From positions 32,725,686 to 32,789,685 of the forward strand of contig OY987226.1 in NCBI GenBank assembly GCA_963920705.1: 64,000 bases of DNA, written 5' to 3'. The notes beneath the pieces are model-generated. The model saw only the letters and a list, made by a program, of their open reading frames with translations, was not told the DNA's origin and searched no databases. Below are positions 1 through 64,000 of this stretch, piece by piece (position 1 is the stretch's first letter; every line of letters starts with the position of its first letter). Source of the DNA: Odiellus spinosus (Eukaryota > Arthropoda > Arachnida > Opiliones > Phalangiidae). The translations under genes were made by a program, and so were the position numbers.

Positions 1-943
1 GAAAAACATCCTAGATGGCGTTGAAATTGGTCTCTTAAAAAATATTTTAATTTCATTTTTTATTCGCTAAACAAATATAAAGTGGAAGACACGGAGTAAA
101 AAACACGCGAGATGACGTCAATAAACCTAAAAGCGGCCGAATTATTTCTTTTTTCCGTTGCCCGTATCACAAACGGGACGTTGATTTCGCGAAATCGATT
201 TTCGATAGGTAGCGACATCTTTGACTTTTCCTCGTAACTAGCGAAAAATCCGCTTTCTTCTAATTATAAAATAGTTCAACTAGTCTGTACTCTTTTATAA
301 ACATTCATTACGTACTTCATTCGCGTCGCTATTAATTAAAATCCAAACGATAGAAATCGGACCAGGAGTTATCGCGTAACAACGACAAAAAGAGTCGAAC
401 CTTTAACTATTAGTATTTTAATTTCCGTTTAGAATTTCGGTTAAATAATAATTCATCAAATAATTCAATTATTCTATTTTTGAATTGTGTTTACCGTTTA
501 TTTTTACGGGCTTTAGTTTTTCCGTAACAAGTTCCCAAAAACAGCAGGATTTCAGAATTAACCGCACACTTCCCCCTTAAGAACTATTCTGAAACACGTT
601 GGAACAAAAGAACGTCTCAGTAGGACGTTTATAAACATCAGGAAACGGTGTACGAAGGTTAAATTATTTACATCATTGAGATTGTTTACGTGAAGGTTGG
701 AAGGGCGCTATATTAGAAGGGGCTCTTCGCTGTAATTTAAAAACTCCAAAAGCGCTTTTCCAGTTGTTAGGCAAAGGCGAAAAGCGCTTTAACGGAAAGT
801 GCGTTCTAATAAAGCGTTTTTCCAAGCCGCGTGTAATGCTCATTGATTTGAAAGTTCTTTATCCTCAGAATTTTCCAAAAATTTGGCAATGATTCGACGA
901 TCAGAAACATAAATTAACAATTATTATTATGATATTATTATAT
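1..943. other. Intergenic, no gene recognised
   Basis: No reading frame here resembles a known family. A perfect TGACGTCA (CRE-type) octamer lies at 113-120. At about 748-825 there are several short variants of AAAAGCGCTTTT that could pair with each other. Nothing else was identified. Confidence 0.5.
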
Positions 944-1259
944 CAAGAATCCATTCAGGTTCCATAAGAATATGGGAGCATAGCTTTAGCCTCTGGTACC
1001 ATCCTCCCAAACTTTGTAACAAAAGTTCGTCCGCAATTTTCGCAATATTTGTACGCTTAGATCTTTTTTCGGTCGGCTCCATTTTTATTACCCAAAATAT
1101 TATGTCAAGGTCGTTAGTGGCGTAGGTTAATAATAGATGTCAGGAGCGATTTACTTGAAAAATCGATTCGAAGCGGACGAACTTTTGCTACAAAGTTTGG
1201 GAGGATGGTTATTGAATCGCGGCCCTCCCATATTCTTATGGAACCTGAATGAATTATTG
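944..1259 (-). mobile_element. MITE family A, copy 1 (CA..TG ends, 7-bp TSD)
   Basis: This is a 316-bp non-autonomous element. It starts CAAGAATCCATTCAGGTTCC and ends with the near reverse complement. The direct repeat ATTATAT flanks it on both sides (937-943 and 1260-1266). About 90 bp at each end pair imperfectly, including the block around AAACTTTGT.GCAAAAGTTC. Copies 2 and 3 (4854-5169, 33533-33849) have the same length to within 1 bp and the opposite orientation. A short open frame inside is repeat sequence, not a gene. Confidence 0.9.
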
Positions 1260-3691
1260 ATTATATCATATAAGTATCCATCCTTTAAGAATAATACGTT
1301 TAATCACGTTAAACTCGGCGTCAGACTACAGCGGCCGCTAACGGGTCCTAAAATAAAAATTCATTAAACTTAAGTGTGGCGCAAGGGATTCGGGTTCACT
1401 GATTTTTGTTTTACTATTTATTATCTGGTGTAAAAACCCTCGATGAAATTACAAAAATTAAGTCTTTAAAAATATAAACTTCAGAGCCTAAAAATATAAA
1501 ATACCTTATAATGGATTTGAAGAAGGAGGAAACAGCTAAGAGATAACACACGTAAACCCTCAGTATACAAGGCGCAGTAACGTCCGCGAGCTTTACTACC
1601 TTAACTATAGAAACTGATGCCCGGAAACGGGGGAGCGGGCCACCTCTTTCGTGAAGAAGCTATCGGCGATCGGAAGGCACCCAAATAAGTTCAATACTTT
1701 CCCGGAGAAGCTCTTGGGTGGAAACTAGATCAATTATACAGAAGGTATAAAATCTAACTACCGATTGGAAACGAATATTCTAAGACGACAAACCATCTCC
1801 TAGTAATCACGCAAAACTCTGAAAAAATTATAAAACTTAGAAAAATAAAGTAAAGGTTCTAAACTAGAAGGAACTTGGTAATTATTTCACTTTCTACTAA
1901 TCAAGATCTTAGATTCTTCAATCTTCCCAAACTTCAATTTAACTTCTACTTCAAACTTAAACTATAAAAAAATCAAACTAAAATTTATGTGGGTAAAAAA
2001 CATTAAATCCCTCACATCTTGAAAATCACTTCGACATGAAGTAAAGAAAAGGGCGGTGTTATTTATAATATTGCTGCATAAATAGCAGTCAAATTTAAAA
2101 ATTTTAAACTTAACGGGTCCACAAAAATATTAATTCAAGTATATCCAGCTTAGAGTTAAACCACGTAATCCCAGTCGTTCCAGTTGATCTAGGGGTCTTT
2201 TATGAGGAACACTATGAAATACTTTTTCTAGTTCAACAAAAATGCCTAGAATACAGTGTGACTTATCAAGTTCGTCCAGAATTACCTTAAAATCACAAAA
2301 AATTGAAAATTCCCAGTTCCGAATTGATATTTCGATAAGAAATGGTGTTTATCACAAAAATAATTCTTTTTAGGAGAATTTTATCAAATATTATTGCAAA
2401 TGTGGATCTGTAGTTAGATTATCCAAGATTATCACCTTTTTTTAAAAACATAAGGGTTATAAGGGCGTGCTTTAGTCGATCTGGATAGATGCCCATCGAG
2501 ATAGATTTATTAGGAAAACGAGAGGAAAAAATAATCCATATGACTCAGGGGAATTCTTTTACTGGGAAACTATTTCCATGTGCAAGATTTATATCTCTAA
2601 ATTGCTTAAGAATGTTCCAATTGATTTCATTGGCTTTTATAGCAATTTATTTATGTACTTTGAGCTAAAATCTCAAATTTTAAGTATTTTTTGCTTTAAT
2701 TGTTTGAATTTAAAGCTAATTGGAATATCTGATACTGCGCTTGTGGTACCAGGAATTTTATAAATAGTTGATCAATACAGATAGACGTATACTTTATTAT
2801 TCTTGTTGGAATAAATATTGCTCTTTCTAATAGCTCGATAAAAGATCTATTATTGAGAGTGGACAATGTATACAAGTATTGAAATGAAAACTGAAAACCC
2901 TGACCAGTTGTTTTTGGGGTTTCCTAGCCGAGATAGTATATTTTCAAGAAATTTGCAGTGTGTGGTCTATAGATAACTGCAAACATATCTCAATAATGTA
3001 ATTTTATTCCATGAGCTTATAACCCAACTCCCCCAAAATGCTCTAAATAACGAGATAGAAGTCTTTCTTGCCGCTTGGCTTTGTGAACTCTGGCATGTGG
3101 TCAAACTGACAGGTTCCGATTCCTGGTGGTCACTATCGAGTGGCAGTCGTTGAACACGCTTGACGTTTCAAATAAAGTTATCGGCTTTTGGGCCACTAGT
3201 GAGCCCCCGGATCCGGAACATCATAAATCAATGCCCTACAAAGGTTAAACCTTATGTTCCTATTTATTATCTATTGTTTATTCTGACTAATATCGGAGAA
3301 GTTTTTATTTTGCTCCTTAAATATTTGTTATCCGTTACTAAAAATGACCAGAAACTCTATTACGCACTTGTTTGATTAAATTGATTTCGTCAACAAAAAC
3401 AAACTTTTAACGAGTAAATGTGCACGAAGGATCAATTGGTGCCTCTACAACAGTTCATAATCCACTGGGGAAATGTCTTGGAGCATTATTAATCGACAGC
3501 CATTAACAGGCAAGGTTCAGAGAGACATTTTAATATTGGGATAAAGTCCGTCATGTGTTTATTTTCGCTTTTTGATCCTTAGTTTATTTCCAAACAAAAA
3601 CGATAAATTGCTTTAAAATTTTTTAAGCAAAGATTTATCATGATTGTTCTAAACAGTATAATATTACAGGAGTTAGAAAGCAAAGCAATGG
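1260..3691. other. Non-coding stretch, nothing recognised
   Basis: About 2.4 kb with only short open frames. The hydrophobic one near 3160-3375 has no family signature, no convincing start and no linked exon. The missing first exon of the downstream neverland-like gene could lie here, but I could not find one with a phase-0 donor and a plausible signal anchor. Confidence 0.4.
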
Positions 3692-4156
3692 CAGGGCTCC
3701 CACCAGGTCCCTAAACCACCATAAAATCATGATTTGGTCCCTAAATCACCATAAAATCGTGATTTTGGTCCCTAAATCACCATAAAATCGTGATTTTTGG
3801 TCCCTGAATCACCATATTTCTAGTAAATTTGGTTAAAAGTACCGTAGTCCTATAATATTGAACCCAAATTACATGCTAAGACGAAAAACTGACAGCGAGA
3901 GAAAATGACTAAGTCAGTATGATATAATATCACGAAAAATGTGATAAAATTAAAGTCAGATTTATGATAAAATGCTTTTACAAAAAAAAAAAACCTACTT
4001 TAAGTCATTTTGTGAAAATTAAAGATCTAATTTCTTCTTAAATTATTTCCTATTTGCTCCCTATTTTAAAAATTTTGGTTCCTATTTCACCCTATTTCTA
4101 GCCTGAAAAATCCCCTATTTCTATATATTTTTTTTAAGATTTTGGTGGGAGCCCTG
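3692..4156. mobile_element. hAT-like short element with 6-bp TSD
   Basis: The 465-bp element has matching ends CAGGGCTCCCACCA / TGGTGGGAGCCCTG and is flanked by CAATGG on both sides (3686-3691, 4157-4162). The opposite arm of the surrounding palindrome (near 7780, minus strand) carries a single CAATGG, which acts as an empty site. CAGGG ends are typical of hAT transposons. Most hAT elements make 8-bp duplications, so 6 bp points to an atypical hAT lineage. Inside, near 3705-3815, is a short tandem array with units beginning GGTCCCTAAATCACC. Confidence 0.75.
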
Positions 4157-4853
4157 CAATGGTGAAGTATAGCGTGTACCGTGAGAGTACTGCAGGAGTT
4201 GCGAAGAATTTAAATTATATAAATTTAAAGCTCGGTTTCTATTTGCTTATGAAAAACTATTACAGGTAATTGGCTCATAATTAAAACCAATGATGTTAAG
4301 AAAGATCATTATGCTTGTGACAAAAAAGTTGGTGGTTATGGGACAAAAAAAAAAATTCTAAGCATTTTCGGACCATGAAAGTTTCTGGTTCCTGTTAAAT
4401 GTCTTTGTTTTTTTGTTTTTTTCTGGTTAAACCAGCGTGTGGTCATCCTCTGTTTTCTTGTTAATTTTGTAAAATCCATGGTTCATACTTAGGTTTACAA
4501 TACTTCGTGGGAAAGGAGTGCTTGTTAATGTTTAAAATGTTTGGTTTTTGTTGAAAAAGTCGCGGGCAGAGGGCATGATAAACCGACACACATCTCGTAA
4601 CCATGACAGCCTTTCGAAAAAACAGCATTCACTTTTTCATGGTTCGCTAGCTAATGGCGTTGCGGTCGTCTTGGTTCTAGCATAAGTAACTGCTTATTTT
4701 CCTCTCGTCTTCTTTACTCAATGGTATAACTTAACACCCCTATTTTTGAAACTTTTGCTTGTGAAGGTGCGGGGAGGGTAGGACTACAATCTGACGTACA
4801 AAAGATTAATAAATTTCAACATTCCTACTTGGTTATGGACAGATTAATAATAC

Positions 4854-5169
4854 CAAGAATTCATTCAGGTTCCATAAGAATATGGGAGGGCCGCGATTCA
4901 ATAACCATCCTCCCAAACTTTGTAGCAAAAGTTCGTCCGCTTCGAATCGATTTTTCAAGTAAATCGCTCCTGACATCTATTATTAACCCGCACCACTAAC
5001 GACCTTGACATAATATTTTGGGTAATGAAAATGGAGCCGACCGAAAAAAGATCTAAGCGTACAAATGTTGCGAAAATTGCGGACGAACTTTTGTTACAAA
5101 GTTTGGAAGGATGGTAACAGAGGCTAAAGCTATGCTCCCATATTCTTATGGAACCTGAATGGATTCTTG
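4854..5169 (+). mobile_element. MITE family A, copy 2
   Basis: The 316-bp copy runs from CAAGAATTCATTCAGG to CCTGAATGGATTCTTG. It is flanked by the perfect 7-bp repeat ATAATAC (4847-4853, 5170-5176). The mirrored site in the other palindrome arm (about 6885-6905, minus strand) lacks the element and carries one related heptamer, giving an internal empty-site control. Confidence 0.93.
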
Positions 5170-6092
5170 ATAATACTATATACTCAATTGTGATAATTTC
5201 ATTAAATTTGACCTCAATTACGAATATATTAAGTTGGCTACATCAAGGGGAAGACTTTACAGCTTGCACGACCGACCTTCCACAAATATAGTTGGCTTTC
5301 AAAAATATTAATTGGCCAATTTAGTACATCTTTATCTGAAAACTTCATCAGAAACCGTAATGTTATTTCCCATATACCCGCCACACTTTTTGTCAGATAA
5401 CTGAAATTATCGTTCCCATTTCAAGTGTCCGACCATCCACCGAATTCGAGTTAATAGAGAGAAAAGTAATTTGGCAAATATTTAAGATGACTTTTATCGG
5501 GAATGAGTGCTTCTCATGGTTAAACAAAAATTTGCATAGTAAAACAGTGATCATTTTTATGAAGTTAAGCTGAGCTTTATTAATAGCTATTAAATTCTAA
5601 ACAAGACTTTTGTTTGTTAATCAGCAGAAAGATAACGAATATCCAATGAATTGTGTTAATAGAGTGCTTCTCATGGTTAAGCAAAGATGTCAATGAAAGA
5701 TAAGAAATATGAAGTAAAAGAGAGAGAGAGAGAAAGGTGCTAATAACATCACTTTTAAGCGAGGGCACACTTCTAAACACAATAAGTTTAAAGACTAGCT
5801 TTTAGTGATAAATTTCAAGTTTCTTATCTCGTTCGGTTGGCTTATGAAATTGTTCCTAATTTTGGAAACAAGTTGGCTAAATCTATAGCGTGTTTCGCAA
5901 TTTATGATGGGTGGGATTTGGGCACGTGTACGGTTCAAGTGGCTTTTCAACAACACTCTGTATAAGAAATGAAAATAAAAATATAATTTTCCTTTCCATT
6001 CTTCTAATAAGTTTATTTAAATTCAAATTTCGCTCAATCATATTCCCTCACTAAATCGCTAATAATTAACACATTAACTAGGGTTTAAGTTA

Positions 6093-6267
6093 GAGATCGG
6101 GGTTTGGACAAGAAATTTCTGATTATTTTATCTTTATTCATAACTTAAAATTTTTCGAGGAAAGTCTATGATAAATCCAATGTAATCGCGAATAATTTTC
6201 CGATTATTTTTTTATGATTAACTGATTTACTGATAGTTGTGGATTATTTTGTCCAAACCCCGATCTC
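6093..6267. mobile_element. 175-bp MITE with TA duplication
   Basis: The ends GAGATCGGGGTTTGGACAA and its reverse complement are flanked by TA on each side (6091-6092, 6268-6269). TA duplication suggests a Tc1/mariner-type MITE. It sits in the centre of the large palindrome. Confidence 0.75.
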
Positions 6268-8039
6268 TAGTTTAGGGTGAATTGAACGGGTACGTCTGAT
6301 ATGTTATAATAGGCAAAATTATCGGGCTGAAGAGTATTACCCGAGTAGAAGAACCCTGTGAATTTTATTTCCAAATAATGATAAATAATACCATGTAAAA
6401 CCAAAATTTTGTTTAGAATTTTAAAAGCAAATAATAACGCTCAGCTTAGCTTCTGTTTAACCCTTTGTTACCCATGTAGGCACGTCTAGATTACTTCATA
6501 AACATATTCACGGTTTTAGTATGCAAATCTTTAACCACTAGAAGCACTCATACACGATAAAAGTCATCTTAAATTTTTGGAAACTACTTTTCTCTCTATT
6601 AACTCTAATTCAGTGGATGGTCGGACACTGGAAATGGAAATGACAATTTCAGTAATAAATCTGGCAAAAGGTGCGGCGGGTATCCGAATGGAAAATAACA
6701 TTACGGTTTCTGATGAAATTCGTGTTCAGCTAAAGATGTACTACCTTGGTCAAGGTTGTATATTAATATTTTTGAAAGCCAACTATAATTCCGGAAGGTC
6801 GATCATGCAAGCTGTAAAGTCTTCCCTTGGTGTAGGAAAATTAAAATATTCGTAATTGTGCTCGTATATAATGAAACATTTACAACTGAGTATGATATTA
6901 TTAATCTGTCCATGAAGAATTTTGGCTAACTTCTAAACCTGGTTCTAAGCTTGGGAGAGCTTATTTTTATTTAATTCCCGTGAAACGGACTGAAACATTT
7001 CAGGGATCTTGATTTAAAATTTTAGAGTTTTAAATAAGGACTGATTTTCTAATCCAAACTATTTTTATTTTTGACCTGTTTTATTGCTGCCCTAAAGAGA
7101 GGTTTTTTCTTCGCTCTCTTAGTCGATACTGTTATGTTTGAAAATAGAGGCTTAAATAAAACATCCAAGGGTTTGTAAATAACACTGTATATTAATTTAT
7201 TAATATATAACTGGGTTAACATAATATAATAACTAATGTAACATCTGATCTCAATGACAGCCTGAAGGTAAAAAAATGGGGTTAATCAGTATCATGACAT
7301 AACTCAATAGTTCTTATCTAGTTCAGTTCAGATCGATTCTGTAGGACTAGGGTATAAATAACTAGAGGTCAAAATATATATTACTCTGAAATATACCAAC
7401 AGATACGTTACAATTTCAACTCTGATCCTTTAGATCGAACTTTTTCCTTCGTACGGGAGCCGAGAGAGAGGACAATGGAGCCAGGTGCTCTTCATGTCCT
7501 TGACAATTTTTGGGTTTTCTTTACATTTATTATTATTTTCTCTCAGCTCGCTTCGAAGGGGCATTTTAAAATATCATACAATTGAAACAAGTTGTTCGTG
7601 GGTGGGAGTAACCAAGTTATTTAGCAGTCCATAACAAAATTAAAAAGAAAAACAAAGGATGACTAAACCCTGGAATAAAAACACAAACCAGGAATTCCTG
7701 GTGTGTCGTAGAACTAACCAAAAAATTTAACAGGATCCAAATAAGACTCGCGGTACTCTCACGGTACACGCGACACCTCACCATTGTTTATAGCTTATAA
7801 AATATGCAAAAAGCATCTTATTATAAAACTTATCCGAGCAAACCACGCAAGACAATAGCTACTAATGCTCAGACTAGCCCGTGTATGGCGTCAAGAAAAG
7901 ATCGAAATTTACATATGGCAAATCAATGTAAATTTTAGAGAAAACCATGGCACCCTTATTCACCGCTAGTTGAGTTGCGAGCATCGTAAATTTTTAAGCC
8001 TGGTTTTGCTAATAAAACCATTTGATTTATATTTTCTAG

Positions 8040-11000
8040 GACCCTGATGTCGTCGGATTTGGGCACCTATCTGACGGCTTTTCCGGCGGAAAAGCGACTC
8101 GTGGAGAATTGTTTTTTGACATAATGAAACGAAGAAGTCGTGCTAAGGACTCGTGCCCAGTTTTTCCAAATGGATGGATACCTATTCTTGCCTCTAAAAA
8201 ACTAGCGGTTGGACAAAGTATAGCCGTTACTGTTTTAGGTATGACCGACTTTTGCTACTAAATGACTATCGTAGAACACAATTTACTTTAGAGTCGAAAA
8301 TGGAATAGAATCGAACCCAAAATGGGATAAATTCAAACCAGATTTTGAGGTACTATATATTTACTTGTCCTCTTAATTTTTTGTTAAATTGTTCAGAAAC
8401 AATAAATCAAGTTTCATGTGGTCTTATTACTATTACCGCGTGTAATAACAGTATCGGGCTATATCAGGATTTCTACGATTATGCAAACGCTATGTCACTA
8501 ATATAGTTACTCTTATGACGTATATCCAGTTTGCCATTTTTTATCCTAATCTAACTAATCCGTACCTTTAATCCACCTCTTTGGTGCTACAACTTTAAAT
8601 TTACACGCTCCTTATTCTATAGGTGAAGATTTGGCTGTTTTCAGAGGAACAGATGGAAAAGCCTTTGTTGTGGACGCATATTGCCCGCATCTAGGTGCTA
8701 ACTTAGGAGTTGGAGGAAAGGTCACAAATACAAACTGCATTCAGTGTCCATTTCATGGATGGAAATTTAGTGGCGTAGATGGTAGTTGTACATCCATTCC
8801 CTACAGCGAAAAAAGTGAGTTCGTAACTGACTTTTAAATCATGATGTGTATATCCTTTACAGCGCAGTGCTACGATCTAGAAAAGTTCTGGCTTCTAACG
8901 TAACAATATATTTTTCAGTACCGTTGGCTGCGAAAATTCGATCTTGGTCAACTACCGAAAAGACAGGGTTCATATTTGTTTGGTATCATGCCGAAAGAGA
9001 GCCGCCAAAATGGGAAATACCGGAAATTGAAGAAATTGTCAGTGGAGAATGGAACGTAAAAGGAACCACTGAACATACGGTGTTCTGTCACATACAAGTA
9101 AAACAATTATAGCTTGGAGGAATTATAGGAAGGTTTGCCAACTGACTATTTGACATATAAACGCCTGCATATGTCAACGTTGCCCATGGTCTAAAAAACA
9201 GAGATATGTACGACATTTTTCAAAAATTTATATGGTTCTTTCAACCTCTCTGCTTTCCCTCTTTGTGATTCCCCCTTCCTGTTTTATTTCATCGAAAAAT
9301 ATTTTGACCGAAGCTCCATCTATCTGGGAAGCAAATTACCATTTAATTAGGGTCTTCCATTTCTTGAGTCGTGACTCGAGAGGGTTCGACCCCTATATCG
9401 AAAGCAGCCATTGTTCAATATATAGAATACTTATAAGGACAAATATGCATTCCCTTCTCTCCGTGAATCCATGATCTCTGCCTAAAATATACTTTTTTCG
9501 AAAGCGCTGGCTTTCCTAAGTTGGGTATCATCATGAGGATAGAGACACTTGACGAGGAGATCCGTAACTTATAATTCCGTGACCCGTAGAGGGCTATGTT
9601 CGTTGAGTTCGAGAAGTAATCTGCGTTTTCTATCCAAAAGAAAATTTTCTTTCTCGTTGCCCTTGGAGAAAATGCGGAAGGCATTCTGTACGTCCATGGC
9701 TAAGTATTTATTTAGCTTGTGCCTTGTGGAATGGTGTCAAGCCCAATTTCCAATCGAGCCCGTAAAGGATACGGGAACCCAGATTTTGATGTTGGATTTC
9801 AAGTGGTGAGACTGATTGGTGGTGTAGCAATCCAAGATATGGTAAACGGTATTTCCTTGACGACAGTCCATTTAGCTTCCCTGCTTACTGTTCTTCCAGT
9901 ATAACCATGAACATCTTAAGCTTGTGATATTAGGGTATGCGGGTTGAGTCCCCGTGGCTCCAGAATTGAAGAAAAAAAAAAGAAAAAAAAAACAGGTATG
10001 CGGTGCTTCGGGGTAAAACAATACGGGTTAAAACGGGAAGAGTCTAAAAGGGGAGAAAAAACAAAAGCTGGAAGTATGGCGTGAAATAACCATATAAATT
10101 CCGAGCGGGAAAGGAGGGGATGAAATTCACTTCCCCGCTACTATCTGCCCGAAATCCACTCTTTATCCCCTCCCGGGAGGCTCCTGCGTTTCGCGGGGGA
10201 AATGGTTTTTACTGGCGTACATATCTCTCTCCTACAATAAATATTTCCAAAATTTTAAACAAATCATATATCCCGCTTGATGTACTAGGTTAAAATCGTA
10301 CATTTTTGGCTCGAAGTTAAAAGAATTTACAACGGCAATTTGTTTTTGTTTTTTCAATAATACTCAATTCAAAAGTAAAAACAGTGTAGTTAGTTTTTCT
10401 AATGATACACAAGTGATCACCAAATTGGTGCGGTTTAAAATATTGAAAAACGGAGATCGGCACGGTCCGAAATACATGTGCCTAGAAGTACGAATTTATG
10501 CCACCATCTTATCTACACACCTTAGCGGCGCCGTCTCAATCCAATTAAATATAAGATTAAACCTTTATATTTTTACATAAAAAATGGTTTTAGGAACTAC
10601 CCGAAAATGGAGCCGACTGGACTCATTTCCGTCAGGTACATTCCGAACTGATACTGAGCGGTAATGATCTCAGAGATAAAGCGAAAAGTATTTGGGCTCC
10701 TTTCAAACACGAATGGACCCCAAACTGGCGTGCTGGAGAATCTCCAAATGGACACATGGCCTTTCTGGAATTGAAAACGCACCTTTCGTTATTTGACGTT
10801 AACTTGCCACTATTAGATATGTCGTTGAATATACAACAGGTAAGTTCTTTTAAGCCTAATTTAAGAATTCGTATGACACTGGTTTAACCTAAATACGGGT
10901 TGGCTGGTACCAGTTAGATGTAACCAACCAGACTAATTTTTACGAACTAGTTTTAAAAAATAATCAGAATAGAAGAATTAACTTTAAATATTAAAGTTTA

Positions 11001-14000
11001 AAACAGGATCTTTCTTTCGATAATTTACAAACAATGCTGGCGTTTCGTTGTTATCCCATTGTATAGTTTTATGCAAATGCCCAGTTTAGCTGTTTTTTCA
11101 CGTCAATTTAACCTTCCTCAAGGTTTAGAGTCTTAATTATGACCCTTTGTGACCCATATATGTTTGGATAAGCCATTATGCATTGTTCCCTCCCTTATAC
11201 TTTTTCATGTTCAGTTTTACAGATTTTATATAGAAGCTTTGTTTGCCCTACGTATTTTTTACCACATGTGCAAAGTATATGCAACACCCTTCGGTTTTTT
11301 TTATTTTAATGTGTTATTTATATCCAATGGTTTAATTGTTGGTTTGTTTGATTGAATGTTGGCAGAGTTATTATATTCGTGTTTTTATTGGCTTACTTTG
11401 TCGAAGCAAAGACTATCAAATGAAGCTGCATAATAGCTGTTTAATAGCTGTATAGTCTTTGTACAGCACTAGAGCTTATTTTTTTCTCGCGTAGCATAGA
11501 TGCCCGAGACATTTCTACATGCGTTTTCATCTATTTTTGCTATTCTTAAGGCCCGTTTACAAAAGAGCGGCAAGCTTAAGCGTAAGCCGATGCATGGAAC
11601 AATAACAAGAGGAGGCATAGGTTCCAAAATCTCATTTTTAAACGATGTATGAACCTATGCCTCCTGTTGTTATTGCTCCATGCATCAGATTACGCTTCAG
11701 CTTTCCACTCTTTTGTAAACGGGCCTTTAGGCCTGATTTTTACGTACGCGCCAATGCCATGGCAGTTACAAAACGAAACCTCAGTATCGTCATTTGTCCT
11801 TTGAAGCCGATCCGTCCACTTATCTTTTGCTTTATGGACGAAATGGTGGGGGCGTAAAAGTTACCCTTTTCAAGAATGCAAAAGAACATCGCGAGGTTTC
11901 CAATATTTTGCCAATCTGTTTCAATTCTAACCTTAATTTTAGTTAATTTCGCTAAAAAATTTGGATTCACATAGGCCCTTTCCAGCTACTGATTTTCATG
12001 AAATTAGCAACAAAGTATCTAGGGTGGTGGCGGGTAATTCCGCCCAGTTCTAATTCCGTCCACTTTGGCTCAAAAATGTGAGTCTTTAATTTGGTTGCAC
12101 GAATTAAGGCTGATTTTCCGCCGAAAGTTACCGATTTAAAACACTAGATGGCGCTCGAACAGGGGATCCCCTTTTTTGTCGGGATATCGAGAAGAAGAAA
12201 ACACCTGACGGTCGGAACGCACGCCACACAAATGGGTCTTATCTATTGTAAAGGGTCAGAGTGCCCCTTTCTAAGCGGGAGAAAAACATTTTCTCCGTTT
12301 TGGAAACACCGTCTACCTCTGGCGGTATTTATTCAGGACTAGGACTCTGGGTTAACGTAATGGATAAAATATAAGGGTTTATTTCATCGTAAGTTTATTG
12401 AAAATTAATCAAGCATAATTGTCAATTAATAGCTTAAAAAAAGGTGTGATTTCGATCTATGATTTGAGTCTATTTTTACGATGGTACGGTATTTAGGAAT
12501 GAAATTACAGAGCCGATAACTTCAACTTCAATTTTTCACAAAAGTTAAATTTTGACTTCAAACCTAAATATCTTTTAAAGTAATAAAGATAAAAGAATCA
12601 AAAAGTACTCAAATCATTCGTACAAATGTTTTGAACAAAATGCCACATTTCGCTGCCCAATCGGTTTGCTAGTTCTACAAAAAGTTAGGCTGAAAGGGAG
12701 TCATGTAAGGCCAAATCTTAATTGACTTTGGATAATTATAACTAATGATCCCGATATTTCATAAGAAATTCTCTAGCACTAATACATTAAGCTGACATTT
12801 TTCTACAATATTTGAAAGCCTGGTATTTCTAACCATAATAATCTGTATAAAAAGTTGATATAACCAAAGCACAAAAACGTCGTTTTAAGGGAAAAAGAGC
12901 CTTAAACGAAAAAGGACTTATTTTAGCCACTAATAAATGTCCCGTCAGAAAGAAAAAAATATTTCAAGGCCATCTGACAAGGGTCGGATAAGATACGACT
13001 ATAATTAACAAAGTAGCGATTAATTCTTGTTAAATTAATGGCAATTTAAGGGAATGAAGCTTTTTATGACTCCGGAAATAAAGGATTTAAAACAATCACG
13101 GAAATTGTACAGATACGAACCCAATACCATTCGAAAATACAGATATTTAGCTATAAAATAAGCGTCTCCGATCTCATCTTGCCACCGTATTTAATTATTT
13201 ATCGAAGATTATAAAAAACTACCGACAGAGGACAATTCCGTCCACTTGAAACAACATCGAGTTTAAAGTTAATTAACTTCAAAATAACTAAAACGCGAAT
13301 TTGCGAGCTCTAAAATCATTCACGATTGACAATTTAATAATTTCAAAGCAGAAAGCGTGTTTCTCCCGCTTTTTCCGCCATCTTTCAGGGCTGGAAATAT
13401 TTTAATGCGAATTCAGTATAGAGGGCAATTTAGTGTTTCCTAACAATATTTTCAAAAAAGGTTTAGAACATAACTTGGCACGGTTTTTACTGTGTGGGTG
13501 TTTTATTTGCCTTTGAAACTGAGTAAAATATGAATTTAATAAACGGACGTTGTCCGGAAATTAGACTACTTATTTACGGGTGGACGGGTATTACCCTCCA
13601 CTGTCCGGCGATTAGACTCAGGTCGGACGGAATTACACTCTTCTGGACGGAATTGGCCGCCCCGACTGACTTTGAAAAACGTCTCGTTTCTTTTAAACCA
13701 ATCAAAATTATGGAAAGCAAATTAGCTTAAAATACGCGCAAAAGTTCAATTTATAAAAATATATTCCTAAATTGGACAGGGTTAACATTGGGGGAGTTTT
13801 TCTGGGTATTATATAAAAAGCGCACGGAATTACCCGCCACCACTATATATGTACTTTGAAAATGGTGTGTGAAAAATCAAATTTGAGCGATCTCTCAAAA
13901 TCCCTGAGAATGCACATATTTATATTTATCAATTGAAATGTAAAGAGACAAAAGATAGAATAATGTCTATGATCCTATACATCTCTAACGAAAAATACCA

Positions 14001-15760
14001 ATGACCTAAAAATTTGCGCACGTTATAAGCATAGAACAAAGATACTTTTTGGCTAATTTCATCAAAATTGGTGGTGCAAAAGCTTCTAAAACACCATGTT
14101 AATTCGAAGTTATTATTCTGCGAAATTAAAGAAAAATTAAAATCTGAAATATATACATTTAGAGACAAAATCTCAGATAATCATGCACACGCACATTATA
14201 ATAAAGCTTATTGTAAGAGATATGCAAAACTGTATATAAATTAAAATCAAAGGAAGCTGTTATAGATTTTGTCCCTGATCTAGGTGGTTTTCAAATCATT
14301 TAAAATTCAAAGAATCTTGTTAAATAACAAACAACTGTTATAGTTGTATATAAGTTTCATTGGGATGTTTTTGAAATAGTGGTTATAAAGTTTGTTTTAT
14401 TCGAGTTCAAGAGGCCATGGTTGATGCCTAGGGGTCTTTAAGTTGGGCAGTTTGTGCTCCTCGTATCAAAGATATAAATACCATTTAATTGATTCCCTTA
14501 GAATTTCCTGTTTCAGAAAACTGTCAAGCAGGGTTGATCTTTTTTCATAGAACCATGTCTAAAATGTAGGAATTAATTTCAGATAGGACCAGCTCTAGTA
14601 TATCTTCGATTTTCAAAGCCTTACATGAATGGAGCTTTTATCCAGTATCTAACACCGCAAGCCCCTTATCAACACCGAGTCACTCACGCTATTTACTGCA
14701 ACTGGAAAATACCATCACTCATTGGCAACTTTTACTTAACAATGGCAACGATTCAGGTAAAATAAAAAGGTTTTCGTCCGCTTGCGCAGTTTCCCACTTG
14801 CGCATTTTCATTTTCGCAGTAGCCATTTGCGCGGTTTCCCATTTGCGCAGTTTTCCATTTGCGCGGTTTCCCATTTGCTCATTTCTATTTGCGCGGTTCC
14901 CATTTGCGCAGTTTGCCATTCGAGCTGTCCAGAAGAGGCTAGTTCGAGTGATTAACTAACCTAACCTAACATAACTTATAACATAACAAGAGGGGACAGG
15001 CTAGTTCGAGTGAGTAACTAACCTAACCTAACATAACCTGCAAATGAAAAACTGCGCAGAAGGAAATGCGCTTGTGGGAACTGCGCAATTGGAACCTTAC
15101 CAATAAATATGTACTTTTTTTTCTTTTTGTAATGGGCCTGATCAGTCTATTTATTGAACGCAAATTATTTAAACAGATGTAACTATTTAAATTTATTAAA
15201 AACTAAAAGATAATTCAATAGTCCTGGTCGATTTCCAAAACCGGAAGTCTAGAGACTCTCGCGAAAATTTTGGCGGGGAAAACATTTGTCACGTGATCGT
15301 CCGCCATCTTTTTGTAGTGTGAAATTTTCGTCTGCTCTAGAAATCTGTTCTAGTCGAGAGCGACAGACTAACCACTTGAATTTGGTTTGTGGGAAATAAA
15401 ATTAGAAATAGTCTGGCAGCCTGTTACTACAAACAATGAGACAAGCGCCCATTTCCGGCAAATCGACCAGGACTATTAGTAAAAATAAAATATAGCTTCA
15501 TCTTTGACCTAAATTTTATAAAGTTATTCAGAGATATACGAGTTAAACTTCTGATAATTCGGGTACAAAATTCAAGAATTTAAAATTTCAATTAGGTGGA
15601 GAGAGACATCATGATATGGAATAACAAACGGTTCTTGAAAACGCCTATCATTGTGAAAGAAGACCACTTGCTCGCCAAGTTTCGGAGATGGTTCTCCCAG
15701 TTTTATTCCGAAAACAGCCCGACCCTAAAAGATGTGCAAGATCGCCGTCTAGACTGGTAG
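8040..15760 (+). CDS. nvd: Neverland/DAF-36-like cholesterol 7-desaturase, 5' partial
   Basis: Six exons are joined with consistent phase: 8040-8238, 8623-8814, 8919-9097, 10594-10839, 14583-14756, 15596-15760. They encode 384 residues ending at a TAG. Known family members convert cholesterol to 7-dehydrocholesterol, the first step of ecdysteroid synthesis. Exon 2 carries the Rieske [2Fe-2S] ligands: CPH in [12 protein letters not shown], then CPFHGWKF. Exon 4 carries the mononuclear iron motif DWTHFRQVH (D-x2-H-x4-H). Exon 5 contains GPALVYLRF and exon 6 ends near [11 protein letters not shown], both family-like. The usual N-terminal membrane segment (about 40-60 residues) is missing. It should be on an upstream phase-0 exon that I could not identify, so the start given is an exon start, not an ATG. 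No disabling mutation was seen. Introns 4 and 5 hold transposons. Confidence 0.95.
11549..11726. mobile_element. PIF/Harbinger-like (Tourist-type) MITE
   Basis: This 178-bp, almost fully palindromic element begins AGGCCCGTTTAC and ends GTAAACGGGCCT. It is flanked by TTA (11546-11548, 11727-11729). A 3-bp TTA/TAA duplication is the hallmark of PIF/Harbinger. It lies in intron 4 of the neverland-like gene. Confidence 0.85.
12024..13843. mobile_element. 1.8-kb inverted-terminal transposon in neverland intron 4
   Basis: The left end GTGGTGGCGGGTAATTCCG is matched by CGGAATTACCCGCCACCAC at the right end. The flanks TATCTAGG and TATATATG agree at 6 of 8 positions, so a decayed 8-bp duplication is possible but unproven. 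The motif TTCCGTCC or GGACGGAATT recurs inside. No transposase frame was recognised. The right 150 bp recur at 30168-30315. Confidence 0.65.
14769..15101 (+). mobile_element. GCG-rich MITE family, copy 1
   Basis: The 333-bp element starts GGTTTTCGTCCGCTTGCGCA and ends GCGCAATTGGAACCTTACC. It is flanked by AATAAAAA and AATAAATA (7 of 8 match). Inside are repeats of TTTCCCATTTGCGCAG and a core of AACCTAACCTAAC-type sequence. It starts 12 bp after neverland exon 5, in the last intron. Confidence 0.85.
15221..15473. mobile_element. 253-bp MITE with TA duplication
   Basis: The ends GTCCTGGTCGATTT and AAATCGACCAGGAC are flanked by TA (15219-15220, 15474-15475). It lies in the last neverland intron and is consistent with a Tc1/mariner-type MITE. 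Confidence 0.75.
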
Positions 15761-15779
15761 CCATAATATACGCTTTTAT

Positions 15780-15796
15780 AATAAATTCAAAATAAA
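15780..15796 (+). promoter_or_regulatory. Two AATAAA polyadenylation signals after neverland
   Basis: AATAAA occurs at 15780-15785 and again at 15791-15796, 20 and 31 bases past the stop codon. These are the first such hexamers downstream and probably define a very short 3' UTR. Confidence 0.6.
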
Positions 15797-16599
15797 TGCC
15801 ATTTATGAAAACTCTTCTTGATTGCAATATTTTTTCATTGTGGCTCTAAAAAATGAAATTGCACCGATGGAATGTTTCATTTGAAAAGGATAGTGACATG
15901 GTATATAATTTTATGGGCAGTTTTGCAGTGGTTGGGTATTTCTGAAAGCCGAATGGGCAGTTCTAAATTGGATTTTGGTCAATGGGTTTTAGCAACCAAA
16001 TTACCAAAATTTTATATAGCTGATTTTGTAGCTTAGACTGTTCTCTTTAAGAATTTAGACACTTTTCAATCCTAGCCTTTAACGATAAGTCACCAGCTCA
16101 GTTTTATTTCCAAATGAAGAAATTAATTTTTTCAAGGCACTCTAGGCTCTTTAGTTAACCTTTAAATCAAGTTTTTTTACTATTTTTGATGGTGCTTAGA
16201 ATTTGTACAGCGCTGAGTTTGGAAAAATTTTCACACTTTTGTCGCTTTGCAGTTTACGATTACCGGATTAAAAGAATTATATTTTTGTAATTCTACATAA
16301 ATAATCGAATTTTAGTCGCGAATTGCATTTTAACCTTTCTCAGTTTCACATTATAAGTTTTAAATTCAATTTAGTTAATCCATAGTCTTTAAGCTCGATT
16401 TGGTCTAAGCCTTGGTTAGTTCAGCTGGTGTAATCTTGGAAAGTAAACTATCGGATCGCTCTAGACTCCGACGACGCCCCTTACGCCCCGGCGGCTGGCC
16501 CGGCGCTCCGTCTAACAATATTTTTGACGCGGCCGCCTATATGCAAAAACTCGGCGAGCCGCCGCCGAAACACGGTCATGCCGCCGCCGGTTTTTTTTC
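15797..16599. other. Intergenic, mostly unassigned; GC-rich block at 16455-16599
   Basis: The first 600 bases show nothing recognisable. The block at about 16455-16599 is very rich in CCGCCG/GGCGGC. It is open for 80 codons from about 16412, but it adjoins a dispersed repeat and shares the string GACGTCGCGAAAAAAAAC (minus strand) with 56596-56613, so it looks repeat-derived rather than coding. Confidence 0.45.
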
Positions 16600-16980
16600 G
16601 CGACGTCGGAGTCTATATCGCTCACAACTTGATCCATTAACAGTTACTTCTTAAATTAACCGAGCTTAATTTAAAATGCGGCTCAACTTGTGTATCTGCC
16701 AAAACCGCTATATACAGTGTGATCTTTATTTAAAACCTACAGTAACAAAACAAATGCAGCGTGACAACTGTGATTTTATGTTTAACGCATCGAATTAAAC
16801 AAATGCGGTAATTATTAAAAATAAAATTAACACTAATGATTCATCTAAGGATGATACAACGGCGAGCACCATTGTCAGCAGTTGCAAAACTCATCTACGT
16901 AATTAATTAAATTTACCAAAATAGTATGCATATGCCTAGTTTTGATTTGACATCCTCCATAATCCCCCTAAAACCCTTAA
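16600..16980 (+). repeat. Dispersed repeat R1, copy 1 (uninterrupted)
   Basis: About 380 bp match the reverse complement of 61055-61389 plus 62038-62072. The copy at 61 kb carries a 641-bp insertion that this copy lacks. Here the target heptamer occurs once (reverse complement of GTAACTG, near 16640). An (ATT)n microsatellite follows at 16980-17000. Confidence 0.85.
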
Positions 16981-17604
16981 TTATTATTATTATTATTATT
17001 ACTAACTAAATATATTGACCAAAATAACCAGCGACATTAAGAAACATAACATACCTTTCAACACCTAGGGCTAGGGGCTACCAACAATATACAGGAGCAG
17101 ATAAATCATCTGCCTTCAGAACCCGGGAAACTCGGTATTTGAGGATCTATAATTTTTGGCTCCGCGCCACAGTCTCTTTATGTACCTTGTAAAGCGGTCA
17201 GCCAAGTCACGTGGGCCTTACAGGCGCGTTGCCGAAATTTTTATATCCGCGCGAAGGGGAGAGAGCAACTTAAATTACATGGCGCGCGAAAATACGAAAT
17301 ATTACACTTCTTGATATAATTATTAACTTCTGACAGTACTTATTCCTACTTATCCGCTATAAAATACTCAACCGAACTCGGTAACATCTGAAACTTACAG
17401 TTTTTGGTGGAATTGTAATATTAAAATACGCTTTTCCAAAAGGCACAGGCGGGATTAAAAAAAATATAAAATTCCTAGAAATTATCAATAAAATCTGGTA
17501 CTATTAATATAGTTAACTTAATTAAACACTTTATCCGACTTCTTTCGTGACTCGAAACGAAATGGTCAAAGTAAACTAAACGAATTGAAATGCTTGTCTA
17601 AAAA

Positions 17605-18480
17605 AAGATCAGAATCAGGGTCCATTAACTTGGGTTGGCACAGGAGGAGAAAGTAGAAAAATCTATACTTTTTCAGCTCCAAACAGTCAAATACCCGAGA
17701 TTATTTACCCTTTATAGACATTGATAAAAAATATACAACAATTCGTAGAATGCTATGTACTGTCATAGAGACTTTTATTATAGGGAGTAGAAACTCCTGC
17801 CTTTGGCAAGGCAAAACGAGATGTAGCTCCCCAAGCAACCTTTGCCAATGCTAATAACTGGCCGGGCCAACTTCCGGTCACATGACATCACCCCGCGTTA
17901 GAGGAAAGCTATACCGGAAATCGACCCGGCCTTTCACAACGGTTGTTTTGAGCTACATCTTCGCCTCAACTTTCCACTCCCTATATTAAAAGTCTCTATG
18001 GTACTGTCTTATCTTTTTTAAACAATAGCATGGTGAGTTAGTATTTGTTACCTTTCGCTCTATTACTTCTAATATCTAATTAAACAGAGTGTTCGCTGTT
18101 TGTTCAACAACATCGATATATTTTTCGATTGTTCAACCTTCTTTTGCAGCACTTACGAAGCCACAAACCCATCTATCTCTTATCACTGCCTTGGTTAAGA
18201 TATATTATAGATAGAGGGAATCCAATCTAGTCGCCCAGTGCCTTCTTAGTTGCGCTTTAGCCTTATCAAAGTTTTATTACAATTGCTCAACCTTCTTTTG
18301 CAGCACGTACGAAGCTACAAACCCATCAATCTCTTATCATTGGCTTTCTTATTACATATTATAGATATAGTGGGAATCCAATCTAGTCTCCCAATGCAAG
18401 CTTAATTGTTTGAGCGAAAACGAATATTCAACATGAAAATGTATATGCCACGGTCTTTATTTCTCACGATTAGTCTCACT
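17605..18480 (+). repeat. Dispersed repeat R2, copy 1
   Basis: It starts near CAGAATCAGGGTCCATTAAC and is paralogous to 38024-38600. It contains two sub-copies of a module with TTTTGCAGCAC.TACGAAG and CACAAACCCATC. A family C MITE is nested at 17764-18000. No open frame of note. Confidence 0.8.
17764..18000. mobile_element. MITE family C (CA..TG ends, 7-bp TSD)
   Basis: The 237-bp element has ends CATAGAGACTTTTATTATAG and CTATATTAAAAGTCTCTATG. The perfect 7-bp duplication GTACTGT flanks it (17757-17763, 18001-18007). The paralogous site in repeat R2 copy 2 (near 38205-38212) lacks the insertion. It holds GGTCACATGACATCAC at 17876-17891, related to the CRE-like motif in families B and E. Confidence 0.93.
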
Positions 18481-19854
18481 CCCCGCCTTTTGCTCTATTA
18501 ACTCTTTTCCATGGGATAAACAGGGGTCGGACGAAGAAGAAGAGAAAGATCTCAGCTTTCAGAGACAAAAAAAGCCGCCTCAATTTTTAACTGGGTGTAA
18601 ATAAATAACGCCTTATGCGTTGTTTTAATAAGCTATAACTACTTTTATAGAGGTCATCGTGGTCGGTCTACGAGGATGTTGGCAAAACGACTCATTCTAT
18701 CTGTTGGTACAGCTCGTTCCTAAATTTTATTTATTCCAGAAAAATACATAAATATATAACTTTATAATTATACTTCCCAGAAATCCGAGAATTGCAAAAA
18801 CTCGAACCAGAAGGGTTAATTTTCCCCATAGTAGGGTATTAAATTCATAAGAAATGTTCCAATATTTTCCGAAAATGAGAGTACTATGAGAAACCGAAAA
18901 ATACCCAAGATCATTACAAAAGAATTAGTTACAACTTTTTTGTCGAAGAAAACATAGAAAAAAGCACATCATGACCTTTACTGACAGGTAAGCCTTTGCG
19001 TTCACATTAATGATTGTGATCCAAGGCTTAAATACGCGTTCCTGCATTCTTATATCAATATAATTAGGTACTTTCAATTACACAAGAAATATTAGTTTGA
19101 TATATTTAACTTACCTCCTAATTGTCCAACTAATAAAGTACAAGAATTCTAAAATAGGCAAATAATAACGGCTACTATATTTTTAAACGTTTAAGAACGT
19201 CTTAAATCGCTCCGAGCAGTCTTCGAGATCTCTAACTTATTCCCGCGAAATTCCGCCAATCAGCATTGAGGCATGATATCAACGCCACCTGGCCCCAAGC
19301 ATAAAATCTATTTTATACTGCCCCCGAGGTTCATCTTCTCTGTATGTTACATGAAGATTATTAGCCGTGTTACAAATACGAGTCAGATTTTTACAATCAA
19401 TACAATGATTACGCGTTTACGTTATTACACACCGACCTTACGTTTAATTGACATTAAAATCCACTTAACATTAAATTTAACGTTTCGAGTCAAACTCGGC
19501 TTGATTTATCAACAGACACTAAAACCTAGAATCTTTTACATTTAATTGATTTAAATGTTCGAAATATTTTCAATATTGGACAAATATTTGGTGGATTAAT
19601 CTCAAAAAATTAATATATTAGTGGCTTATTAATTATATAATTTTTTAAGATACAACATGATTGCAATTCTTCGTTATAATATCAAGACGAGATTTCAAAA
19701 GGTTAAAAAAGCCCTAGGATTGAGTTAAGCTATAACAGGGCAACGTTTAATTCCTTTTTATTATAATATTCGACATTAAATCGGTGGATAAACTCGTTTA
19801 GCCTTGGCCATACGCGATTGCTACTTGTTAGAATTGCTTAGGGATTGTCCGTTG
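18481..19854. other. Intergenic, nothing recognised
   Basis: AT-rich sequence with scattered short open frames, including a 90-codon one at 19273-19545 with no family signature. No repeat structure was recognised. It lies just downstream of the receptor pseudogene, which ends at 19855 on the minus strand. Confidence 0.4.
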
Positions 19855-22559
19855 TTAGGCTCTGATCTGGCTTCTCATCGAGTGATGGGGAGAAACTTTG
19901 ACCGCTCTTCGGCTCAGCTGATAGAATTCGACGCAAAAGGCGATGGTAGCCAATGACATCCCGATAAGCCACACTGGCGACATGAATTCAAAACTGTTGT
20001 AGAACCAAGACATGGACCCCGAATTCTCATTCACGTCGCTTACGAATTCACGAGCTTGAAACTTGTCTTTTCTGAGTCCTGGCTCTGTCTGTCGGGTTTC
20101 GGTTATTCTCGAAAATCTTAAATTAAATTAATTAATTTAAATAAAGTAATCGCGTCACCGATTTGAAAAAGGGAAAAATTTAAAATATACATGAAATTGA
20201 AAAAAATGATGTCAGCGCGACTTTTAAGTATAGTCTGGTAGTTAGGAGGCGGTCCTTACATGTAGTTGATGTCTTCTTTGATGGCTCGAGGAAGTTTCTT
20301 ATTAAATTGCATGTAAGAGAATCGTTCGTTGTATCAATTCTTTCCAAAGTACACTTTCCTATTGTCTAGCTTCATTCTAGCGAAATACACGAGTTCAGTC
20401 TCTTGGCCGACAATTACGCCCTTTCCGCTTTTTAAGATCGCCATCGAATTTTCATCTTTATTGTCATCGAAATATCGCCTCATCTTTCGGTAATCTTCGA
20501 ACCTGGGATCATCCTCCTGTTCGTTAAAACGGAATTAGTTAATTATCGAAACTAAAATTTATTACGGTACTTTTAGAAGTCTAGTTACTTTAAGGCCAAA
20601 AGAATCCCGCTCGACGTAGTTGTCCTTCACCAGACATTCTAACTCCGGCTTGGCCAACAAATCCTCCAAAGAATCGACGAAAGACGATTTGTCAAGTACA
20701 TTAGCGCTCTTCATGCCGGCGCTCCAGAATTGCATCAATAACAGACTCCCAGAAGCCACCAGGCGCGAACCAGTCTTCCCGGTCCCGATATCACCACTCC
20801 AGCGACACCTGGCAACGAGAAAACACTCGCCCAATTCAAACCAATTAAGCCTAATAGATAAATATATAAAAAGCTCAGTTCGGCTTGATCAACTTGTTAG
20901 TTTAGCGGCCGCGTCACTGTAGACGTCACGCATCCCCTAGAGTTCCGGATGTAAAAAGAGCGCAGGCGCGGAGAAAGCAGGCGTTAAGCTTGAGAGTAAA
21001 ACTAGAGATCTTTAGAATTTTGTCATTCTGACTGCGGGCGCCGTGCTTCTGCACAAGAAACGTCACAGGTGACGTCGACGCTCAACTTACGAAAAAGGAC
21101 TCCTCCCTTTTATATGTATATTTATCTATTCGAATCGTATCGATACGAGATAGAGGGGGCGATGCTTATCTCTTGGTCGGACGTATGGCCACTAGATGAG
21201 CGGTACTTACAGGTGCTCACGATATCGGCGCCGTAGACGAAAGCGTTTTTCATCCACGAGATCATGGGTTTCTGACGTCGATTCCTGTCGTTCTCGAAGC
21301 TAAAATAAGTAAGCAATCCCGACACGACCAGCAACGAGAAAGCGACCAGGACCCAAACGAGAGTGGACAGTCCCTGGAACGACAGCGTCTCGGAACTCTC
21401 CTTTCGCGCGTCCGATCTAACGGTCGACACGATGACGAAAGCGTTTTCTAAGATAATGGGAGATACGTGAAACAGAAGCGGCGCATTTGGCCAAATTTGA
21501 AAAAATAGCCCCGCCATTTTGATTCCCTGTAAGAAACGAAGGCCAAATTAGGTCAGGGAAACGAGTCGGTCACTAGGGATTAAATTGTCGCTACAATTCC
21601 CGAGACTGAATCGACTGATTCCTCGAATTTGGGCACTCACTCCCTCAATGACAAACCGGGGATTTCCAGTCCCTTTATTTCTAATCAACGGATATTTGAC
21701 GACAGCGTCTCTATTATCCAAACGCCGAGATGGTTCGCCATTGCCTTAATCACCCCCTTCGAAACTTCGCGTCTTCTCGAGGATAAAATCAAATCCTCAT
21801 TCAACCGTCTCGCTAATTCGGTTCATTTTTAATCGCAAAGCTCGTTCCACAACTCTATTCGAATCTATTTCTGTTTCCATAATCCAAATTAGACGTCGCT
21901 AATTAAATTACCTTGGCACCCTCGCCTATCGATTTACCCCGATAATTTCATTACGATGTAAATTTAAAGTTAATAGCTGGATTCATTTACTACTGGTTTT
22001 TTGAAACTAATTTAAGCGCTAAAATGTTGGGCATCAAAATGGTGTGAAAATTCAATTTTCTCGATATTGCGAGCGCGTAATATTATTGGTCAGGACGCGA
22101 TTAATGGAATTACTTACAGCATATTGTATACCCCAGTCTGCCAAAACGTGTTGATCTCTCTCTTTATCCATCGTTTTCCTCCCGAGGATGTTCGTTAGAG
22201 CCTTGATTATTTGTTGTTTATACACTAGCTGAAATCTGACATTCTTTAAATTTTGTACAATAAATCCCGTTATCACCCAGAGAATATTCCCGTACGGCAT
22301 ATACTGATTGGCTAGCATTTCGTAGCCGTATCCTTCGAGTTTCTGTTTTAATATAATTTATCGTAATTAAAATGATGTTGATAGAAATGATTTAATCTAA
22401 TTTAGAGCGAAATTACGCTACGAATGACCACTCCCCGCGTACCTCGTGAATGACGAAATAGAAATGATACGGATGGGTCGAATTGTAAGCTCTTTCCATG
22501 TTGCGCCGTTGAGCTAGAAATCCAATTCCTCGGATGTCTTCGGACAGCGGAGACCAAAT
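19855..22559 (-). pseudogene. Ionotropic receptor (iGluR-like) gene with frameshift and in-frame stop
   Basis: Read on the minus strand, exons are 22559-22443 (start uncertain), 22342-22118, 21526-21211, 20808-20571, 20516-20260 and 20116-19855. All junctions are GT..AG. Family features: a pre-M1/M1 stretch with LSTLVWVLVAFSLLVVSGLL, an M2-M3 region with RLVRAWWLL and then FWSAGMKSA, SLEDLL in the second ligand-binding lobe, and a last membrane helix PVWLIGMSLATIAFCVEFYQ. Two defects are seen. In the 20808-20571 exon the frame breaks near 20737-20740: the frame entering from the previous exon reaches TGA at 20737-20735, while the rest is open one frame over, and the exon is one base short of restoring phase. 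In the 20516-20260 exon a TGA at 20336-20334 interrupts an otherwise open, correctly phased exon. The two upstream exons are phase-consistent but weakly family-like. The N-terminus was not found. Assembly error is the alternative for the frameshift. Confidence 0.8.
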
Positions 22560-25344
22560 TCAAATTTCATAAGCTTGTTTTTTTATTTGGTTTCTAGCGA
22601 CGATGACTTAACTAGAGTGCAGCGAATAGAAATGGAAAGAAACCGCGAAAAAACGTAGCCATTCTCACTCGAATTCCGATTACGTTCGTTATTTGTATTG
22701 CCGTTTTACGAAAATAGCTTTTTTATAAAAGCTATGAGATAAGATTTAACCGCGACCAGATATCCGGATTGGGCATTCGAATTAACGGGCTCAGAGATAA
22801 TTTGTTAAAAGGAAAACTTGGAGCTGAAATTTATTTCGTCCCGAGGCCAATAAAAAGAACAACCCAAACTGCCCATAGGAATTTGGGTAACGTAATGTTA
22901 AAATTACGAACAGACGATCCGACTGCAGCCGACTCGAATGGCCTCCGTTTAGCGAATCTTTATTGGGTCACTTAAAGGCCAATCATTGAAGCAGATATTT
23001 ATTTTTAAAACTCGAAATGCCGGGAAGCAAATATGGCGTTCTTCTAGGAACGTAAATTTCGGTTTTAAAATGATATTTATAAATTAACCAAGACTTAAAT
23101 CACTATAATGTGTTTTGATTTGTAGGTTTTTAAGCATGCTCTTTGCAATGGAAGTACTTTTAAAGTTGGGTTGCCTATCCCTTTAAGTTTTCTGGATTGA
23201 ATTTGAGGTTTTTCAACCCTAACGCCAATTTCCGGCTTCCTCGACACTCGAGGAGCGAATTAACCTCAAAACATTCGCGTACGATTAAGTTTAATATTAA
23301 TATTTTGATCTGACGAAACTTAAACTTCTGTAATTATAGCCAACTGAAATCCTAAACTACAATTTGAAGAATATTAGTATATCGGAGATATACTAATTAG
23401 CGTTTTATCTCCTTCCGTGGCTGGTGCTGGGGATTACGCCCTAGAATCGGAACTCCGATTTATTTTCGAACCGACTCTCGAAATGACACGTATTTAAAAA
23501 AATTGTCATTTTTGGTTTCCACGGTAACGTATAGATCGCTTTCTGTATCTCCAACATAAACGCGAATAGTTTTAATGGCGATTAAAGATCGTCCAAATAT
23601 TTTAAAGGGAAACCCTCTCTTTGGTTTAACTTCGGAATTCAAGGTCCTAAAGAACGATTTAGAAACGTCAAAGGGCTGTCGATTTGACGCGTCATCTTCG
23701 GGCAAACGCGAACTCCATCGATGTGTTCAAAAAATCCCGGTCCTTTGTCAACCGCGACTTGGAAAGTTCGAAGTAGAGACCCGAATTTTAAGGAGCTCCC
23801 TTCACCACGCGAATCAGTTTTAAGCGGGGTCATACAGGACCATGTTTGGGGTCATCCGTAGTAACTCCCGCTATTTTTCGACTCACTGCGGACGAGCGGG
23901 CCAGGATTCGTTGGCTACTTTATTTACCCAGCGGTTTTTACAGCTCGAGGTCGCCACCAATCGTCAGTTTTCGTCGTTTCTCTCTCGCTATTTAGAATCT
24001 TAACTAATATTAGCGACACTTAGAGTAAATAAGTGTTTTGTTTTTTATTCTACGTCACATTTAACGCTTTTTAAGCAACGTAGGCGAATCGCTATAGCGC
24101 GGAATCGAAAAGCTATTCGATAATTCGTCATTAAAATGAATTTTTGGGAATTTCTCCCATAAGACGCGATTGGGAGAAATATAAATTGGGAGAACGTTTT
24201 TGGGCGAAGCGTCTCGAACCCGAATACCAATCGAGTCAAAATTCGGCCAATTAATAGTATGAATCCAAAATTCGTAATTTAGGGTGACCGGTTTCCGTTT
24301 ATAAAATTTGGGGAAATTGCGAGACTCGCCCTTGACGCGATTAAAATTACCAGTCGAGTGACGACCTTAGAAGAAGCGCGAACTGTCGTAATGAAACCCA
24401 TTTTTCAACGGGAAGAGAGGTCAATTCCGAGATTGAAACTGTCCTATAAAATAAGATTCATTTCCGAGTATTTGAAACCACACGAAGGAAGTATAGTTGA
24501 TAATGTTTTGCGAGAGCCGCTAGAGACGAAACGAACGAGAATGTTTGGGAAATATACGCCCCGTATTTTCATTTCAAACTCTACTTATTTCCAATTAAGT
24601 CCCTAAAGAACGTCGAGGTGCTTAATCGACCCGAGTCATTTGAAGTCCAGTTTAATAACGAGAGCCGCTAGAGAAGCGAATAAGAATATTTGGGAAATAT
24701 ACGCCCAATATTCGTTTTCATTTCAAATTTGACTTATTTTCGAGTTCCTTTAGACCTTTTAGGGGGCTTAAACGGACGCCGTAACAGCGCCGAGTCATTT
24801 AAAGTCCATCGTAGTAATCAGAAACTAAAATCTCTACCCCAGGTATCGGACATTTGACCCGGTTCGGCCTATGATTCTATTTTTAAACAGCTGATCCCCC
24901 ATGGAATCTTTACTATCTGATCTTTACCAAAAGTCAGTTTTAAAAACTGCAGCGTGAACCGAGTTTTATTAATTCAAATTTGGAATTAGTTAGAGTGATG
25001 TTTTACAATCAATATCAGTGTTAATAAAATTATTTCGTGTTTTACATTACTCGTGCCACTGCCTTCTGTAATACTAGGCCACGAAATGCCAACTACATCT
25101 TTTTTCTTGACATTTTTAATTTGCAATATGTCCGAGATAGATGGCACTTTCCTGATGTATGAATAGCCAATCGCGAGTCTCGCGTCGCCAAGAGCCAATT
25201 AGATAAGACTCTATCGAAGTAAGATCGTAGAACTCCTAGCGACATCTAGGTGATAATGTAGAGATCTTGATTTAAATTTACGATTTGATTTAGAACTTGC
25301 TTTTAATGTAAATATTTAAAAATCACTGTTTAATAACCTAAATG
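22560..25344. other. Gene-poor stretch upstream of the receptor pseudogene
   Basis: This should contain the receptor's N-terminal exons and promoter if they survive, but none could be identified. Minus-strand frames near 23460-23833 and 24986-25198 are open but match no family I know. A hairpin AGCTTTTTTATAAAAGCT lies near 22719. A tandem duplication is described separately. Confidence 0.4.
24505..24810. repeat. Two-copy tandem duplication, about 149 bp
   Basis: GAGAGCCGCTAGAGA followed by TTTGGGAAATATACGCC occurs at about 24511-24562 and again at about 24660-24710. The flanking 150 bp are also similar (CGAGTCATTT.AAGTCCA in both). The copies have diverged by substitutions. Confidence 0.7.
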
Positions 25345-25348
25345 GTGT

Positions 25349-25486
25349 GTTCCCATTTCGCCCAAATATTTCGCCCAAAATTATCTATTCCCATTTCGCC
25401 CAATTGTTAGGTTAGGTAGGGTTAGGTTAGATTATTTGAGATTGGGCGAAATGGGAATTGGGCCAAATGTTTTGGGCGAAATGGGG
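25349..25486. mobile_element. TTCGCCC-type MITE with TTAGG core, short copy
   Basis: The ends TTCCCATTTCGCCCAAA and TTTGGGCGAAATGGGG form an inverted repeat. The centre is TTAGGTTAGGTAGGGTTAGG. A longer relative lies at 51486-52140. No clear target duplication was found. Confidence 0.65.
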
Positions 25487-26309
25487 TAAATTAAATCCGA
25501 ATTAATTTATTCTCCGTTATTAACCTAAAATTCGTATCTATTTTTTTAGTTTTCGGCCTACATTTGAATTTCCCGCTTTTTTTTAACCTGAAGAAAGCGA
25601 CGTCTAACGATATTTTTGAAATCGGTAACGCCACCCCCTTGCTTTTCCTACGGATAGGCATTGTATTAAAGAAGGCAGTGCTCGTACCAACCGTGTTGGT
25701 TTTACGTTTAATTTACAATATAGATTTATTTTCCTATCCTAACAAATTCCATTTTTTCCTCGAATTTTTTACGAGGGGTCGAATGGACTAACTGTTCGAG
25801 GTGTTTGTATCGTTATATTAGGGTTCCAACTCTATTATTATCTTAACATTTCACGTACGATATAGGTGCATTCTGTTGTAAAGATTATACGCTTTCAATT
25901 TCTTCAGCGCGAACTCGACTAAATTAGGAATCGTTTCGTGAGAGTTTTATTAACTCTCGTGACGTTTTACAATCAATATCAGAATCAATAAAATGATTAG
26001 GTGTTTTTACGTAATGACATATATTAGTTTCACATTCAATTTATAATAAAATCCGTTATGATCATTAAATAACATTTCGAGGGAAACTCGTCTTAATTTG
26101 CAGAAACTATTAAATTCTAATAAATTTATTAACCGTGGTATTTTCATTAATGAAAAGGATATTTCGTGGAATAATATGAAATATATTAATGTCACGTTAA
26201 TTATATAATTAACAATATGATTACAATATTTCGACTCAATATTCATATATCAAAAATGTCTTTGCGAACAAAGACCCATGTTATGGCCTTGAATGTCTGA
26301 AGTGACAGA

Positions 26310-26530
26310 TATTTAATTTTCTTTTAAAACATTAAATTTAAATACAATTAAATTTTGTTTTAAAACATGAAATTTAAATACAATTAAATTTTCTTTTAAA
26401 ACATTAAATTTAAATACAATTAAATTTTCTTTTAAAACATTAAATTTAAATACAATTAAATTTTCTTTTAAAACATGAAATTTAAATACAATTAGATTTT
26501 CTTTTAAAACGAAATTTAAATATAATCACA
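26310..26530. repeat. 36-bp tandem array inside the element arm
   Basis: About six copies of a 36-bp unit reading TTTTAAAACATTAAATTTAA plus ATACAATTAAATTTTC. The mirrored array at about 27640-27730 has fewer copies, so copy number changed after the arms formed. Confidence 0.8.
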
Positions 26531-27043
26531 ATCTGGCACGATTTAGAGTTTCAAATTTCAAAACAACTGATTTTATTCACTCGGAAATATTTAAGAAAAA
26601 ACATAACAGACGATTTTCTCCCATTGACGCTTAACATTAAATTAATTATTTTTCAGGGAAAACGTGTATTGAACTGTTATTTTTCAGTATAACGCGAGTC
26701 CACTTTTTGTTTTCTTAATTTAACCCGAATTTCCACGACTCGCGATTGAACGGATCGTTTAAAATACTCGCCGGTTTATTGGAATGGGTATATGATAAAG
26801 GGAAATGTGTTTTTTAAAGCCCGTTTAAAGTCACCTTCTTTTCTAACTTAGCAGACGATGCAAACCATAACAATTTGTACTTTCAAAGCTATATTGTGCG
26901 CGCAAGGGAAGAGAATTTCAAAGCGACGAATTTTAGAGCGGATAAGGTTTTTAAATAAATTGTAATACTTTCATTTTTCTTTTCATTAAAACCGTACAAT
27001 TAAAATGATGATTTCCATAAGGGACCACTAATCAGTTATTAGG

Positions 27044-27350
27044 AGTTATAATAAAACATTATCCATGGATTAGGTTTGTTCGTTTGCAACCTAGATTAAA
27101 AATTAAAATATGGGGAATTTTTTTCCCTTTAAATTCCTTGATAAACATTCATAAGCTAACATGAACGAATTGCCTCGACTTTAGTCGAGGAGTTATAACA
27201 AAACATTATCCATGGATTAGGTTTGTTCGTTTGCAACCTAAATTGAAAATTAAAATATGGGGAATTTTTTTCCCTTTAAATTCCTTGTATAAGCATTCAT
27301 AAGCTAAGATGAACGAATTGCCTCGACTAAGGTCGAGGAGTTATAATAAA
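27044..27350. repeat. Direct repeat, two copies of about 147 bp
   Basis: GGAGTTATAA.AAAACATTAT followed by CCATGGATTAGGTTTGTTCG begins both copies (about 27044 and 27190). Both end with GAACGAATTGCCTCGACT. A truncated third start is at about 27335. Confidence 0.8.
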
Positions 27351-27879
27351 GCATTATCCATAGAAAACATTATCCAATTAAGGTATGAGATCAGATCATA
27401 GAACTTTGAGTCTATGCCTAAAGCCAAAGCTAAATTAAGTAAATTTTTCTATCGAACGAAAAGTTTCGTTTTGTTTGACACGTAATCCCTGAAAAATAAT
27501 TAAGCGAAATTTAATGTTAAGCGTCAATGGGAGAAAATCGTCTGTTATGTTTTTTCTTAAATATTTCCGAGTGAATAAAATCAGTTGTTTTGAAATTTGA
27601 AACTCTAAATCGTGCCAGATTGTGATTATATTTAAATTTCGTTTTAAAAGAAAATCTAATTATATTTAAATTTCATGTTTTAAAAGAAAATTTAATTGTA
27701 TTAAAATTTAATGTTTTAAAAGAAAATTTCACATCTGTCACTTCAGACATTCAAGGCCATAACATGTCCTTCTGGGTCTTTGTTCGCAAAGACATTTTTG
27801 ATATAATATCTGTCACTTCAGTCTAACACGAAAATGTTAAGTTCTATATTAAAAGACTAGCCCTTTAAAAAGTGATTTT

Positions 27880-28560
27880 TTTTTCATCTTTTTTGATGTT
27901 ACTAGCTGTGGCAGCCGCACTTGATTCAGTCAAATTTCTACATTTTTACCAGTGCCCTTTAAACCCGATTAAAATTAATTTTTTCATCATTTTTGATGTT
28001 AATAGCTGCGGCAGCAGCACTTGATTCAGTCAAATTTCTACATTTTGACCAGTGCCCTTTAAACCCAATTAAAATAAATTTTTTCATCATTTTTGATGCT
28101 AATAGCTGCGGCAGCAGCACTTGATTCAGTCAAATTTCTACATTTTTACCAGTGCCCTTTAAACCCAATTAAAATTAATTTTTTCATCATTTTTGATGTT
28201 AATAGCTGCGGCAGCAGCACTTGATTCAGTAAAATTTCTACATTTTTACCAGTGCCCTTTAAACCCAATTAAAATTAATTTTTTCATCATTTTTGATGTT
28301 AATAGCTGCGGCAGCAGCACTTGATTCAGTCAAATTTCTACATTTTTACCAGTGCCCTTTAAACCCAATTAAAATTAATTTTTTCATCATTTTTGATGTT
28401 AATAGCTGCGGCAGCAGCACTTGATTCAGTCAAATTTCTACATTTTTACCAGTGCCCTTAAATCCCAATTAAAATAAAATTTTTCATCAATTTTGATGTT
28501 AATACCTCCGACAGCCGCAGCGAAATCTTCATATTTTTCCCATTACCATTTAAACTAAAT
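27880..28560. repeat. Satellite with exact 100-bp period
   Basis: The string TTGATTCAGT recurs at 27921, 28021, 28121, 28221, 28321 and 28421, a spacing of exactly 100 bp. Each unit also has GCGGCAGCAGCAC and CCAGTGCCCTTTAAACCCAA. Copies are nearly identical in the centre and degrade at both edges, as expected for unequal exchange. Confidence 0.92.
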
Positions 28561-28719
28561 TTAAATTAATTTTTTCATTATTTTGGATGTTAATACCTTC
28601 CTTATTGCCGTTCGAAATGCCAAGTGGTTCGGAATTTCACATTTTTAAAAAGGAGAGTACTTTTAAGGCGGAGAAATTGAAAATTAATGTTATTCTATGG
28701 GATTTAAATTTTTTGTAAG

Positions 28720-29165
28720 AGACTTACCTTTCAGATTTATTTTCTAATGCTTCCAGATATTTTCCGGCCTTTATTTTAAGACTAATTTCATAATTTTATA
28801 CCGATTAGTTTGGCCACAGTCTATTTATAAAAACGGCGAAAATATGAAGAAGGAGAAATTAAGTCATTAGAGTTCAATACCCATAGCCTCCAAATCAAGC
28901 GCACTCCTCCTGCGCGTGATTTTAAAAAGCCATATAAAACCTAAGCCTAATTTGTCAAATTAGGCTTAGGTTTTTGGCGAATCTATTTCTCCGCCTTGTT
29001 GTTCCCTCCGTTTTCATGAATAGATTTTGTTCCAACTAATCGGTGTATTATTATGAAATTAGTCTTAAAATAAAGCTCGAATCTTAATTCATACCACACG
29101 GAAAATCCAAGTTTTAAAAATATCCGGAAGTATTAGAAAATAAACCTGAAAGGTAAGGTTTCTAG
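28720..29165. repeat. Foldback repeat with hairpin core
   Basis: The block at 28720-28810 (with ACCTTTCAGATTTATTTTCT and AAGACTAATTTCATAAT) is inverted at about 29035-29160. At the centre, CCTAAGCCTAATTT and AAATTAGGCTTAGG form a near-perfect hairpin at 28941-28972. Confidence 0.75.
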
Positions 29166-29317
29166 AAAAAAGTGGAGAATTTGGACGCGCGTAAATAAAA
29201 TCACGGTTTAACGCGCGCTAGTGGAAACTAAGCTTTAAGCTAGGCTTCGTCACGCTATGTGGTGACTTCTAGGGACTATGGGCGATTGTTAAATCGCCTT
29301 TTTCTTCTAGCTTAGCA

Positions 29318-29425
29318 GACGACGTTGACCGTAACAAATTGTACAGTCAAAGCTAGGCTGTGTCCATACGGAAAGAACATTTTAATTTTAAAGGGGCAAT
29401 TTTTGAGAGCGGATAAGGCCTTTAA
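29318..29425. repeat. Dispersed repeat R4, about 110 bp
   Basis: This segment (GACGACGTTGACCGTAACAA, then GAGCGGATAAGGCCTTTAAA) recurs at about 26846-26955 inside the Tc1-like element and at 59467-59575 inside the 120-bp satellite. Order and orientation are the same in all three. No open frame or terminal repeats were recognised. Confidence 0.75.
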
Positions 29426-29429
29426 ACAC

Positions 29430-30160
29430 GATTATTCCCAACACTAGATTGAGGTGGGAAGAATCGATATTTCGGAGATTCTTTACTTACGTTATTACAA
29501 AGAAGATAATTTGGTACTTCTAAAATAATACGGACTTCCGTTGTATCGCGATAGAAGCCTTTGGATGATCCGAGTTGTCGTGAGAATGTGGGTTCAAGCG
29601 GAGACCATCCTGTAGCCCATCTAGTGAAGGTCCAGCGTTGATGCGTTTCGGTCACGTATAGCGTGCGTGAGCGTTTAAAGGGAGAATGAAACTTAAGTGA
29701 TTTTTTTCATCGATTCCTTATCGTTTAAATAGGCCAAATCCACCAACAAAAAGTTTACAAAACAAATATTAAACTAGAAATAAATTTAAAACTTATCCCG
29801 AAAATAGGCTTAGCCGGATTCATGGAGATCCTGAAATGTCTCCGTGTAAGGTCTAGAGACCAATGAGCAAGGGCCCGTCGTTCACGCGTGATCTCCACGA
29901 GACTTTTCATTTGTTGTTAGGTTGCATTCTTCTTTTATGGAACATTGCCTGTCATAGTCGATATAACTAGCCAGTTGCTAGTTTGCGTGATGGATGTCTA
30001 CGTGGATTAAACGGTGAGAGTTGACTTTGGGAACAATTTGTCAAGTTGACTAGGCATAGATACTCTTGAATGCGTATGAGGAATAGACGGTGGTGGTTGA
30101 CTTTGGGAACAATTTGTCAAGTTGACTAGATACTGATAATGCGCAATAGACGGTGCAAGT
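29430..30160. other. Intergenic, nothing firm
   Basis: There are two short direct repeats of GACTTTGGGAACAATTTGTC at about 30022-30041 and 30100-30119. No gene or element end was recognised. Confidence 0.4.
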
Positions 30161-30167
30161 TAATACG

Positions 30168-30315
30168 TCTCGTATCTTTTAGACCAATCAAAATTATGGA
30201 AAGCAAATTAGCTTAAAACACGCGCAAAAGTTCAATTTATAAAAAGAAGATATACCTAAATTGGAGAGTTTTCTTGGTGATTTAATAAAATGCGGACGGA
30301 ATTACCTGCCACCAC
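30168..30315. mobile_element. Solo right end of the 1.8-kb transposon family
   Basis: It matches the last 160 bp of the element at 12024-13843, including ACCAATCAAAATTATGGAAA, and ends GGAATTACCTGCCACCAC. The rest of the element is absent, so this is a truncated relic. Confidence 0.75.
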
Positions 30316-30764
30316 CATGTATCAATTCGGAGACTGAACTCAGCCAGCGCTCTGCGGATTGCGCAGAGAGTTAATCGGGACTGAAACGCCGTCTACTCAC
30401 TGTTGCATGTTCTCTCTATGGAAAAATTCATTGATTTAAGAATTTATACTTTTGGAGATGCTTCCGTCGCAAAGAGAGAATAGAACGAGACAGTTCGCGG
30501 GGCCCGGAATACTAATTTCACGAGGGTAATTGGTTTCGCAATTTCGCAAAACAACCTAACCTGAAACTGAACTTATAATTAGCGATATTCTAGTATGATT
30601 AACGAGTTTCAATTATAATTCTTGAGGTTTAATTACTCGCATCTCCACCCGTTGCAAGTAAAACTGCTTATGCTGGACTTACAAGGAGACAGTCGTGGGG
30701 TGCAATGTTGTCCCATACGTGAGGTTATTGAGTAGCTTTCTAGTACAGATATCGTCAGGCATAC

Positions 30765-31099
30765 CAGAAGCCGATGAAACCCTCCTTTGAAGTCTACTAC
30801 TCTAATGTCCAATAAAGCGCTCCTCTCTGTATGGGTAAAATTCACAATTTTACGAGATCGGAGGGGTACTACTTCATACCCCTGTCTACGGAAAATTGGA
30901 AATTCTCCCTCCCCATAAACGACGACGTTTTTTTTGACGAACTCCAAGGTTACTAGAGATATTCGCTGGACGAACTCCCGCTCCGAAAATATCTACCGTT
31001 AGGAGGCGTACGAATCGCGCTTTTTGAAACTAACCCATACAGAGAGGGGTAGACAAGACCCGGGAGTAAGACTTCAAAGGAGGGTTTCATCGGCTTCTG
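30765..31099. mobile_element. MITE family D, copy 1 (CA..TG ends, 7-bp TSD)
   Basis: The 335-bp element has ends CAGAAGCCGATGAAACCCTC and its reverse complement. The perfect duplication GGCATAC flanks it (30758-30764, 31100-31106). It is homologous over its length to the copy at 48740-49077. Open frames inside are repeat-derived. Confidence 0.93.
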
Positions 31100-31157
31100 G
31101 GCATACTTAGTTTCAAACTTAAAATTTTATCCCCGATTGGCTGCGCGATAGGCAATA

Positions 31158-31334
31158 CACCTCTTTCATTTATTTTTACCCCTACCAAAGGGGGGTAGGC
31201 AACCACAGAATCAGACAAGCAAAGGGGGTGAAACATCGCCATCATTGCGCATGAGCTCATCATCCCCCTTTACAGGTGTGATTCAGTGGGTTGCCTACCC
31301 CCTTTAGAGGGGGTAAAAATAAATGAAAGAGGTC
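31158..31334. mobile_element. 177-bp MITE with TA duplication
   Basis: The arms share ACCTCTTTCATTTATTTTTA and AGGGGGTAGGCAACC in inverted orientation. TA lies at 31156-31157 and 31335-31336. The outermost base of each arm does not pair. Confidence 0.7.
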
Positions 31335-31490
31335 TATTTTCACAATTCACTTGAAATGTTCTTGTAACCGTATATTTGACAATAATAGCAATTTCCAATA
31401 ACTTTATTAAAATTAATAATTTCCACACAGTTATATACTCGATGAATCAATTTCAGGTCATGTCTCCAAAATATCCAGCGTTTTTGTTCA

Positions 31491-31670
<180 letters not shown>

Positions 31671-31775
31671 TTATTTACAAAACCATGATTACCTATTTTA
31701 AATTTATATCATGTTTGAAGAACGTGGTTTAAATCGTTGTTTAAAAAACACGTTTAACGAAAAGTCCAGTTCTAC

Positions 31776-32026
31776 CATGGGCCAAGAAACGATAAATCCA
31801 TGACATGACTCTTCCCCGTTTGAGGGAATAAAATTCTCGGTCGGCCAAACAAACAGCCTTGGTACAGCGTGTGACGTCATATGACGTCACTTTGCTCCCA
31901 AAACGCCATAGCTTTGCTGTACAAACTTGACCCCAAAAAGCGTCATCACGGTACGGTAATGACGTAGCCCGTTTCTTTTAGTAGACGCTAGAGTCATGTA
32001 ATGGCTTTATCGTTTCTTGGCCCATG
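31776..32026. mobile_element. MITE family E (CA..TG ends, 7-bp TSD)
   Basis: The 251-bp element begins CATGGGCCAAGAAACGATAA and ends TTATCGTTTCTTGGCCCATG. It is flanked by GTTCTAC and GTTATAC (6 of 7 match). It holds a perfect 20-bp palindrome at 31871-31890 made of two TGACGTCA octamers. Confidence 0.88.
31871..31890. promoter_or_regulatory. Double CRE-type palindrome GTGACGTCATATGACGTCAC
   Basis: Two TGACGTCA octamers separated by AT form a perfect 20-bp palindrome inside the family E MITE. TGACGTCA is the consensus for CREB/ATF-type bZIP factors. It could equally be an internal transposase-binding site. Related motifs lie in families B (61489-61507) and C (17876-17891). Confidence 0.6.
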
Positions 32027-33532
32027 GTTATACGAATAAATGGGCTTATCGCCGAACCCGCATATCTAAAATGGATGGGTTAAGCAGTAGTTTACACTAT
32101 ATAATATTACTTCCGCTTTTTAATGCGTTCCGGGTGGAAAAGAAAAAAAAATTAAAATTAAAAATAATCATATTCACCAACAGCTATAACAGAAAAACTA
32201 ATTGGTGGTATTTGAATTGGGGAAAACGTACAATAAACATAGGCTTAATTTTTTTTTTGTATTCGAGATTGACCTTGAATACCCTCTACAGCTACCTATC
32301 TAAGTTAGCCGAAAGGCACACAGATTCGTTACAAAAAAATTCAAGTCCGTCTAAGAGACATTCATACTGCTACCAAAGCGGGCAAAGGATTTTAATAAAA
32401 ACAAAAACAAAAAAAAAAAAAAATACCATTGACGAAGCTGTTCATAATAGACATGGCTTTTGATGAAATTCCTGTGTCTGGATGCACTTGTTTTAATACC
32501 TTATATATGTAAATAGAGAAAGACCTGAAAGTAAAATAATGGATTCTCGATATATTAGACAGGTTGTAAACTCGTTGTCAAAACACTTGAAATGGTCTTA
32601 TCTTCATGTAAAAGTTGGCTAAATTGCTTCGTTTCTGAAAAAAAATATAAAAAAGGGAGCGTTTCCTGGTACAGACAACAACTGAAGAGTATAAGGAAAT
32701 AGTAACGCAATCCGCATGGTAGATTAAATAGCTAATCGAAGGAAGAACTTTAAACGAATTTGGTGAAAAAAAGCAGTAAAAGTAATACATACTCCTTCCT
32801 TTTCTTGTGTTTCTTCTTCTTATCACCACTGGCCCTAACTGACTTTGGTGGCTTGTCGCTTTTCGTCTTGGCGGGTCTTCCTGGTCCCGGCATGATTATA
32901 ATTTATATATTACCACGACTAATTATATCTCGAACTCTACCAGTTGAAAATTTGAGACTCAATGATTTTTGATGATTATAATCGGTCATAAATATATCTT
33001 TTAATATTACGAGATTATGTTTAAAAAATTTATCTTTTTTTTTTTTTTCTTATTGGGGTATGAAAAAAGTGCGACAGGGTTCGTTTACTCGGGTTTGGGG
33101 CACAAGGAGAAGATATTATTTTATAGAATAAATCTTTCCGGTGGGAACGGATTTTTTCTTTGTTAACCTTTACCCTAAGTGAAGTATTTAAACCTTGCAC
33201 GAAAATATCCCTTGTATTTTAGCGAATATAACACTGTATTATTGTTACAATAACGTCACAACATTGTCGTAGCGTCAAATGTTAGGCCGTTCGAAAAATG
33301 TAGCAACCGCAGACTCAAACCATTTGAAAGCGCGTCTAGATTCTACCACGTTTTTTCTCTGGCGAAAGGGCAAGGGAAATGGATCGAATTTTCCGAAACG
33401 ATTCTAAAAAATCTAAACCAAAGGCCTATGTCCCCGAATTCAAGGTTATGTATTTCATCGCTAGGCTACTGCGTCACAATCGTTGAATTGAGGTATAAGC
33501 TCATTGCATATAATTGGAGTAATATATTGAAG
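32027..33532. other. Intergenic, no gene supported
   Basis: A 148-codon open frame at 32017-32463 starts inside the E element and is lysine- and asparagine-rich low-complexity sequence with no family signature. Homopolymer A and T tracts lie near 32410 and 33040. Nothing else was recognised. Confidence 0.5.
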
Positions 33533-33849
33533 CAAGAATTCATTCAGGTTCCATAAGTATATGGGAGGGTCGCGATTCAATAACCATCCTCCCAAACTTT
33601 GTAGCAAAAGTTCGTCCGCTTAGAATCGATTTTTCAAGTAAATCGCTCCTGACATTATATTATTAACCCGCGCCACTAACGACCTTGACATAATATTTTG
33701 GGTAATAAAAATGGAGCCGACCGAAAAAAGATCTAAGCGTACAAATGTTGCGAAAATTGCGGACGAACTTTTGTTACAAAGTTTGGGAGGATGGTACCAG
33801 GGGCTAAAGCTATGCTCCCATATTCTTATGGAACCTGAATGGATTCTTG
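33533..33849 (+). mobile_element. MITE family A, copy 3
   Basis: This 317-bp copy runs from CAAGAATTCATTCAGG to CCTGAATGGATTCTTG, in the same orientation as copy 2. It is flanked by ATTGAAG and ATTGACG (6 of 7 match). Confidence 0.92.
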
Positions 33850-33937
33850 ATTGACGTAAGGTACAATAGAAGTCAGAGTTCAAAGCTGCCACAACTACCC
33901 GAGAAAATGTACTCTGCTTTAATCTGCTTAAAAAGAA

Positions 33938-34495
33938 TAGACCCTAAAATAAATAAAACGAGCTGGAAATTCACACCCCCAGGCAAGCAATATTTAAGAA
34001 GGGGGTGTAGAACGGGGCGTAAAATCGCTACTACAGCCATCTATCGTGATAAAAATTTATTAATAACCATTTTTTTTCGGTCATTCTTAAAAATAAATTA
34101 GGTTTGTGAAAATTAAGTAATTTATGTATTAAAATTTCTAATTAACCGCCATAAATATTCTCTAGTTTTTCGTTAATAAATACGTTGTAATATACAATTT
34201 AATATTTAAGCGTGGGTAAAACTTAGTGGCGAGCTTCAGTAGCTCAAAAATCATCCACCGTGACTTGTCCGCACCTACAAGGCCGCGTTAACTCCCTTGG
34301 AGGTATAGGGCGTGATGACAATTCAAGGTGGTTTGCTCTCTATAGGCGCTAAGATAAAATTCAGTGATCTGCGGCGGCGCATTCACGTGACCAAACTCAG
34401 GCAATCGGGATCGGCCATATATTGCCTTTCCCAGCAAGTTCTTGGGCAAGAGTAAAAGTCGTTGGAAAATTCGAACGATTTTATTTTAGGGTCTA
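33938..34495 (-). mobile_element. TAGACCCTAAAAT repeat, copy 1
   Basis: The ends TAGACCCTAAAATAAA and TTTATTTTAGGGTCTA are inverted repeats. The body is the reverse complement of about 46135-46620. It has no clear target duplication. The second copy carries a 610-bp Harbinger-type insertion that this copy lacks. Confidence 0.75.
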
Positions 34496-34650
34496 TTAAA
34501 CAAACAACAGTGTTATCATTTTTTCTATTTGGAAAATTATAATTAATTATTTGTCTATGAAGCAATGAAAACCTTAGAAGCGGAACTATAAGAAATAATT
34601 AAACGTCTCAAGTCAAGAAATTTGAGGTACAAAATTTCTCAGAGTAGAGG

Positions 34651-35131
34651 CATGGGCAAATTATACTGTAGAGGGACCCAGGACAAAATCGCAGCTCCAT
34701 AGTTTTTTTGCTTGAGATAAAAAATTCCCGGCTATTATTTAGTTTGCTGTAGGACGCGTAGGACATGGCGCGTTGGTCGAAGTATCTAGACGTAGGGAAG
34801 AGATTGGTTCAGCCGGGAGTGGTGGCATCTCAGTGGCAAGGTCTGGGTATTGTCCTGATCGAATCGCAGGTCCCTTGACCATAGGGAGTGTTGCGAATGG
34901 TCCGCAACGGTATGGTCCTTCCTCTTCCCCTTTCCCTCCTCCATCCATCGCGTGGGCACTTCCCAGTCCTCTTCCCTGTGTAGTCCCTTAACCCACATGT
35001 TCCCGCTTCCCCCTTCCCAAGACCGACGACCAAAATTGCACGGGCTCAAGGCGCCTACAGCCTGCAGTTAATGGGCAAATTATACTGTAGAGGGACCCAC
35101 GACAGAATCGCAGCGCCATAGTTTTTTGCCC

Positions 35132-35165
<34 letters not shown>

Positions 35166-35275
35166 AGAGAGAGAGAGATGGGTTCACTGTAGGACAAACT
35201 AGAGGACCTCAAATCGAAGTGCCTGGAATTTAGAAACAGTCGCTGTGGGTCCCTCTACAGTATACTTGGTCCATG
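34651..35275. mobile_element. Element family F (CA..TG ends, 7-bp TSD)
   Basis: The ends CATGGGCAAATTATACTGTA and TACAGTATACTTGGTCCATG are flanked by the perfect duplication GTAGAGG (34644-34650, 35276-35282). An internal second copy of the left end begins at about 35072 and reads into a poly(A)-(GA)n tract at 35135-35180, so the element is composite or rearranged. Open frames inside overlap one another on both strands and lack family features. Confidence 0.88.
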
Positions 35276-35626
35276 GTAGAGGTCGCAAAGTAGTATAGCT
35301 CCCGCCGTTTAACCAAATGGAATTGATATGAACAAAAGTGGAGAATGAAGAATTCTGGTTTCAAACTATCGATGGTCACAGTAAGGGCCATTGAACATGG
35401 TACACCAGAAAATTGGCTAAATATAGTTAAGCATGTCGAGAAGGTACTTGAAGAGCATACTGGGAAAAATTCCATTATCAACATGCAAGACTCCGATAAA
35501 GATTCGAACTAAACATGAGAAGAGTGCTTTTTCTTCTTAGCAAAGTTGCGTTGCGCTTAGTTTTCTAAACTTATTTTCAATCTTACCCAACTTTCCTATA
35601 TTCCTTTGATTTGCTCTGCGCATTAC

Positions 35627-35762
35627 CAGAAGTAGATGAAACCCTCCTTTGAAGTCTACTACTCTAATGTTCGATATAGCGCCCCTCTCTGTATGGGTAA
35701 AATTCCCAATTTTACGAATTAGAAGGGGTCCTACTTCATCCCCCCTGTCTACGGAAAATTTT
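35627..35762. mobile_element. Truncated family D MITE, copy 3
   Basis: It starts CAGAAGTAGATGAAACCCTC and follows the family D left half to TCTACGGAAAA, then passes directly into a tandem array. The right half and right duplication are absent. Confidence 0.8.
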
Positions 35763-35960
35763 TTCTCATTCATTTTGTCTTACTCTTTTTCACATTCATT
35801 TTGTCTTTGTCTTTTTCTCATTCACATTGTCTTTGTCTTTATCAAATTCACTTTGAATTTGTTTGTCTTTTTAAAATTCACTTTGTATTTGTCTTTATCA
35901 AATTCACTTTGTCTTTGTCTTTATCAAATTCACTTTGTCTTTGTTTTTTTCTTTCACTTT
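35763..35960. repeat. Minisatellite of about 26-30-bp units
   Basis: About seven units built on TTTGTCTTTGTCTTTATCAA then ATTCAC. The long open frame through it reflects the repeat. Confidence 0.75.
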
Positions 35961-36429
35961 TCTAGGTTTTCAAAAATAAGTGGTTTTAGCGTTTTTCAAG
36001 TATTCTGCGCGACTATGCCTACTTATTTTTAGTCTTTTCCAACAGCAAGGGCGCAACAGTCCAGTCAAATCGGCCACCACTCCTTAGGGGAAGGAATAGC
36101 AAACACGCAAGGTCAAAATAACCCGTTTATTGCAAAAAAAATTTCATAATATGAAAATTTTAGGCTAAACTTAATTTTCAAAAATATTAATTTGAAAATT
36201 CTCTAACAATTTATTTCCCTTTGCGGGCTTGACCATTTGTCATTGTTAAGGATGCAGCAGCCTTTATTTTTTTTTGCTCCGATACGAACTCAGCGAAACA
36301 CTAAGATACAGTGTCTAATGAAGTACCTGCCCGTGTACATAGTTTAATCAGAGAGGTAACAATATTGTGAAGTCCATAAGAATAGCTACAACCCGGCCAT
36401 TTGAAAAGAGCCCAAAAATAATGATTATT

Positions 36430-36945
36430 TTCGCCCTCCCTTTATTTGTCTCGTTTTCGCCCACCCTTTATCTCGATCCTTTTCGCCCGCCCTTTATCTC
36501 GATCCTTTTCGCCCGCCCTTTATCTCGATCCTTTTCGCCCTCCCTTTATCTCGATCTTTCTTGCCCTCCCTTTATCTCGATCCTTTTCGCCCTCCCTTTA
36601 TCTCGATCTTTTTTGCCCTCCCTTTATCTCGATTTTTTCGCCCTCCCTTTAACTCGATCCTTTTCGCCCTCCCTTTATCTCGATCCTTTTCGCCCTCCCT
36701 TTATCTCGATCTTTTTTGCCCTCCCTTTATCTCGATTTTTTTCGCCCTCCCTTTATCTCGATCCTTTTCGCCCTTCCTTTATCTCGATCTTTTTTGCCCT
36801 CCCTTTATCTCGATCTTTTTTGCCCTCCCTTTATCTCGATCCTTTTCGCCCTCCCTTTATCTTGATCCTTTTCGCCATCCCTTTATCTCGATCGTTTTCG
36901 CCCTCCCTTTATCTCGGTCCTCGTCGCCGGCTCTTTGTCTCGGTT
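36430..36945. repeat. 26-bp minisatellite, about 19 copies
   Basis: The unit is CTCGATCCTTTTCGCCCTCC then CTTTAT. Because 26 is not a multiple of three, all frames cycle through the same residues, giving open frames of up to 200 codons that are artefacts. A degraded, oppositely oriented relative lies at about 56930-57015. Confidence 0.92.
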
Positions 36946-37734
36946 CCCAGGGGAAGGGGGTGTAGCTAAAAATAACGCTTCTAAGTAAGATTTTCTTAGA
37001 ATTTTTCAAATGAAATATTGAGCTACACAAATAAGTCTGACCATCCGGCCAGACGTAAAAATCTTCCATTACAAAGATTACAGTTTAATCTTCAACTACT
37101 ATATTTACTCCTCTAGATGTCTGTTGCACTCACAGATGTAAATAGTAAATGTATTATTTTGAAATACAATCATTAAAGTCCGCTATAGGCAGCAAGCCGA
37201 CGGTATATGGGAGTAGAGGGAATTCGCTCGATTCTCGTGATAGCGACGTAATCCAATGTTGATTGAGCTGTAAAGCCGAGGGGTTGCAAAAGATTACGCA
37301 ATCATCTCTCTTTCATCTCTTTGGCTAGTATACTAGGCGAGTAAGGCGATAAAAATTACTCATTTAGTTTTTTTGGTCAAGATCGGATCGTTCTAGTGGT
37401 TGTGCATATTAAGAAATTGAATTCAGACGTTTCAGGTATTTTTACTTCGATGTATTTCTATGTCAGTCTACTTACATATATAAAACTATGTACTACCATA
37501 ATTTCTCATAAGTTTGCCAAAAGAGAAAACATTTGCTAACACCTTGACGAAATTTACGTCATTTTCCTCACTCCCGGATATTCATACGTGATAGAATATT
37601 CAGTAGAGGAGATTAGTTAGCTTTCCCTAAAATAAAACGAGGCTTTTGGTTTTAAAGGGGATGATCATGAATATATAGTTGCTAATGTAATTAATTAAAT
37701 ACTATTAATTTAATATATCTGTTACGTGCGTAAG
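36946..37734. other. Intergenic, nothing firm
   Basis: The segment at about 37510-37620 (CTCATAAGTTTGCCAA.. CTCACTCCCGGA) is similar to about 47790-47900 in the NRF-6-like gene, so it belongs to a dispersed repeat. No gene was recognised. Confidence 0.45.
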
Positions 37735-37739
37735 TAACT

Positions 37740-37860
37740 TCTCGAGAATGTTCTAGAATGTTTCAGAAAAGTCTGGAGAGGTCTAGAAAATTCGCGAAAG
37801 TGCTTATAAGATCTAGAAAAGTCGGTCTAGAAAGATCTAGAAAACTCTGTAAAGTGTTAC
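37740..37860. repeat. Repeat with heat-shock-element-like arrays, copy 1
   Basis: GAATGTTCTAGAATGTTTC at 37746-37764 has alternating GAA and TTC every 5 bp, the arrangement bound by heat-shock factor. A further perfect three-unit run is at 37786-37798. The segment is the reverse complement of about 47410-47485 in NRF-6-like intron 12. Confidence 0.6.
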
Positions 37861-38023
37861 GTGAAGTGAAATATAAATGAAATTAACTCATTATTTAAAA
37901 TGAGTTTAACAACCTCAAAACTTTAATTTTTGGTTAGCAATACTTCGGGTTAATACGCGGGGTCTCGTTAGTGATACGAAATGAAAGAAATAAAGAAGCG
38001 AATAAAAACACTTTTTAATATAT

Positions 38024-40040
38024 CAGAATCAGGGTCCATTAACACGGGTTGGCACAGGAGAAGCTAGAAAAAGTCTTTGGTTCTTCAGCTCCAAAACAGT
38101 CAAATACCCGATATTATTTACCCTTCGTAAAAACTGATAAAAATATTCAACCGACACTTTACTTATTTTCGGTCTTGTATTAAAAACAATTCGTAGAATG
38201 CTGGGCACTATCTTTTTTAAAGATAAGCATAGAACCTGTGTGTATTTTTTACCTTTTGCTTTATTACTTCTAATATCTAAATTAACAGAGTATTCCCTGA
38301 TTGTTCAACTTCTGCCTATCTCTCTATTGCCTCTATTTATTTAGACATATTTTTTACGATTGTTCACCCTTCTTTTGCAGCACGTACGAATCCACAAACC
38401 CATCTATCTCTTATCATTGCTTGGTAAGATATGTTATAGATATTAAGGGAATGCCTTCTTAGCTATGATTTAGCCTTATCAACGTTTTATTACGTTTGTT
38501 CAATCTTATTTTGCAGCACGTTCGAAGCCACAAAACCATATAGGCATATCTCTTATTATTGCCTTTAGGCGTTGTTTATTTATACCAGAAATAGATGAAC
38601 CGAAATTATCAACGAGCTATTCCTCTAACGCCACAGGCAAGTTCTCCTTTTCCCCTCTCTTAGACGACAGTTGTAGCCCCCTCCCCCGCGGAATTTCGCC
38701 TAGCCGAGAAACGTTGAATGCGCCACCTGGCTTGGTTTGCAGCCGTCGCTACGTGGGGCGATCAGTTTCCCAAGATCCTCCTCGGTATTTCATTGAGGCC
38801 GAGGAAGCCCATTCCCCCAGTGCTTACCCTCCCCATTCACTCCAAATAAAATGCATTTCCCAATCTAAGCTCTCGTTGATAATTTCGGTTCATCTATTTC
38901 TGTTTATACCCAATCACGATTTCATCAGAAAATTAACATTATTTTGCCTATATGAGGCGCCTTTTTTGTCTGATCATACTTTTTATCCCTTGGAAAATAG
39001 TTAATAGAGCAAAAGGCGGGGAGGGAAACAAACCGTGAGAAATCAAGACCGTTGAAAATATATTTTCATGTTGAATAGTTTTTGTCCCGTTGAAAAGAGT
39101 TAATGGAGATAAAGGCGGGGAAAGAAACAATTCATGAGATTAGATTGGATTCCCACTATATCTATAATATGTAATAAAAAAGCCAATGATAAGAGATTGA
39201 TGGGTTTGTGGCTTCGTACGTGCTACAAAAGAAAGTTGAACAATTGTAATAAAACGTTGATAAGGCTAAAGCGCAGCTAAAGGGCCTTTCACACCAGCCA
39301 ATCTTTAGCTCCAACTAGTTGGTACAACTAATCGGAGCAATTAGTTGGTCCAACTCCACCGCTCACACACTTAAAAAAATGTATAAAAATTTTCCTTAAA
39401 TTTTTATGAACAGCCAATCATTAAGGGTTAATGTGATGTCATAATTTTCGCCACTCCCTGTCTTTTTTTTTTTTTTGGTACTTTTTAAATAATCGCGGCC
39501 GAATTTTTGCGGCTTATTTTTAAAAATTATGCGCGGGCGCCACCTAGCAGATATCGAGTGAAGAACTAGAGAGACTCAAGAGAGGTCAGACTCCTGGGTT
39601 TCGCGACACAGTTATCGTTTATTTAATTGCACTTGAGGATAAATAGAAGTTTAATTTCACACTTTTATGTGTTAACGTACCTTCAATTTAGAATTAAAAC
39701 GATATGTCCAGCAACCAGCCCAATCAAAAAGAAGATGGCTACCAGAAGACCGGGATTATTTTTATGACCGGAAACTAATTCCTATCACGTGACGGAGAGG
39801 TCTCTGATTGGTCAAACTCTTAAAGTTGGCGCGACAAGTTGCCATGAAATTGGGTCAGCAACCCAATTTTTTCAGGACAATTTTAATTTTGCCAACTCCA
39901 CCAATTTTTATTCACACGGAGCAACTAGTTGGGGCAATTTGAGTTGGCACAACTAGTTGGAGCTAAAAATTGGCTGGTGTGAAAGGCCCTTAAGAAGGCA
40001 TTGTACGACTAGATTGGATTCCCTCTATCTATAATAAACA
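38024..40040. repeat. Dispersed repeat R2, copy 2, expanded and interrupted
   Basis: It begins CAGAATCAGGGTCCATTAAC as in copy 1. Modules with TTTTGCAGCACGTACGAA recur in both orientations (about 38370-38540 and 39190-39270), so this copy is itself a partial palindrome. A Harbinger-like element splits the right arm at 39281-39990. Short open frames near 38714-39004 are not coding by any evidence I can see. Confidence 0.7.
39281..39990. mobile_element. PIF/Harbinger-like element, 710 bp
   Basis: The ends AGGGCCTTTCACACCAGCCA and its reverse complement are flanked by TAA (39278-39280, 39991-39993). The paralogous stretch in R2 copy 1 (about 18240-18265, minus strand) reads GCGCAACTAAGAAGGCA with a single TAA, an exact empty site. 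TAA duplication fits PIF/Harbinger. No transposase domain was seen. Confidence 0.88.
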
Positions 40041-40614
40041 TATTTTAACGAAGAGATATTTTTGTAACTTTTAACGCGCTATAAAGAAGAACATATAGAA
40101 TGTCTAAATTAGAAAGAGGTAGTAGAGAGAAAGAAAAGGGCTAGCTAACAGTAGCGTGTCATGGGCTTAGCCAAACATTAAATCGGTCTTCAACCCCACT
40201 AGTTTTATTCCCCCAAGATCTGACGTATCAAGGTCTTTCCAGAGTATATCCGGCGTAAAGAAATCGAGGAAATGTGATTTGCATTTAATAATATACGCGG
40301 GAAGAGTTGTATTTCTTCCCAACATCCGGGGCGATTCGACAGAGTTCCCTTTTTTCGTATGTGCGGGAATTTCAAGCCATATTTAAATATTAAATTTTTT
40401 CCCGTATATATATGAAATGACTATTGAAAACACGGTTTTAGCATTCAAATAATTTGACGTTTTTATTTCAAAACTCGCTCTAATGAAGCAATGTGAAAAT
40501 ATATAAATTTAACCAAGTTTAATAAACTAAAATAAGTTGAGCATGAAATGTACCATTTCAAGCATCATTATCTATATTAAAGAATATGATAGCTTAAGTA
40601 ACAAAATATATATA
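40041..40614. other. Intergenic, nothing recognised
   Basis: AT-rich sequence between repeats R2 and R3, upstream of the NRF-6-like gene. No gene or element end was identified. Confidence 0.4.
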
Positions 40615-41075
40615 GGGTAGGGTCGCCTAATTCTGAACACTTTTTAAGAAATCTTAGATCTCGTTTGCTATGGAATTTTTACCGACGAAGTTAACTATCT
40701 AATATCAATTTTGAATAGTCGCGGACCCGTTGCGCTAGTTTTCGTCATTCCATGACGCGTACTTTTGACGCAGACGCGGTTTTAAAGACAACAGTAGCGG
40801 CTTCGAATTCTGAACGAACGATTCTAATTCTGAACGCCCCTGCTTCTAAATCTGAACACCCCTTGCTTCTAATTCTGAACTATCTTATAACATGTAAAAA
40901 ATCAAAAAATTCCAAAATTTGCAAAAGGAACCACTTCCGCGACCCGGATCGAGAAACGAGTGCCACCAATTGATTCCTTGGCCTAATTTAACTATGGTAA
41001 GGCGGAATTAGCGCGATCGAGCCAACATTCGCGAAGTTATTGACGATTTAAAATTTTGGCATTGGTTTGGCATAG
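40615..41075 (+). repeat. Dispersed repeat R3, copy 1
   Basis: It begins GGTAGGGTCGCCTAATTCTG and carries repeated CTAATTCTGAAC motifs, then CACTTCCGCGACCC and TTGATTCCTTGGCC. The inverted second copy ends at 51108. It lies immediately upstream of the NRF-6-like start codon, so it may contribute promoter sequence. Confidence 0.75.
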
Positions 41076-41214
41076 GCATAAGTATTACTTTTTTACTTGT
41101 CTAAATGTTAAATGTTAGAGCTAATGAACTCAGTTTAACGCTCGTAATAAGTTACTTTTCAATATTTTATTCTTTAAGGGAACAACTGGAAATTTGACAG
41201 ATTTCACCAATAAA

Positions 41215-44200
41215 ATGAAACCAATATTTCGAGGATCTCTTAGAGCGGCGATATTAATCGTCTGCTACGTATTAAACTGCATTAACAGCGACGAAATCGA
41301 TTTTGACGTAAATATGAACAATTATCGAACATCGTTGGCTGGCCATTCGAACGAAATTGGTTCGGATACGATTCAAGAGATTTACCTCCAAAGACTGTTG
41401 GAAGAAATTACCAAGAAAGAGGAAGAGGTGAAAAAAGTAGTTTTTCGTATCCCTGAACTGCGAAAAATGTGGCCTTTGTTCAAATTTGGCGGATACCAAG
41501 GCAAACCGACCACCAATTCGACCAACAGCACGCAATGCAACACCGACCTCCGAAACTTAGGATCATCATTGACGCAACAATGGATAATTCCATGTAAAAA
41601 TGAGTATTCATTTTGTAGAATGTTGAGCCAAGAGGATGATCACTCCGCTTAAAAGTGGTACAATCATCTAACTTTGACTTTACTAAACAGATTACTTAAC
41701 TAAATACATATTTAGGATTAGTTAAGGCTTTAGTAAATTAAGTTATCGTGAAACTGGCTTACAGATCCATTGAGTTCAGTTTGCGTCCGCTTGCGCAGTT
41801 TCCCATTTGCGCAGTAGCCATTTGCGCGGTTTCTCATTTGCGCGGTTTCCCATTTGCGCAGTTTCCCATTTGCGCAGTTTCCCATTTGCGCAGTTTCCCA
41901 TTTGCGCAGTTTCCCATTTGCGCAGTTTCCCATTTGCGCAGTTTCCCATTTGCGCAGTTTGCCAATCGAGCTGTCCACAAGAGGGACAGGCTAGTTCGAG
42001 TGATTAACTAACCTAACCTAACTTATAATATAACAAAAGGGACAGGCTAGTTCGAGTGATTAACTAACCTAACGTAACGTAACCTAACATAACCTGCAAA
42101 TGAATTCTGCGCAAATGAAAAACTGCGCAAAAGGAAATGCGCTTGTGGGAACTGCGCAATTGAGTTCGACTTCCACATTAAGAATCTTGCATGGGGCCTA
42201 ACCCCTTTTATATTAAGGCTGTAATTAAGCAAAGTTTTAATTTAAAAAAACTTGATTAATTAACATTAATATTATACAAAAAGAGGTTGCTTCGCACACT
42301 TAAAAACGTTATTCCTTCGCTTAGGTCAAACCCGCGTAAAGGGCCAGAAATAGAATTTCCAGCCCGTGAAGGGACATAAATTAAAAATTAACGTAGAAAC
42401 AAATATGAAAGTCAGACACTAAGGAATTAGAAAGTTATAGATATCGATATGAATAAAAATAATGCAAAACAATGCCGTATAAATCCAGCATATCGAAACT
42501 TTAAATTGTGTAGAAGTCATTTTATAGTAGAATCCACCTTCTGAAAAGTGAACTTTTAAATAGTTGTAAAAAGGTACCCTTTCCGAGGGTGGATTCTACT
42601 TTATATTTCAATATTTTGAAATTCAAAGTCGAAAAATCGCGTTAGGACACCATATCAATATCACGCAATCTGGACCGGACGCAATCTCGATAGCACATAA
42701 TCTTGATGTATATAATCTCTAATATACCCAATATCGATAGTGCACTGTCGAAAGCCCAGGCTTATAGCATTTTGAGACGCCTTTTAGTATCTGTAATCAA
42801 GATGAGGCCCTAAGCTGTAGCTTAGCTCGTTGAAAAAACCAGCCCTACATTTACTCATTTCGAAACCTGTTTTTCAACAGCGGATAATTTTCGGTAAGGT
42901 TCCAATTGCGCAGTTCCCACAAGCGCATTTACTTTTGCACAGTTTTTCATTTTGCGCAGTTTTCCATTTGCGCTTTTTCCATTTGCGCAGTGTTCATTTG
43001 CAGGTTATCTTAGGTTACGTTAGGTTAGGTTAGTTACTCACTCGACCTAGCCTGTCCCTCTTGTTATATTATAAGTTAGGTTAGTTAATCACTCGAACTA
43101 GCCTGTCCCTCTTGTGGACAGCTCGAATGGAAAACTGCGCAAATGGGAAATCACGCAAATGCGCAAGTGGGAAACTGCGCAAGCGGACGCAAACCTAATT
43201 TTCAATCGTTAACTGCTCTTAGTACTTTCAATCAGTTGCTGCTGCAGTATTTTCTATTAGTAACCGGTGAAATATTCTTAACAGTAATTGATTCTTATGG
43301 AAAACTCCCGAGTGGGTTCATGAAGGGTAATTTATTTTGGACTGGTAATTACGACGAGTGCGTAACTTTCGAGGCACCGAAGACGAATCTTTTTCCATCC
43401 GGATTTGAAGGAAAATACTGCGTCGCGACGATCGTGATTAAAAATGTATGAGCATTGCGAAATTCAAACGATTCTTACCCGTTAACGATTTACCCGTTAA
43501 CTATCATATGTAGTCAAGTACATCGATTCGAACTGCAATTTGCGTTCCCAACAGTTGCAATTCTGCCGATTTAAATAACGATTTATACGGCATCGCTAGT
43601 TACTTAAGTGAGTCACTTAAATTTTTTTTTTTTTTTTTTTTTTTTTCTTTTGCTCTAAAATGTATCTCTATTTAATAAATTTAGAAAAACTTCCGATTGT
43701 GAAAAAGTACGTGAAAGATCTTCCTGAAATTCAAGTCAATTGTTTGCCCAAAAGTTCTAGATTGAACACTGCATCAATCGTGTTTATGTAAGTTTAAATT
43801 TGAGGGTCACGAATTAAAAAGTACAAAGGTATTAATCATCCACAGTTTGGTGTTGTCTATTTTTACCGCTTTGAGCTTAGCCGGAACCGGATATGACATA
43901 TATGGAAGATTCTATCCACTGCTCGCTACTTCCAAGCATGATAAAAGCACCGAGGAATTGACCAATGGAGAGTCATCGTTCGAAAATGATACGGAACCAA
44001 TATTAGATAAGGAGCAGGATACGGTGGTTAGGACTAACAAAATTTGGAGTAAATTCACACCGACATTTTGAAATCCACGTGTTTTATCCTTATTTTTTAA
44101 AATAATATTCTCTTTTTATTATTAAGTTGAAGAAGTTGCGATGTGTTTCTCATTGTTGAAAAATGGTGAATACATACTGGACACGTCTATTAAACGAGGC

Positions 44201-47200
44201 CAGTTGAACTGCATTCATGGAATTAGATTTATCAGTATGACTTGGGTTATTTTGGGACATACCTACGCATTTGGTCTCATGCAAATTGGTAGGTTAATTG
44301 GTTTGCGTCCGCTTGCGCAGTTTCCCACTTCCGCATTTTCATTTGCGCAGTAGCCATTTGCGCAGTAGCCATTTGCGCAGTTTGCCATTCGAGCTGTCCA
44401 CAAGAGGGACAGGCAAGTTCGAGTGATTAACTAACCTAACCTAACTTATAATATAACAAGAGGGACAGGCTAGTTCGAGTGATTAACTAACCTAACGTCA
44501 CGTAACCTAACATAACCTGCAAATGAACACTGCGCAAATGAAAAACTGCGCAAAAGGGAACTGCGCAATTGGAACCCTACCGATTAATTCCGCTAGAATA
44601 AATTTACGAGCAAACAACTAATAACTATCTTATAGGCAATGTGACCGATATTCTGGTCCAGTTCAATAATTGGCCTTTTATGGCTATTATCGGCGGTCAA
44701 TTTTCGGTTGATACATTTTTCTTGCTAAGGTTTGTATATCAGTCTTTAAATTAGATAAATTGGTAAGAAAACTAATAATATATTAATTTAGCGGTTTTCT
44801 TCTGTCGTATTTATTTCTGAAAGAGAGAGATACATTTACTTTGAAGAGTCTTGGCGTCCTTTACACTCATAGATACATTAGGTAAATATAGTTAAAACTC
44901 TATTTTTCATTCATAGAACCACATTTCTTTTAATTAGGCTAACTCCAGTTTACATGGTGGTTGTCTTCGCCTTCGCCACGCTTTACAATTTCATGGGTGA
45001 TGGTCCTTACTGGCCGTATGACGATCAAGACAGTAATACTTGCACCAAATACTGGTGGAGAAATATACTTTACATCAATAATTTGTTTAAAAGCGCGGAA
45101 GATGTAACTATGATTAACATTAGTTCGTCGATTTTAATGTAACAAGTCCTATCTTTTTTCAGTGCGCCGGTTGGTCCTGGTATTTAGCAAACGACATGCA
45201 GTTTTTCATTATCAGCCCAATGTTTCTAGTGTTTATGAAAAGGTTGGCGAGTGTATAGTGATTTTCCTGGATTTTAATTTAAAACTATTTTTATATTTTA
45301 ATTGAAATTAAAGTCAAAGGCGAAAATTTCGTTACGCGGGGTTGGCCATCTTACTGGCTCTTCTCTTAACGTCTTGGGTGACGACTATGGTAATTGTTGT
45401 GGTGAACAAAATCTCGGCTGAAGTTACTGGAAATACACTAGTGTAAGTATTACTCGGAAATAAAGTAATTCGTTGTAATTTTAGCCTAATTCACTCCAGA
45501 GTTGACGATATGTTTGAAAGAATATACGTTAAGCCATGGACTAGAATCGGACCGTACCTTATTGGATGTCTTTTGGGCTTCATCATAGTGGAATTGAAAG
45601 GAGATCAGAATTTATTTAATAGGGTAAATTGATGAATATTTTTATATTAGTTTTCAAGTGGAATTGAAACTTTCTTTAACATTGTGTATGACTGAAGCAC
45701 CACGGCTTCCCATATAAATTAAATATTACGTTTTAAAGGGAGGGTGAAGAGAAAAATCAAGTGATAGATTCTTCTACTAATTATAAGACATATTCGGGAA
45801 ATATATTCCAAATCCAGATTTCACTCTTCTTTTAAATTGACCCCCTCCAACCAATCGCGTAACGCCTTGCCTTCCAGCAACATTCCTGTGACATGCTCGA
45901 TCTTGAGCGCGACTATAGCGGGTGATATGATAAATAAAGCGTGCTTTGTGACAAACGTGGCGCTCGACATACTGGATGCCACGAGTATTTTATTCGCTGT
46001 AAGGCAAGGCGTTACGCGATTGGTTGGAGTTAGTCAATTTTAAAGAACAGCGAAATCTGGATCTATTTTGATTTTTAAAATCATTGGAATATATTTTCGA
46101 AATGATTAACTAATTAGAATTAGTATAGACCCTAAAATAAAATCGTTCAAATTTTCCAACGACTTTCACTATTGCCCAAGAGCTTGCTGGGAAGAGGCAA
46201 TATATGGCCGATCCCGACTGCCTGAGTTTGGTCACGCGAATGCGCCGCCGTAGATCACTGAATATTATCTTAGCGCCTGTAGAGAGAAAACCACATTGAA
46301 TTGTCACTCCAAGGGAGTTAACGCGGCAGACAAGTCACGGTGAATGATTTTTGAGCTGCTGAAGCTCGCCACTAGGTTTTACCCACGCTTAAATATTAAA
46401 TTGTTTATTTAATATTTATCGCGGTTAATTAGAAATTTTAATACATCAATTACTTAATTTTCCCAAGCCTAATTTATTTTTAAGAATGACCGAAAAAAAA
46501 GGTTATTAATAAGTTTTTATCACGATAGATGGCTGTAGTAGCGATTTTCCGCCCCGTTCTACACCCCCTTCTTAAATATTGCTTCCCAGGGGGAGTGGAT
46601 TTTCTGCTCGTTTTAATTATTTTAAGCTTAGTTCCCACTTGACCGAAAACACGACCGAAACACTGCGTTAACACCTCTGCGGTAAAAAAGTTTCTGCACA
46701 AGATGACCGAAAACGCTTTCGGTCGGACAGAATCTGTGTTCTATTTTTACCGCACAAGTCGACCGAAAGACAATTCTCTTGAAATCCTTGAGCACGCCTT
46801 CTTTTAAAAATATCTCTCATCCAAAACCGTCTTCGTTTAATATTGGAAATCTTTTTGTACATAAGATACGAAAGCATTGTATAATTAAATAAGCATAGTG
46901 TATTAATTATTTCAACAGAAAAACTCGTATCTGACAGGTCTTCCATCAGAGATGGCGCTGCAGCCTAGTTTTTTAAAAAATATTTGGCGGTAAATTCAAA
47001 AACAGACTTTAAGCAGACGACGTGTCAAGAACTCTAGTGTCTCGTTATTTTCGCGATTATACGAGACACTTACGTCACACCACGTGATTACTCGAATCTC
47101 CTTTCGGTCGCGGTTTTCGGTCGTATGTGTGAACCAATGGAAAATTATACCGTCGGGGCTCTGCGTTAAAAGACATTTTTTGCCGCAGCGACAACTTTTT

Positions 47201-50200
47201 CGGTCGTTATTTTCGGTCAAGTGGGAACCTAGCTTTAGGGTCTATTTGATTTTCCTCTACACCCTCCCTTTAACTAGCAAAAATCCGTGAAAAATCCCAG
47301 AATTTATCTAGAATTTTTTAGAATTTTCCAGAATTAATGTTCCAGTGAAGTGTTCTCGACTCTCCTAGAATTTTCTCGAATTTTCCCGAACTTTCCAAAC
47401 GTTTTTACATTTTTCTATACATTTCTATAATTTTCTAGACCTCTGCAGACTTTTCTGGAACCTTCTAGAACATTCTGGGAAAGGTTAGGGACATTGTAAA
47501 TTAATGGTGTTTCATTAAAGATTTGGATCATCGTTTTGTGGATGGCCGCTATTGCTCTGGGCCTCGTTGATGTCTATGGGATTTACAAAGCTAATTTCGA
47601 TTTAACTACTAGCGTCTTTTACTATAGTCTATCTCGAACGGCTTGGGCTATTGCTGTATCTTGGGTCATCTTTGCGTGCCTAACGGGGTACGGAGGTCAG
47701 TTAAATCGTTATTATTTTTTAAATCTATTATTTAATATGGCTTTAAAAGCGTACAATTTTAATGTGGCACTATACCATATGTAGCATAAGTTCTCATAAG
47801 TATGTCAATGATGGAAACTTTTCACTACCACCTTGTTAAACGAAAATGACGTCGTATTCCCCAAATTACGAACTTTACGTCATCTAGGTCACTCCCGGAA
47901 AACGGAAGGCACGATATCCATACCAGGGACGGAAATAAGAAAAATATTTATTGGACGAATGTCCAGTAACCCCCCCCCCCTTAACAAATTCTAAAGTTAC
48001 CGGACATTTAAAAAAATTACCAGACATTGGCAGATTTCCTGTATTAAAAAGTACTTTTTCTTATCGGACATTTGTCCAGTGACCCCCTCTTAAAAATAAA
48101 AAGTTATCGGACATTTTGGAAAATTTATCGGACAATGTCCAGTGTCTTGGGCTTATTTCCGTCCCTGATCCATACGCGATAGTATAATCTGCATGTACAG
48201 TGCTCGGTTTAGGTATAATATGGTTTTCAAATTATGGCCTAGATGAGAATGTTTTATCAATTGCTAGAATGTAACGAAGATAGTTGTTTTTGCTCTAAAT
48301 ATTGTTTCACTACTTTGAGTTAGATATTGCAACCATTTTTAATGAATTTTGGTCAATCTAGTACTCAGTAACTGCGTAAAAATGTAAATGATTCTTACCC
48401 GCGCAAAAAAAAAAAATCAAAAAATTAATAAATGGAGAAAGGAGTCTTCGTATGATCGCGACAGATGGCGCCAGGGACTCTATACAAGCTTCCGCCAGAG
48501 AGAGAGAAAACTCAACTGTCGAGGAAGTAGGAACATAGGTGTCACGAAAATGGGTGTCCAGATAATTTATATTAAAGACAATCATTTTCCAAATAATTTA
48601 AAATGGTTATTTTTACCGAAACTGGGGTACGATTATTCTCTAAATTATGTTGGTTTTTAATTTTTCAGCCTCCTTAGCGAACGGTCGCTTCATCCGTTTC
48701 ATCCAAAGGCTGAGCCCTATATTTGTATTATCGTATGATCAGAAGCCGATGAAACCCTCCTTTGAAGTATATTACTCCCGGGTCTTGTCAACCCCTCTCT
48801 GCATGGGTTAGTTTCAAAAAGGGCGATTCGTACGCCTCCTAACGGTAGATATTTTCGGAGCGGAAGTTCGTCGAGCGAATATCTCTAGCAGCCTTGGAGT
48901 TCGTCAACCAAACTTCGTCGTTTGTGGAGAGAGAGAATTTTCAATTTTCCGTAGACAGGGGGGTATGAAGTAGGACCCCTCCGATCTCGTAAAATTGGGA
49001 ATTTTACCCATGCAGAGAGGAGCGCTATATGTAACATTAGAGTAGTAGACTTCAAACGAGGGTTTCATCGGCTTCTGGTATGATCTTTATCATATATCAT
49101 TTAATATCTCTGCTTTATAAAACCATTAGCATTTAAATTTGTTACAATATTTAAAATTTTTAAAATTCAATTTGTTAAATTATATTAAAATATTTTAAAA
49201 AAATTTTAAAAATATAAAATATTTCGAAATTTCAAAATTTTTAAAATTTTAAAATATAATTTAAGAAATATAATTAGGCTTTGTTCGGCTTAAATGATGT
49301 TTTAAATTGATTAAACTTGACTTCAGTATCGCAGAAAATTTATTAAAAGTTGTGCATTCGATATAAAAACTCTAGCTTCTATAGTCAAGTGCCAAGTGTA
49401 GATTGCATCAAAAACGTTTTTCCAGTGAAGTTCAATATTGTGTGTCTGTTCGCTTCAGCTTTTTACGTGGAGTGATGACGTCATCACTCAACGTTATAGA
49501 AAGATAGCTCGAAATACAGATGTAGTTGGGGGAAGGAACGTAGCTTTCAGCGCGTTTACTCCCCTTCGCGTCGCTCCAAAAAAAAGGCCAAATTTTTCTT
49601 GTTACACCCATGTTTTCGTCGACAGTTGAGAGTTTTCTCTCTCTCTGGCTGGAGTCCCTGGCGCCATCTGCCGCGAAGACTCCTTTCTCCATTTATTTAT
49701 TTTTTTGCGCTGGTAAGAATCATTTACATTTTTTACGCGGTTACCGAACACTCGATTGACCATCATTCCACGTTTATCCAGACTCTCTGGATACCTCTTG
49801 TTTCATTTGCTAACGTTGCGTGTAAACTTTAGCGTTCAGACCGCAGACAGACTGACGTACATAGAGAATTATTGTGTATCATATATTAATATGACCAAAT
49901 TGACAGTACTTTACAACGCCTATAATAGTGAAATAATTAAAGACATTTATTTCCTTATTAGGTCCGGTTGATAAATTTTTGTCTTGGAAACTTTTTTTCC
50001 CACTGGGTCGTCTGACATATTGCGCCTATTTGGTTCATCCCATAGTAATGTTCTACTACTATCAAAACCATCGTGCTCCAGTAATGGTTACTAACACTTT
50101 CATCGTAAGTTAATATTTAAATATTGTCGTAATTATTAATGTCTGGAGGCAAAACCCCGCCGCTCCAGAGTTTTTTTTGGAAACTTCAAAACTAACGCTT

Positions 50201-51280
50201 ACATCCTCACAGGGAATAAATATTTACCCCGCGTTATACCCGTTTTCGTTTTTGCTAGTCGAATTACACTGATAAATATCATGAAGCGCGCGTGTAAACT
50301 TATTCGAGCTAACTTGTTTACCAACAATCTAGGAAGCTCCTCCCGTTCATGACTAGCGTTATACTAGAGCCATAGCGTACGGTTCATATTCTTGTGTTAA
50401 ATCTATTCTTGGTGTCACCAATGGATTCCTTGGCCAAATTTAACAGGGGAAAGGTGGAATTAGCGCGATCGAGCCAGTATTTGCGAAGATATGGACGATT
50501 TAAAAATTTTGCATTGTTTTGGAATAGAACCCGTAAAGAAATCCTTATTTGGAAGGAAATCGTCGATAACTTCGCAAATATTGACTGTTAAATTCGGCCA
50601 AGGAGTCGATTGGTGACACTCGTTTCTCGGTCCGAAGCGCGGAAGTGGCTCCTTTAGCAAATTTTTAGAGTTTTTCATATATTTTAGCACACCGTTAAGA
50701 AATAGAAATTCTTAGACATATTTTGAAATTACGTTTTCGCGAAGAGTTAGTGGCCAAATTCTGGGTTTGAGAAGTTTATTTTGTAGCGGGAAACTCGAAC
50801 TTTACGTAGAAAACGAGCGCGTAAGCCCCCGATTTTTTGCGAAGCTCGTAAAACCGTATTTCCCGGCCCTAAATGGAAACATTCCCTTGAAAACGATTTA
50901 ATTAATTATGCTAATTATCGCGGTTGGCTTATTAGGGTCATCTTCTCCGAGTCTTTTCCTAGAGTGTTGAAGCTGCGTTCCGCGAATAGCCCCATTATTT
51001 ATCTACAAAATGAGCCCTTCCATCTTTAAATCGATCCAACCAAAGTTGTTATACATTTTTAAAAGTGTTCAGAATTAGAAGCGTTCAGAATTAGGCGACC
51101 CTACCATAGTATTTGCGTAATTTACCATTAAAATTTAATTTTGAAAAATAATATTTTCAGGCCATTCATTATTTGGGATTCATCGTACTGTCTTACGGTT
51201 TGGCGTTCATTACGTCTCTCCTCTTTGAATCGCCAGTAATTAGGCTCGAAAAATTTCTAAGGGATGGCGTGAAATCATAA
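41215..51280 (+). CDS. NRF-6-like acyltransferase, 15 exons, complete
   Basis: Exons: 41215-41593, 43285-43445, 43514-43607, 43685-43787, 43846-44048, 44127-44288, 44636-44729, 44792-44881, 44938-45103, 45163-45242, 45320-45442, 45500-45623, 47521-47695, 49962-50104, 51161-51280. All junctions keep phase, giving 738 residues and a TAA stop. The family (nose resistant to fluoxetine, acyltransferase 3 superfamily) consists of multipass membrane proteins linked in C. elegans to lipid or drug transport; the exact substrate is unknown. The N-terminus has a signal peptide (AAILIVCYVLNC). The NRF domain follows with IDSYGKLPSG, YDEC and ICVPNSC. The acyltransferase part has LNCIHGIRFISMTWVILGHT with the conserved RxxxxxxxxxxH pair, then FSVDTFFLLSGFLLSYL, WYLANDMQFFIISP, RIGPYLIGCLLGF and LSRTAWA. 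The ATG at 41215 is preferred because it begins the signal peptide. Introns hold at least eight transposons. Confidence 0.96.
41779..42160 (+). mobile_element. GCG-rich MITE family, copy 2 (expanded)
   Basis: It starts TTTGCGTCCGCTTGCGCAGT and ends with AACTGCGCAATT. TTTCCCATTTGCGCAG, a 16-bp unit, is repeated about nine times at 41800-41960, the largest expansion among the five copies. Flanks share GAGTTC. It lies in intron 1 of the NRF-6-like gene. Confidence 0.85.
42528..42604. repeat. Short inverted repeat GTAGAATCCACC
   Basis: The ends TAGTAGAATCCACC and GGTGGATTCTACTTTA flank 45 bp. Related sequence with CCCTCGGAAAGGGTAACTTTTA occurs at about 52810-52860. It is probably a small MITE; the duplication is unclear (possibly TA). 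Confidence 0.5.
42893..43195 (-). mobile_element. GCG-rich MITE family, copy 3
   Basis: The 303-bp copy runs from GGTAAGGTTCCAATTGCGCA to GCAAGCGGACGCAAACC. It is flanked by the perfect 8-bp duplication TAATTTTC (42885-42892, 43196-43203). It lies in intron 1, 90 bp before exon 2. Confidence 0.92.
44300..44581 (+). mobile_element. GCG-rich MITE family, copy 4
   Basis: The 282-bp copy runs from GGTTTGCGTCCGCTTGCGCA to CAATTGGAACCCTACC. It is flanked by GGTTAATT and GATTAATT (7 of 8). It sits in intron 6, beginning 12 bp after the exon 6 donor. Confidence 0.9.
45765..46122. repeat. Foldback repeat in NRF-6-like intron 12
   Basis: The inner arms CTCCAACCAATCGCGTAACG at 45846-45865 and its complement near 46009-46028 are perfect. 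The outer arms (GGAAATATATTCCAA, CCAGATTTC.CT) match with gaps. No target duplication could be fixed. Confidence 0.65.
46124..47247. mobile_element. TAGACCCTAAAAT repeat, copy 2, split by Harbinger insertion
   Basis: It starts TAGACCCTAAAATAAAAT and ends TTTAGGGTCTA. It is the reverse complement of 33938-34495 but interrupted by the 610-bp element at 46625-47234. It lies in intron 12 of the NRF-6-like gene. Confidence 0.75.
46625..47234 (-). mobile_element. PIF/Harbinger element with transposase N-terminal remnant
   Basis: The ends AGCTTAGTTCCCACTTGACC and GGTCAAGTGGGAACCTAGCT are inverted repeats flanked by TTA (46622-46624, 47235-47237). A minus-strand frame from 46946 encodes 92 residues with KRRRFWMRDIFKRRRAQGF at about residues 37-55. 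This resembles the conserved N-terminus of Harbinger transposases (R-x-W-V-R-P-I followed by R-x3-G). The frame stops soon after and the DDE domain is missing, so this is an internally deleted copy of a once autonomous element. Confidence 0.8.
47320..47478. promoter_or_regulatory. Heat-shock-element-like arrays in NRF-6-like intron 12
   Basis: At 47368-47395 GAA and TTC alternate without a break every 5 bp for six units. At 47453-47475 there are five perfect units (TTC, GAA, TTC, GAA, TTC). A three-unit run is at 47322-47334. Heat-shock factor trimers bind three or more such units. The segment belongs to a dispersed repeat also found inverted at 37740-37860, and it ends 40 bp before exon 13. 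Confidence 0.6.
47924..48167. mobile_element. hAT-like MITE with 8-bp TSD
   Basis: The 244-bp element has ends CAGGGACGGAAATAAG and CTTATTTCCGTCCCTG. The perfect 8-bp duplication ATCCATAC flanks it (47916-47923, 48168-48175). CAGGG ends with 8-bp duplication are classical hAT. It contains a C10 tract and GGACA.TGTCC repeats. It lies in intron 13. Confidence 0.92.
48352..49765. repeat. Foldback element in NRF-6-like intron 13
   Basis: The left arm 48352-48545 is the reverse complement of about 49590-49765 (shared GATGGCGCCAGGGACTC, and AAATGGAGAAAGGAGTCTTC). The outer ends share GGTCAATC. A family D MITE is nested at 48740-49077. Open frames in the arms are mirror copies of each other. Confidence 0.8.
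48740..49077. mobile_element. MITE family D, copy 2
   Basis: The 338-bp copy starts CAGAAGCCGATGAAACCCTC and ends GGTTTCATCGGCTTCTG. It is flanked by the perfect duplication GTATGAT (48733-48739, 49078-49084). It is homologous to 30765-31099 throughout. Confidence 0.93.
50396..51108 (-). repeat. Dispersed repeat R3, copy 2
   Basis: The right end CAGAATTAGGCGACCCTACC is the inverse of the start of copy 1 at 40615. The motif ATTCCTTGGCCAAATTTAAC at 50425 is also inverted at about 50586-50605, so part of this copy is palindromic. It lies in intron 14, which with copy 1 brackets most of the NRF-6-like gene. Confidence 0.75.
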
Positions 51281-51413
51281 TTAGTAATAATTACTGATTA
51301 TTTCTCATAAATTAACAGACAAAGAGGCTGGCACTGTGATACGAGTCATTTAAGTGCATTTATGTTAATTTTCAAATTTTTATTGCGTTCAGTTTATTTA
51401 TTTTTATTAGAGA

Positions 51414-51419
51414 AATAAA
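51414..51419 (+). promoter_or_regulatory. AATAAA polyadenylation signal after NRF-6-like gene
   Basis: AATAAA lies 134 bases after the stop codon, in sequence free of repeats. Confidence 0.55.
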
Positions 51420-51485
51420 AATTGGCTTTAAACTATGCAAAGACTAAGACTTTGCTTTATTTCCTGGACTGTAAATTATATGGTA

Positions 51486-52140
51486 TGTACCCCTTTCGCC
51501 CAAAACATTTCGCCCAAAATTATCTATTCCCATTTCGCCCAAAATTATCTATTCCCATTTCGCCCAATCCTACTTTGCCTAATCGCATTATCATTTGGCC
51601 CTAAATTATCTCTTCCCATTTTGCCCAAACTAAAAATTCCTTTTCTCAATTCGCCCAATCCCAATTTGCCCAATCGTTTTATCAGCTAGCCTAGAATTAT
51701 CTATTCCCATTTTGCCCAAACCAAAAATTTCTCTTCCCTTTTCGCCTAAAACGATTAAAGCTTAAAAATTTTAAAATTTAAAGTCTTAGTAGGCCAAAAA
51801 AGTGACTTTTATTTAATTTAGGTTAGGTTAGGTTAGGTTAGGTTAGGTTGGGGGGAAAAAGTGGAAAAAATGTGACTTGGGCAAAATGAGATTGGTCCAA
51901 ATCAAAACTGGGCGAAACGAGATTGGGCGAGAAGACATTAGGCCAAATGGGAATTGGGCCAACGGGAATTGGGCGAAAAGAAATTGGGCCAAATGGGGTT
52001 GGGCGAAATGGGATTTGGGCGAAAAGAAATTGGGCGAAATGGGAATTGGGCGAAATGAAATTGTGCGAAAAGAAACTGGGCGAAATGGGAATTGGGCGAA
52101 ATGAAATTGGGCGAAAATAAATTGGGCGAAATGGGGGTAG
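51486..52140. mobile_element. TTCGCCC-type element with TTAGG core, long copy
   Basis: The left half repeats CCCATTTCGCCCAA and the right half repeats TTGGGCGAAATGGGA, about eight times each. Between them, at 51818-51849, are six perfect TTAGG units. Ends are CCCCTTTCGCCCAAAAC and TTGGGCGAAATGGGGG. A shorter relative is at 25349-25486. Open frames on both strands reflect the repeats. Confidence 0.75.
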
Positions 52141-52239
52141 ACCAATTATATTATTATTTTCATGATTAATAAATGTATTTTATTTTTTAAAAGTTAATAA
52201 AGTGATAACAAGATGGTTAAGCCCATACATGTCTGACAC

Positions 52240-52563
52240 TTTCGACGTTCTCATTTTGCATGACAAACGTTTTCATTTTGCATGACAAACACACAGCTAA
52301 GCGCCAAATCATCCGAATGACGTTAGTTCCATTCTCATGATCTAGTTAATGTAACTGAGCCTAAAGTAAAAGTAAAACTTTGAAGTGCCTTAAAATGAGA
52401 AGAGTGACCCTAGCGAACTCGTTCTTCCGAATTCACTAGGCCTACGACCCCCTCGCTTTTACTGGGATTTTAAATTAAATGATTTGTAATTTGGAAAAAA
52501 CAGGACTAAACTGGAAATTCGGTAACGGAAAATATTCCTGCTTACAGCCATAATTTTGCCTGA

Positions 52564-52597
<34 letters not shown>

Positions 52598-52790
52598 CAG
52601 TTTGCATGACAAACTTAATTTTGCCCTACAAATTATTTCATTTTGCATGACAAACGCAACCATTTTGCATGACAAACGCAAGAATTTTGCATGACAAACG
52701 CAAGAATTTTGCATGACAAACGCAAGCATTTTGCATGACAAACGCAAGCATTTTGCATGACAAATATTTGCATTTTTCATGACAAAGAAT
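52240..52790. repeat. 22-bp minisatellite CATTTTGCATGACAAACGCA
   Basis: Two units lie at about 52250-52292 and about eight at 52610-52785, separated by unrelated sequence and a T tract of about 35 bases. The unit is TTTTGCATGACAAACGCAAG plus two variable bases. Confidence 0.85.
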
Positions 52791-52859
52791 ATGTAATAAT
52801 TCTATCGTAGAGTCCACCCTCGGAAAGGGTAACTTTTAACGCCCCACCATAGTTGTAAA

Positions 52860-53778
52860 GAATTACCCTTCATATAGGCATATATCTTAGTTCGAAATAC
52901 CAAAATAGATAAACAATGACCAATCACCGTTAAAACTGAGTTTGAAAACCATTAAAAATTCTCGCGCACTCTAGGCGATATTTTCCACTTGTCGATTTTA
53001 GAAGAAATATTCGGCTGTTCTTGTCGCCAATCACGAGCGAGTACGCGTATTTTAAAAATACGCGTACTCGCTCGTGGTTGGGGAATAGATCAGACGGGAA
53101 TATTAAAAAACAATACGGCTCGTGCTCGCCTAGTTCGCGGAGCTAGGCAGCCAAGGCTTAGCATCGGAACTTTGGAAATTGATCATAAAATAACGAAATA
53201 TTTTTGGTGAGTTATATTATTGTTTTTCTCATTATTTTAGCATTCTTAATCGATTAAAAATAGCTTGTTTCGGCCTTTCATTCTCCCTTTAATGAGGCGT
53301 ATGTCGAGCTGTACCAAGTTAGAAATCCGCTGGACGTATTAATTTTTTTTTGCACTAATTCTGGACCAGTTTTTGTTTAGAGTCGAGTATTTTGTAGCGG
53401 AAAACTTGATCTTTATCCGTTGAAACCTTATCTCCCGGGGTGTAAAAGGTAACTTTCCCTAAAAACGGTTCAAATTATACAAAATTGGGAGTAGGGCTAA
53501 TTAGGGTGTTATCTTCACCGGATATTTTCCCAGGATTTCAAAGCTATTTTTTCAGAATAGCCCGATTTTCAGTCTAGAAAACGAGCCCACTAACCCTAAT
53601 TTGAGCCAGTCAAACCAAAGTCATGAATTTCAAAACCATATTTTTTTAAGCATAATTAAAAATGGTGCAATAGCTTTATTTTTTGTAGAGCCAATGAAAC
53701 CACGATACATCAGCGTTCAGTACACTAGGCATTATTAGTTCGGAGCCTTGTATGCAATAAGATTGGGTGTCTAACTAC
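52860..53778. other. Intergenic, nothing firm
   Basis: A perfect hairpin ACGAGCGAGTACGCGTATTT / AAATACGCGTACTCGCTCGT lies at about 53034-53074. Otherwise no gene or element was recognised. A TTTATT at about 53669-53674 could be the minus-strand polyadenylation signal of the SLC16-like gene. Confidence 0.45.
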
Positions 53779-54184
53779 GGTAAGGTTCCACTTGCGCAGT
53801 TCCCACAAGCGCATTTTCTTTTGCGCAGTTTTCCATTACCACAGTTTTCCATTTCCGCAGTTTACCATTTGCGCTTTTTTCATTTGCGCAGTGTTCATTT
53901 CCACGTTATGTTAGGTTAGTTAATCACTCGAACTAGCCTGTCACTCTTGTTATATTATAAGTTAGGTTAGGTTAGTTTATCACTCGAACTAGCCTGTCCC
54001 TCTTGTGGACAGCTCGATGGCAAACTGCGCAAATGGAAACCGTTCAAAAAATGGGAACCGCGCAAATGGAAATGCGCAAATGAGAAACCCCGCAAATGGC
54101 TACTGCTCAAATGTGAAACCGCGCAAATGGGTACTATGCAAATGAAAATGCGCAAGTGGGAAACTGCGCAAGCGGACGCAAACC
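53779..54184 (-). mobile_element. GCG-rich MITE family, copy 5
   Basis: The 406-bp copy starts GGTAAGGTTCCACTTGCGCA and ends GCAAGCGGACGCAAACC. It is flanked by the perfect repeat TCTAACTAC (53770-53778, 54185-54193). The right duplication ends 2 bases from the stop codon of the SLC16-like gene, so the gene's 3' UTR must run through this element. Confidence 0.92.
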
Positions 54185-54195
54185 TCTAACTACAT

Positions 54196-55589
54196 CTACT
54201 CTCTGGGTTTAAACCAATCATTCTTTCGTGTCCAACCGAATAGAAGGGCGACGAAAAGGTTGACGACGGCAAAGAGATAATACAAGTAAGCGTAGCTTCC
54301 GTAAGTGTCCCGAGACAGACCAATCAAAAATGGCAAACAAAATTGAGCCACGGATAAGGTTGCCGTGGAGAAACCCATTGACACGGCTATCTTAGACGTG
54401 CCTAGAGTGGCTAAACCTGGTACGAGGCAGGCGCTGCTAACAGCGTAAAACGTTGAAAATAGGCAGGCCACGATGACGTAAACAGCGTTATTGGTTAGCG
54501 TCAAAAGCAAAAGCGTCAATGCCATAAACACGCTGGCTAAACCGATTAGAGTTTCGACGGAACACAATTTGGAATCCAGAAGCCAAGCGGTCGGAATACT
54601 GGCCAAATCAACGAAGGCTAAAACTTCCAAAATGTACTTGTTCAGACTCGGTTCCAGGTTAGTGTCGATTCCGTAATCAACGATGGTCATTCGGAAAGCG
54701 ATATTGGTCGTGAGGCTAATGTTGTAAAAGAAGCACAAGGCGTAGAAGTTTTTGTCACGAAGCAAATTAAATAAATCAGTTTTAAGATTATTTTCGCTTT
54801 TAGCACCTTTTTCGTGTTGGATATCGGGTAATTCAGATTGTTTTGTTTCGAGGAACGAATTAAGTTCTTGTTCGGAGATTGGGTCTCGGTCCTTATTGGT
54901 TTGACGTTGTACATGACGTCGTGGTCTTATAATCAGAGCGAGAAGTAAGGTTTGACAATAAAGTGACCCGTGAATTAACCACGATGATTCCAGTCCGTAT
55001 TTCTCAGCGGATGTGACGATTATTGAAGGTAAGATTAAGCCCGAAAGACTGGAATTAGCCGTAAGTACCATAAACGCTTTGGCCAAGTGTCTCTCGAAAT
55101 GCGTCGAGACGACTTGAAATATAGGCGGAAAAGTCATACTGCAACCGATTCCTAAAAACCATTTCCGCGTAAATTCATATAATCAACAAAAATACGCCAC
55201 AGGCGCGCGTTAGACTTCTCACCTCTTACGGCCATGCACACCGTGAGCCACGTAACAGGGTCATCCAACGGTCTGAAAACGGACAGACACGAGCCGAGCA
55301 TTCCTAGAAAGGTCTCCAAAATCAAGGTTTTTCTGGTTTTCAAACGGTGATAAATCGGGCCACTTAGGCATGAAAAAACGCAAGCGAAAAGAGCGAAGGT
55401 ATTCGTTGGATAGGAGGCTACTTGTTTGGTGACGTCGTATCGTTCCTGAATAAGGACGAAGATTACTCCGGAAGAAACGTGGTAACCAACGTTAAAAACC
55501 AAATAGAAACAGCCGCATATCGCTATGAACCAGGAATAGAACGAATCCATCGAAGCATTATCTGGCGAAATAAACCTCAACACTCCCAT
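54196..55589 (-). CDS. SLC16 (monocarboxylate-transporter-like) MFS protein
   Basis: Two exons on the minus strand, 55589-55223 and 55151-54196, are joined with a 71-bp intron and encode 440 residues. The family moves monocarboxylates, amino acids or related solutes across the plasma membrane; the substrate cannot be told here. About twelve hydrophobic helices are visible, split by a polar loop near residues 205-250 as usual for SLC16. Helix 1 reads SWFIAICGCFYLVFNVGYHV, followed by SGVIFVLIQERYDVT and SYPTNTFALFA. GIGCSMTFPPIFQVV spans the splice junction and matches the family's helix 4 region. The usual DGGWGW motif before helix 1 is replaced by a SFYSW-type sequence, so this is a divergent member. 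The ATG at 55589 is the first plausible start; an acceptor-like TTTGTAG about 50 bases upstream suggests a 5' UTR exon. A MITE abuts the stop codon. Confidence 0.9.
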
Positions 55590-56048
55590 CGCTCTTATGG
55601 CGAGATGAATCTCGAATCGCAGATCTACAAAACTACTATCTTTAACTCTGAGCTTAATCTAATAAAAATATTTAAACAATTATGCGTGAAACTTACGCTA
55701 TTCCACTTACAACTATCAGCGGTTTGTTATCTTAGATGTAGAAGGAGCCTTACAACGCGTACTTGAGGGTGCTGACTCTTAATTCGCTGAACAAGGGATT
55801 TCATTGAATTCAGCTTTTCCCACGAATTGAGAGTTCAATAATTTTGTTATGAACCGACCCTTTAAGATGAACTTCATAGCAAACTAAATTTCGAAGCCTA
55901 ATCTGAAATATGAATACCTAGTTTATAACATACATTTAGGCAGAGTTATTTGTGGAGTGTTTGGATGAAAGGCACTGACGATTTAAATTTATATGTCCAT
56001 TGAAAGTTGTGTTGTTGGTTATCAGTGTCGTTATATTCAAAGTTTTAA
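55590..56048. other. 5' flank of SLC16-like gene, nothing recognised
   Basis: This should hold the promoter and any untranslated first exon of the transporter gene, but no core promoter element stands out. Confidence 0.4.
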
Positions 56049-56447
56049 CAGAGGTATATAATAACCCCCTTCGGGGGGAAGTATGAAAGGTAGACAAAAT
56101 CGACGAACAACAAGTGCCCGGCGTAAATCTCGGCGGATCGACACACCGCTTTACTCCCAAAAAATAGTTACACCATTTTGAACCTCACTTAATTTTCCCT
56201 ACGCGAGCTGAAGTCAACCTTCGTCTCCAATTTAACAGACAGCCTGAGCTGAGACAGGAAGTTCTAAACACAAATCGAGCAGTCTTGTTTATACAAAGAC
56301 CATTTACTAGAGTAGCGACATTGAGAAGTCCAGCGCGAGCTAGTTGCCTAGATAGTCAGCAGCGGGCTCTTGTTGTTCGTGATTTTTAGCATTGGTAGTA
56401 TAGGGGCTTTCATACTTCCCCCCGAAGGGGGTTATTATATACCTCTG
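56049..56447. mobile_element. Element family G (CA..TG ends, 7-bp TSD)
   Basis: The 399-bp element has ends CAGAGGTATATAATAACCCC and its reverse complement. The perfect duplication GTTTTAA flanks it (56042-56048, 56448-56454). The subterminal CCCCCTTCGGGGGG forms a small hairpin on each side. No coding potential recognised. Confidence 0.93.
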
Positions 56448-58079
56448 GTTTTAATAATTACAAATATTAAAAAAAAAGAACTCACGACACGAATCCATTT
56501 GCTTCTAGTCCCCAGACTAGGTTTTTTTTATCAATATTTGTCCCTATATATCGTTTTAAATATGACAATTTAAATATGATGGCTTATATAAACTAGACGT
56601 CGCGAAAAAAAACTCGGCGCCGAGTTTTTCAAAGGTGACGGCGTAAACCATGAACTTATCGGCGGCGGCAGCGTTTATTGGCGATCGACGTCACGTGGGC
56701 AGAATTTTTTTTTACTTTATAGCTACACCACAGGTATGGCTGTTACATTCGGTGGTTCACCGCCGGTGGCGTCGTCGCCGCCGCCGTTGCAAAATGACGA
56801 AAAGCAAGCAGTCGCGTAAGGTTACTTGAAAAACACGAATACCCCTTAATTTTGATAGGCAAAATGTTTGCGAAAAGAGACAAAACGAAGTAAAAATTAA
56901 AAGAGGCAAAGGCGAAGGATATATGAAAAGGGGCAAGATAAAGGGAGGACGACGAGTACCGAGGATCGAGTTGAAGGGCGGCCGAAAAAGTATCGAGATA
57001 ACGGGGCAGGCGAAAATGAAAAGTCGAAAAGGAAGTCATTGGCTTAGCTATTCCTATGGGCTTGACCATCTGGGTCATTCCATATGGTTTCACCTAGGCA
57101 TGCAACTATGGGTCGGCAGATGTTAATGAAATTTGGTACACTTGTTTCTATGCTTAAAAAACTAGGATTCCCAGATTTTTAAGATGAAAATAAAAATAAT
57201 TGAATTTTTGGCGAAATTTAGAGTAATCCCCAAGATTTTTAGAACGTCAGCGAAAAAAAATTATGCTCTTGCGAAAATACCAATATCTTACTGGCGCTTC
57301 GGTTGATTCTTCGGAATTTACTCATGTTTATAGACTAAAAGACGAGGAATCCGATGGTAATCTCGAAAATGGTCTAACTCTTTTAGTTTTTTGGTTTTTA
57401 ATATTTTTTAAATTTCGCGGGGGATCCTATACTGTGACGTGTGACGTCAAGAGGACCAACTTAAAATTTTTATTTTCACTTTATTCAAGACCCCGAGGTC
57501 ACATCTTTCACCTAGTATATATTTGGTTCTTGGTATTTGTTTCGTATCTAACTGGTAATCAAAAACAAAAGTTTCAAATTTTTGGAATTTTTATATTTAT
57601 AATATGTACAGGGTGTTTCGAAAATGGCGGTAGGATCGAGCTCCAATGGGTTCTATTGGCCATTCTAAGACGAAAATGTTCCATGACATTTTGTCCTACG
57701 GGGCGCCCTTTAAGAATTACGAAATGAGCGTCAAACCCTCTACGTACGCCTCTGGAACAACATTAAGTAATCCCAGATTTCAGGAGAGCGGGTGGGCTTT
57801 TATTATAGGAAAATGTGTCGGAAACATTATACTTAAATCTCGGTGAATGTCCTTACGTTTATGTGTTATTAGTTGATAAAAAACTATATATAGTCTAACG
57901 TGAATATTATATTATCTTTGTCTATTTTATATGTATATAAAAGGTTACTTGTAAATAAATAGATCAGTTATCGTTTTGGATCTTGCGAGAGTTAATTAGA
58001 GTCTACCAAACAACACAGTTTAAGAGATAAATATCATAAAACTGATTTTTTGCAAAAGTGCAAAGCTAGAATACGCAAC
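56448..58079. other. Intergenic with degraded repeats
   Basis: The string GACGTCGCGAAAAAAAAC at 56596 is shared with repeat R1 (16595-16612, minus strand). About 56930-57015 is a degraded, inverted relative of the 26-bp minisatellite at 36430-36945. A 154-codon open frame at 57263-57727 and the CAGGGTGTTTCGAAAATGG near 57608 match no family I can name. Confidence 0.45.
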
Positions 58080-59850
58080 CTTTACTAAACATCTAAACCA
58101 GCTGGAAGCGCAACTATATTTTAACAAATTTCATCTAAGCCTCTACTATAGCTGAGGTGCTTGAGATTTTAATTGGCCAAAACTAGTCTAGTTTCCATCA
58201 AAACATCTAAACGCACTGAAGGAATGAAGCGCAGCCGTATTTTTAATAAGTTTCATCTAAGCCTTGGCTAGATTTGTACTGGCAGATATTAAAAGAGGCA
58301 ATAGCCATTCTAGATTCCATCTAAACCAGCTGGAGGCTTGAAGCGCAAACATATTTTTAACAAGTTTCATCTAAGCCTTGGCTGGATTGTGGTGCTAGAG
58401 ATTTTAAGAGGCAATAACCTTTGTAGCTTCCATCAAAACATCTAAACCACCTGGAGGATTGAAGCTCAACAATAATTTTAACAAGTTTATTCTAAGCCGT
58501 GGCTAGATCTGTGGTGCTAAATATTTTCAGTGGCAATGACCAGTCTAGTTTGCAGCAAACATCTAAACCCGCTGCAGGGATGAAGCGCAAGCATATTTTT
58601 AACAAGTTACATCTAAGCCTTGGCAAGATGTGTGGTATTAGAGATTTTTTGTGGCAATAATCAGTCTAGTTTCCATTGAAACATTTAAACCAGCTGGAGG
58701 GATGAAGGGCAACCATATTTTTAACAAATTTCGTCTAGGCGTTGGCAATATCCGTGTTGCTACTATTTTAAGAGGCATTAACCGGTCTAGTTTCCATCAA
58801 AATATCTAAACCAGCTGGAAGCGCAACCATATTTTAACAAGTTTCATCTAAGCCTTGACTAGATCGGAACTGCTAGAGATTTTTAGTGGCAATAACCAGT
58901 CTAGTTTCCATCAAAACATCTAAACCCGCTGAAGGGATAAAGCGCAACCATATTATCAACAAATTTATCTAAGCCTTGGCTAGATTTGAACTGGCAGAGA
59001 TTAAAAGAGGCAATAACCAGTCTAAATTCCATCAAAACATCTAAACCAGCTGAAGGGTCGAAGGGCAAAAACATATCTTTAACAAGTTTCATCTAAGCCT
59101 TGGCTAGAATGTGGCGTTAGAGGTTTTATGAGGCTATAACTGGTCTAGTTTCCATCAAAACATCCAAGGCCGCTGAAAGGGATGAAGCGCAAACATATTT
59201 TTAACAAGTTGCATCTAAGCCTTGGCTAGAATGTGGTATTAGAGAATTTATGTGGCAATAACCGGTCTAGTTCTCATCAAAACATCTAAGCTTGCTAGAG
59301 GGTTGAAACGAACCATGTTTTTTAAGCAGAGGATTTAAAGAGGCAACAACTAGTCTAGATTCCATCAAAATATCTAAACCAAATGGAGGAAACATGAGCA
59401 GCCAAATTTTTTTAACAAGTTTCATTAAAGTCGTGGCTAGATTTACGGTCTATCGCAGGGACTATCTGCGACGACGTTGACCGTAACAAATTGCACAGTC
59501 CCTGCTAGGCTGCGTGCATAAGGGAAGAGCGTTTTAAAGGGGCACATTTCTGAGCAGATAGCGCCTTTAAAGAGGCAATAACCAGTCTAGATTACATCAA
59601 ATCAACTAAAACAAGTGGAGGGATGAAGAGCAACCACATTTTTGACAAGTAGTTACATCTAAGTAGTGGCAAGATTTAGAGTCAAAGAGATTTAAAGAGG
59701 CACTAACTGGTCTAGATTCCTTCAAAACATCTAAACCAAGTGGAGGGATGAAAAGCTGGAAAATTTCTAACAAGTTTGTTATTAGATTTTGGGCAAAGAG
59801 ATTTAACGAGGCAGCCAGTCTAGATTCTATCAAAACATTTAAAGCAACTG
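58080..59850. repeat. Satellite with period near 120 bp, about 14 copies
   Basis: The phrase CATC(T)AAACC.GCTGGAGG recurs at about 58090, 58205, 58318, 58438, 58560, 58681 and onward, spacing 113-122 bp. Each unit also carries AACAAGTTTCATCTAAGCC and CAATAACCAGTCTAG. Units vary far more than those of the 100-bp satellite. A G tract of about 17 ends the array. Dispersed repeat R4 is inserted at 59467-59575. Confidence 0.9.
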
Positions 59851-61054
59851 GGGGGGGGGGGGGGGGTGAAATCAGTGATCCCCTTTCAAATCTACATTCG
59901 TAATTAAAACTTAAAATTCATGATTTAAACTCATTAGCGTAAAATTGATTTTGAGATTTTAATTTAGTCGTAGATTTTCGAATATGAGAAATTCCGATTT
60001 CAAGGAACGGCTTGTCTATTCTAGAACTTCTTTGCCAACTGATTGCTAAGAATTAGTCACGCCTTTCAAATATTTCAAAACTCAAATCAAAATTCTTTCG
60101 TAACCAAAAAGAAACCAATGGCAAAAACCACCGTAACCATGGAACGATTAACAATTGCTAGAAACAGTCAAAATAAAAATTTGACTTAGAACGAATAAAA
60201 ATTTCTTGTTATATAGATTTTATGAATTATTTATAGCGTCTATAAAACCAGAAGCGGAATGGATATCAAAATTTCAGATGCGTTTCCTACCTGCGGCTTG
60301 TCAGTTAATGTAAGCGGTTCGTAAAGATGCTCGAGAGTACCGATTCGGAACTTTATATCAGTGTAGCTCAACGAAACATTTAATCGAGTGGCTCAAACAA
60401 TTCTCGGAAGCGAATAAATTGGAACTGATATTGAGCTACGATAGAATAGATAATGAATGCTGCGAATAAGCAAAGACGTACCTTTATTCGACGTACACCT
60501 TTAGAGTGGTTTCTACTGTGGACCGCAAGCTACGCAAAATCACGGTACAACTCGCCTTCAAAGATCAATCCTTTAAAAGTTGCTCTTCAGATTAACCGGA
60601 ATACAATACTGTAATATGATAACATTGTTGTATACATCCGGTATTATCGTGTTAAGATCAAGGCTTAACTTACTTGGATCAGTTTTGACTCCGTTGTTTG
60701 TTAAGAAGCTTCTTCTCTTTTATTTGGCATTCTATTTATTTATGTGGGAAACTTTAGCTAACCCTGCGATTCTGTGATTCCCTTTTTTCTAAATGTTTAT
60801 TTATCATTTCGGCACCCTAATATTTTGTCGCCCTGAAATGTAAAACCGAATAACCTCGAAAATCCCAGCAGACATCTCTAAGGAGGAGTAAGGAGGGAAG
60901 AAAACAATACTAAAAGAAAAAACCACGATAGGTAGAATTCGACCATAGTAGGAGGAAGTAGTAGCTAACACCAGATTCGAATGGTTTATTTTACTCGTAT
61001 TTGTTTCCAAGTCTTCATATTTCTAAAGCAGGTTTTAGGCAAGGTTCGTAAAAA
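59851..61054. other. Intergenic, nothing recognised
   Basis: AT-rich sequence with short open frames such as 60580-60777, which is hydrophobic but lacks family features. No element ends were identified. Confidence 0.4.
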
Positions 61055-62072
61055 TTGGGTTTTAGGGAGATTATGGAGGATGTCAAATCAAAACTAGGCA
61101 TAGGCATAATATATTCGGTAAATTTAATTACGTAGGTGATTTTTGCAACTGCTGTCAATGGTGCTCGCCGTTGTATCATCCTTAGATGAAGCATTAGTGT
61201 TAATTTTATTTTTAATAATTACCGCACTTGTTTAATTCGACGCGTTAAACATAAAACCACAGTTGTCACGCTGCATTTGTTTTGTTACTGTAGGTTTTAA
61301 ATAAAGGTCACACTGTATATTGTTGTTTTGGCGGAGACAGAAGTTGAGCCGCATTTTAAATTAAGCTCGGTTAATTTAAGAAGTAACTGCATGAATTTAT
61401 ACATCCCACATGAATATCCAATTGTAGCCTTACCCCATAGTCCATTCCCAAAAGGTAATAGGAGGAGCCTAATTTTCCCGCCAAACAAGTGACGTCATGT
61501 GACGTAATTTCTCGAGCCAATAAAAACGAAACCGGAGATGGAATATTAGGGGGCTGGCTTATGAGGGAGAAAAATAGAACTTATAGAAGAGTGGCTATAT
61601 TTTCGTACGTTTCGGTTTGTTGAATTTGTTCACCGATTTTACTTAAAATTAAGATATTAAAAGGCTAAAAAGTTTGAAATTAATTTTTATAAAATGACGG
61701 AATAAAATCCCGACCTCCTAAACGCAAGTTTCTTTATTTTTCTTAAATTTTTTTACACTCTTATTCGTGGATTTCGTTTGAGAATCATTTTTCTTTTTCT
61801 TATTCATTATAAACTTCAATTTTAAGTATCAATTAAAAACGTAAAAATAAAGCGCATTAGGAAAATAGGAACATGAGGCCGATAGGAATTTAACAACAAC
61901 ACGTCGTCTGCTACTATCTAACAGAAAAAAAAACTGATTCAAATTTCCGCCATAGGCTCCACCCATCCCCGAAAGGGAGGCGACGCGGTATAAGCCCGAT
62001 GGATATTCATGAGGGATGTATAAATTCATGGTAACTGTTAATGGATCAAGTTGTGAGCGATATAGATTACGA
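61055..62072 (-). repeat. Dispersed repeat R1, copy 2, interrupted
   Basis: 61055-61389 and 62038-62072 together match the reverse complement of 16600-16980. The 641-bp family B element separates them, with duplication of 7 bases at the break. Confidence 0.88.
61390..62030. mobile_element. Element family B (CA..TG ends, 7-bp TSD)
   Basis: The 641-bp element starts CATGAATTTATACATCCC and ends GGGATGTATAAATTCATG. The inverted repeat extends about 33 bp imperfectly. The perfect duplication GTAACTG flanks it (61383-61389, 62031-62037), and the uninterrupted R1 copy has that heptamer once. It carries GTGACGTCATGTGACGTAA at 61489-61507. No transposase frame is present. Confidence 0.95.
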
Positions 62073-62353
62073 CGTATAATTTATTTATTTATTGCTCACT
62101 ATTTAATAATATCTGCGACACGAAATAATATATGTATATGAAATTCTATAATAATAATGGTTAGGTGAAGTTAAGTATTTTAACTAGTTTCTCCGCTTAA
62201 GCGGTTTCTTATTAAAAATATTATGTTCAGATTTTAATCTAAATAATCACAAAGCTGATTTTTAATGATGTAAATCATTTACTTTAAAATCCAGAATTTA
62301 CAAAGGTATATAATAATCAAAACAAAATCATTTCATTTTGTTGTATATACTAT
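62073..62353. other. 3' flank of ML-domain gene, nothing recognised
   Basis: AT-rich sequence downstream of the ML gene stop codon. No minus-strand AATAAA was found close to the stop. Confidence 0.4.
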
Positions 62354-63273
62354 TTACTTTATCTGGACAGGAGCCTTAAAACAAAAGACCACGCCATTAT
62401 CTCCTTCAGCTTTAAATGTTGCGGTGGTTTTCAGCTAAAATATTTAAGAAAAAGTATAATTACATATTATGCACTAGGGATATAAGTTGTGTTTTAACTG
62501 CGCTAGGTTCCCCGCGTGCCACTGCCAGTGAAGTGTAGGCTGCTCAAGAGTTTCTTCGTAATAAAATAACATTTTCGTGGGCGACGTCATATATTATTTG
62601 CATTTGAATTCAAAATTCGCGCCAAAAATATTGCGTACTATAATTTTCTAGAAAAATCGATTATTTTTGGAACTAGGTACTATAATTTTAGACTTTTGAT
62701 CTGGCAACGCTGATTACCCTTATCAATCATATTACTTAATAATAAAGGTTTAACGAGGCCTAAAGCTCTTGGCAATTATATCTTATTTTTCCGTGAGTCT
62801 CTTCTCCTGCAATTTTTACGTGGAGTGATGACGAAGCAAAAACAACGGGAAATCAAGGCTATAGACTTTAGTCTCTGGTTTTCATTGTTATATTGTTAAA
62901 AAAATTGCTTGAAATTGTAAACTTACCGAAGGAGCGTACGAAGGGACAGCGAGAGTAGTTTTGAAAGTAAGCCCTTGGCCATTTTTAATTGGACAAGAAA
63001 TCCCACTTCCGCTACAGCCATCAGCACCATCTTCCATTCCGGGAAAAGAAGCCTCAATTCCAAACACTCTAGCCGAAATGCTTAGTTTAAGATTTGACGT
63101 ATCTTGATCTGAAAATAGCAAATGTTTGTGATTAATTTCACGTGTACGTGTACGTGTGATTGTTTCCGAGTTACTTGAAAGAAAATCAATCTCAATTTCG
63201 GTTTTTTGACCCTTCGCGAAAGAGCAGGGTTCTGTTGAGCACGGATTGCCTCGTACTTCTGTTACAGTACCAC
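62354..63273 (-). CDS. ML-domain (NPC2/MD-2-like) secreted lipid-binding protein, 5' partial
   Basis: Minus-strand exons 63273-63175, 63108-62927 and 62434-62354 keep phase and end at TAA, giving about 120 residues. ML-domain proteins are small beta-sandwich proteins that bind sterols or other lipids; NPC2 moves cholesterol out of lysosomes, and arthropods have expanded sets, some linked to immunity or chemosensation. Family-typical cysteine context is present: NPCSTEPCSFAKG in the first exon, GCSGSGISCPI in the second, and VVFCFKAPVQI at the C-terminus. The signal peptide and first cysteine should be on an upstream exon ending in phase 1. It was not found in 63274-64000 and may lie outside the window. 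A 66-bp intron between the first two exons contains a GTACGT repeat. Confidence 0.9.
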
Positions 63274-64000
63274 CTGAAAACCACATTTTGTTTTATTAAT
63301 ATTAAAGAAGAGGATTCAGTGGGGTCTTTTTCCACTTTCTACATATTCTTGTTGAAGCGAGAGTTGGCGTAAAGTGGATCTATTGTGGGTAGTAAATGAA
63401 TGAGTTGTGACATTCACTTGAGAAAAAAGTTGTCTGACCGCCTTGCCAATTTTAGTATCAGCGTAACTTTTAAGAAGTTGAAATACTCTAATTTTTAAAA
63501 ATTATTAAAGAACTGCTACTTTATGGAGAAAAAAGGGCTTATATTAAAACTATAATAATACAATAGAAGCTTTCCAGTCGTAACCTTTCATATGTTAAAG
63601 CTAATCTTACAATAAATTTATTAATCGTTCCAGTGAAAAAGTCATTAGCACCTTTGATTTATTTTAAAACTTTCCCACTCATATTTTTTTGTCATATATC
63701 TAAATTGGGTCATGACTTGTTTAAATTCCCTTCTATACCAACCGGTTTCCTTGCATAAAATCTTTGTCGTATTATATATCAAAATCTATTTCGACATAAT
63801 CGTATTTAACACTTAAACGCGTCATATTATTACAACTGGGTAGAGTGCAGTCTTACTATAGTTTTTAGTTTTCTCCTACGAGCGACAAGCATCATCTCAA
63901 ATCACGCGTCTCGCACTTAATAGTGTCTCTACTTCTATTTATTTAATGGTAATAAATAATATAATTTGCCACTGTCACTCTGTTATGTAAAACGTGATAT
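63274..64000. other. Upstream of ML-domain gene, nothing recognised
   Basis: No minus-strand exon with a signal peptide and a phase-1 donor could be supported here. No repeats were recognised. Confidence 0.4.

Follow-up and report, generated by a model that had tools for sequence, protein, structure and literature searches.

Short CA..TG element families of the arachnid Odiellus spinosus share 7-bp target duplications and a palindromic target site

Results

At least nine families of short elements in the genome of Odiellus spinosus start with CA, end with TG and are flanked by 7-bp target duplications, and their pooled target sites follow one palindromic motif. That one transposase branch moves these families is well supported, and the branch is most likely P-type. 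The window is the whole stretch of DNA that was analysed (64,000 nucleotides of contig OY987226.1).

A preliminary description of the window had listed ten insertions from seven families. On direct rechecking, all ten coordinates are exact, every element has CA..TG ends and a 7-bp duplication, and the duplications are perfect in eight insertions and carry a single mismatch in A3 and E. Family A is represented by A1 (944-1259, minus strand, 316 bp, duplication ATTATAT), A2 in the opposite orientation (4854-5169, plus strand, 316 bp, ATAATAC) and A3 (33533-33849, plus strand, 317 bp, ATTGAAG/ATTGACG), and family D by D1 (30765-31099, plus strand, 335 bp, GGCATAC) and D2 (48740-49077, minus strand, 338 bp, GTATGAT). 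The others, all on the plus strand, are single copies of B (61390-62030, 641 bp, GTAACTG), C (17764-18000, 237 bp, GTACTGT), E (31776-32026, 251 bp, GTTCTAC/GTTATAC), F (34651-35275, 625 bp, GTAGAGG) and G (56049-56447, 399 bp, GTTTTAA). The list had missed an eleventh insertion, family I (38586-38902, plus strand, 317 bp, ends CAGAAATAGATGAA, exact duplication TTTATAC), and a truncated D copy (35627-35760, plus strand), the left end of which is intact and preceded by the heptamer GCATTAC, while its right end is lost at a 26-bp tandem array. A possible family J (25057-25680, plus strand, 624 bp, ends CACTGCCTTCTGTA / CACTGCCTTCTTTA) is tentative and has the duplication CTCGTGC/CTCGTAC with one mismatch.

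A scan in which duplications could be 4-11 bp long, and the longest exact one was kept, detected five of the ten listed elements (B, C, D1, D2, and G), and returned 7 bp for each. We also identified an element-free paralogue of both B flanks at 16641-16906 (reverse strand), in which GTAACTG occurs once. This paralogue is an empty target site and thus establishes both the boundaries of B and the length of its duplication.

The families had been described as unlike one another inside. Their inverted repeats, at least 30 bp long in each of the eight families measured (A-H; 30 bp in C, and imperfect, 87-91 bp and 82% alike in A2), do differ from family to family, but the interiors of B, C and E have a motif of GTGAYGTCATRTGAC type in common, and families I and D have CAGAA...GATGAA ends in common. 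Positions 173-410 of the F element are a separate repeat that matches 39 other places among 40 scored; because F holds this repeat as well as a run of 28 A, it is a composite. The ends of A-I read CA-N-R-R-R (purines at positions 4-6), with one deviating A1 end, a pattern that was spotted post hoc. It was rejected as diagnostic, since it also fits the hAT-like CAGGGA and the CATAGA of an 8-bp P family; Pdre2 of zebrafish and the tentative J depart from it. The CA..TG ends are likewise not specific to P, as hAT-like elements here also start with CA. The window has 110 frames of at least 75 aa; a Pfam scan of 97 of them found no transposase domain (the 13 omitted frames overlap tandem arrays). 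The window elements thus agree with MITEs: they are short, with inverted repeats and without a transposase domain in the frames scanned.

In a count of structures that combine CA..TG ends and an exact duplication with a 14-bp inverted repeat (three mismatches or fewer), the window has eight at 7 bp, one each at 6 and 8 bp, and none at 5 or 9 bp. Against these eight, 200 dinucleotide shuffles yielded 17 structures in total at 7 bp, with at most two in any shuffle. When all 16 terminal dinucleotides were compared at 6-9 bp, allowing at most two mismatches in the inverted repeat, hits came from CA alone (seven at 7 bp and one at 8 bp). The 8-bp hit, at 47924-48167 (CAGGGACGG.., ATCCATAC), shows that duplication lengths besides 7 bp are detectable; we take it to be hAT-like by its terminal consensus. 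Three further candidates (5434-6619, 48462-49670, and 50419-50612) were rejected, as their apparent duplications read as continuations of the inverted repeats. Exhaustive inverted-repeat scans of a 200-kb genome sample were swamped by tandem arrays; in this sample, L003:8393-9669 was rejected as a palindrome extending into its own flanks, and L003:962-2742 has an exact 7-bp duplication with a poor inverted repeat.

The 7-bp rule, against which mixed lengths among genome-wide copies were to count, held as far as the 443-Mb genome was sampled. An exact 7-bp duplication flanks 26 of the 30 copies sampled from families D, G, C and E. All five C and all five E copies are exact, as are nine of ten G copies, the tenth having 7 bp with one mismatch, and seven of ten D copies; of the other three D copies, one lies in an AT microsatellite and fits 8 bp, and two lack a duplication. 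A ninth family, H, was found outside the window, in the 200-kb sample (L002:8750-9755), with a 7-bp duplication, as was a further family A copy inside an AT repeat (L014), so that 7-bp duplications are seen in copies from all nine families A-I. The 8-bp duplication of hAT or of the 8-bp P type is therefore not that of these families (one of the 30 sampled copies fits 8 bp), whereas a hAT-like element in the genome sample (L005) has an 8-bp duplication with one mismatch. For D there are 2,085 first-look candidates and for G 1,120, with 40 scored in each case. Among the copies listed for C, 39 others are full length and 97-99% identical, and no paired C ends lie more than 819 bp apart in the first 100 of 182 pattern matches. 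End pairing gave 21 genome-wide copies of B, one of which is 5,410 bp long; another B copy, at C1:3264157-3265529, measures 1,373 bp.

A target preference, previously hinted at by heptamers that begin with G, is real and palindromic. The pooled logo of 40 sites, which excludes the three sampled D copies without a 7-bp duplication, reads TNA-GTWNWAC-TNA, and the sites score a mean of 4.33 of 8 compared with 2.26 expected (none of 50,000 draws as high). Against AGTANTACT, the ten D copies together score 43/80, as do the ten G copies, compared with an expectation of about 22.6 and with none of 100,000 random draws reaching 43; C copies score 18/40 and E copies 21/40. The palindromic target is identical in D and G sampled separately and in the pooled sites, and its GT-AC preference reaches beyond the duplication itself. 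Scored without the motif, the ten sites of the window are palindromic at weak significance only (p 0.007 to 0.075). The sites fit the targets of 1360 (3.30 of 6) and Galileo (3.35 of 6) about equally.

P-type transposases combine a THAP domain with an RNase H domain that carries a GTP-binding insertion. Relics of such transposases are abundant in the genome (71 PF21789 matches at E up to 0.001, with 150 of 152 candidates scored), and THAP9_C is present in two of four frames tested. A single P family was delimited, with a 4,426-bp copy on C4 and a 4,393-bp copy on C11; its ends are CATAGAYATATG and its duplications are 8 bp long (GTTATAAC and AATGGAAC). A search for A-I ends (at most two mismatches in 14) near the 20 best P loci, covering 3.1 kb at each except for two shorter ones, gave four hits, none resembling an element end. 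At P locus L022 one 3' end was recognised and no 5' end was found, and at L024 and L036/L038 the sought ends were not located.

A search for longer elements bearing the ends of these families had been proposed, and one was found, the long B copy (G000:C1:13961906-13967315). It has exact B ends and an exact GTGAAAC on both sides, and its short relatives have exactly matching ends. The 460 of its 5,410 bases that were read, together with 30 bp at each junction, include at least one spliced-looking coding exon, a central frame of 101 aa. With Pfam this frame gave nothing at E up to 1; it has a single PDB hit, at E 1.7 to an unrelated protein, and no tblastn match to the P loci sampled. The PF21789 matches (E up to 0.001) include none within the element; this domain spans just 35 positions and could be interrupted by an intron.

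Discussion

From what was observed directly (the 7-bp rule, the element ends and target motif, the empty site, the genome-wide copies and one 5.4-kb B element), we propose that these families are non-autonomous, MITE-like cut-and-paste DNA transposons, 237-641 bp long in the window, and that transposases belonging to one branch would mobilise them in trans. These transposases would cut the palindromic TNA-GTWNWAC-TNA with a 7-bp stagger and join the CA..TG element ends to it. The preliminary description had invoked one transposase lineage. The common rule and target uphold this for a branch; since the inverted repeats differ among families, several cognate enzymes are likely, and we speak of one branch instead of one transposase. 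Each inverted-repeat family would have its own cognate transposase, probably encoded by long elements such as the 5.4-kb B copy. We favour, with considerable reserve, a branch with a 7-bp stagger that is P-superfamily-like, of the 1360/Galileo type and distinct from the 8-bp P type in the same genome.

This preference draws on the P-type relics abundant in the genome and on known systems. Galileo, a P-superfamily element of Drosophila, has 7-bp duplications and the palindromic target GTANTAC (PMC4168063) as well as many non-autonomous copies (PMC4168063, PMC2775673). It resembles the present families in all three respects and differs in its long, repetitive inverted repeats, the families here being known from ends, duplications and targets. 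For 1360/Hoppel of Drosophila melanogaster, also of the P superfamily, a modal duplication of 7 bp and the target GTTNAAC are tabulated (PMC3276498, Tables 3-4), a likeness in these features. The base at -6 is T in our sites and A in the published P/1360 motif (PMC4168063). The short P-MITE families of Anopheles gambiae have ends derived from P subfamilies, by which they are thought to be moved, and they differ from the present families in their 8-bp duplications (PMC1562414). The Drosophila P element (PMC3276498) and zebrafish Pdre2 also have 8-bp duplications, although the palindromic target of the former and the ends of the latter (CATACCTGTCAAC..) are similar to those described here. Dada, an earlier candidate, agrees in its 6-7 bp duplications, but it lacks terminal inverted repeats and inserts in small-RNA genes (PMC3706591), neither of which fits these families, given the inverted repeats measured in A-H and a window that has no Rfam match at gathering scores, and membership is thus unlikely.

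The earlier suggestion of a P-like 7-bp group hence stands as far as the target matches Galileo and 1360, whereas the delimited P family makes 8-bp duplications and the long B element is not tied to P. Other observations that count against a P assignment are the lack of a convincing A-I end near P loci, the missing PF21789 match in the B element, the base at -6, the 8-bp duplications of Anopheles and zebrafish P elements, and the target of hobo, a hAT element with 8-bp duplications and the target GTNCGNAC, so that GT..AC targets are not confined to P (PMC3276498). A less probable but serious alternative is a non-P, hitherto undescribed transposase lineage that has 7-bp duplications and CA..TG ends and would be encoded by elements of the kind seen in the long B copy. 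The exact B ends and duplication of that copy and its exon-like frame, which has no Pfam, credible PDB or sampled P-locus relative, speak for it; yet the part of the element that was read is small, an intron may hide the short PF21789 domain, and 7-bp P elements have this target motif in the literature. It is possible, if doubtful, that such a lineage, represented by the 5,410-bp element, spawned the many short elements under the single 7-bp TNA-GTWNWAC-TNA rule.

Convergence of several unrelated superfamilies on CA..TG ends and 7-bp duplications would account for inverted repeats that differ among families known here from ends, duplications and targets. We consider such a coincidence improbable given the 7-bp duplications in all nine families, the like targets of D, G and the pooled sites, and the features common to B, C and E and to D and I; moreover, a strict 7-bp rule is not, to our knowledge, known from any other superfamily with inverted repeats. 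That the elements are hAT transposons with a duplication shortened to 7 bp is very unlikely. hAT elements start with CA or TA and the hobo target is similar, but the hAT-like elements in the window and the sample retain CAGGG ends and 8 bp, and most of the present families presumably depart from the terminal consensus of hAT. Short direct repeats are frequent in AT-rich DNA, and three sampled D copies deviate from 7 bp, one fitting 8 bp in a microsatellite; nevertheless, chance or an alignment artefact is refuted by the empty site of B, the shuffles and the 26 exact duplications among 30 copies.

Duplication length serves as a superfamily label for transposons, and the P superfamily is itself split between 8 bp (P, Anopheles, and zebrafish) and 7 bp (1360 and Galileo). 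In the P-superfamily literature compared here, all examples of the 7-bp type come from Drosophila. If the favoured P-like reading is true, Odiellus spinosus would add a second genome that harbours P-like systems of both 7 and 8 bp, and the stagger could then be traced to a part of the transposase. Should the enzyme prove not to be P-type, abundant short elements would have concealed a further superfamily. In either case the 5.4-kb B copy, with its 7-bp duplication and its short relatives with exactly matching ends, provides a concrete handle.

Insertions with CA..TG ends and 7-bp target duplications

The preliminary description of ten short insertions with CA..TG ends and 7-bp target duplications is correct and somewhat understated. 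On re-reading the raw sequence, all ten start with CA and end with TG, and the two terminal inverted repeats of each are nearly identical. The flanking 7-bp duplication is perfect in eight insertions and has one mismatch in A3 and E. Family B provides direct proof: both of its flanks match an opposite-strand repeat near 16641-16906 that contains no element and a single GTAACTG. Across the window, CA..TG inverted repeats lie flush with an exact duplication of 7 bp in eight cases, 6 bp in one, 8 bp in one and 5 or 9 bp in none, while 200 dinucleotide shuffles of the window gave 17 structures at 7 bp altogether. A similar scan of all 16 terminal dinucleotides (duplications of 6-9 bp) yields structures with CA only. 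The scans also yielded family I (38586-38902, duplication TTTATAC) and, as a weak candidate only, J (at 25057-25680, with one mismatch in its duplication), and BLAST added a truncated D copy that starts at 35627, immediately after GCATTAC.

A hAT-like short element at 47924-48167 (244 bp, CAGGGACGGAAATA ends, exact 8-bp duplication ATCCATAC) gives the 7-bp families a convenient internal control. Another element, at 3692-4156, has perfect CAGGGCTCCCACCA ends, a 6-bp duplication (CAATGG) and an internal 31-bp tandem array. Element F (34651-35275) contains a separate repeat at F 173-410, also found in 39 other scored places, a duplicate of its own left end at F 421-477 and a run of 28 A; this layout suggests that a retroposon inserted into F or acquired part of it.

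Several other features were recorded. A large inverted repeat at 26277-27766 has 222-bp arms (99% complementary), 36-bp tandem units and an 864-bp centre, and similar sequence pairs occur in two records fetched from contig C1 (L010 and L014). Units of 15-16 bp of the TTGCGCAGTTTCCCAT type form dispersed arrays at 14782-14920, 41791-41964 and 53786-53900; CCTAGCCTGTCCCTCTTG and GTTAGG repeats adjoin some of them, and together they apparently form one composite repeat family. Host genes (an MFS/monocarboxylate-transporter-like gene and an ML-domain gene) are present at 54196-55658 and 62888-63292, and window frames matching Rieske/KshA_C and NRF domains in the alignment scan were also counted as host genes. 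Of the 110 frames of at least 75 aa in the window, 97 were scanned for transposase domains and none was detected; the remaining 13 overlap tandem arrays.

Genomic copies and target preference

The window corresponds to G000:C2:32725686-32789685 in an assembly of 443 Mb and 286 contigs. A first look gave 2,085 candidates for D, 1,120 for G, 322 for E and 124 for C (40 scored per family); for F no usable count was obtained, since the middle of the element is itself a separate repeat. The other full C copies in the list, 39 in number, share 97-99% identity with the one in the window. Duplications were read from two 30-bp junctions for each of 30 copies (D 10, G 10, C 5, E 5), chosen as the highest-ranked entries below the window copy itself in each list and thus the most window-like rather than a random draw. 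Exact 7-bp duplications flank seven D copies, nine G copies and all five sampled copies of both C and E. The tenth G copy has 7 bp with one mismatch; one D copy, within an AT microsatellite, has an exact 8-bp duplication (ATAAATAT), and two D copies have none. Mixed lengths with 8 bp in most copies, which the preliminary description had set against its 7-bp rule, are not seen in the D, G, C and E samples. One more A copy, L014:275-591, sits inside an AT repeat and has the duplication CATATAC; L002:8750-9755 represents a new family, H, with duplication CTACCAT and 44-bp perfect inverted repeats. These records come from G000:C1:5.0-5.39 Mb (L002-L021), where much of the sequence is tandem array; only 8 of the 21 records screened passed the complexity filter.

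Forty sites (11 from the window, 27 of the 30 sampled copies, the A copy and the H copy) were pooled, leaving out the three D copies that lack a 7-bp duplication. The symmetrised logo has T at -6 (66%), A at -4 (49%), G at -3 (45%), T at -2 (84%) and A or T at -1, with a centre nearly without preference, giving the consensus TNA-GTWNWAC-TNA. Sites were scored against AGTANTACT, which joins the published Galileo heptamer to the flanking base reported for P/1360. Window sites score 49/80, a value that is not independent because the motif was picked after the ten window sites had been seen; the sampled copies are independent. D (all ten copies, including the three dropped from the pool) and G (ten copies) each score 43/80, against about 22.6 expected at random window positions, and 43 was attained in 0 of 100,000 draws. 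C and E score 18/40 and 21/40, and the pooled sites average 4.33 of 8 versus 2.26 (0 of 50,000 draws equally high). The target preference hinted at earlier is borne out, with a palindromic logo.

A long family-B element and P-type transposases

A genome search for B ends, permitting two mismatches, gave 23 forward and 23 reverse matches and none for the reversed control pattern. We paired these into 21 elements and four lone ends, with 45 of the 46 ends exact. Nineteen elements measure 194-686 bp, one 1,373 bp and one 5,410 bp. The longest (C1:13961906-13967315) is flanked on both sides by exact GTGAAAC, and an 8-bp duplication fails by six mismatches. A 460-bp segment taken from its centre has, on the minus strand, an open frame that extends from an acceptor-like site (TTTTTTCAG) to a donor-like site (AAG-GTAATA) and so resembles an exon in a spliced gene. 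Searches with this frame found nothing in Pfam at E up to 1, a sole PDB match at E 1.7 and no tblastn match among the fetched P loci (places matching the P-type RNase H C-terminal domain, PF21789), and the element has no entry in the genome list of P-domain matches. Against a simple P assignment, this finding weighs most, yet it falls short of deciding the matter: less than one-tenth of the element was read, the 35-position domain may be intron-split or diverged, and the frame is only putatively the element's own transposase.

P-type transposase relics are abundant in this genome: PF21789 gives 71 matches, and none in 14 control genomes. The THAP9 C-terminal domain was also found in two of four frames tested, one of which gives a marginal match (E 0.0085) to 6p5a, a structure of the Drosophila P transposase. 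One P family, with CATAGAYATATGAAAA ends, was delimited from two copies: one of 4,426 bp on C4 (G000:C4:15756685-15761110, L042 plus L028), with both ends and a THAP9-like C-terminus, and one of 4,393 bp on C11. Their exact 8-bp duplications (GTTATAAC and AATGGAAC, respectively) show that an 8-bp P family coexists with the 7-bp elements. Comparison of the A-I ends with 20 P loci (about 1.5 kb either side of the match, two shorter; at most 2 mismatches in 14) gave four matches, none resembling an element end.

A probable single lineage with several proposed cognate enzymes

Among the elements treated in the relevant passages of the literature, Galileo has 7-bp duplications with consensus GTANTAC (PMC4168063), and 1360 has a modal duplication of 7 bp (274 of 279 insertions) with target GTTNAAC, while P and hobo, a hAT, have 8 bp with targets GTCCGGAC and GTNCGNAC (PMC3276498). 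The 7-bp length and the GT..AC motif therefore jointly point to the 7-bp P branch, although GT..AC by itself does not. On these sequence features, the label 'P-like' is somewhat favoured. An undescribed transposase lineage is a live, if less likely, alternative; the unmatched B frame stands against a simple P assignment, and the published P/1360 motif has A at -6, whereas the pooled sites here favour T.

One 7-bp lineage behind the families is well supported, by the 7-bp rule and the common target. The GTGAYGTCATRTGAC motif common to B, C and E, and the similar ends of D and I, are additional, weak signs of kinship. Alongside the observed ends, duplications, target palindrome, empty site and short copies whose ends recur in a long, coding-looking one, we propose that a transposase would bind the inverted repeat of each family and excise the element, that the 3' ends would be joined 7 bp apart at TNA-GTWNWAC-TNA sites, and that gap repair would generate the duplication. 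The lineage proposed in the preliminary description is retained as one branch: since the inverted repeats differ between families, these are more likely to be served by several cognate transposases of that branch than by one enzyme, as with the P-MITEs of Anopheles, whose ends are those of individual P subfamilies (PMC1562414).
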